Shown here piece after piece: positions 1-31,262 of a stretch of 31,262 nt of DNA. The notes under the pieces were generated by a model. The model was not told where the DNA came from and did not search any database. It saw only the letters and a program-made list of their open reading frames with translations. The stretch is from a virus. The DNA is taken from positions 1-31,262 of IMG/VR virus record IMGVR_UViG_3300025769_000511, one strand, 5' to 3'. A program made the translations under genes and the position numbers. Within the stretch, counting starts at the first letter, position 1; the number at the start of each line of letters is the position of its first letter.

Positions 1-2
1 TC

Positions 3-200
3 AAGAACGCAGTACGTACAGTAGGTGATGACCTGTCTAGGTGTACGATGGTTGTTGTACGTGTGAAGAGAGAACATGAACGTACAAACAAATTCAAAAC
101 AACTCTTGCAAAACCATGCAAGGGATGCTATAGATGCATCGTAGAGTTTGGTCTACGTAAAGTTTATTACACAACAGAGAAAGGACTAGAACAGTTATGA
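3..200 (+). CDS. C-terminal fragment of a cytidine/dCMP deaminase-like protein (5' end outside window)
   Basis: An open frame runs from the window edge to TGA at 198-200 (65 residues visible). It contains PCKGCYRCIVEFGLRKVYY, which fits the second zinc motif of the cytidine/deoxycytidylate deaminase superfamily (PCxxC, then a helix, then G..xVYY). The upstream H/C-A-E motif would lie outside the window, so activity cannot be judged. In phages such enzymes turn dCMP into dUMP, the ThyX substrate; thyX lies 1.5 kb downstream on the same strand. The next gene starts inside the stop (ATGA overlap). Two extra cysteines around the motif are unusual. Family is seen; exact substrate is inferred. Confidence 0.6.
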   Translation, partial: KNAVRTVGDDLSRCTMVVVRVKREHERTNKFKTTLAKPCKGCYRCIVEFGLRKVYYTTEKGLEQL

Positions 201-511
201 TCAAGGGTAGCTTTAAGATTGATGACATTGGTGTGCAACTAGAGATGCACAACGATGGACTGTATGTTGCCTTCTATCTTGATGCAGATCATGGTGTAAA
301 ACCCGTCAAGAAAATTTCTTTTGATGATCTTGCTCTTGACTATGTAGATAATACAGGTGATATGTTCAGAGAGGAAGACATTGACTATCTGTGCTTTGAA
401 CTTGGATGTACAATACACATGCTAGAAACAAAGAGTAAGTCATTCAAACCAAAACTTAAAAAGTTATTGGAAGAAGAGTATCCTGACTCTGGCTTTACGG
501 ATACCTTCTAA
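197..511 (+). CDS. Hypothetical acidic protein, 104 aa
   Basis: I do not recognise this protein. It starts in an ATGA overlap with the deaminase fragment and ends two bases before the next ATG, so it sits in an operon. It is acidic through most of its length, with a predicted mixed beta/alpha N-terminal half (KGSFKIDDIGVQLEMHNDG looks like two beta strands) and a Lys/Glu-rich C-terminal tail. No cysteine motif, signal peptide or membrane segment is visible. A role alongside nucleotide or replication genes is only positional. Confidence 0.75.
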   Translation: MIKGSFKIDDIGVQLEMHNDGLYVAFYLDADHGVKPVKKISFDDLALDYVDNTGDMFREEDIDYLCFELGCTIHMLETKSKSFKPKLKKLLEEEYPDSGFTDTF

Positions 512-512
512 C

Positions 513-812
513 ATGAGAGTGTTGTCACATGATCTTAAAAATTTTGTTGACGATATCTCAAGCAGAGAACTTGTACATCTTGACCCAGTAAGAGTACGTA
601 TCTATATTCAAGGTTTGATAGACAGCGAGGAAAGAAGAATGACAGACTACAAGACAGGCGTTATTCCTAATCTTATCAAAGACTTGAATGAGTTGCTTGA
701 CTTAACGAATGACATAGTAGCTTCTAGCAAGCTACAGCATGATGACCTGTTCAAACTTGCAAAGGGTATATCAAATGTGAGAGACAGAATTTTTAAGGAG
801 TTTCTAGCATGA
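513..812 (+). CDS. Hypothetical helical protein, 99 aa
   Basis: The family is not recognised. The protein appears entirely helical, with heptad-like spacing of Leu/Ile (for example LIKDLNELLDLTNDIVA) that suggests a coiled coil or small helical bundle. It begins directly after the preceding stop and its own stop overlaps the ATG of the following 59-residue gene, consistent with translational coupling. No membrane segment or catalytic motif is seen. Confidence 0.7.
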   Translation: MRVLSHDLKNFVDDISSRELVHLDPVRVRIYIQGLIDSEERRMTDYKTGVIPNLIKDLNELLDLTNDIVASSKLQHDDLFKLAKGISNVRDRIFKEFLA

Positions 813-988
813 CAACAGAACTATTTATCTTAAAGAAAGAAGTTAAGATATTAAATGAACAACTGTACGAACAATACAAAAGAACGAAAGAACTTAAAGA
901 ACAGGTAAATTATTTAAAGGAAAAACTATCAGCAACTGAAGCTAAACTTGAAGAGATATCAGAAAGAAAGTTAAATGAATCCTATTAG
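809..988 (+). CDS. Small coiled-coil protein, 59 aa
   Basis: The ATG overlaps the stop of the previous gene (ATGA) and the frame is open to TAG at 986-988, overlapping the methyltransferase start at 975. The protein is almost pure charged coiled coil, with hydrophobic positions every three to four residues from Leu5 to Ile50 (for example LKEQVNYLKEKLSATEAKL). A predicted role is oligomerisation or a small scaffold. Support comes from the overlap on both sides, which would otherwise leave a 160-nt gap in a densely coded region. No homolog is recognised. Confidence 0.65.
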   Translation: MTTELFILKKEVKILNEQLYEQYKRTKELKEQVNYLKEKLSATEAKLEEISERKLNESY

Positions 989-1667
989 AATATCTACCTA
1001 TGAACTTTCCAAATCGTTTTGGAATAAAGTATTTGAACAGTCTTCGTCTTGGTGTGCAGAAAGGAATGAACTGTTCGACACTATGAGGATGCTTAATGAA
1101 CTTGAAAAGAAAGCACAGATACCAACAGGTTCTATTCCACCGTTCAGTTGCTTCGCTTTGTATTGTCTTGCTCGTTACTTTCAGCCAAAAAATATACTAG
1201 AGATAGGAACTTATATTGGTAAGTCTACTCTGTCCATGGCACAGGGTATTGACAGAGAGGGTGTGGAGATACATACTTGTGACGTTAACAATAACATACC
1301 ATTGCCATCACATACTGCCTGTAAAATTGTACAGTACAACAAACCAAGTGAAGAGATGCTGGACAGACTACTAGATAATAGTCAATTGTCTTTTGACATG
1401 GTGAACATTGATGGACGAGTTAAGAAAAATGATATTGAAAAACTATCTAAGATTCTTAAAGAAGATGCTGTCATATGTCTCGATGACTTTGAGGGTATTG
1501 AGAAGGGCGTAGCTAACTATTCATTGATGCGTTCTTCAAACCTGTTTAACAACTACACTCTAATCTATCCACCACAAGAAAGTCTTATTGCAAGTATGCA
1601 GTTCACCGGCAACTCTACCATTGCAGTAATGATACCCGTGCACCTAATTAGTTTTGTGAGCCAATAA
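975..1667 (+). CDS. Class I SAM-dependent methyltransferase, 230 aa
   Basis: Residues about 70-165 form a Rossmann-type methyltransferase core of the Methyltransf_24 kind. ILEIGTYIGKST (74-85) is the SAM-binding motif I, HTCDVNN near 100-106 carries the acidic residue that usually contacts the ribose, and FDMVNIDG about 140-147 is the strand-4 motif typical of this group. The substrate cannot be read from sequence; members modify sugars, small molecules or caps. It sits between small unknown genes and thyX, whose ATG overlaps its stop. The methyltransferase domain inside the large fusion at 13446-15743 has a similar motif I (IVEVGTWNGG), so the phage carries two related modules. Confidence 0.8.
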   Translation: MNPIRISTYELSKSFWNKVFEQSSSWCAERNELFDTMRMLNELEKKAQIPTGSIPPFSCFALYCLARYFQPKNILEIGTYIGKSTLSMAQGIDREGVEIHTCDVNNNIPLPSHTACKIVQYNKPSEEMLDRLLDNSQLSFDMVNIDGRVKKNDIEKLSKILKEDAVICLDDFEGIEKGVANYSLMRSSNLFNNYTLIYPPQESLIASMQFTGNSTIAVMIPVHLISFVSQ

Positions 1668-2365
1668 TGAAAGCTGAACTTATAAGTTACCTTGGCACTG
1701 ACTTGACCGTAGTCAATGCTGCTCGTGTGTCCTTTGATAAGGAGAGTGAATGGGAAGTAAACCATAGTGTACGTAAGGAACTGTCATCGAAGGATGCTGC
1801 ACTGATCCGTTACCTTGCCAAGCATGATCACTTCACACCGTTCACACACTGCATGATAACGCTGAGAGAAACTGTGCCTATCTTTGTTGCAAGGCAAAGG
1901 TTCAAACATACAATAGGATTTAGTTATAACGAAGTAAGTAGACGGTACGTTGATGACACACCAGAGTTTTACCTTCCTGATCTTTGGAGATTCAAAGCTG
2001 ATAATGTAAAACAAGGATCACATTATACCGGGTTAACGTCACAGGAAGTTAACGGTAAACTAAGAGACAAGGAAGAAGCTAATGGTCTTATCCTGTCTCC
2101 AGAAGAAATTTATTATGACTGTCTGAAAACATATAAGCAACTGCTCAGTATTGGAGTGTGTGCTGAACAAGCAAGGATGGTCTTGCCTCAGTCTATGTAC
2201 ACAAGTTATTATGTTACTGGTTCTCTCTCTGCCTTTGCCCGTGCATACAAGTTACGTATTGACAAGCACGCACAAAAAGAGATACAAGAACTGGCAGAGA
2301 GTTGGAATAACATCATCAAGGATTTATTTCCTGTATCATGGAAGGCACTAACAGATGGCAAGTAA
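1667..2365 (+). CDS. thyX: Flavin-dependent thymidylate synthase ThyX, 232 aa
   Basis: ThyX makes dTMP from dUMP using FAD, NADPH and methylene-tetrahydrofolate. Length fits the family. Residues 76-94 contain RQRFKHTIGFSYNEVSRRY, covering the region of the family signature (RHRX7S followed by NExSxRY), and the C-terminal part has EQARMVLPQSMYTSYYVTG and LRIDKHAQKEI, which are strongly ThyX-like dUMP/FAD-binding segments. The classical RHR triplet is replaced by KHT, a variant I associate with a subset of phage ThyX proteins but cannot confirm here. The ATG overlaps the stop of the methyltransferase gene. Together with the upstream deaminase and the ribonucleotide reductase it supplies DNA precursors. 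Confidence 0.95.
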   Translation: MKAELISYLGTDLTVVNAARVSFDKESEWEVNHSVRKELSSKDAALIRYLAKHDHFTPFTHCMITLRETVPIFVARQRFKHTIGFSYNEVSRRYVDDTPEFYLPDLWRFKADNVKQGSHYTGLTSQEVNGKLRDKEEANGLILSPEEIYYDCLKTYKQLLSIGVCAEQARMVLPQSMYTSYYVTGSLSAFARAYKLRIDKHAQKEIQELAESWNNIIKDLFPVSWKALTDGK

Positions 2366-2501
2366 GAAAGACATAGGAACTAAGTTGAAGTTAGAACTGA
2401 ACAAGCACCAACAGACAAGCATTGGTCATTCAGCTAACACTAACCCCAAGAATAAACACAAGCGTAAGAACTGGAAGAGATACAGAGGGCAGGGTAAATG
2501 A
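2355..2501 (+). CDS. Small basic protein, 48 aa
   Basis: ATG at 2355 lies within the end of thyX, and the frame stays open to TGA at 2499-2501, overlapping the next ATG at 2498. The protein is very basic (Lys/Arg/His in about a third of positions) and ends KRKNWKRYRGQGK. A KxYRGQG(K/R) ending is a pattern I associate with small phage proteins of unknown function. Nucleic-acid binding is plausible from charge only. Its start and stop overlaps with both neighbours support it as a real gene. Confidence 0.6.
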   Translation: MASKKDIGTKLKLELNKHQQTSIGHSANTNPKNKHKRKNWKRYRGQGK

Positions 2502-2674
2502 AGAACCTCTGGGAAAAGGACAGAAAGATTATCTTTCGAGAACTGTTGACAATGTATATGCAAGAAGGGTACAACAGAAAAGAAGCAAAGAAACTAGCAT
2601 CAATGGAAACAGAGGAGATTATGGCAGGTGACATGGCTTTTGTCGATGATTTACTAAACAACCTAGAGGAGTAA
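2498..2674 (+). CDS. Small hypothetical protein, 58 aa
   Basis: The ATG overlaps the preceding stop (ATGA) and the gene ends at TAA 2672-2674, five bases before the next ATG. The protein begins MKNLWEKDRKIIFREL and appears as two helices, basic in the first half and acidic in the second (ends DDLLNNLEE). No family is recognised. Its own stop region carries an AGAGGAG sequence about 10 nt before the next start, consistent with a ribosome binding site. Confidence 0.55.
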   Translation: MKNLWEKDRKIIFRELLTMYMQEGYNRKEAKKLASMETEEIMAGDMAFVDDLLNNLEE

Positions 2675-2679
2675 CCACT

Positions 2680-2838
2680 ATGAAAAAGATAGCCAAACAT
2701 CGTGATCCTAACTGGCGATGGATGCGTGCACTGGGACATAAGGTTGTCAAGGACAAGACACTTTACTCACGTAAACTTAAACACAAGGATAAAAAATATG
2801 TACCGTCTGGTGAACAAGACCAACAACAAGTCTGTTGA
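2680..2838 (+). CDS. Small basic hypothetical protein, 52 aa
   Basis: ATG at 2680 follows AGAGGAGTAACCACT, a good Shine-Dalgarno sequence with suitable spacing. The product begins MKKIAKHRDPNWRWMRALGH, is rich in Lys, Arg, His and Trp, and ends in a Gln run (DQQQVC). The Arg/Trp content suggests nucleic-acid contact, but no family is recognised. Its 3' end overlaps the next gene (start 2798) by 41 nt in another frame, so its final residues are less certain than its start. Confidence 0.55.
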   Translation: MKKIAKHRDPNWRWMRALGHKVVKDKTLYSRKLKHKDKKYVPSGEQDQQQVC

Positions 2839-2992
2839 TACAGGCACACTAGACGAGATGCAGGATGTTCTTGAGTCAATAAAGTCCTTGACTACCCATC
2901 TCAAGTACGCTAACAAGTTAAGCCGCAGTCAGCGTAAGCTCACTGTGTATGGCGAAAGAAACGAAACTGTTTACAGGATCGTAAAGCTATGA
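2798..2992 (+). CDS. Small hypothetical protein, 64 aa
   Basis: I chose ATG at 2798 because AAGGA lies 10 nt upstream (2786-2790). A start at 2702 would extend the protein back across the well-supported preceding gene. The 64-residue product (starting MYRLVNKTNNKSVDTGTL) reads like a short beta hairpin, a helix and a final beta hairpin (TVYGERNETVYRIVKL), which is a compact fold. The stop overlaps the ATG of the primase-helicase gene by four bases, so it is probably coupled to it. Function unknown. Confidence 0.6.
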   Translation: MYRLVNKTNNKSVDTGTLDEMQDVLESIKSLTTHLKYANKLSRSQRKLTVYGERNETVYRIVKL

Positions 2993-4638
2993 TAAAAACA
3001 GAGAGTCACGTAGTAAAGCGTGGTCCTTGCCCTGAGTGTCCATCCAGTGATGCATGTATGACGTACAGTGATGGTCATTCTTGGTGTTACAGTTGTTCAA
3101 CTTACTTTAAATCAAAGGATGACAGCATGTCAGAACTTCAACAGCAACACAACACGGTACGACCTATGACCATCAATGGCCAGATCACTAGCATTCCAGA
3201 CCGTAAGATTTCAGAAGCTACCTGTAAGAAGTACAACGTAAGAACAGTAAGAGACAATTCAAACAAGATCATTCAGCACTTGTATCCATACTATGATAAG
3301 GACAACAATCATGTAGGTGACAAGGTTCGTAATCTGCCCAAGGAAATTCGAGCCATTGGTAATGTAGGACAAGGTACACTCTTTGGACAAAACCTATTCA
3401 ATCAGGGTGGCAAGTACGTTACCATCTGTGAAGGTGAACTTGATGCACTTGCTGCATATGAAATGCTTGGCAGTAAATGGCCTGTCCTTTCCATCAAGGA
3501 CGGTGCTGCATCAGCACTACGCAACTGTAAAGCAAACCTAGAATACCTGTCTCAGTACGAGAACATTGTACTTTGCTTTGACAACGACGATGCAGGGCGT
3601 AAGGCAGCAAAGCAGGTTGCTTCTCTCTTTGAACCTAACCAATGCAAGATCGTGCACCTTGAGTACAAGGATGCATGTGAGTACATTCAGAACGGTAAGC
3701 GTGAAGAGTTTACTCGTGCATGGTGGAACGCTAAGATATATACACCTGCAGGTATTCTCAATCTTGCTGACATGGGTGACGCACTGTATGAGGAAGGTAA
3801 CTACAAGACCTGTCTCTATCCTTGGCACGGTATCAACGACAAGCTATATGGTATTCGTACTGGTGAACTGGTTACGTTCACTGCAGGTACAGGCACTGGT
3901 AAGTCAAGTGTGATCAGAGAACTGATGCACCATGTTCTGAACAACACAGAAGAAAACATTGGTGTTATCTCTTTGGAAGAGAATGTACGTTCAACTATCT
4001 TTCATCTCATGTCGGTGGAAGCTAACGCTCGACTGTACATCAGGGAGATACGAGAACAGTTCAGCCGTGAAGACCTGATTACATGGCAGCAAGCAACAGT
4101 AGGTACACGTAGATTCTTTGCCTTCGATCACTTTGGTAGCATGAAGACTGACGAGATACTTGGACGTATTCGCTACATGATCAAAGCCTTGGACTGCAAG
4201 TGGATATTCCTTGATCACCTGTCCATTCTTGTGTCAGGTCTGGAGGGTGACGATGAGCGTAGAAACATTGACAACCTGATGACCAAGCTACGATCCATCG
4301 TGGAAGAGACTAACGTAGCACTGCTGCTTGTCTCTCACCTACGCAGAGGCAGTGGTGACAAGGGACATGAAGACGGCAAGGAAGTTAGCCTTGCTCATCT
4401 ACGTGGATCACAATCTATTGCACAGTTGTCTGATGCAGTGGTAGCTATGGAACGTGATCAGCAATCAGATGATCCTAACATTTCCAACACTACTACCATT
4501 CGCGTGCTGAAGAACAGGTACGCAGGAGATACTGGTGTTGCATGCCATCTGTTCTTTAACAAGGACACAGGACGCTTGACAGAGGTAGACAATCTAGGCG
4601 ATAATGGGGAGGAAGATAACTTAGAAGAGGCACTGTAA
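2989..4638 (+). CDS. T7 gp4-like DNA primase-helicase, 549 aa
   Basis: The protein unwinds the replication fork and primes the lagging strand. An N-terminal zinc-binding domain has C14-x2-C17 and C33-x2-C36. A TOPRIM primase core has E148 (CEGELDALAA) and DNDDAGRKAA (198-207). A RecA-type hexameric helicase has Walker A GTGTGKS (300-306), Walker B KWIFLDH with D409, and H3 LLLVSH ending at H450. Length matches T7 gp4 (566 aa). The tail (534-549) is acidic, as in T7 gp4, where it contacts DNA polymerase. The stop overlaps the ATG of the polymerase gene directly, so the two replisome subunits are probably translationally coupled. Confidence 0.95.
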   Translation: MIKTESHVVKRGPCPECPSSDACMTYSDGHSWCYSCSTYFKSKDDSMSELQQQHNTVRPMTINGQITSIPDRKISEATCKKYNVRTVRDNSNKIIQHLYPYYDKDNNHVGDKVRNLPKEIRAIGNVGQGTLFGQNLFNQGGKYVTICEGELDALAAYEMLGSKWPVLSIKDGAASALRNCKANLEYLSQYENIVLCFDNDDAGRKAAKQVASLFEPNQCKIVHLEYKDACEYIQNGKREEFTRAWWNAKIYTPAGILNLADMGDALYEEGNYKTCLYPWHGINDKLYGIRTGELVTFTAGTGTGKSSVIRELMHHVLNNTEENIGVISLEENVRSTIFHLMSVEANARLYIREIREQFSREDLITWQQATVGTRRFFAFDHFGSMKTDEILGRIRYMIKALDCKWIFLDHLSILVSGLEGDDERRNIDNLMTKLRSIVEETNVALLLVSHLRRGSGDKGHEDGKEVSLAHLRGSQSIAQLSDAVVAMERDQQSDDPNISNTTTIRVLKNRYAGDTGVACHLFFNKDTGRLTEVDNLGDNGEEDNLEEAL

Positions 4639-6359
4639 TGGATGTAGTACTGGACATTGAAACTGATTCTCTTGACGCTACACTGGTGCACTGTATCGTA
4701 GCAAAGGACAGAGAAACAGGTAAGCATCATGTCTGGAAGGGTGATCAGTGCATTGATACATTTCCCCTCTTTGCTAAACGAGTGAACAAGTTTATAATGC
4801 ACAATGGGATATCGTTTGATGCACCCACTCTTAACAGACTGTTAGGTACACAGATCAAACTCTCACAGGTAGAGGACACATTGATACTGTCTCAACTAAC
4901 CGATCCTGTAAGAGATAACGGTCATTCTCTTGAGGCATGGGGTGAGAAACTTCAGTTCAATAAGATTGACTTTAAAGACTTTAGCCACCTGTCTGAAGAG
5001 ATGGTCACGTATTGTAAAAGAGATGTGGACATAACTGAACGGGTTTGGATTAACCTTCAACCAGACATACAAAAGATTGATCGACGTGCTATTGATCTTG
5101 AATACAAGATACGGGCGTTGGTTAGTCAGCAAGAAAGGAATGGGTTTACTCTTGATTTACAGAAAGCAACTAGCCTTATCGCACAACTACAGGACAAGTC
5201 ATTTGAGTTGGAACGAGAAGTTCAAACAAGATTTATTCCTATTCCTGTGGCGATTAAAGAAATCACACCTCGTTACAAAAAAGACGGCAGTCTTTCTTCT
5301 GTGGGTCTGCGGCATATACAAGACCCAACAACAGTTGCAGGACCACACACTTCGATTGACTACCAGACATTTAACCTTGCCTCCCGTCAGCAGATCGTTA
5401 GTCGATTAGTCAAGTGTGGTTGGCAACCAGATAAGTTCACTGAAAAAGGACATGCAATCGTAGATGAATCTGTGCTTCGCGGAGTTGATATCCCTGAAGC
5501 ACAGATGATTGCAGAATATCTTACATTAAAGAAACGTATTGCTCAGGTTCAGTCATGGGTTGATGCAGTACATGAGGACGGTAAAGTACATGGACAAGTT
5601 CTTACACTACGTGCTATCTCTGGTAGGATGGCACATCATTCTCCTAACATGGCACAAGTTCCTGCGTCTTACTCACCGTATGGTAAGGAGTGTAGGGAAT
5701 GCTGGACTGTTGGAGATGCAGCTAATGTTCTTGTTGGTTGCGACGCTTCTTCGCTTGAGCTACGAGCATTAGCTCATTACCTTAACGATCCTTCCTTTAC
5801 AAAAGAAGTTGTGGAAGGTGACATTCATACATCAAATCAAAAGGCAGCAGGACTTGATACACGTGATCAGGCCAAGACATTTATCTATGCCTTTATCTAT
5901 GGTGCAGGCGCAGCAAAGATAGGACAGATCGTTGGTGGTACATCACAGGATGGTCAGCGTCTGATAGATACGTTCCTTGGTAACGTCCCTGCTCTAGCTT
6001 TGCTAAGAGAAAGGGTTGACAGGGCAAGTCAAAGAGGTTATCTTAAAGGTCTTGATGGTAGATGGTTGAAGGTTCGTAACCAACATGCAGCAGTCAATCT
6101 TCTCATTCAAGGTGCAGGTGCAGTTATCTGTAAGCAGTGGCTAGTGGAGATAAATACTCTGGTGCGTAAGCATAATGTCAATGCCAAGTTAGTTGCGTCT
6201 ATTCACGATGAGTATCAGCATGAGGTATACAGACCACAGGCTGATAGATTTGGAGAGCTAACTAAACTAGCGATGAAACAAACAGAAAAGGTTTTGAAAA
6301 TAAAATGTCCACTAGACAGCGAATACAAGATAGGCCAGAACTGGTCAGAAACACACTGA
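4638..6359 (+). CDS. Family A DNA polymerase with 3'-5' exonuclease, 573 aa
   Basis: This is the replicative polymerase. Exonuclease motifs: DIE (D6, E8), NGISFD (D61) and YCKRD (Y125, D129). Polymerase motif A is CDASSLELR with D369; motif B RDQAKTFIYAFIYGAG has R409, K413 and Y417; motif C is SIHDEY with D524 and E525. Both activities should be intact. Y417 is the O-helix position equivalent to E. coli F762 and T7 Y526. The protein is shorter than T7 gp5 (704 aa), so a T7-style thioredoxin-binding insertion is unlikely. The insert between exonuclease and polymerase parts (about 200-260) has no CxxC motifs. Confidence 0.96.
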   Translation: MDVVLDIETDSLDATLVHCIVAKDRETGKHHVWKGDQCIDTFPLFAKRVNKFIMHNGISFDAPTLNRLLGTQIKLSQVEDTLILSQLTDPVRDNGHSLEAWGEKLQFNKIDFKDFSHLSEEMVTYCKRDVDITERVWINLQPDIQKIDRRAIDLEYKIRALVSQQERNGFTLDLQKATSLIAQLQDKSFELEREVQTRFIPIPVAIKEITPRYKKDGSLSSVGLRHIQDPTTVAGPHTSIDYQTFNLASRQQIVSRLVKCGWQPDKFTEKGHAIVDESVLRGVDIPEAQMIAEYLTLKKRIAQVQSWVDAVHEDGKVHGQVLTLRAISGRMAHHSPNMAQVPASYSPYGKECRECWTVGDAANVLVGCDASSLELRALAHYLNDPSFTKEVVEGDIHTSNQKAAGLDTRDQAKTFIYAFIYGAGAAKIGQIVGGTSQDGQRLIDTFLGNVPALALLRERVDRASQRGYLKGLDGRWLKVRNQHAAVNLLIQGAGAVICKQWLVEINTLVRKHNVNAKLVASIHDEYQHEVYRPQADRFGELTKLAMKQTEKVLKIKCPLDSEYKIGQNWSETH

Positions 6360-6874
6360 TATATCTTGAAGATACTGAAATTAAATTGTACACTGATATA
6401 GGTCAGGCACGTTATAATAGTAATAGAAAGAAAAGTGTAAAGGACACTGCTGCTAAACGAGACAAAAATGATCCTTATAAGTTTGATATCCTTGGTGTTG
6501 CTGGAGAGTTAGCACTGTACAAAATTATTGGTGAGTATCCGAATGGTGTTATGGATATTGGTATACGTTCAATGGAGAGAGGAACTGATAAAGGAGATTT
6601 ACTTCTTGACGGTCTTACTGTTGACGTTAAGACAACAGATCATGCCAACGGTAGACTACTTGCTGTAAGTAATAAGTGTCTTGGAGTTATTGATCTATTT
6701 GCCTTGGTCATAAAGATATCTGATGATTACTTTATGCTAAGAGGATTTTACCCATGCCATCTGCTCATCAAGGAAGAGAACTTCAATAGAGCAGACGGTA
6801 AGCTTGTTAGACCCTGTTACAATGTAGGACAAGAGGAGTTGATGGACTATTACGAAGCAGTAAAAAAGTTATAA
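6305..6874 (+). CDS. PD-(D/E)XK nuclease-like protein, 189 aa
   Basis: The gene overlaps the last 55 nt of the polymerase gene in another frame, with ATG at 6305. A catalytic arrangement of the PD-(D/E)XK fold is visible: E68 in GVAGELALYK, D98 in DKGDLLLDG and D107-V-K109 in TVDVKTT, with a following beta-alpha pattern. Such nucleases process phage or host DNA, but strand specificity cannot be read from sequence. Its position between polymerase and SSB suggests a replication or recombination role. It is followed by an intergenic region holding the SSB promoter, so it probably ends the first transcription unit. Confidence 0.7.
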   Translation: MSTRQRIQDRPELVRNTLIYLEDTEIKLYTDIGQARYNSNRKKSVKDTAAKRDKNDPYKFDILGVAGELALYKIIGEYPNGVMDIGIRSMERGTDKGDLLLDGLTVDVKTTDHANGRLLAVSNKCLGVIDLFALVIKISDDYFMLRGFYPCHLLIKEENFNRADGKLVRPCYNVGQEELMDYYEAVKKL

Positions 6875-6890
6875 CCACTAAAAAAAGTGC

Positions 6891-6919
6891 TTGACTCTGT
6901 GAATGTGATCAGGCATAAT
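6891..6919 (+). promoter_or_regulatory. Sigma70-like promoter upstream of the SSB gene
   Basis: TTGACT (6891-6896) and CATAAT (6914-6919) each match the consensus -35 and -10 boxes at five of six positions, and the spacer is exactly 17 nt. It lies in one of the few non-coding gaps, so transcription should start near 6926, about 55 nt before the SSB ATG. It indicates use of host RNA polymerase for this unit. Confidence 0.7.
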
Positions 6920-6940
6920 TCGCAAATCGTTGAATGAAAA

Positions 6941-6955
6941 GCCACATGGTGTGGC
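6941..6955 (+). promoter_or_regulatory. Hairpin in the SSB leader
   Basis: GCCACA-TGG-TGTGGC is a perfect six-base-pair inverted repeat starting about 15 nt after the predicted transcription start. No U-run follows, so it is not a terminator. It could stabilise the mRNA 5' end or be a protein-binding site. The ribosome binding site of the SSB gene (AAAGGAAAA, 6968-6976) lies outside it. Confidence 0.4.
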
Positions 6956-6981
6956 GATTAAACCTAGAAAGGAAAACTAAC

Positions 6982-7452
6982 ATGAGTGATGTACATATTA
7001 TTTCTGGCAAGGCTTATTGGGCAAGTGTAATTTCTCCCAATACAACTTACGAACCAGTATACTCTGTCGATATTTGTTTAGATGAGGATACTAAAAGTTT
7101 GGTTGAAAGCCTTGGTCTTACCGTACAGAATAAGGGCGATGATCGTGGAGACTTTGTAAAGATCAAGCGCAAGGTTTACAAGCGTGATGGTTCAGAACGT
7201 CCTTCTCCAATCGTTAAAGACTCACAGAATAATAATTGGGACGGTAGTCTTATTGGCAACGGAAGCATGGTCAATGTTAAGTTTGCTACGTATGAGTGGG
7301 AGTACAACAAGAAGAAGGGCGTAGCTTCTGACCTGATGGCTTTACAAGTCGTAGACCTTGTAGAGTACGGTGACAATAAGGATTTCTCTGCAGTAGAGGG
7401 TGGTTATACTGTAGGAAATAACTTAGATACGGGTGAAGAAATTCCGTTCTAA
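6982..7452 (+). CDS. Single-stranded DNA-binding protein, gp2.5/SSB-like, 156 aa
   Basis: I chose ATG at 6982, preceded by AAAGGAAAACTAAC. A more upstream in-frame ATG at 6934 would begin within the leader and has no ribosome binding site. The protein is a beta-rich, OB-fold-like domain (first strand HIISGKAYWASV; VKIKRKVYKRDGS; VNVKFATYEWEY) with an acidic tail ending GEEIPF. An acidic tail ending in a hydrophobic Pro-Phe is the hallmark of bacterial SSB (DDDIPF), and T7 gp2.5 likewise ends in Phe; these tips recruit replication proteins. It has its own promoter, as expected for a product needed in high amounts. Confidence 0.85.
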   Translation: MSDVHIISGKAYWASVISPNTTYEPVYSVDICLDEDTKSLVESLGLTVQNKGDDRGDFVKIKRKVYKRDGSERPSPIVKDSQNNNWDGSLIGNGSMVNVKFATYEWEYNKKKGVASDLMALQVVDLVEYGDNKDFSAVEGGYTVGNNLDTGEEIPF

Positions 7453-7469
7453 CCGTCCCTACACACGGG

Positions 7470-7523
7470 GTTGTCACTTACTTAGGACAACGATTGCTGA
7501 CAGGTGTGGAGAGGGACTGTCAG
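7470..7523 (+). promoter_or_regulatory. Two tandem inverted repeats between SSB and HTH genes
   Basis: The 104-nt gap after the SSB gene contains GTTGTC...GACAAC (arms 7470-7475 and 7486-7491, 10-nt loop) and, five bases further, CTGACAG...CTGTCAG (arms 7497-7503 and 7517-7523, 13-nt loop). Neither is followed by a U-run. They could be RNA hairpins that set the SSB transcript end, or an operator for the HTH protein encoded directly downstream. The second option is inference only. Confidence 0.4.
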
Positions 7524-7556
7524 ATTATATAACCAACTCAACAAAGGAACTAGACT

Positions 7557-7772
7557 ATGACTAATGAAGGTAAACTACTTGGTGCACTACGTAAGCGTAT
7601 GCGTGTTACACGTAAGACTGCTATCCAACATGGATGGTCAGAGAACTTAACTGCAGATATCTCACGTCTTCGTAACCGTGGGTATGACATTACTACTGTC
7701 ACTGCTAAAACACCATCAGGTGAACCGTATACTCGCTATCGTTTGGTGGGTGAACCACAAGCAGCAGAGTAA
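7557..7772 (+). CDS. Small helix-turn-helix protein, 71 aa
   Basis: The first 50 residues read as a winged helix-turn-helix: GKLLGALRKRM, then RVTRKTAIQHGW, then NLTADISRLRNRGYDI, ending in a short beta wing (YTRYRLVG). This layout (…SRLRxRGYDI…RYRL) matches small phage helix-turn-helix proteins of unknown target. AAAGGAACT lies upstream of ATG 7557. It could regulate transcription of the replication region; the inverted repeats just upstream are candidate targets. It ends five bases before the next gene. Confidence 0.75.
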   Translation: MTNEGKLLGALRKRMRVTRKTAIQHGWSENLTADISRLRNRGYDITTVTAKTPSGEPYTRYRLVGEPQAAE

Positions 7773-7777
7773 TTAAA

Positions 7778-8629
7778 ATGACAACAGCACAGAAAACAAT
7801 TGATACTTTGGTAGAGGACATTTACAGTCTATTCACCAGTGATGAATCTACAAAGATTCCTGCTACTGCTCTGCAGGAACTAGCGAAGGATGTTACTGAT
7901 GCTGTTGTCGATGCTCTTACTGAGGAAAGAAAGCCAAGAAATAATTTAAGGCTGTCAATGATTGGTCAACCAGCACGTAAGACATGGTACTCTGTCAGAT
8001 CAACTGAACAGGAAGAACTGGCTGGTTCTGACTACATCAAGTTTCTTTATGGAGATATCCTTGAAGCACTTCTTGTCTTTCTTTCTAAAGTATCCGGACA
8101 TAAAGTTACTGACCAACAGAAGCAGGTAGTATTGAATGACGTTGTTGGTCATCAGGATGCAGTAGTTGATGGTGTGCTTGTTGACTTTAAGAGTGCGTCT
8201 TCCTTCTCCTTCAAGAAGTTTACTGAAGGAAAAATATTTAAGGAAGACCCGTTTGGTTATGTGGCACAGCTATCTGCATATGCTCAAGCAAACAATGTAA
8301 GGGAAGCAGGCTGGGTAGTTATCGACAAGACAACAGGAGAGATTGCTTACTGTCCTGTTCACCATATGGATATGATAAATGCAGAAGAAAAAATTAACTA
8401 CTTACGACAAGCTATCGACAGTGACAAGCCACCTTCTCGCTGCTATGATGCTGTGCCTGATGGCCAGTCTGGGAATATGCGTCTGGATACTGGGTGTAAT
8501 TATTGCTCTCATAAGTTTGATTGCTGGTCTGATGCGAATGGTGGCAAGGGACTACGTTCATTCCAATATGCGACGTATGTCAAACATCTAACACATGTAG
8601 AACGTGAACCTAATGTCCCAGAACTATAG
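7778..8629 (+). CDS. RecB/Cas4-type PD-(D/E)XK exonuclease with Cys cluster, 283 aa
   Basis: Residues 57-71 (LRLSMIGQPARKTWY) resemble the entry motif of this nuclease group. Catalytic residues fit the RecB-type PD-(D/E)XK pattern: E96, H125-Q-D127, D136-F-K138, and Q164-x-x-x-Y in YVAQLSAYA. The C-terminal part has C222, C240, C243 and C249, which could ligate an iron-sulfur cluster as in Cas4/AddB, although in those families one Cys is N-terminal. Likely role: processing DNA ends in recombination or degrading host DNA. It overlaps the endonuclease I gene. Confidence 0.8.
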   Translation: MTTAQKTIDTLVEDIYSLFTSDESTKIPATALQELAKDVTDAVVDALTEERKPRNNLRLSMIGQPARKTWYSVRSTEQEELAGSDYIKFLYGDILEALLVFLSKVSGHKVTDQQKQVVLNDVVGHQDAVVDGVLVDFKSASSFSFKKFTEGKIFKEDPFGYVAQLSAYAQANNVREAGWVVIDKTTGEIAYCPVHHMDMINAEEKINYLRQAIDSDKPPSRCYDAVPDGQSGNMRLDTGCNYCSHKFDCWSDANGGKGLRSFQYATYVKHLTHVEREPNVPEL

Positions 8630-9053
8630 ATTCAGATCACGATCAGAAAGAAGAGCAGCAGACTACCTTATAAATTTAGACATTGACTTTGAGTTTGAAC
8701 CACACTACATTCCGTACATGTGGATCGAGTCAAAGAAATATCTTCCTGACTTTATTCTTCCATCTGGTATTATACTAGAGGTGAAAGGTAGGTTCACACT
8801 AGAAGACAGAAAGAAACATCTTTTTCTTAGGCAGTCTAATCCTGACTTGGATGTAAGATTTGTATTCGATAACCCTAACAAGAAATTAAACAAAGGAGCA
8901 AAGACTACCTATGCAGACTGGTGTAACAAGAACGACTTTGTGTTTTGTAAACTCTCTGATGGTATTCCTGACAGTTGGCTAGATGAGAGAGGGAACAGAA
9001 AAGTTTCTGGTAGAAGTGGAAAGTCTCGTAGAAAACAAAACAACAAGTCCTGA
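8613..9053 (+). CDS. T7 endonuclease I-like Holliday junction resolvase, 146 aa
   Basis: The enzyme resolves branched DNA before packaging. The catalytic set of T7 gp3 (E20, D55, E65, K67) is matched by E12, D46, E56 and K58, with the same 10-residue D-to-E spacing, in KYLPDFILPSG and IILEVKG. Further conserved family blocks are RFTLEDRKKHLFLRQ, LDVRFVFDN and TTYADWC. The ATG at 8613 lies inside the end of the previous gene; a GTG at 8604 would add three residues and neither start has a clear ribosome binding site. The C-terminus is a basic Lys/Arg/Ser tail. Length is close to T7 gp3 (149 aa). Confidence 0.93.
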   Translation: MSQNYRFRSRSERRAADYLINLDIDFEFEPHYIPYMWIESKKYLPDFILPSGIILEVKGRFTLEDRKKHLFLRQSNPDLDVRFVFDNPNKKLNKGAKTTYADWCNKNDFVFCKLSDGIPDSWLDERGNRKVSGRSGKSRRKQNNKS

Positions 9054-9327
9054 ACAGATAATGTTTCTTGGTGTTGTCTTACAGGCAATGCTTGATGCTA
9101 CCAAACCAGAAAATAATAGAGAATCAGTAGAATCTAAGACAGCACGTGATGCTGCAAAGGCATGGTTCTTTGCCTCTGTAGGTGTTACTGCTGAAGATTT
9201 TAGTACTGTCTGTGATATAGCAGGTGTGGATGCAGACTATGTTCGTAGCTTTGCATTCAAAGTTCTTAAATCTAAGGAGATTAAATATGTTCGTAGGCGT
9301 ATCAATGCCGTCCTTACCTTTGACTAG
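8983..9327 (+). CDS. Conserved phage protein of unknown function, 114 aa
   Basis: The frame overlaps the endonuclease gene by 71 nt if it starts at 8983. An alternative ATG at 9061, seven bases after the endonuclease stop, would give 88 residues starting MFLGVVLQAMLDATKPE; neither has a clear ribosome binding site. The core (RDAAKAWFFASVG, DFSTVCDIAGVDADYVR, YVRRRINAVL) is a helical pattern I associate with phage proteins of unknown function encoded near replication genes. It could be DNA-binding from its helix arrangement, but I would not assign a role. Confidence 0.7.
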   Translation: MREGTEKFLVEVESLVENKTTSPEQIMFLGVVLQAMLDATKPENNRESVESKTARDAAKAWFFASVGVTAEDFSTVCDIAGVDADYVRSFAFKVLKSKEIKYVRRRINAVLTFD

Positions 9328-9337
9328 GAGAGATACT

Positions 9338-9652
9338 ATGGAAAGAGATGCAGAGATTACTAAGCTATACTCAGAACTTCCTAACTTTAGGTTTGATGAG
9401 TCAGAATATATAGACGAGATGCATGAATACATTTCGTCTACTTATACAGAACATTATGCCAAGGGTAAATATCAAGCCACTGATATCATCCTTGACAGTG
9501 GACATGGCGAGGGTTTTGTCATGGGTAACATATTGAAATACTGGAAGAGATATGGTAACAAGGAAGGAAAGAACAGGAAGGACTTGCTAAAGATTATCCA
9601 CTATGCGATAATCATGCTTTATGTCCACGATCAAGTAACCAAGGGAGAATAA
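9338..9652 (+). CDS. DUF3310-like protein, 104 aa
   Basis: I chose ATG at 9338 because AGGAGAGATACT lies just upstream; an earlier in-frame start at 9224 would run through the previous gene. The C-terminal half, FVMGNILKYWKRYGNKEG followed by KNRKDLLKIIHYAIIML, fits the DUF3310 pattern (F.lGN.iKYl.R.g.K....DL.Ka..Y), a family common in phages and sometimes labelled nucleotide kinase-like without clear biochemical support. It sits six bases before the ribonucleotide reductase gene, in keeping with nucleotide metabolism, but that is context only. Confidence 0.7.
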   Translation: MERDAEITKLYSELPNFRFDESEYIDEMHEYISSTYTEHYAKGKYQATDIILDSGHGEGFVMGNILKYWKRYGNKEGKNRKDLLKIIHYAIIMLYVHDQVTKGE

Positions 9653-9657
9653 AGTAT

Positions 9658-11343
9658 ATGCCTACTTTTCGATCTAATGAAAACCCTATGTTCCGTTCCA
9701 AGTTTAGTGAAGATATCTTCAAACATAAGTACGCACACCATGGCTGTGAAACATGGTCAAGTCTAGCTTCAGTTCTTGTTGATGATGTATGCAGTCCTTA
9801 TCTCAAGGAAGACGAGAAGGAACAGCTAAAGGAATACATTACTGACTTGAAGTTTATTCCCGGTGGTAGGTACTTATACTACGCTGGCCGACCTAACAAG
9901 TTCTTCAACAACTGTTACTTACTACGAGCAGAAGAAGATACACGGGAAGACTGGGCAAACCTTTCATGGAAGGCAGAGTCATGTCTGATGACAGGTGGTG
10001 GTATTGGCGTAGACTATTCTGTCTACCGTGAAGAGGGAAGAGTACTGGCAGGTACTGGCGGTCTTTCTTCTGGACCTATTCCAAAGATGTTGATGATCAA
10101 CGAGATTGGCAGACGGGTTATGCAGGGTGGTAGCAGACGATCTGCTATCTATGCCAGTCTTAACTGGAAACATGCTGATGTAGAAAAGTTTCTTACCAGC
10201 AAGAACTGGTATGACATGCCCGTTGGTAACACAGGTTTTACTATCGGTCAGATAAAGGAACAAGATTTTAATTACATAGCTCCGCTGGACATGACAAACA
10301 TCAGCGTGAACTACGATACTGAATGGTTAATTAACTACTGGGAGACAGGAGATGTTGGGAATACATTTAAGCAGAATGTTCGTCAAGCACTGCGCACCGC
10401 TGAACCGGGATTTTCGTTTAACTTTTTCGACAAAGAAAATGAAACACTTCGTAATGCATGCACTGAAGTTACTTCGGAAGACGATTCGGACGTATGCAAC
10501 TTAGGATCAATCAACCTTGGTAGAGTAGACAACCTTCAAGAGTTTAAGGATATCGTTACTCTAGCCACTAAGTTTCTTATGTGTGGTACATTCAAGGCAA
10601 AGCTGCCTTACGAAAAGGTATACGATGTACGTATTAAAAATCGTAGGCTTGGTCTTGGTTTGATGGGTATGCATGAGTGGTTGATCAAGCGTAGTTACAA
10701 GTACGAGGTAACACCTGAACTGCATAAGTGGTTGGGTGTATACAAGGGTATTAGTGATGAAGTTTCAAAGAAGACTGCAAGTGAGTTTGATTGCAGCACA
10801 CCAGTAGCTAACCGTGCTATTGCACCAACAGGAAGCATTGGTATTCTTGCAGGTACAAGTACGGGTGTTGAACCTATCTTTGCTGTTGCTTACAAGCGAC
10901 GGTACTTGAAGGGAGGCACACGTTGGCACTATCAGTATGTTGTTGACAGTGCAGCACAGGAACTGATAGACTTGTATGGTGCTAATCCTGACAAGATTGA
11001 ATCTGCTCTTGATCTTGCTGAAGACTATCAGAGACGAATCAAGTTTCAGGCAGACGTACAGGACTACGTTGACATGTCTATCTCTTCAACTATTAACTTA
11101 CCATCATGGGGAAGTAAACTTAACAATGAAGATACTGTTGACAGCTTTACTGATGTACTTGCTTCTTACGCTCACCGTTTACGGGGCTTTACTGTATACC
11201 CTGATGGCTGTCGTGGTGGACAGCCACTAACATCAGTACCTTATGCTGAAGCTGTGGATAAGTTAGGTGAAGAGTTTGAGGAAGGACTAGAGACACATGA
11301 CATTTGTGATATTACTGGACATGGAGGGAGTTGCGGAGTTTAA
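9658..11343 (+). CDS. nrdJ: Class II (B12-dependent) ribonucleotide reductase, 561 aa
   Basis: The enzyme reduces ribonucleotides to deoxyribonucleotides. Active-site features are visible: the thiyl-radical Cys and Glu in NACTEV (C268, E270), the redox pair C86 (NNCYLL) and C280 (CNLGSINLG), and APTGSIGILAGTSTGVEPIF (389-408), a class II-like segment. No small radical-generating subunit is encoded in the window, which agrees with a cobalamin-dependent enzyme. At 561 residues it is short for the family. The C-terminus ends GHGGSCGV, with one Cys that could act in electron transfer. It depends on host B12 and reductant. The stop overlaps the next ATG. Confidence 0.93.
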   Translation: MPTFRSNENPMFRSKFSEDIFKHKYAHHGCETWSSLASVLVDDVCSPYLKEDEKEQLKEYITDLKFIPGGRYLYYAGRPNKFFNNCYLLRAEEDTREDWANLSWKAESCLMTGGGIGVDYSVYREEGRVLAGTGGLSSGPIPKMLMINEIGRRVMQGGSRRSAIYASLNWKHADVEKFLTSKNWYDMPVGNTGFTIGQIKEQDFNYIAPLDMTNISVNYDTEWLINYWETGDVGNTFKQNVRQALRTAEPGFSFNFFDKENETLRNACTEVTSEDDSDVCNLGSINLGRVDNLQEFKDIVTLATKFLMCGTFKAKLPYEKVYDVRIKNRRLGLGLMGMHEWLIKRSYKYEVTPELHKWLGVYKGISDEVSKKTASEFDCSTPVANRAIAPTGSIGILAGTSTGVEPIFAVAYKRRYLKGGTRWHYQYVVDSAAQELIDLYGANPDKIESALDLAEDYQRRIKFQADVQDYVDMSISSTINLPSWGSKLNNEDTVDSFTDVLASYAHRLRGFTVYPDGCRGGQPLTSVPYAEAVDKLGEEFEEGLETHDICDITGHGGSCGV

Positions 11344-11909
11344 TGCTTACGTACCACACGTATAAAGAAGTACTACCAAAAGAACTATGCAATAGTATAG
11401 TAGGTATTGCCAAGGAGTTAGACAGTCAGGAAGCTGATGTATATCAGAATGGCAATAGTGTTTTACTTCAAGAGGTAAGGAATAGCAGACTTACTTGGTT
11501 AGAAAATCCTGAACTAACTTCCATTCTACAACTGTACGCAGAGACAGCTAACAAAGAAGCTGGCTGGGACTTTCACATAAATTGTTTTGAAACTCCACAG
11601 ATTTCTTTCTATGGCAAGGGACAGTTCTACGACTGGCACATGGATACTGGCGTAGAACTACCCTCTGATCCTTACAGAAGAAAGCTGGCAGTATGCGTCA
11701 CACTTAACAGTGAGTTTAAGGGTGGTGATCTACAAGTACAGAAGTGGGTGCATCCACAGAATGGAGATAGGTTTGCTACTCTTAAAGAGATGCGAAAGAT
11801 TGGTAGCATTGCTGTCTTTCCTTCCTTTGTATATCATCGTATAACTAAGGTGAAGGAAGGAGAACGATGCTCTCTTGTCTGTTGGTTTAGAGGAGAAAAG
11901 TTTACTTAA
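11343..11909 (+). CDS. 2-oxoglutarate/Fe(II)-dependent oxygenase, 188 aa
   Basis: The double-stranded beta-helix fold carries the metal triad H99-x-D101 (YDWHMDTG) and H165 (FVYHRI), with R175 ten residues later as the likely 2-oxoglutarate anchor (GERCSLVCWFRG). This places it with prolyl-4-hydroxylase/PiuC-like oxygenases; such proteins are common in marine phages, but the substrate is unknown (protein, nucleobase or small molecule). I chose the ATG at 11343, overlapping the nrdJ stop, over a TTG at 11331. CGGAG lies 6-10 nt upstream. Tight coupling with nrdJ is notable. A weak AT-rich hairpin overlaps its stop. Confidence 0.9.
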   Translation: MLTYHTYKEVLPKELCNSIVGIAKELDSQEADVYQNGNSVLLQEVRNSRLTWLENPELTSILQLYAETANKEAGWDFHINCFETPQISFYGKGQFYDWHMDTGVELPSDPYRRKLAVCVTLNSEFKGGDLQVQKWVHPQNGDRFATLKEMRKIGSIAVFPSFVYHRITKVKEGERCSLVCWFRGEKFT

Positions 11910-11916
11910 CTTTTTT
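11896..11916 (+). terminator. Weak AT-rich terminator-like hairpin at the end of the oxygenase gene
   Basis: AAAAGTT and AACTTTT form a seven-base-pair inverted repeat around a five-base loop, followed by further T residues (T-run 11911-11916). It overlaps the stop codon of the oxygenase gene and lies directly before the -35 box of the next promoter. With only one G-C pair per arm it may terminate poorly. Confidence 0.35.
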
Positions 11917-11917
11917 C

Positions 11918-11946
11918 TTGACAACAATTGTATACTGTAGTAGTAT
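11918..11946 (+). promoter_or_regulatory. Sigma70-like promoter upstream of the small heat-shock gene
   Basis: A perfect -35 box TTGACA (11918-11923) is followed after 17 nt by TAGTAT (11941-11946), which matches the -10 consensus at four of six positions. It lies in the non-coding gap before the heat-shock gene, so a transcript would start near 11953, about 50 nt before the ATG. Confidence 0.6.
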
Positions 11947-12003
11947 ATGCATGGTACGACCATAGTGGTGTACTTAATTAACTTGCTTAACAAGGAGATA
12001 ACA

Positions 12004-12420
12004 ATGAACTTTATCGACTACATTAATAAAAACTCTAAGACACTCCCAGACTATATGTTGGGATTTACTTTTGAAGATTTGTTCAAGCGTGTGCCAAGTA
12101 ATGTTGGCGCATTTCCTCCACATGATCTGGAAAAGAATGGTAATTTTTACAAGCTAACACTTGCTGTTGCTGGTTACTCAAAAGAAAATATCAAGATTGA
12201 ATTGAAGGATAGTATCCTTACTATTGTTGGAGACAGAGAAGGTGACGATAGTAAGAACTATATTGTAACAGGTATTGCGGCACGTAAGTTCCGTAAATCA
12301 TTCTCTTTGTCTGACACTATGGAAGTAAGAGACGCAGGCTTAAAGGATGGTCTTCTTACTGTTACATTGGAAGAAGTTGTTCCTGAAGAAGAACAACCTA
12401 AGTTGATCGCAATAAAGTAG
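12004..12420 (+). CDS. Hsp20 / IbpA-type small heat-shock protein, 138 aa
   Basis: Small heat-shock proteins bind unfolding proteins and hold them for refolding. The alpha-crystallin domain spans about residues 40-130: GNFYKLTLAVAGYSKENIKI, DSILTIVGDRE, YIVTGIAARKFRKSFSLSD and GLKDGLLTVTLEE match the IbpA/B pattern. The N-terminus (YMLGFTFEDLF) also resembles the IbpA start region. I chose ATG 12004 because CAAGGAGATAACA is an excellent ribosome binding site; an in-frame ATG at 11947 lies in the leader. The gene has its own promoter and strong terminator, forming a stand-alone unit, probably to aid virion protein folding. Confidence 0.95.
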   Translation: MNFIDYINKNSKTLPDYMLGFTFEDLFKRVPSNVGAFPPHDLEKNGNFYKLTLAVAGYSKENIKIELKDSILTIVGDREGDDSKNYIVTGIAARKFRKSFSLSDTMEVRDAGLKDGLLTVTLEEVVPEEEQPKLIAIK

Positions 12421-12431
12421 GCATAACAACT

Positions 12432-12479
12432 GGGGATACATCAAGGTGGTGGCGGTACTCGCTGATGTATCCCCTTTTT
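12432..12479 (+). terminator. Strong intrinsic terminator after the small heat-shock gene
   Basis: A perfect 12-base-pair stem (arms 12432-12443 and 12463-12474, GGGGATACATCA and its complement) encloses a 19-nt loop that may fold further, followed by TTTTT (12475-12479). It sits 11 nt after the heat-shock stop codon. Its reverse strand lacks an equivalent T-run, so it should act on + strand transcripts. Confidence 0.85.
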
Positions 12480-12492
12480 ACATGGAGTATTA

Positions 12493-12723
12493 ATGAGTTT
12501 TCTTGAACCAACTATAAAGGTAGACCTTACAACAACTACCTGTGATAACATTGTAGTAGAGATTCTAAAGAGTGTTGTCATTGATGATCTTAGTAGTGAT
12601 CTTATTGAAGATGAACTAAAGTCTGCTATTCTAACTACACTAGAATACTTTATGATACCTTCAGAGTTTATTACATTCAAAGAACTTACAGAAAAGATTG
12701 CAGAGGAAGCTACTAATGAGTAG
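12493..12723 (+). CDS. Hypothetical acidic protein, 76 aa
   Basis: ATG 12493 follows GGAGTATTA, a workable ribosome binding site, just past the heat-shock terminator. The product is acidic and helical in the middle (VVEILKSVVIDDLSSDLIEDELKSAILTTLEYF) with no recognised family, signal or membrane segment. Its last codons overlap the ATG of the glycosyltransferase gene by eight bases, so it is likely coupled to the glycan cassette. Its own promoter is not evident. Confidence 0.65.
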   Translation: MSFLEPTIKVDLTTTTCDNIVVEILKSVVIDDLSSDLIEDELKSAILTTLEYFMIPSEFITFKELTEKIAEEATNE

Positions 12724-13453
12724 TCTTCCTACAATCTACATAGGATATGATCCAAAGGAAAAAACGTACTGTGATGTGCTGGAATACAGCATTAATAAAT
12801 ATACTTCTGGTCCTGTAAATATTGTACGTCTTACTCAGGATAGTGTAAGACGTTCAGGTTTGTATTGGAGAGCAGGTACTATCAAGGAAGGACAGCAGGT
12901 AGATACGTTTGACAATAAGCCTTTCTCTACTGAGTTTAGTTTCACACGTTTTCTTGTACCATTCCTTAATGTGCATCAAGGTCTTGCCCTGTTTGTTGAC
13001 TGCGACATGTACTTTAGAGATGACGTTATGAAACTATTTAATATGTTCTCAGACAGAAACTTTAGTGTTGCCTGCGTCCACCACAACTATGTTCCTAAAG
13101 ATACATACAAAATGGACAACCAGTTACAGCAGTCTTATTACAGAAAGAACTGGTCTAGCTTTATGCTTTGGAACTGTGCAAGTCCAGAATTAAATGAACT
13201 TACTGTAGCTGACGTTAATGTTAAGAATGGTAGCTGGCTACACTCTTTATATTGGGCAGATAAAGTAGCACAACTGGCTGAAGAGTGGAACTGGCTTGAC
13301 GGTCATTCATCTGAAAGCATTGATCCTAAGTGTGTACACTTTACAACAGGAGGACCATTGTTCAGAGGATGGGATGGTAAGAGAGAGATAGACAACCACT
13401 ATGCAAAAGAGTGGACTGAATTATATAAGGAGATGAGTGAACAAAATGGTTAG
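12716..13453 (+). CDS. GT8-like glycosyltransferase, 245 aa
   Basis: The protein resembles GT-A fold transferases of family 8 type. It starts TIYIGYDPKE, a typical first strand with nucleotide-sugar contacts; FTRFLVPFLNV and then ALFVDCDMYFRDD carry the metal-binding DxD (D95-C-D97). GPLFRGW near the end resembles the C-terminal substrate segment. I chose ATG 12716, inside the end of the previous gene with GAGGAAG upstream, over a TTG at 12698. Donor and acceptor are unknown. It overlaps the start of the large fusion gene, so the two probably act on the same glycan, either on virion proteins or on the host surface. Confidence 0.8.
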   Translation: MSSLPTIYIGYDPKEKTYCDVLEYSINKYTSGPVNIVRLTQDSVRRSGLYWRAGTIKEGQQVDTFDNKPFSTEFSFTRFLVPFLNVHQGLALFVDCDMYFRDDVMKLFNMFSDRNFSVACVHHNYVPKDTYKMDNQLQQSYYRKNWSSFMLWNCASPELNELTVADVNVKNGSWLHSLYWADKVAQLAEEWNWLDGHSSESIDPKCVHFTTGGPLFRGWDGKREIDNHYAKEWTELYKEMSEQNG

Positions 13454-15743
13454 ATTTGTAACATCATTTAGTGATAGTGGTTATGTAAGCTACGCTAAGA
13501 ATATGCTAGAGTCAGTGGCTAAGTTTTGGAAGAACGATCTGAAGTTGATTGCTTACTACCATGACTGCCCTGAAGAATTAGTAGCTGACTTTCCACAGTC
13601 AGAAGTTATTGAGTATCGTAATCTAAATGATGTTCAAGACATGCTGAACTATCGAGAAAGAATGAAGGACCACGATGGTACTGAGGGTGGCAAGATGCAG
13701 TACAATTGGCGCATGGATGCTATCAAGTGGTCACACAAAGTATATGCCATGACTGATCTGTCCCTAGAGATTGGTGACAAGGAAGCAAAGGGTGGCTGGA
13801 TGATCTGGTTGGACGCAGATACTGTAACTACAAAACCCTTCTCTAAAAATAAACTAATGAAGATTGTTCCAAACAAGTGTGAATTGGTTTACTTGGGAAG
13901 GCAGGACACAGACTACAGTGAAACTTCTTTTGTTGCATTTAACCTTGACTATCAGTCACCACACTATCTGCTTGCTGATCTGAGGGGATGCTATGATATT
14001 GGTGAGGTAGTATCGTATCGTGAATGGCATGATGGATTTATCTTTGAACGTCTTCTAAAAATCTACCTTGCTCATGGAATGAAGGCACACAATCTCACAC
14101 CAAATGTTACTGGATTGGCTGCCTTTGCCAACTCACCGCTGTCACAATACATGGTACACTACAAGGGTAATTTAAAGGAGCAGCTATCTAAGGAAGAAGT
14201 TACACCTGATGTTAATCTTCCTCGCTACCGTCAGCTTGCTGATCTGGTACGTACATACGCTACTGATAGTATCGTTGAGGTAGGTACATGGAATGGTGGA
14301 CGTGCTATTGAAATGTCTCTTGCTGCATTTGAGAAGACTGACACACTACACTACACAGGCTTTGATCTATTTGAAGATGCAACAACAGAGACAGACGAGT
14401 TAGAGTTTAATGGTAAAGCACACAATGCTATGGAAGCTGTAACAAAACGTCTAACAGAATTTGCAGAGAAGATGAAAGAGAAGGACAAGACGTTTACCTT
14501 TGACTTGTACAAGGGTGACAGCAAGAAGACACTAAAGAAACACCGCAGTAAGTTAAAGAATGTATCCTTTGCATTCATTGATGGAGGTAACAGCGAGGAA
14601 ACAAAGAAGGCAGACTATGACAACCTTGACCATGTTCCTGTTATTATCTTTAATAATTTCTTTTCAAAGGATCAGGAAGGAAAGATTGTTGATGAGAAAC
14701 GTCAGGTAGTAAATCGTTTTCTAAAGTCTCTGCCCAACAAACGTATTACAGTTCTTCCTTCACAGGACAGAGTAAGAGAGGGTGGGCATACTCATCTAGC
14801 TGTGCTACTTAATGGTGATGACGTACCTGATTTACCTGTAGAGTTTAGGCGTGTACCTATTGTAGTTCAGCCACGTGACTCTGTACCAAAGGATAACATC
14901 GTTGACAATATCAATAAGAATGTAGAACTTATTAACAGTTGGGACATGATTCGTAACTGTCATGTGCATGACGAACATGCTATCATTGTATCTGGTGGAT
15001 CATCCGTTGACTTTAAGAAACTAAAGAAGCTACAAAAGAAAACAAATGGACGAATTGTCTGTGTAAAACACAGCTATCCAAAGTTGCTCAAGGCTGGTAT
15101 AAAACCATGGGCATGTGTTATACTAGACCCTCGACCTATTGAAGGTGAAAGTACGCACGGTGTTGTACGATCTACTTTGTTTGAGACAGTTGATCCAAGC
15201 ACCATGTTCTTTGTTGCGTCAATGACTGATCCTTCAGTGACAGAGTTGTTGTTATCAAAGACTAATCAGGTGTATGGCTGGCACGCTTACTCACAGGCAG
15301 TAGCTAATACAGTTAAGAATCAGAAGGGTAAGAGTCTAAAGATAAACGAGAACCTAAATGTACCTGAAGACACTACGTTTGTTAATGGTGGTACTTGTGC
15401 AGCAATGAGAGCAATAGGCATGATGCATATATTTGGCTTTAGAAACTTTCATCTGTTTGGTTTTGACTGTTCATTCCCTGATGAGACAGCTATTGATCTG
15501 AAAGAAAAGTTAGAAGACGGTAGAAACAAGTACATGAAGGTAGAGACAAACGGTTCAGAGTTTTGGACTACTGGTGAACTTCTTGCTATGGCACAGGATT
15601 GCGAAAAGTTATTTGATAATGACTCTATTGAAATGAATGTGTTCATGTATGGAGAAAATACTCTTGTCTCTGAGGTATATAAAACCTCAAAGCAGGCAGA
15701 TAAAGTTTACTACATTGATTTAATTACAAAGCAAGCAGCTTAA
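13446..15743 (+). CDS. Fusion protein: glycosyltransferase + SAM methyltransferase + DUF115, 765 aa
   Basis: Three domains follow each other. Residues 1-250 form a GT-A type transferase, with start RFVTSFSDSGY and DxD in MIWLDADTV (D123, D125). Residues about 260-440 form a class I methyltransferase with motif I SIVEVGTWNGG (275-285), GFDLFED and SFAFIDGG. Residues about 480-725 resemble DUF115/MAF proteins, with AIIVSGGSSVDF (512-523), LLKAGIKPWACVILDP, FVNGGTCAAM and FHLFGFDCS. DUF115 proteins act in flagellin or surface glycosylation. I chose ATG 13446 over GTG 13437. It overlaps the GT8-like gene. The acceptor is unknown; fusing these activities suggests sequential building of one sugar. 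Confidence 0.78.
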   Translation: MVRFVTSFSDSGYVSYAKNMLESVAKFWKNDLKLIAYYHDCPEELVADFPQSEVIEYRNLNDVQDMLNYRERMKDHDGTEGGKMQYNWRMDAIKWSHKVYAMTDLSLEIGDKEAKGGWMIWLDADTVTTKPFSKNKLMKIVPNKCELVYLGRQDTDYSETSFVAFNLDYQSPHYLLADLRGCYDIGEVVSYREWHDGFIFERLLKIYLAHGMKAHNLTPNVTGLAAFANSPLSQYMVHYKGNLKEQLSKEEVTPDVNLPRYRQLADLVRTYATDSIVEVGTWNGGRAIEMSLAAFEKTDTLHYTGFDLFEDATTETDELEFNGKAHNAMEAVTKRLTEFAEKMKEKDKTFTFDLYKGDSKKTLKKHRSKLKNVSFAFIDGGNSEETKKADYDNLDHVPVIIFNNFFSKDQEGKIVDEKRQVVNRFLKSLPNKRITVLPSQDRVREGGHTHLAVLLNGDDVPDLPVEFRRVPIVVQPRDSVPKDNIVDNINKNVELINSWDMIRNCHVHDEHAIIVSGGSSVDFKKLKKLQKKTNGRIVCVKHSYPKLLKAGIKPWACVILDPRPIEGESTHGVVRSTLFETVDPSTMFFVASMTDPSVTELLLSKTNQVYGWHAYSQAVANTVKNQKGKSLKINENLNVPEDTTFVNGGTCAAMRAIGMMHIFGFRNFHLFGFDCSFPDETAIDLKEKLEDGRNKYMKVETNGSEFWTTGELLAMAQDCEKLFDNDSIEMNVFMYGENTLVSEVYKTSKQADKVYYIDLITKQAA

Positions 15744-15748
15744 AGGAG
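15742..15748 (+). promoter_or_regulatory. Strong ribosome binding site
   Basis: AAAGGAG lies eight bases before the ATG of the small membrane protein at 15757 and directly after the stop of the fusion gene. It is one of the best Shine-Dalgarno matches in the window, suggesting independent and efficient translation of the lysis-type cassette. Confidence 0.7.
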
Positions 15749-15756
15749 ATAAATAA

Positions 15757-15975
15757 ATGATTGAACTTCTTACAAATAACTCAGATGTTATTATCAGTAC
15801 AGTCACAGGCATTATTACAGTAGCTAGCCTTATCATTGCAGGAACTAAAACTCCTGATCCTGACACACTTCTAGGCAAGCTATATAAAGTAGTAGAGTTT
15901 CTAAGTCTTACTATCGGCAAGGCCAAGGAAACAGGAAAGCCTGAAGAAAAACCTAAAGAAGTTAAGGCTGAGTAA
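15757..15975 (+). CDS. Small membrane protein, possible holin, 72 aa
   Basis: One membrane segment is clear (about residues 10-29, VIISTVTGIITVASLIIAGT), followed by PDPDTLLGKLYKVVEFLSL, a possibly amphipathic helix, and a charged Lys/Glu/Pro tail. Size, topology and position directly before the spanin genes make a holin-type role reasonable, but one membrane helix and no sequence signature leave it uncertain. Its stop overlaps the ATG of the i-spanin-like gene. No endolysin gene is part of this cassette. Confidence 0.65.
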   Translation: MIELLTNNSDVIISTVTGIITVASLIIAGTKTPDPDTLLGKLYKVVEFLSLTIGKAKETGKPEEKPKEVKAE

Positions 15976-16196
15976 TGCTTTCTCTCTTTTCTTCTGTTCT
16001 AAATATCTTTACCAAGATACTTCCCTTGATCTTTGCATTCAAGGCAGGAAGAGATAATGCACAGAAAAAGGAACTAGAGCAGGCAGTAAAGAACACACAG
16101 GAAAGAAACAAAATTGAGAACGAAGTTAGTCGTATGTCTGACGATGTTGTTATTAAGCGGTTGCGCAAGCGTTGGAGGAGAGGCAGCGTACTGTAG
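15975..16196 (+). CDS. Rz-like inner-membrane spanin (i-spanin), 73 aa
   Basis: The N-terminus is a membrane anchor (LFSSVLNIFTKILPLIFAF) followed by a charged coiled coil (NAQKKELEQAVKNTQERNKIENEV) and a basic end (IKRLRKRWRR). This is the layout of i-spanins, which join an o-spanin to fuse inner and outer membranes in the last step of lysis. The call rests mainly on this architecture plus the overlapping lipoprotein gene at 16114, the classic Rz/Rz1 arrangement. It is shorter than lambda Rz (153 aa). A Gram-negative host follows from the spanin pair. Confidence 0.7.
   Translation: MLSLFSSVLNIFTKILPLIFAFKAGRDNAQKKELEQAVKNTQERNKIENEVSRMSDDVVIKRLRKRWRRGSVL
16099..16105 (+). promoter_or_regulatory. 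Ribosome binding site that supports a TTG start
   Basis: AGGAAAG lies eight bases before TTG at 16114 inside the i-spanin gene. It decides the start of the embedded o-spanin gene: the next ATG (16144) has no comparable site and would give a signal peptide without its basic n-region. Confidence 0.6.
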
Positions 16197-16299
16197 TTGG
16201 TCATCTCCAATTATGATCAGTGATGCTGACTCTCTTTCTAACGATACTGCTCGTCAGATACTAAGCCATAACCTTACATGGGAAAAGTTTTGTAAATGA
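16114..16299 (+). CDS. Rz1-like outer-membrane lipoprotein spanin (o-spanin), TTG start, 61 aa
   Basis: The product begins MRTKLVVCLTMLLLSGC, a complete lipoprotein signal: basic n-region, hydrophobic core and lipobox LLSGC with lipidated Cys17. The mature part is 45 residues, contains two more Cys and ends SHNLTWEKFCK, similar to other short phage o-spanins. The gene starts within the i-spanin gene in another frame and runs 103 nt past it, as in partly embedded Rz/Rz1 pairs. The start codon is TTG, chosen for its ribosome binding site and because only it gives a full signal peptide. Its stop overlaps the terminase gene start (ATGA). Confidence 0.78.
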   Translation: MRTKLVVCLTMLLLSGCASVGGEAAYCSWSSPIMISDADSLSNDTARQILSHNLTWEKFCK

Positions 16300-16745
16300 A
16301 GGAACTTAATCTAAAGCAGGAGAAGTTCTGCCAAGCCTATGTGATGTACCGTAATGCTACTGAAGCTGCTAAAGCTGCAGGATATTCAGATGTATCTGCA
16401 CATACACAGGGTCATAGACTAAAGCAACGACCTGAGATTAATGAGCGTATTGAGGAACTTGAGAAGGAACTTGAGACACGCATTGATGTTATTGCAGAGG
16501 TAGAAAATCAATACAATTATGCTAAGAGTGCAGGACATACCAACAGTGCAATCAAGGCACTAGAGGTACTGTCCCGCATTCGTTCTACAAAAGAAGAAGA
16601 AGCTGTTAAATCTATTGCTGAACTAGAACAAGAGATAGTTAATAGCTTAGAGATATTGGGAGAAGACAGAGCATCTAAGATGTTTCTTAAATGCTCTTGG
16701 TTTACTTCTGTGGAGAATGAGGATTACCTTGAAGATGATTGCTAG
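16296..16745 (+). CDS. terS: Terminase small subunit, 149 aa
   Basis: This DNA-recognition subunit of the packaging motor has the family's N-terminal helix-turn-helix: LNLKQEKFCQAYVMYRNATE, then AAKAAGYSD, then GHRLKQRPEINERI, which matches the Terminase_2 pattern. A long charged coiled coil (residues 45-115) follows, as expected for ring assembly. The C-terminus is acidic. The large terminase usually follows directly, but here the strand switches, so it must be elsewhere. The last 44 nt overlap, antisense, the end of the convergent gene at 16702. Confidence 0.85.
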   Translation: MKELNLKQEKFCQAYVMYRNATEAAKAAGYSDVSAHTQGHRLKQRPEINERIEELEKELETRIDVIAEVENQYNYAKSAGHTNSAIKALEVLSRIRSTKEEEAVKSIAELEQEIVNSLEILGEDRASKMFLKCSWFTSVENEDYLEDDC

Positions 16746-17088
16746 TTAGTTCATCTATTAAAGGGTGACGACCATTATGCATATGTTGCAAAGTTAGTAC
16801 ATCTTTTTGTAAACTTTTAATTTGCTCTTGAATTTCCCCACGTCTTGAATTTTCTTTTGCAAGATTATCTGGGCTGAGAATATCTGATAAAACTTTTATC
16901 TGTTGTCTTAACACTGCTACATTATTCTCTGCTGTATCCAGTTCTCTATTAACCTCATCCACAGCACTTTTAATTTCTTCTTGTGTTGCCTTCAGTGTAT
17001 TAACTTGTGCACGCACCAATGCCCATGCACCAGACAGTGATGCAACTACTGCTCCAACTTGAAACAGAAACTGCGCATCCATTTCCAT
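16702..17088 (-). CDS. Membrane-anchored coiled-coil protein, 128 aa
   Basis: One N-terminal membrane segment (about residues 7-26, FLFQVGAVVASLSGAWALV) is followed by a long coiled coil (26-100) and a His/Asn/Pro-rich tail. It is the last gene of the late - strand block; its ATG overlaps the stop of the preceding gene (TAATG). The architecture resembles spanin-like or holin-associated proteins and other phage envelope proteins, but there is no signature and a spanin pair already exists on the + strand. Function unknown. Confidence 0.7.
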   Translation of the reverse strand: MEMDAQFLFQVGAVVASLSGAWALVRAQVNTLKATQEEIKSAVDEVNRELDTAENNVAVLRQQIKVLSDILSPDNLAKENSRRGEIQEQIKSLQKDVLTLQHMHNGRHPLIDELTSNHLQGNPHSPQK

Positions 17089-17870
17089 TAGTTAGAAACA
17101 TTCTTAATATAGATAACAGAAAAGTCAGCAGACACAAGATTGTTTGACCCTGAACTAGCTGCTCTCATCTCAAGGTCAGTCTTTTCCTGTACTTCAATTG
17201 GATATTTAAGAACAAAGTCTGCTACACCACCAGCCCCAATAGTTTGTTTTATCATAGTTCTAAATACACCACCAAAATTTCTTTGTATTGCTCTGATAGC
17301 GACGTACTGATTGGCATTTGTTGTACCTGTTGCCACATTAAAATGATCAAAGTATCCTGTATAACCTGCAGGTACTGTCCAAACTGCCATAAGAGTTTGA
17401 TTCTCTCCCAGTGCAATCTGAGCATAGATAGTAGCAGGAACACCAGTAGTTACAGTTCCTACACCCACATAGATATTACCTGCTGCTGTACCTCCTGATC
17501 CTGCTGTCAGAACATATGCTCTGTTTACTCTAAGAAAAGAGGTGGTAGTATTTACTGCTGTCTGACCATTGAGAGTTACAATTTCCTGTACCTCGTTGTA
17601 GTCTCCATCAAGACCTTGAACAAGAATAGTCCTTGCTCCTGTACCTGCAGCAGTATCATCAGTAGAACTAGATGAAACTTTCATTACAGTAGCTGCAGAT
17701 GGATAGGCATAGATACCACCAGCATCCCAGATAGTTTCTTCATCACCGTTAATATCTGGATTAAATCCAAATTTAAAGATGATCTTGTGATCATATATTT
17801 GATTACGAGATACCTGTAAATCAAACGGTTCGTTCTTGCCAAATCTTGTAACTGATGATGGTATACCCAT
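17088..17870 (-). CDS. Beta-rich phage structural protein, 260 aa
   Basis: The protein is rich in Gly, Thr, Ser and Val with alternating hydrophobic pattern, as in virion decoration or fibre-type proteins. Blocks such as IIFKFGFNPDI, ETIWDAGGIYAYP and VQGLDGDYNEVQE give it a pattern I associate with marine phage virion proteins of unknown exact role. No signal or membrane segment. A ribosome binding site GGAG lies eight bases before the ATG, overlapping the end of the large internal protein gene. It might be a head decoration or capsid fibre protein; that is inference. Confidence 0.65.
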   Translation of the reverse strand: MGIPSSVTRFGKNEPFDLQVSRNQIYDHKIIFKFGFNPDINGDEETIWDAGGIYAYPSAATVMKVSSSSTDDTAAGTGARTILVQGLDGDYNEVQEIVTLNGQTAVNTTTSFLRVNRAYVLTAGSGGTAAGNIYVGVGTVTTGVPATIYAQIALGENQTLMAVWTVPAGYTGYFDHFNVATGTTNANQYVAIRAIQRNFGGVFRTMIKQTIGAGGVADFVLKYPIEVQEKTDLEMRAASSGSNNLVSADFSVIYIKNVSN

Positions 17871-17872
17871 AG

Positions 17873-20800
17873 TTATTCTCCAATTTGTAATTCTGGTGGA
17901 TCACCACGTAGATCAGCACCACGGTAAAAGTTTTCTAGTTTAGCCATGTTTCGTCTTAAATCTGCTATCTCTTGAGTGTAGTACTCACCAGTTTTCTCAT
18001 ATAAGTTTCTATTTATATCTAACCAAAATTGTCTCTTGTCTGCTTTTGTAGTAGGAATAGAACGGCCATTTAAAATACCACGTATAGCATTTTTAGATGG
18101 TACTACACCACGTAGATCGTATGAGTTTAAATTTTTTATTAATTCTTGTTTACCTACTATACCTTCCATATCCTGAAAGAGTTTGCGAATAGCCTGTTGT
18201 GCAGTAAATTGCTCTTGAAGAACTTCATTATATTCTTTCATAACTTCTTCATAGTCATACCTTGATCTAGGATCAGCAAGCATGTCAGCAAGTTTACCTG
18301 CAAAGCTATTAAAGTTCTGCCGTGCATTAGAATTAATTGTATTAAGAGTGTATCCCATAACTCTCTTAGGATTAAATACTTCTTCTCTCAAGCCGGGAAA
18401 AACTAAACCATTCTTTTGTAGTAAATCAATAAACCCTTCAGCAGGTTCATCTACTGTACCAAACCTTTGAGGATAGAAGAACCGTTCTACATCTGAACCG
18501 GGAGTACCAAACTTCTCAAATGCCTCTGCATCCTGTGCCATGTCTCGTACAAACTTAGTGTATCCCGGTTCTAATGCTTTACCCATAGAGGCTAAGTCTC
18601 TGGCAACGTCAGTTGATTTACCCGTAATCACATTACCTAAATCCATAGCTGCTTCTAGTGCAAGAGAAGGAGACACATAAGGTTCAAATAGTTTCTTTCC
18701 TGCTTGAACAATAGACTCATCTAAATCTTTACTTACATCTTCACCACGTGATGCTTTCATCATAAGAGGTACAATACCCGCAATAACATATTGATCAGGA
18801 TTTAGATAACTAACATCTACATATTCAGGCACACCATCTTTTGTTCTGCCTGTTACAACCAGTGCAGAGTTTTTCTGCCAGTCAGGTAGGTGTGCTCTCA
18901 TCTTGTCTACTGTTTCATTTTCTCCAAGAGCAGCATTTAAAGCATATGCACCTGTGTATATCGCACCCTGCACTGCGTATAAAGAAGCAAGTCTTTTAAT
19001 ACCTTGATTACGTAAAGCTGCATTACCTGTCTCAAAACCTTCAACCATTTCGTCAGTTCCAGTTTTAAGAATTTGATATACGTTACGTAGACGTTCTGCA
19101 GGATAGGCAGTAAATGAACCAATGATAGGAAATGCTCGCATCTTTTCTAACAACGGAGGAATGCGACCATATAGTGGTGTTACATTACCTGTCTTAATTG
19201 CAGCTTGCTCGTTGATATAGTCTTCACGTGTAGGATTTATTACGCTATACTGTTGTTGAAACTCTGCTAGTTTTCTTTGCTGTATCTCAGGAGAAAAAGA
19301 ATCAAATACTTTTTTAGCTTGTTGTCTTTCATTCATAAATACTGCAAATTTAGCAGCATCATCAATACCACCATATGTTTCCCTTGCAAATTTAGCAGCT
19401 ATTTTACCGGGTTTACCAAATGTGCTAAGACCACCAGTAACCATAAACTTTTCCATAATGCTACCATCATCCATTCGATCAGTAACATCACCAAAGCGTC
19501 TTAGAGTTTGATTAAGATCAATGTTTGATCCTTGTAAACCTAAATCTTGAAACTCTCGTATAGCTGTTCTCAACTCAGGATTATCTAAACCACCTTTCTT
19601 TAGTAGATTACCTATGTATCTACCACCATTAGCTAATCCTTTGATATTACCGCTTGCCATTACATAACCACCTGCGCCTAAAGCGTTACGAATGATAGAT
19701 ATAGGACTGTAGACTGTCTTACCTGCTTTAGCAAAAGCCTGTGTTCCTAAGAAAGAACGCATAGCTGTACCAATAAGGTTGTCCTTTTCTGCAGCTTGAT
19801 GACCAAAGAAATTTTTATCGAATAACTCTTTTAATTTAAGACCTTCATCTCTTCTTACGAATATATTTTTTAGATCATCATCAACACGTTCATACGGCAA
19901 AGACATAACTGCATCTGCATCTTTGTCTTTATATTTAGATACACTTTGAGTTAAAGGAATTATATCGTCAGTTCCTAATCTTGCAATAGCCTCTGCAGGA
20001 TTAGCTGCTCTTACGGCAAAACCATTCTCTATTAAATTAGCACCAATGTCTCTGGCAGTATTTGCTCTTGCTGCTGTATCAACAATACCATTAATTGTTT
20101 CTGCAATACGTATAGCAGGACGGTTATTATAACCTAGTATTTTTCTTACTACTGAAGGAAGTTCCTTTTTCATTATCTCAGCAGTTTTCTTACGAGCAGC
20201 AGCTTGTTGCTGTGCTTCTGTTTTATTCTTGAACTTATTAGAAGATTTGACAATCTCTAACTGCTCTAGGAAGATATCTTCTTCTTCCACATCTTGTCGT
20301 ACTCTCTGCTTAAACGCTCCTGTTTCAATTCTTCTGCTGCGAGAAGGAGCATACAATTCCTCTGCTGCTTCTCTAACAAGTTTATCTTCCATATCAGGAT
20401 TAACAACCTGACCTTCAGACATATATTTTCTAGTATACTTTTCCCACCTACTACTGGTAGGGTTTTCTTGCATAGCAACTTTTAACTCTGTAAGAACGTC
20501 TGGATTTTCTTTTAAAAACTCTTTAAAATTTTGTGTTCTTTTATTTACTGCATGTGCTTCAGGAACATTACGGACATAATTAGCATCATAAATTTCAGAA
20601 CCTTCAGTAAAGTATCCCCTTGTCTTTTTATTTAAAGCAGAATCTTTTCCATATTTAAATGCTTCTTCACGCAGATTAAAAAAGTCATTTATAATTTTAC
20701 CTGCTTCTGCATCCTTTGCAGTCACTGCTTCAAGAGAAGTTGCATCACCTTGCAGTGCTTTATTAATTAAACTATTCTCGCCTTGTGCTTCTTCAGGAGT

Positions 20801-21694
20801 AAAAGATTTAGATAGAACTGTATTAAATTGCTCTGTAAGTTTATCTGCTCGATCTTTAATTGAAGATGCTTGTCCTGCATTACGTTCAATAAGTCTACGT
20901 TCAACCTCAGACAGACCTGCGGTAGGCAGAAGATTACGTTCCATCCATGCCGTTGCTCTTTCAACTTCAGGGACAACAGTCCTTGCCATCTCAAAGCCAG
21001 ATTTAAATGGTTTAGCTGCAACAGTTCCTAGCATACTAGCCGCTACACCTGCTACAGGACTAAGTGTACCTTCTAATATACCTTGTAATGCAACAGTGGT
21101 AGGATCAATCTCTTTACGTAGACCAATATCTTTCTCTACACTTTGTTTTTCATAACCTTGATATGCACCACCTACACCTGCAACTGTACCTTCTGCAGCT
21201 AGGCTTTTTAAAACTGCAGGTGATGCAAAGTTTTTAATCTTAGCTTTTAGTGCTTGTCTTACACCCAGCTTTGCAGCTTCCTTTGCTGCTAATCCTGCAG
21301 CACCACCAGCACCAAGAGTAAATGCACCTGCAACAGCAGAAGCTAGATTGGTAGGATCACTTACACCTGCTAGAAAATAGTCTGCAATTGCTGCTCCTTT
21401 TGGTGCAGACCCTTCTCCAAAGTTAGGTAGACGTTCAACAGCATCCATTGACCGTGCAAGAAGTTGACGATCAACATCATCCATATCTTCCACATTAGAA
21501 GCAACACCCATAGTAGATAATAAATTAGTATCAAAGTATCTTTTCTTTGTTAGAAAAGTATCTAATATTTCTTTATTATCACCATAAGCAACTGGTTCAC
21601 CTAACGACTCAAGAGAATAATACATAGAATCAATTATATCTTGATCCTGTAGTAGTCCCTCGTATGTTGTTCCTACCTGTTGTTCTTCAGACAT
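17873..21694 (-). CDS. Giant internal virion / DNA-ejection-type protein, 1273 aa
   Basis: Size, position after a gp13-like GNAT protein and a coiled-coil protein, and largely helical composition match the T7 gp16-type internal virion proteins that form the ejection channel across the host envelope. Ala/Gly-rich hydrophobic stretches (about residues 115-150, for example SAVAGAFTLGAGGAAGL, and about 640-700) could be membrane-active. T7 gp16 carries an N-terminal lytic transglycosylase domain; I see no such motif here, and peptidoglycan cleavage is instead encoded in the 1002-residue protein upstream. Similarity is in architecture, so the gp16 label is inferred. Confidence 0.7.
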   Translation of the reverse strand: MSEEQQVGTTYEGLLQDQDIIDSMYYSLESLGEPVAYGDNKEILDTFLTKKRYFDTNLLSTMGVASNVEDMDDVDRQLLARSMDAVERLPNFGEGSAPKGAAIADYFLAGVSDPTNLASAVAGAFTLGAGGAAGLAAKEAAKLGVRQALKAKIKNFASPAVLKSLAAEGTVAGVGGAYQGYEKQSVEKDIGLRKEIDPTTVALQGILEGTLSPVAGVAASMLGTVAAKPFKSGFEMARTVVPEVERATAWMERNLLPTAGLSEVERRLIERNAGQASSIKDRADKLTEQFNTVLSKSFTPEEAQGENSLINKALQGDATSLEAVTAKDAEAGKIINDFFNLREEAFKYGKDSALNKKTRGYFTEGSEIYDANYVRNVPEAHAVNKRTQNFKEFLKENPDVLTELKVAMQENPTSSRWEKYTRKYMSEGQVVNPDMEDKLVREAAEELYAPSRSRRIETGAFKQRVRQDVEEEDIFLEQLEIVKSSNKFKNKTEAQQQAAARKKTAEIMKKELPSVVRKILGYNNRPAIRIAETINGIVDTAARANTARDIGANLIENGFAVRAANPAEAIARLGTDDIIPLTQSVSKYKDKDADAVMSLPYERVDDDLKNIFVRRDEGLKLKELFDKNFFGHQAAEKDNLIGTAMRSFLGTQAFAKAGKTVYSPISIIRNALGAGGYVMASGNIKGLANGGRYIGNLLKKGGLDNPELRTAIREFQDLGLQGSNIDLNQTLRRFGDVTDRMDDGSIMEKFMVTGGLSTFGKPGKIAAKFARETYGGIDDAAKFAVFMNERQQAKKVFDSFSPEIQQRKLAEFQQQYSVINPTREDYINEQAAIKTGNVTPLYGRIPPLLEKMRAFPIIGSFTAYPAERLRNVYQILKTGTDEMVEGFETGNAALRNQGIKRLASLYAVQGAIYTGAYALNAALGENETVDKMRAHLPDWQKNSALVVTGRTKDGVPEYVDVSYLNPDQYVIAGIVPLMMKASRGEDVSKDLDESIVQAGKKLFEPYVSPSLALEAAMDLGNVITGKSTDVARDLASMGKALEPGYTKFVRDMAQDAEAFEKFGTPGSDVERFFYPQRFGTVDEPAEGFIDLLQKNGLVFPGLREEVFNPKRVMGYTLNTINSNARQNFNSFAGKLADMLADPRSRYDYEEVMKEYNEVLQEQFTAQQAIRKLFQDMEGIVGKQELIKNLNSYDLRGVVPSKNAIRGILNGRSIPTTKADKRQFWLDINRNLYEKTGEYYTQEIADLRRNMAKLENFYRGADLRGDPPELQIGE

Positions 21695-21697
21695 TTA

Positions 21698-23830
21698 TTA
21701 TTTAGTTCCTTCAGAAGCTGCTGTCACTGGAACATCTCGTCCTGCTAGTGCAGCACGTGGTTTTTTTGGACCTTTATCAATACCCCTTGCTGCTCGAATA
21801 CTAAGAGCAGCTTGTCGTCCTCTAGGAGTAAGTGATTCTAATGCTGCACGAAATACATTTTCGTCTGCTAGTCTTGCCATTTCTAAAATCTTATCTAGTT
21901 CTTGAGGTTCAAGACCACTATCAGCTAATGCTTTTCTAAGTTTAATATTTAATTCAACAACACCTCTTTCTCTGTCCGCTAGTGCAATTGCTTGATCAGC
22001 TTCAAGTCCTGATTCAGCAAGTTCAAGTGCTCTTTTCTGTATTGTAGCTTCTTTAGCTTTTTCAGGTAGATCACTAAATGCTTCAGCTAACTGTTGTGTT
22101 GTAGCCTTTTCAGGATCAGCGGCAGCAAACTTTAACAGCCCTTGAGCAAAGTCTGCCATGCCATAACCTAAGTCTTCTTTTTGTTTTGCTAGTAGTTCAG
22201 CTTGACCTTCATACTTTTTAGTTAAAGCATCTCTAATGTTCTTTTCACTTGCTATTAGAGAACCAATGTCACCAAAAGCAGGTTCTGAAGCAGAAGGTAT
22301 CTTTGCTGCTTCTGCAGCTTGTGCTTTCTTTTTCTCTTCTGCTAATCTTGCTTTTTCTTCTTCAGCTTTTTTAGCAGCTAAAACATTTTCTTTTTCAATC
22401 TTTTTTGCTTGCTCTATTGTGGCCTGTCTCTTTTCTGGAAGAGTAGACATTTGTCTACCGTAAGTAGATTGTTCTTGAATCTTTGGTAGAATTTTTTGTA
22501 ATGTTTGAGGAGAATCTTTTAGTGCCTCTTCAAGAATAGCTTTTTCTTCAGCCTGTTGTCTTATAAGTTTTCTAGCACTTCTTTCTTCTAACTTTTCTTG
22601 CTCAGACATTTCATCTTCACCAAATAATCTTTGCCCTAAATTAGATAAAAATTCAGGAAATGGAGAAGGTCTGTCATCAGGAACACCTTGTGATGCTGCT
22701 GTAGCAGGTGAACCACCATCAGCTAAACCAACAAGTCCACCTTCCTTTTTAAATGCAGCAGCTGCTCCAAGAGCAAGTCCACCAAGTCCTGCAGCTTGTT
22801 GTAAGAATGAAGGAGCAGGTGTTGTCCTCTGTGCACGCTCTACAGTAGATGCAGGAATAGGTGCAGCATAACCACGAATGATTGACTGATAATCCTGTAG
22901 TGTACGCTCTGGGAATGTACGAGCAATCTCGTATTCTTGTTGTGCAATGTCCAATGCCTGTTGCTGTTGCTGTTGTCTTTGTGCACCAATAGCTTCAAGT
23001 GCAGACAACTCACGGAATGCCTGTCCCGGTGCTACTTGTCCTAGCGTAGCAAACTGTGCACCTGCAAGACGTTCACGTTCACGCTGTTGTTGTAGGCGTG
23101 CCTGTGCATCTTCATATGCTGCAGCTAAACCACGTGTCTGAATATCACCTAGTTGCTGTTGTAGATTACGTGCCTGTTCTGCCTCAATAATTGCCTGACG
23201 AGAACCACCAAATCCACCAGCACCTACAGCCTGTGCACCTAACTGTTGACGCTCTACGTCTGCTGCTCTACGTGCTTCACGTTGTTGTATATCTACTACA
23301 TTCTGTAGATAAGGATTCATAAACTGTGATACTTGTGGTGCAGTAGGAGCAAATGCACTAGATGCTGTAAGTCTAGCAGCAGGATCAAAGTATTGCTGTC
23401 CTTGACCTACAAGACCTTTGACACTTTCAAATGCTTGCGTCTGCTCAGGAGCAAACTCTGCAATACGTGGACCTGAGAATGGAACATAGCCTTCTACTTC
23501 TCTACGCTCTTGAATTGCGCGTGCTTTTTCAAGAACATCAGTAACGAATGGTTTTAGTTCAGCAGGAATAGTAGCTTGTTGAGTAACAGTCTGTGTAGTA
23601 GGAGGAGGTGGAGGAGAACCACCACCACCACCAAACTGAATTAGATTGGTATGTGGGTTGATTGTACCTGATCCACCCATAGCACGCAGAACTGCCATCT
23701 CTTCCACGTTGACATGTGCAAGTTCAGTATCTCCATCAATACCTTTGCCTGACAGGTCTTCATAGAGACAGTTATACAGTTCAATCTTTTCTGCTACTGA
23801 AAGATCATTGATCAACTTGTTTGCTTCCAT
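21698..23830 (-). CDS. Virion protein with poly-Gly/poly-Pro linker, Gln-rich coiled coil and GGLVGLADGG motif, 710 aa
   Basis: Layout: helical N-terminus, GGGGGSPPPPP linker near residues 68-78, Gln/Arg/Ala-rich helical region about 120-330, an Ala/Gly stretch ending in GGLVGLADGG (364-373), then Lys/Glu/Ala coiled coil (about 400-520) and a helical C-terminus. It sits between the GNAT protein and the giant internal protein, where T7 encodes gp14/gp15, so an internal core or ejection protein is likely. Its start overlaps the preceding stop (TAATG). The G+C-richer Gln-rich part contrasts with the A+T-rich coiled-coil part, suggesting a mosaic gene. No enzyme motif is seen. Confidence 0.7.
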   Translation of the reverse strand: MEANKLINDLSVAEKIELYNCLYEDLSGKGIDGDTELAHVNVEEMAVLRAMGGSGTINPHTNLIQFGGGGGSPPPPPTTQTVTQQATIPAELKPFVTDVLEKARAIQERREVEGYVPFSGPRIAEFAPEQTQAFESVKGLVGQGQQYFDPAARLTASSAFAPTAPQVSQFMNPYLQNVVDIQQREARRAADVERQQLGAQAVGAGGFGGSRQAIIEAEQARNLQQQLGDIQTRGLAAAYEDAQARLQQQRERERLAGAQFATLGQVAPGQAFRELSALEAIGAQRQQQQQQALDIAQQEYEIARTFPERTLQDYQSIIRGYAAPIPASTVERAQRTTPAPSFLQQAAGLGGLALGAAAAFKKEGGLVGLADGGSPATAASQGVPDDRPSPFPEFLSNLGQRLFGEDEMSEQEKLEERSARKLIRQQAEEKAILEEALKDSPQTLQKILPKIQEQSTYGRQMSTLPEKRQATIEQAKKIEKENVLAAKKAEEEKARLAEEKKKAQAAEAAKIPSASEPAFGDIGSLIASEKNIRDALTKKYEGQAELLAKQKEDLGYGMADFAQGLLKFAAADPEKATTQQLAEAFSDLPEKAKEATIQKRALELAESGLEADQAIALADRERGVVELNIKLRKALADSGLEPQELDKILEMARLADENVFRAALESLTPRGRQAALSIRAARGIDKGPKKPRAALAGRDVPVTAASEGTK
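22712..22741 (-). repeat. GGLVxLxxGG motif, copy in the 710-aa protein
   Basis: Encodes GGLVGLADGG (residues 364-373), preceded by an Ala-rich stretch and KKE. The same motif appears three times in the 1002-residue virion protein, with different synonymous codons. Confidence 0.85.
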
Positions 23831-24261
23831 TACTCAATTTCCTTTACAATCGTAGTATAATACTTTTTAAAGTTAAACTTCTTAGTGTACTTTAGCCAGC
23901 CATCCCTGACATAACACTCAAGTCTTACTGCTCCTTGCTCTTTACCCCACTGCAACAGCGGAGAATTATCGTCCATTGTGTACTCGTACCACTTGCTTAT
24001 TGTATGTGGCTTAGTTCCTACCAGTGGTAAAGACAATGCTTTATATTTTGGATATTGTATCAACTGTGTGATACATGCTCCTAGTATTCCTTCTTCTTCA
24101 CTTGCCAAAACCCATAGCTGCATTTGATTGTGGAGAAGAGAAAGGTAAACATCATCTATGTCTCTTTCATTCATGCTCCTGTCTACAGGTTTTTTAATAA
24201 AGTGTTTTACATAAGGCCAAGTAACTTCTACACAGTTTTGTTCAATTCTTATTAGTTTCAT
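23830..24261 (-). CDS. GNAT-fold, T7 gp13-like internal virion protein, 143 aa
   Basis: The sequence follows the GNAT acetyltransferase-like pattern seen in T7-type gp13 proteins: LWVLASEEEGILGACITQLIQYP (two strands), KALSLPLVG, a helix around SPLLQWGKEQGAVRLECYV, and DGWLKYTKKFNFK near the end. The usual acetyl-CoA loop (Q/RxxGxG/A) is not evident, so it may be structural. Length is close to T7 gp13 (138 aa). It sits just before the two large internal-type proteins, as gp13 does in T7. The AT-rich 18-nt gap upstream contains no clear ribosome binding site; the stop overlaps the next ATG. Confidence 0.75.
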   Translation of the reverse strand: MKLIRIEQNCVEVTWPYVKHFIKKPVDRSMNERDIDDVYLSLLHNQMQLWVLASEEEGILGACITQLIQYPKYKALSLPLVGTKPHTISKWYEYTMDDNSPLLQWGKEQGAVRLECYVRDGWLKYTKKFNFKKYYTTIVKEIE

Positions 24262-24279
24262 TCTTTATTATTGTTGTTG

Positions 24280-24861
24280 TTATTGACCACCAGCTCCTTG
24301 TGCTGCCATAAATCTTCTTTGCCTCTCTGCAAATAGCCTGTCTTCTTCTGCCCGTCTTTGTTCTGCAGTAGGTGCATTAGCTGCTGCTGCATCTTGATCT
24401 GCAAATCTTTTCTCCATTATTTCAAGTCTACGTAGTGTATCTCTCGCAGTAAGTTCGTCATCAAAATTAGTCCTAGATAATTCAGTTACATCTATTTGTG
24501 GACCGGGAGAAGTATAGCCAGTACTGCCATATGGAGACAGTGGAATACTTGCAAGTCCTGAAGAAGGTAATGTAGGTGTAGGTGTAAGAGGTGAAGAAAC
24601 ACCACCACCTTTATTACTCTGCACAGGTGTAGGTAATGGTTGTGCTACTACTGGATCAGAAGCAAATGTAGGAGAAGGCAGAGTAGCAGAACCACCACCT
24701 TTATTTGATGTACTTGGAAAACCTGCTGGACCTGCTGGTGACACTGGCAATGTAGACATACCTGCACCACGATTTACCAACTGTGGAGTTGCTGGTGCTG
24801 GTGTTGCTGGTACTGTTGATGGTGTTGTAGGTGTTGTAGTTACACCTCTTGCTCCTCCCAT
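24280..24861 (-). CDS. Pro/Thr-rich low-complexity virion protein, 193 aa
   Basis: The first 115 residues are dominated by Pro, Thr, Ser, Gly and Ala. They contain imperfect repeats: SNKGGG occurs twice about 31 residues apart, each followed by a Ser/Pro/Thr run, and GAGMSTLPVSPAGPAG resembles them. The last 75 residues (from about DVTELSRTNFDDEL) are a charged helical segment ending QGAGGQ. It probably is an extended linker protein with a helical anchor, within the virion block. The start overlaps the stop of the 1002-residue gene (TAATG). No function is assigned. Confidence 0.65.
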   Translation of the reverse strand: MGGARGVTTTPTTPSTVPATPAPATPQLVNRGAGMSTLPVSPAGPAGFPSTSNKGGGSATLPSPTFASDPVVAQPLPTPVQSNKGGGVSSPLTPTPTLPSSGLASIPLSPYGSTGYTSPGPQIDVTELSRTNFDDELTARDTLRRLEIMEKRFADQDAAAANAPTAEQRRAEEDRLFAERQRRFMAAQGAGGQ

Positions 24862-27800
24862 TATACTAACCCTCCTAAACCTTGCTGTGCATTAAGCTGT
24901 CTTTGTTGCTTTTGTGTTCCAAATGAATCTTGACGTATACCTTTAATAAAATTATCTAACTGTTCTGATCCTGCATTAGAAGAACCATTACCAAGCATTG
25001 CTACCACATCTGCAGGTATAACATATTCGTCACGACTTAGCAAGGCTTTGTCAGGATTGTTGCCCTCTACTTCAAAGAGTATTTGATCTGACATACCATC
25101 ACCATTACCAACTACCTGACCTTCAAAGTACTGACCAATATCACCACCTTGTGCATAACCTAATGCACCACGTACTCTATCTAAAAATGAACTTTGATCA
25201 GGAACAGCTATTTCTTGTCCTTGTCTAATAACATTAGGATTAGAAATATTTTTATTTGCTTCAAGCAACTCATCTAAAGACATACCTTGTTGTTTTGCAA
25301 TAGCAGATAAAGTATCTCCTGATTGTACTTCATATTGTTTATCTTCACCACTAAGTATATTTCTTAGTATGGAAAGTATTCCTGCGTCATTTTCTGTATC
25401 AGATAACTTAGCCATTTGAGTTTCTTTTTGTACAGTGGGCATACCTGAATAAACAGAACTAAAAGGTTTATCATCATACATGTCTTTAGTTGTTAAATCA
25501 GATAGTTTTTTTAGTTCACTAGAAACAAGTTCCATACGAGGTTTAATTCCTGATCTTTTTCTTTCCTCTGCTTTTCTATATTCTTCATTATTTAAAAATT
25601 CTTTTCCTGCTTCATCATACTTTCCAGCATTAATTAATTTTATAGTTTCAGGACTACCACCTAAACTTCCTCTAAACCATTCACCTACCATAGCTGTTTT
25701 TAAACTTTGCGGAAAAGAATTAAAATCTTTTATTTTATTTTTAATTTTAGGTAGTCTTTTTCTTATATCGCTTCTTAGTAATAAGTCAGCTTGCTCTTCT
25801 GTTATTTCTTTATCTGTCATTTTTACATTTTCTGTATGACCATAACCTATAGTTGGCTTGTCTCCTTTTGTAGGTATATAGGGCTTGGCTTTAAACTTTT
25901 CTTTTTCTTTTAAAAAAGAAACATAAGGTTCAATACTTTCTTCTTGAGGAATATCTCCTCCCTCTCTTAACCCTACCAACCCACCTGTGTTAAACCCAAA
26001 GCTAGTACCAGAAACAAAAGAAGAAGGAGCGGCTGACTGACCCGGTGGAGTTGCATATGATTCTGGTCCTTGTGCTAGTTGTCGTCCAATAACTTGACCT
26101 ACATTTTGCATCTGCTGAAACATTTGCTGATTACCTGTAGGTTGTTCAATAAATTGTTGTCCACGTGACATTGCCTGATCACGTTGTAATAGTTCGTCCT
26201 GCCGTGCACGTTCAGATATCTGTTGTTCCTGCTGTTGTAGCACTGGTGGTGGTGCTGATGGTTGTTGTACTGCTGGTGATAGTTGTGACTGCAATACTCC
26301 CTGTTCAGGTGTGCCGCCTTCTTGCAATGCAACAAGACCGCCAGTATATTTTGTGTATAGTCCTCTATCTGCTGTATCAAATGAGTTTAACCCACCAGAA
26401 GAAGAATTAGGAATTGAAACATTTTGATTTACAAATTGTATAGCTTCTGGATTATTTCTTAGAAGTAAACGAGAAATCATAGCCGTAACACCACCTTTAC
26501 TTTCTAACTCATCAAAAAATCTATTAGATATATTTTGTTGAGATTGAGAAGTATCATTACTTACTCTCTGACTTTCTGGTGTTATAGACATTTGAGTTAA
26601 TTCAGGCTGATCAATAAATTGTTTAGTTTGTCCACCCTCTGCCAAACCTACAAGTCCACCCTGTGCAGCATAACGATACTGTTCTGATAGTGGTTGATAA
26701 CCACCCTCTAGTGCCATGCGAAGATATTCTTCTGATGAACGAGCAGGTGACTGTGTACCACCAGCAAGTGTACGTTCACGTGGTACATAGGATGGACCTA
26801 ATGTTGGTTCTTGTATATCTAATTCTTCATATTCTGGTGGTTGCATTAGTGTAGTTAAAGCTCCACCAATATAGGTTTGAGGATCACCAAGAACTTGACC
26901 TGCTCTTTCTGATATAGTAATATCAGATGGCATAAATCCTTTATCAATAGCTGCTTGTCTTGAAAGCACATCTCCAGTTTTTAAAGGTTCAGCACCAAAA
27001 AATTTAGATATTGCACCGGGTTTAGTTGTTTCTCCAGTATATTTAAAATAAGTTTCGCCGGGACTTATTCCTTTACTAATTAGAGATGTATCTATTGTTG
27101 GAGCAGGTAAAACAGTAGCAGTTGTAGCCGCAGCAGGTATTTCTCCAAACATACCACCACCAAAATTACCACTTCCAGATAAAGAGATTGATCCTACTTG
27201 TGTAGTTAAAGGCATACTAGCAGCACTTGCAGCTTGCATACTTTGTCCTGCTGCACCACTTAAAGTTTCTCCAAACATACCTCCACCAAATGTTTCTGCA
27301 CCGGGAGCAACACCTTGCTCAAAACCAGCTGGTGAAAGTCCCTGCATAACTCCTGCAGTAACACCTGACATTAAACCGCCTAGTGCAGCTTGTCCCGGCT
27401 TTTGTCCAGCCGCAAGACCACCCACAAATGATCCAATAGCCGTTCCTATACCGGGAAGAATCATAGTACCAATTGCACCACCTATTGCAGGAAGAAGTGA
27501 TCTAAAATTAAATGCTTCTGGTAGTCCTGTATCAGGATTGATTGTTAATGTACCAAGAGATGCAAGTCCCCGTAGTTCATCAGGACGTACATGCAACAAC
27601 ATACTGTCACCATAACGTCCACGGCTTGCAAGTTCATTTGCTACAGGTGCTAGTGGTGCATTCTGTATACTACCACCATCAGCTACTGCAGCAATACCAC
27701 GTGCCTGTGGAATACCTGAGTAAGGATTAAACTCCAGTCCACCCATACTTCCCATAGCTGCAATGTCCTTTGTAGGAACATAGGCTAGTTGTGTGGCAGG

Positions 27801-27869
27801 GTTGTTGTCTCGCATATTAAGTAAACGAGTAAGTCCTGCTGCTGGTGCATTGGGGTTTATATAATTCAT
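24861..27869 (-). CDS. Modular virion protein with lysozyme and LysM domains, 1002 aa
   Basis: Order: two related N-terminal segments ending NPYSGIPQA (48-56) and NPDTGLPEA (111-119); a Gly/Ala hydrophobic stretch (126-155); a disordered middle with three GGLVxLxEGG motifs (404-413, 510-519, 629-638); a GH24-type lysozyme (about 645-795) with likely catalytic E657 and T673 in KPTIGYGHT; a LysM domain (YEVQSGDTLSAIAKQQGMSL, 846-865 onward); and a C-terminal module with GDGMSD (922-927) and DEYVIPADVVAMLGNGSS (947-964). The lysozyme makes this a likely wall-degrading virion protein used on entry. The GDGMSD/EYVIPADVV module recurs in phage virion proteins I know, without a known role. Confidence 0.82.
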   Translation of the reverse strand: MNYINPNAPAAGLTRLLNMRDNNPATQLAYVPTKDIAAMGSMGGLEFNPYSGIPQARGIAAVADGGSIQNAPLAPVANELASRGRYGDSMLLHVRPDELRGLASLGTLTINPDTGLPEAFNFRSLLPAIGGAIGTMILPGIGTAIGSFVGGLAAGQKPGQAALGGLMSGVTAGVMQGLSPAGFEQGVAPGAETFGGGMFGETLSGAAGQSMQAASAASMPLTTQVGSISLSGSGNFGGGMFGEIPAAATTATVLPAPTIDTSLISKGISPGETYFKYTGETTKPGAISKFFGAEPLKTGDVLSRQAAIDKGFMPSDITISERAGQVLGDPQTYIGGALTTLMQPPEYEELDIQEPTLGPSYVPRERTLAGGTQSPARSSEEYLRMALEGGYQPLSEQYRYAAQGGLVGLAEGGQTKQFIDQPELTQMSITPESQRVSNDTSQSQQNISNRFFDELESKGGVTAMISRLLLRNNPEAIQFVNQNVSIPNSSSGGLNSFDTADRGLYTKYTGGLVALQEGGTPEQGVLQSQLSPAVQQPSAPPPVLQQQEQQISERARQDELLQRDQAMSRGQQFIEQPTGNQQMFQQMQNVGQVIGRQLAQGPESYATPPGQSAAPSSFVSGTSFGFNTGGLVGLREGGDIPQEESIEPYVSFLKEKEKFKAKPYIPTKGDKPTIGYGHTENVKMTDKEITEEQADLLLRSDIRKRLPKIKNKIKDFNSFPQSLKTAMVGEWFRGSLGGSPETIKLINAGKYDEAGKEFLNNEEYRKAEERKRSGIKPRMELVSSELKKLSDLTTKDMYDDKPFSSVYSGMPTVQKETQMAKLSDTENDAGILSILRNILSGEDKQYEVQSGDTLSAIAKQQGMSLDELLEANKNISNPNVIRQGQEIAVPDQSSFLDRVRGALGYAQGGDIGQYFEGQVVGNGDGMSDQILFEVEGNNPDKALLSRDEYVIPADVVAMLGNGSSNAGSEQLDNFIKGIRQDSFGTQKQQRQLNAQQGLGGLV
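25956..25985 (-). repeat. GGLVxLxxGG motif, third copy in the 1002-aa protein
   Basis: Encodes GGLVGLREGG (residues 629-638), directly before the lysozyme domain. Confidence 0.85.
26313..26342 (-). repeat. GGLVxLxxGG motif, second copy in the 1002-aa protein
   Basis: Encodes GGLVALQEGG (residues 510-519), followed by a Pro/Gln-rich stretch. Confidence 0.85.
26631..26660 (-). repeat. GGLVxLxxGG motif, first copy in the 1002-aa protein
   Basis: Encodes GGLVGLAEGG (residues 404-413) and lies about 106 residues before the second copy. Confidence 0.85.
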
Positions 27870-27871
27870 TA

Positions 27872-28078
27872 TTACAGTACCTGTTTTGGATTTAGATAGT
27901 TTGATTGTATTTGTGTCATGTCAGCATGTAACGTATTAGGATTATTATACAATGGAGTTTGTGAATATGCCATAGGTGAACCTGTAGTATACTCCGGTGG
28001 CTGTACTGATCCAGTATTTACATTCTGTATGTAATTACTACTCTGCAAGAATTGTGCCATTTTATTTATATCATACAT
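27872..28078 (-). CDS. Small hypothetical virion-block protein, 68 aa
   Basis: I chose the ATG at 28078 because it overlaps the stop of the upstream gene (TAATG), like several junctions in this block; an in-frame ATG at 28096 would add six residues within the upstream gene. The product is rich in Asn, Gln, Tyr and Pro (for example MAYSQTPLYNNPNTLHADM), polar and probably extended, without cysteines, signal or membrane helix. It ends two bases before the 1002-residue gene. No family recognised. Confidence 0.6.
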   Translation of the reverse strand: MYDINKMAQFLQSSNYIQNVNTGSVQPPEYTTGSPMAYSQTPLYNNPNTLHADMTQIQSNYLNPKQVL

Positions 28079-28353
28079 TAGTGAAAGTCCACCCATCCTG
28101 TTCCACTTACATAACCTCTATACTTACCTGCACTTGCAGCAAATACTACATCTCCATTAGCAGGTCTTCCTATAGAAGCTACTGTGACTACTGTTAAAAC
28201 TTTAGAAGCAGGTGAGTTATCAACCTGTGTATCCCTTGCCTCAAGAAGAAATTTTAGTTCTCCTGCATATGAAACAAGATAGTTGTATAACTTCTCTACA
28301 TCATTCTTATCTAAGTGCGCATACTGTGGTAGTTCAGGATAAAGAAAAGCCAT
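28078..28353 (-). CDS. Hypothetical virion-block protein, 91 aa
   Basis: The N-terminal half is helical (KNDVEKLYNYLVSYAGELKF) and the C-terminal half beta-rich, ending GRPANGDVVFAASAGKYRGYV and SGTGWVDFH. The Gly-Trp ending resembles short beta motifs in phage tail and fibre-associated proteins, but I recognise no family. It is joined to both neighbours by TAATG overlaps, which supports the start and suggests coupled translation with the tail hub protein upstream. Confidence 0.65.
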   Translation of the reverse strand: MAFLYPELPQYAHLDKNDVEKLYNYLVSYAGELKFLLEARDTQVDNSPASKVLTVVTVASIGRPANGDVVFAASAGKYRGYVSGTGWVDFH

Positions 28354-30227
28354 TAGCGTTTACCATCTGGTTGTAGTCCTAGTCTAACACTACCCCACTT
28401 CCATGAAGTACCTGAGTCAGCAGTAGATACTCTAATGTTTGCCTGTCTTCCACGTGCACGAAAGTCAATCTTTTGTGTAGCATTATTAATAGTGTATGGT
28501 CCTTTTTCAATTGCACCACCAGCAGGATACATTTTAGTATTAATTGAAAATCTAATTGATCCTTGATTTATTGTATAGTCAGGAACAATTTTATTCATAA
28601 ACATAATCTGATCGCCATCTTGAATGTCAAAGTCTGCAGACTCAAGAAAGGAAGACAATGCTTGACCATCACCAGTAAAGACAGATGTAGGTTCATTGTC
28701 CCAGATATATGTATCAGCAGTAGCAGAAACTCTTCCTGTTGCAATTGTATTTAGGAATACATCACTGTTGTTAAATGTTGTATAGAAAGACGTACCATAA
28801 TACCATGTTTCTTCCATAAAGTTGTAGATAACGTAGGCATTAGGTTCAGAAGAGTTAGCTGTAGGATACAACCATATAATTTCGTGAAACTCTGAATTAA
28901 CTCCTGCAAAGACTTTATCTTTGTTAGTCATATTAAAGTCATCATAAAGATAACGTCTTACTGTGCAATCTAGTTTTCTTACTCTTCCATCAAAGATAAA
29001 GAAGTTATTGTCACTCATCCAAAAACTTGCACCGTCCACATTAATTGCTGCATGTGGACCAATTAATCCACAATTAGAACCTAGTTGTGTAAGGTTAAAT
29101 ATAAATGGTGGACCAACAAACTGCAAAGCATACATTGCTTTATCTGTCCATACATGAATAGCATTACGAGAACGAATACCACCCTGAATCTGTGTGCCAT
29201 CAATTAACTGCAGTTCACCAGATGTAGAAGAAACTGAAGGTATCCAGTTAGAATAATCTTCCTGATCTGACCAACGGATAAGAAGAGGATTGAATGTAGA
29301 AGTACCATACTCTTCTGTTCCAAAAGCAATAACATGACGATCATTAGGTGAAACAACAATACTATTTATTTGAGAGGGAGCAGTTCCTACAATTGAAGTT
29401 CTTACTGGTGCAGTACTTGCATCTGCATCCCAGTGAAGTAAGTTACTTCCACGACGAACAGCAAGAAGGTCTTCACCAAAGTTATCCAAAGACCACTGCG
29501 TTGCAAGAAAAGTAATATTAGAAGCGGTAGCAGGTTCATTCCAAGCACGCACTCCTGTTGTAGAAGCACCAGCATTATATACTCCTGCACCATAACCTAA
29601 ACCTTGAATTGGATTTAGTTGTCCTGTAGCAAGAAGAAAACCTGCTACACCATGACCTTGATTTGTCTCTGTACTTGTAGCAATGCTTGCAACACTAATA
29701 TAAAAACGATTTAATCCTGATACACTCACAGCTTCAAAGGTAGGTCCACCATATGCTGAAGTAGAAAAGTCTATACCATTTGTACCAAATCCATTGATAG
29801 ATGTATTAGAAAAATTAATAAAGTCTCCAATACTAACGCCGTTATTATTAAGGCTTACCTCAATAAGATTAGAACCTGCACTGGTAGAGAAGCTACCCTG
29901 TGTTCCAATATCACCAATACTAACTGTACTTACAATTGGTGTAATGTCATAAGGCCAATCATTGTAAAGAAGATATAGTTTCTTTTCTGTACCTACAGAT
30001 AGTAGTTTAATTGTATTATTATTAATCCAAGTCTTTAAGTCTCTGCCTATACCAAGTATATCATTGGTAGTATGCTTTTGATAACCTCTAATATTCTCAG
30101 GTTTACCTTCTCTAAATCTTACACGATCACAATCGTACCATGAACCTTCCTCAGAATACTGGGTTGACTCACGGCGAATACCGGGTCTAAAATTAAATTT
30201 AGAAAGGGTTGATGCAGTAGAAGACAT
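28353..30227 (-). CDS. Tail hub / DNA-stabilisation protein, 624 aa
   Basis: The protein is beta-rich and starts with RPGIRRESTQYSEEGSWYDCDRVRF-like features (RPGI at 13-16, DRVRFREGKPENIRGY about 34-49) followed by repeated short strands such as NDRHVIAFGTEEY, IRWSDQEDYSNW, RSRNAIHVWTDKAMYALQF and SFWMSDNNFFIFDG. That pattern of sheet repeats fits beta-propeller tail hub proteins of the P22 gp10 / T7 gp12 kind that close the portal and hold the tail. It ends WGSVRLGLQPDGKR. It lies between a tail-fibre-like gene and small late genes. Placement between these two families is uncertain. Confidence 0.75.
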   Translation of the reverse strand: MSSTASTLSKFNFRPGIRRESTQYSEEGSWYDCDRVRFREGKPENIRGYQKHTTNDILGIGRDLKTWINNNTIKLLSVGTEKKLYLLYNDWPYDITPIVSTVSIGDIGTQGSFSTSAGSNLIEVSLNNNGVSIGDFINFSNTSINGFGTNGIDFSTSAYGGPTFEAVSVSGLNRFYISVASIATSTETNQGHGVAGFLLATGQLNPIQGLGYGAGVYNAGASTTGVRAWNEPATASNITFLATQWSLDNFGEDLLAVRRGSNLLHWDADASTAPVRTSIVGTAPSQINSIVVSPNDRHVIAFGTEEYGTSTFNPLLIRWSDQEDYSNWIPSVSSTSGELQLIDGTQIQGGIRSRNAIHVWTDKAMYALQFVGPPFIFNLTQLGSNCGLIGPHAAINVDGASFWMSDNNFFIFDGRVRKLDCTVRRYLYDDFNMTNKDKVFAGVNSEFHEIIWLYPTANSSEPNAYVIYNFMEETWYYGTSFYTTFNNSDVFLNTIATGRVSATADTYIWDNEPTSVFTGDGQALSSFLESADFDIQDGDQIMFMNKIVPDYTINQGSIRFSINTKMYPAGGAIEKGPYTINNATQKIDFRARGRQANIRVSTADSGTSWKWGSVRLGLQPDGKR

Positions 30228-30234
30228 TTATATT

Positions 30235-31152
30235 TTATCCAAAAGATGAAACAAAAACTGTATCTATAGCTGACACGCCTCTTACATTATATACAAGAAG
30301 GTCTACTGAATTTATTGAAGTAGACATTGTAGGTGCTGTACCACCAATAAACTTAAATGAATCTCCAAAGGCTAACGTCCTGCTTCCTGTACCATCCTGA
30401 ATAACATAGATATGACCTGTCTGACCTAATGCAGTATTGGTAGGATTTTCTAGTGTTCTATTGTCAGTAAGCGTAACAAGGAAGTTTGTACCTGAAGACA
30501 GATCAAGAGCAATAGAAGTTGCATCAGTAAGAGTAACAGGTGTACCTGCAACCTGCCCTGTAAATGTTGCCTTACCTACAGTTTCAATTGATGTAGTAAC
30601 AACATTAAATGCAGCATTGCTAACAAATGCTTCAGTAGCAGAAATACTTGTAGCAAACCCTACAGCACTTGAGAATGCATTCACATTAGTAAATGTATTG
30701 CTTCCTGAAATAAGAGCAAAGGTAGAACTAAGATCAAAACCTTGTGCATTTAAACCATATACTGAAACACCATCAGAAATAATGTGTGCAATTGCACCTT
30801 CAGATATTGCAGAACCTGCACCTGCATCAGTTTTAAAAGTAATTGTTGCAGAATTTTCTCTTGTTGTTTTATCGTTAACAATAAAACCTTTTGACTCTTC
30901 AGGTATAATTACATTAAGGTTTGCAGAGACAGTACCTGATAATTCAAGGAAAGCTGACCTAGACTGATCTGCTGTACCATCAGCGGCTGTTAGAGTTACA
31001 TCTGCAGAAGATACAATTACAGTAGTGTATGCAGCAATAGCATCATCAACCAGATCAATTACATTCTGATTGAGAATTGCACCCCAGCTATTAGGGTTTT
31101 CTCCATCGCCCTGTTTTTCTAATCTGATGCGAGTAGTATATGTACTTGCCAT
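30235..31152 (-). CDS. Tail-fibre-like protein, 305 aa
   Basis: The N-terminus TYTTRIRLEKQGDGENPNSW and then GAILNQNVIDLVDDAIAAY is a block I associate with phage tail-fibre or fibre-anchoring proteins. The rest is Ser/Thr/Ala/Val-rich with alternating strands (ALISGSNTFTNVNAFSSAVG, TLTDNRTLENPTNTALGQTGHIYVIQDGTGSRTLAF-type sheet), typical of trimeric fibres. No enzymatic or chaperone domain is visible. AAGGAAAG lies six bases before the ATG. Its place ahead of the tail hub gene agrees with a tail role; the host receptor cannot be inferred. Confidence 0.78.
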   Translation of the reverse strand: MASTYTTRIRLEKQGDGENPNSWGAILNQNVIDLVDDAIAAYTTVIVSSADVTLTAADGTADQSRSAFLELSGTVSANLNVIIPEESKGFIVNDKTTRENSATITFKTDAGAGSAISEGAIAHIISDGVSVYGLNAQGFDLSSTFALISGSNTFTNVNAFSSAVGFATSISATEAFVSNAAFNVVTTSIETVGKATFTGQVAGTPVTLTDATSIALDLSSGTNFLVTLTDNRTLENPTNTALGQTGHIYVIQDGTGSRTLAFGDSFKFIGGTAPTMSTSINSVDLLVYNVRGVSAIDTVFVSSFG

Positions 31153-31163
31153 TCTTACTTTCC

Positions 31164-31262
31164 TTATAAAGAGTTATGTTTTTGTTGTGCTACTGTTCCA
31201 GCAATTAGAATGTAACCAAAAAAATTTTTACTTATGACTGACTGTACTTTTAATACTACATT
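31164..31262 (-). CDS. C-terminal end of an unidentified late gene (5' end outside window)
   Basis: On the - strand an open frame enters at the window edge and ends at TAA (31164-31166), giving 32 residues ending FFGYILIAGTVAQQKHNSL. The stop lies 11 bases before the fibre gene ATG, which fits the tight spacing of the block, and the short frame contains no internal stop. It is too short to identify. It could also be part of a non-coding gap, though the other junctions here are all short. Confidence 0.45.
   Translation of the reverse strand, partial: NVVLKVQSVISKNFFGYILIAGTVAQQKHNSL

What the first reader, a model, noticed from the sequence alone, without database searches (positions are those of the whole stretch)
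1..31262. CCWGG appears to be completely absent from all 31 kb, while CCSGG is retained
Reading the whole + strand for CCAGG and CCTGG (a palindromic class, so one strand suffices) I found none. CCCGG/CCGGG occurs 16 times: starting at 2028, 9859, 10405, 18393, 18498, 18564, 19407, 23025, 24503, 26041, 27016, 27058, 27301, 27394, 27451 and 30181. Near-misses CCTGC, CCTGT, CCTGA, CCAGT, CCAGA and CCAGC are all common. At roughly 40% G+C a random sequence would hold about 30 CCWGG. Total loss of only the W form is what selection against a CCWGG-specific enzyme (EcoRII-type restriction, or Dcm-type methylation with its mutation cost) would leave. It suggests that hosts of this phage often carry such a system and that the phage escapes by losing sites rather than by a visible anti-restriction gene.
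Basis: partly seen in the sequence, partly recalled or inferred. Interest (0 to 1): 0.78.

Follow-up and report, generated by a model that had tools for sequence, protein, structure and literature searches.

The report
Marine phage purged of CCWGG sites
This marine virus of bacteria has lost every copy of a five-letter sequence that a class of bacterial DNA-cutting enzymes attacks, and its choice of codons shows how; viruses of marine roseobacters show the same loss and some roseobacters carry matching enzymes, so this looks like a clear new case of a known escape strategy.

Summary
The 31,262-base record has 0 CCWGG, and 16 CCSGG at the listed positions. Expected CCWGG: 38.9 or 45.5 by Markov models, 26.5 by codon shuffling with 0 of 500 shuffles as low. 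It is the most depleted of 128 palindromic motifs scanned. Codons show selection on DNA: Pro-Gly pairs are halved (15 against 29.0) and the survivors use CCC/CCG (15 against 2.5 expected). They make 15 of the 16 CCSGG, so 'retained CCSGG' is mostly the escape product. CTWGG/CCWAG are not in excess, against Dcm decay. Best reading: avoidance of CCWGG-specific Type II restriction. Nine of ten hand-picked Rhodobacterales phages have CCWGG at 3% of expectation or less. Dcm-Vsr-EcoRII-like cassettes occur in roseobacters, some on plasmids. EcoRII- or MvaI/BcnI-family nucleases are in 44 of 394 genomes of one roseobacter's family against 20 of 385 class-wide. The phage's host and the enzymes' specificity are inferred. 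The phage's own nuclease-like gene does not track the loss. Known kind; strong example.

The parts
1..31262 (.). Whole record: 0 CCWGG (CCAGG or CCTGG)
   Evidence: expectation 38.9-45.5 Markov, 26.5 codon-shuffled
2028..30185 (.). 16 CCSGG sites (first base 2028, 9859, 10405, 18393, 18498, 18564, 19407, 23025, 24503, 26041, 27016, 27058, 27301, 27394, 27451, 30181); 15 of 16 are in-frame CCS|GGN Pro-Gly codon pairs, read as synonymous escapes from CCWGG
   Evidence: Positions; frames
4638..6359 (+). DNA polymerase A gene, the marker used to collect relatives
   Evidence: phrog_17 E=4e-133; DNA_pol_A E=8e-52
6305..6874 (+). Small PD-(D/E)XK-like nuclease candidate (DUF5843) just after polA; considered and rejected as the cause of the CCWGG loss
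   Evidence: DUF5843 E=7.5e-8; invariant T-D-x-G-D and D-V-K columns in 8 aligned sequences; model pLDDT 82.6; best Z 7.4 to I-Ssp6803I, 6.9 Eco15I, 6.6 DpnI, 6.2 Hjc; no association with CCWGG state
7778..8629 (+). Cas4-domain exonuclease; most of its relatives in the phage collection are phages of marine Alphaproteobacteria
   Evidence: phrog_1990 E=5e-48; 39 records by tblastn, 29 of them named Roseobacter, Siovirus, Pelagibacter, Lentibacter, Celeribacter or Puniceispirillum phages
8604..9053 (+). T7-type endonuclease I
   Evidence: Phage_endo_I E=4.5e-39
9658..11343 (+). Ribonucleotide reductase, 77% and 74% identical to roseophages CRP-3 and CRP-212; main clue to the host
   Evidence: next best hit 49.8%

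Best explanation
The phage has been purged of CCWGG by restriction. Its hosts, most likely marine roseobacters (Rhodobacterales), often enough carry Type II restriction systems that cut unmethylated CCWGG but not CCSGG: EcoRII-type cassettes, some on plasmids, and enzymes of the MvaI/BcnI family, both found together with the same kind of Dcm-like methylase. A genome that keeps a site risks being cut on entry, so mutations that destroy the site are fixed: synonymous where possible (CCC/CCG instead of CCA/CCT before Gly; no NCC codon before TGG or AGG; no NNC-CWG-GNN), by amino-acid change otherwise. SHOWN: loss, codon footprint, CCSGG excess, the same loss in most of the Rhodobacterales phages looked at, presence of the cassettes in that host group. 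INFERRED: that the host of this phage is a roseobacter, that these enzymes cut CCWGG, and that they are the selecting agent.
For: 0 CCWGG against 26-46 expected. Of 386 Pro codons 339 are CCA/CCT, yet the 15 before Gly are all CCC/CCG. Since CCW before GGN is itself a CCWGG, the independent statement is 15 S-coded Pro-Gly against 2.5 expected, p = 7e-8, with Pro-Gly pairs 15 against 29.0. 0 of 147 TGG/AGG codons follow a codon ending CC; 0 of 292 CWG codons are flanked by C and G. Deamination products not in excess. Rhodobacterales phages, observed/expected: CRP-3 1/113.7, CRP-212 1/109.6, CRP-902 0/99.7; CRP-403 0/61.8, CRP-804 1/94.0, SIO1 1/79.3; P12053L 2/82.3, CRP-6 1/64.1, DFL12phi1 0/111.9 with CCSGG 57/32.6. 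RNR 77% to CRP-3, host Rhodobacteraceae FZCC0040. Dcm-like methylase, Vsr and an EcoRII relative side by side (EcoRII-C E=2e-64; EcoRII structures 3hqg/1na6 at E 1e-36 to 3e-36); EcoRII relative at 91-95% identity on plasmids of Pseudosulfitobacter, Roseinatronobacter and Paracoccus (the last over 71% of its length, at the record's start). EcoRII-C or MvaI_BcnI in 44 of 394 family genomes against 20 of 385 class-wide, p = 0.0026; 32 of 47 genomes with the Dcm-like methylase also hold one of these nuclease families. The stretch I take for the target-recognition domain is conserved with E. coli Dcm.
Against: The host is not known. Only 11% of the sampled family genomes carry either nuclease family (8% if a Dcm-like methylase is also required: 32 of 394), some of these matches are fragments and three carry stop codons; this seems low for near-total loss in 9 of 10 phages. 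CCWGG is also absent from the 30 kb read of a SAR116 phage (HMO-2011, 0/46.5), nearly absent from a pelagiphage (HTVC168P, 2/26.7) and absent from an uncultured phage of unknown host (KM23-C739, 0/24.7), so the signal is not exclusive to roseobacters; the roseophage CRP-1 keeps 11 of 46.7. EcoRII needs multiple sites for efficient cleavage (PMC4081073, passages), so total loss is more than EcoRII alone would demand. The N-terminal half of the EcoRII-like protein was not matched to EcoRII. Of two MvaI_BcnI proteins compared with solved structures, one matched only R.BcnI (E=6e-5; BcnI cuts CCSGG, recalled) and one matched nothing, so some of the 20 may cut CCSGG. The methylase scan started from a Rhodobacterales protein, so finding mostly Rhodobacterales at its top is partly built in. 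The cultured phages were picked by hand.
Confidence: 0.72

Rival explanations
1. The phage itself encodes a CCWGG-specific nuclease without a methylase (the PD-(D/E)XK-like ORF after polA, or another gene) that shreds host DNA, and its own genome had to lose the sites.
For: The window's slot ORF folds like restriction enzymes and resolvases at middling Z; other relatives carry dissimilar ORFs there that look nuclease-like by eye, though Pfam gave them nothing above a cut-off; a self-encoded cutter would explain an absolute loss.
Against: No association: 3 of 9 relatives with a strong homolog (E <= 1e-10) keep CCWGG, against 24 of the other 71 (p = 1). Caveat: several of the 71 loci end in or near polA, so a homolog could be unseen, and some have a weak match. 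L031, L032, L047, L062 and L079 show no ORF of 100 aa or more between polA and the SSB-like gene and have 0 CCWGG. DFL12phi1, of the Schitoviridae, shows the same loss. A different phage gene was not excluded.
Confidence: 0.07
2. Dcm-type methylation of the phage in its hosts, with 5-methylcytosine deamination, eroded the sites without restriction.
For: Dcm-like methylases are present in the inferred host group; 15 of 47 genomes with one show neither nuclease family.
Against: CTWGG + CCWAG 70 against 86.2 by codon shuffle. The surplus is in CCC/CCG codons, which are not deamination products. A purge to exactly zero is hard to reach by mutation pressure alone (inference).
Confidence: 0.04
3. 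The selecting enzymes are CCWGG-cutting restriction systems, but of a host outside Rhodobacterales (for example SAR116 or another marine proteobacterium), with a different enzyme set.
For: HMO-2011 (SAR116) lacks CCWGG in the 30 kb read; polA is nearest to pelagiphages (HTVC103P/104P 48%, HTVC115P 49%) and ThyX to other phages (57%), so the genes are mosaic; host not shown.
Against: RNR 77% to a roseophage, first non-roseophage 49.8%; among the phages looked at the loss is most consistent in roseophages.
Confidence: 0.15
4. A compositional or codon-usage accident.
For: G+C 40% makes GC-rich 5-mers rare; four other complementary pairs of 5-mers are absent too.
Against: 0 of 500 codon shuffles as low; P(0) 1e-17 to 2e-20 by Markov, 3e-12 by the codon mean; the embedded 4-mer CAGG is over-represented (152.5 against 125.3), though CCAG is under-represented (80.5 against 114.6).
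Confidence: 0.01

Closest known systems
Restriction-site avoidance by prokaryotic viruses (Rusinov et al. 2018, PMC6286503; outline with abstract, and a term search of the main text)
   Same: Loss of orthodox Type II sites, more in non-temperate phages; complete or almost complete elimination in about one-tenth of viral genomes by their abstract
   Different: A term search of its main text found none of CCWGG, EcoRII, Dcm, marine or Roseobacter. Here the codon-level escape products are read out and a candidate enzyme pool is named
T7/T3 CCWGG scarcity and EcoRII resistance (recalled, not fetched)
   Same: T7-like phages with few EcoRII sites
   Different: Here exactly zero sites, and the inferred hosts are roseobacters
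EcoRII (Type IIE, CCWGG) and its neoschizomer MvaI (PMC4081073, passages)
   Same: The host cassettes hold an EcoRII-C domain beside a Dcm-like methylase and often Vsr; other genomes hold an MvaI_BcnI nuclease with the same methylase type
   Different: N-terminal domain not matched to EcoRII; specificity not tested
Roseophages SIO1 and CRP-403
   Same: CCWGG at 1 and 0
   Different: They lost CCNGG as a whole (1/97.6 and 0/94.7), so an enzyme that also cuts CCSGG or CCGG must be in play there

Membership tests
Type II restriction-site avoidance | Site significantly rarer than composition and codon use predict | tested here: met
   0 against 26.5 (codon) and 38.9-45.5 (Markov)
Type II restriction-site avoidance | Near-miss sites not depleted; escapes synonymous where possible | tested here: met
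   CCSGG 16 against 4.2; neighbours with the first or last base changed 450 against 397.5; Pro-Gly codons
Type II restriction-site avoidance | Host carries a restriction system of that specificity | tested here: inconclusive
   Host unknown; inferred host group has candidates in 44 of 394 genomes
Type II restriction-site avoidance | Virion DNA unprotected (no modification, no anti-restriction protein) | not testable with these tools
   None recognised in 33 gene models by Pfam, but the record looks like a fragment
Dcm/5mC deamination decay | Excess of CTWGG and CCWAG | tested here: not met
   70 against 86.2
EcoRII-type restriction system (host side) | EcoRII catalytic domain next to a Dcm-like methylase | tested here: met
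   EcoRII-C E=2.2e-64 in L102 and 2.8e-65 in L119; that ORF family in 16 of 24 loci examined
EcoRII-type restriction system (host side) | Methylase related to Dcm in the part that reads CCWGG | tested here: met
   Region aligned and conserved with E. coli Dcm; that this stretch reads the target is recalled, not tested
EcoRII-type restriction system (host side) | N-terminal effector domain of EcoRII | tested here: inconclusive
   No match reported to it in Pfam or by sequence to 1na6, whose matched part begins at residue 192
EcoRII-type restriction system (host side) | Cuts CCWGG and not CCSGG | not testable with these tools
   Needs biochemistry
Phage-encoded CCWGG nuclease (slot ORF) | Gene present where CCWGG is absent, absent where it is kept | tested here: not met
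   3 of 9 with and 24 of 71 without a strong homolog keep CCWGG; some of the 71 do not show the slot
PD-(D/E)XK nuclease (ORF 6305-6874) | Restriction-endonuclease-like fold | tested here: inconclusive
   Z up to 7.4 to several such enzymes, none at 8 or more; best Foldseek E 0.12; invariant D-V-K columns

The most novel reading that the evidence does not exclude
Phages of marine Rhodobacterales, across unrelated phage families, record one shared immune pressure: a mobile pool of CCWGG-specific systems (EcoRII-Dcm-Vsr cassettes, some on plasmids, plus MvaI-type cassettes) that moves so freely between genera that a phage can hardly afford a single site in any host. W-specific CCWGG loss would then serve as a sequence-only marker of phages that live in this host pool. 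Because only about one host genome in nine carries a recognised nuclease, the data also leave room for a further, unrecognised CCWGG nuclease common in these bacteria.
Probability: 0.3. Interest if true: 0.66.

Novelty: new member of a known kind. Interest (0 to 1): 0.5.

Why it matters
Site loss is a known phage strategy, but here the footprint is clean enough to read the enzyme's specificity (W, not S) from codons alone, and it leads to a concrete host-side cassette. If the link holds, motif loss could help assign hosts to uncultured marine phages, and the frequency of one mobile restriction system could be tested against the purge seen in the phage community.

Tried and rejected
Slot ORF as a self-encoded CCWGG nuclease: first idea (note); rejected by lack of association. 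It has no tblastn match in the phage collection. The structural search gave only middling matches, and absence of a closer match is no evidence.

Dcm decay: rejected.

One ancestral loss: the polA tree kept 75 of 93 candidate rows (rows with under 5 expected sites, or with a short or no polA match, were dropped) and needs at least 14 changes of the 'none' label, against a shuffled mean of 22.8 with 0 of 500 as low. The trait is clustered but switches often; the window's near relatives L004, L006 and L007 have CCWGG.

Strict host association: weaker than hoped. Rhodobacterales phages (10) against other named hosts (7): 18 sites of 863 expected against 346 of 426; rank test p = 0.007, with related phages inside the groups, hand-picked records, and CRP-1, HMO-2011 and HTVC168P against the simple rule. 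KM23-C739 (0/24.7) was left out because its host is unknown. Twelve of the 17 records were read only in part (30-50 kb stretches).

No DNA-level match of bases 1-25,000 of the window in the phage collection. Literature: CCWGG + phage + avoidance (8 papers, all listed), restriction site avoidance + marine + phages (1), three of roseobacter/phage/restriction-modification/CCWGG (15 of 106 listed), avoidance + recognition sites + others (12 of 39 listed), roseophage + EcoRII (2), Roseobacter + plasmid + EcoRII (0): judging by the listed titles and abstract starts, none describes this loss. The library holds only open-licence papers.
Full report
WHAT WAS CHECKED. The window is a whole virus record of 31,262 bases. 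It carries a T7-like replication block (ThyX, primase-helicase, DNA polymerase A, Gp2.5-like SSB, Cas4-type exonuclease, endonuclease I, ribonucleotide reductase) and a small terminase subunit on the + strand, and a block of ORFs, taken as structural and mostly without Pfam matches, on the - strand. It is probably an incomplete genome: no large terminase or portal was recognised among the 33 gene models scanned against Pfam; only 10 proteins, all of the + strand, were scanned against PHROGs.

OBSERVATION. Expected CCWGG: 38.9 by maximal-order Markov, 45.5 by a trinucleotide model, 26.6 (300 codon shuffles, minimum 15, two genes mis-framed) and 26.5 (500 codon shuffles, minimum 16, corrected). 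CCWGG has the lowest p-value of 128 palindromic motifs. Other palindromes are lost too: AGATCT 0 against 13.8, CTTAAG 0 against 10.7, TCTAGA 0 against 14.5, AACGTT 0 against 9.4, AAGCTT 1 against 15.2, CAGCTG 2 against 14.8, each with 0 of 500 shuffles as low. GATC (114 against 102.2) and GGWCC (16 against 19.4) are not clearly depleted.

HOW THE SITES WERE LOST. In 33 gene models, Pro codons are CCA 137, CCT 202, CCC 26, CCG 21; before Gly they are CCC 10, CCG 5, CCA 0, CCT 0. Because CCA or CCT before GGN is itself a CCWGG, the zero is part of the observation; what is independent is that 15 Pro-Gly pairs survive in S-ending codons against 2.5 expected (p = 7e-8), while Pro-Gly pairs as a whole stand at 15 against an expected 29.0. 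Hence both routes seem to have been used: synonymous change and amino-acid change. 15 of 16 CCSGG are such Pro-Gly codons, which explains the CCSGG excess (16 against 4.2 by codon shuffle). In the other frames, 0 of 147 TGG/AGG codons follow a codon ending in CC, and 0 of 292 CTG/CAG codons are flanked by C and G. Deamination products of methylated CCWGG are not in excess (CTWGG plus CCWAG 70 against 86.2). The agent therefore tolerates CCSGG and acts on the DNA as such.

RELATIVES. 80 IMG/VR loci with related polymerases were fetched (the best 80 of at least 600): 53 of 80 have 0 CCWGG and 27 have some, though many are short with low expectation. Pooled, the 53 hold 66 Pro-Gly pairs, necessarily all in CCS codons (other Pro: 3962 W, 666 S); the 27 hold 34 W and 12 S (other Pro: 1911 W, 241 S). 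A polymerase tree of 75 rows shows that loss is clustered but needs at least 14 changes. The repertoire of lost motifs differs: some low-GC relatives have 0 GATC (for example L016 0/53.5, L070 0/50.0).

PHAGES WITH KNOWN HOSTS. CCWGG observed/expected: Rhodobacterales hosts CRP-3 1/113.7, CRP-212 1/109.6, CRP-902 0/99.7; CRP-403 0/61.8, CRP-804 1/94.0, SIO1 1/79.3; P12053L 2/82.3, CRP-6 1/64.1, DFL12phi1 0/111.9, CRP-1 11/46.7. Others: HTVC104P 29/39.4, HTVC168P 2/26.7, Slicky01 30/82.4; HTVC027P 67/54.6, DSL-LC04 190/130.2; HTVC008M 28/45.8, HMO-2011 0/46.5. The roseophages come from several groups: Autographiviridae (CRP-403, CRP-804), Zobellviridae (SIO1, P12053L), Schitoviridae (DFL12phi1), the HMO-2011 type (CRP-1, CRP-3; PMC6918029, passages). 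DFL12phi1 shows the same W-specific pattern (CCSGG 57/32.6), while SIO1 and CRP-403 lost CCNGG as a whole (1/97.6, 0/94.7). These records were chosen through protein hits and by hand, are partly related to each other, and twelve of 17 were read in part; the rank test (p = 0.007) is only indicative.

HOST OF THIS PHAGE. Not known. The ribonucleotide reductase is 77% and 74% identical to CRP-3 and CRP-212 (host Rhodobacteraceae FZCC0040), next 49.8%; the Cas4-type exonuclease has 39 relatives, 29 in phages named after marine Alphaproteobacteria including four of Pelagibacter (best identity 44%); the polymerase is nearest to pelagiphages at 48-49%; ThyX is nearest to other phages (57%). A roseobacter is the best guess.

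HOST-SIDE ENZYMES. E. coli Dcm found a Dcm-like methylase on a Paracoccus tegillarcae plasmid (51.6%). Scanning genomes with that protein gave 80 loci (of 153 relatives); of the top 23 (79% identity or more), 21 bear names of Rhodobacterales genera or Rhodobacteraceae (placement of genera recalled; the query's origin favours this). In 24 loci examined (the plasmid and these 23) lie Vsr (9 by my ORF rule, which also missed the annotated Vsr of the plasmid) and a 407-aa protein (16 loci) that is an EcoRII relative: EcoRII-C E=2.2e-64, EcoRII structures 3hqg and 1na6 at 8.6e-37 and 3e-36. It sits on plasmids of Pseudosulfitobacter, Roseinatronobacter and Paracoccus at 91-95% identity. In 394 genomes of the family of G001 (a Sedimentitalea, L105), EcoRII-C occurs in 24 and MvaI_BcnI in 20, together 44; in 385 genomes drawn class-wide 12 and 9 (one under the family cut-off), together 20; p = 0.0026, or 0.003 without the genomes I already knew to be positive. 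The Dcm-like methylase (E <= 1e-40) is in 47 of 394: 20 with EcoRII-C, 12 with MvaI_BcnI, 15 with neither. Methylases beside EcoRII- and MvaI_BcnI-type enzymes and E. coli Dcm share the stretch I take for the target-recognition domain. Against: one MvaI_BcnI protein, from a genome without the Dcm-like methylase, matched only R.BcnI among solved structures (E=6e-5), another matched none, so some of these may cut CCSGG.

WEIGHT OF THE EXPLANATION. Restriction avoidance of a W-specific CCWGG cutter is well supported; which enzyme and which host are inferred. EcoRII needs more than one site (PMC4081073, passages), so a purge to zero suggests that single-site cutters, or long repeated exposure, took part (inference). 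The 11% prevalence in hosts is the main loose end.

REJECTED RIVAL. The ORF after polA is a PD-(D/E)XK-like protein, but homologs do not track the loss (3 of 9 against 24 of 71 keep CCWGG; in some of the 71 the slot is not in the fetched stretch).

PLACE IN WHAT IS KNOWN. Restriction-site avoidance is an established phage strategy; complete or almost complete elimination is reported for about one-tenth of viral genomes (PMC6286503, abstract). This is a new, unusually legible member of that kind, not a new mechanism. A Paracoccus study found methylases with partial protection of CCWGG among other sites (PMC3925955, passage). The searches named in Tried and rejected listed no report of CCWGG loss in roseophages.

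Noticed in passing
window 1-31262; L083, L084, L086, L098, L100: AGATCT is absent from the window and from several marine alphaproteobacterial phages although GATC is still common (SIO1 0/25.2, CRP-403 0/18.2, CRP-804 0/24.4, P12053L 0/23.0, CRP-6 0/14.4); others keep it (CRP-3 16/31.2, DFL12phi1 33/24.9). No cause sought.
   Followed up: partly
L016, L017, L025, L026, L056, L057, L070, L082, L085, L087, L101: GATC is exactly 0 in a set of relatives, pelagiphages and the HMO-2011 stretch (HTVC104P 0/149.6, HMO-2011 0/95.7).
   Followed up: partly
L063, L066, L070, L077, L082, L096: CASTG (CACTG/CAGTG) is nearly or wholly absent (HTVC104P 2/65.0, HTVC008M 2/85.2): a lost 5-mer class that I did not match to an enzyme.
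   Followed up: no
L089, L090, L086: CGCG is 0 of about 105 in CRP-3 and CRP-212; GTAC 0/118.3 and GGWCC 0/79.9 in CRP-804.
   Followed up: no
window 6305-6874; L002 11671-12243; L042 4631-5104; L045 5527-6012; HNH-like ORFs (by eye) in L027, L029, L042, L049: The slot just after polA is a turnover point: dissimilar ORFs that look nuclease-like by eye, and HNH-like ORFs, occupy it in different relatives; Pfam gave nothing above a cut-off for the L002, L042 and L045 ones.
   Followed up: partly
L002 and L006: Two relatives lie in contigs of 100 and 107 kb, larger than the cultured phages with the most similar polymerases (37-65 kb); larger relatives or assembly repeats.
   Followed up: no
window 24861-27869 (-): 1002-aa protein with phage lysozyme and LysM domains.
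   Followed up: no
window 13437-15743 (+) and 11947-12420 (+): 768-aa protein with MptE-like and Methyltransf_24 domains, and an Hsp20 family protein.
   Followed up: no
L095, L102-L124: The roseobacter cassette often carries a Vsr repair gene, as E. coli dcm does; its methylase is 79-97% identical across many genera, which suggests recent spread.
   Followed up: partly
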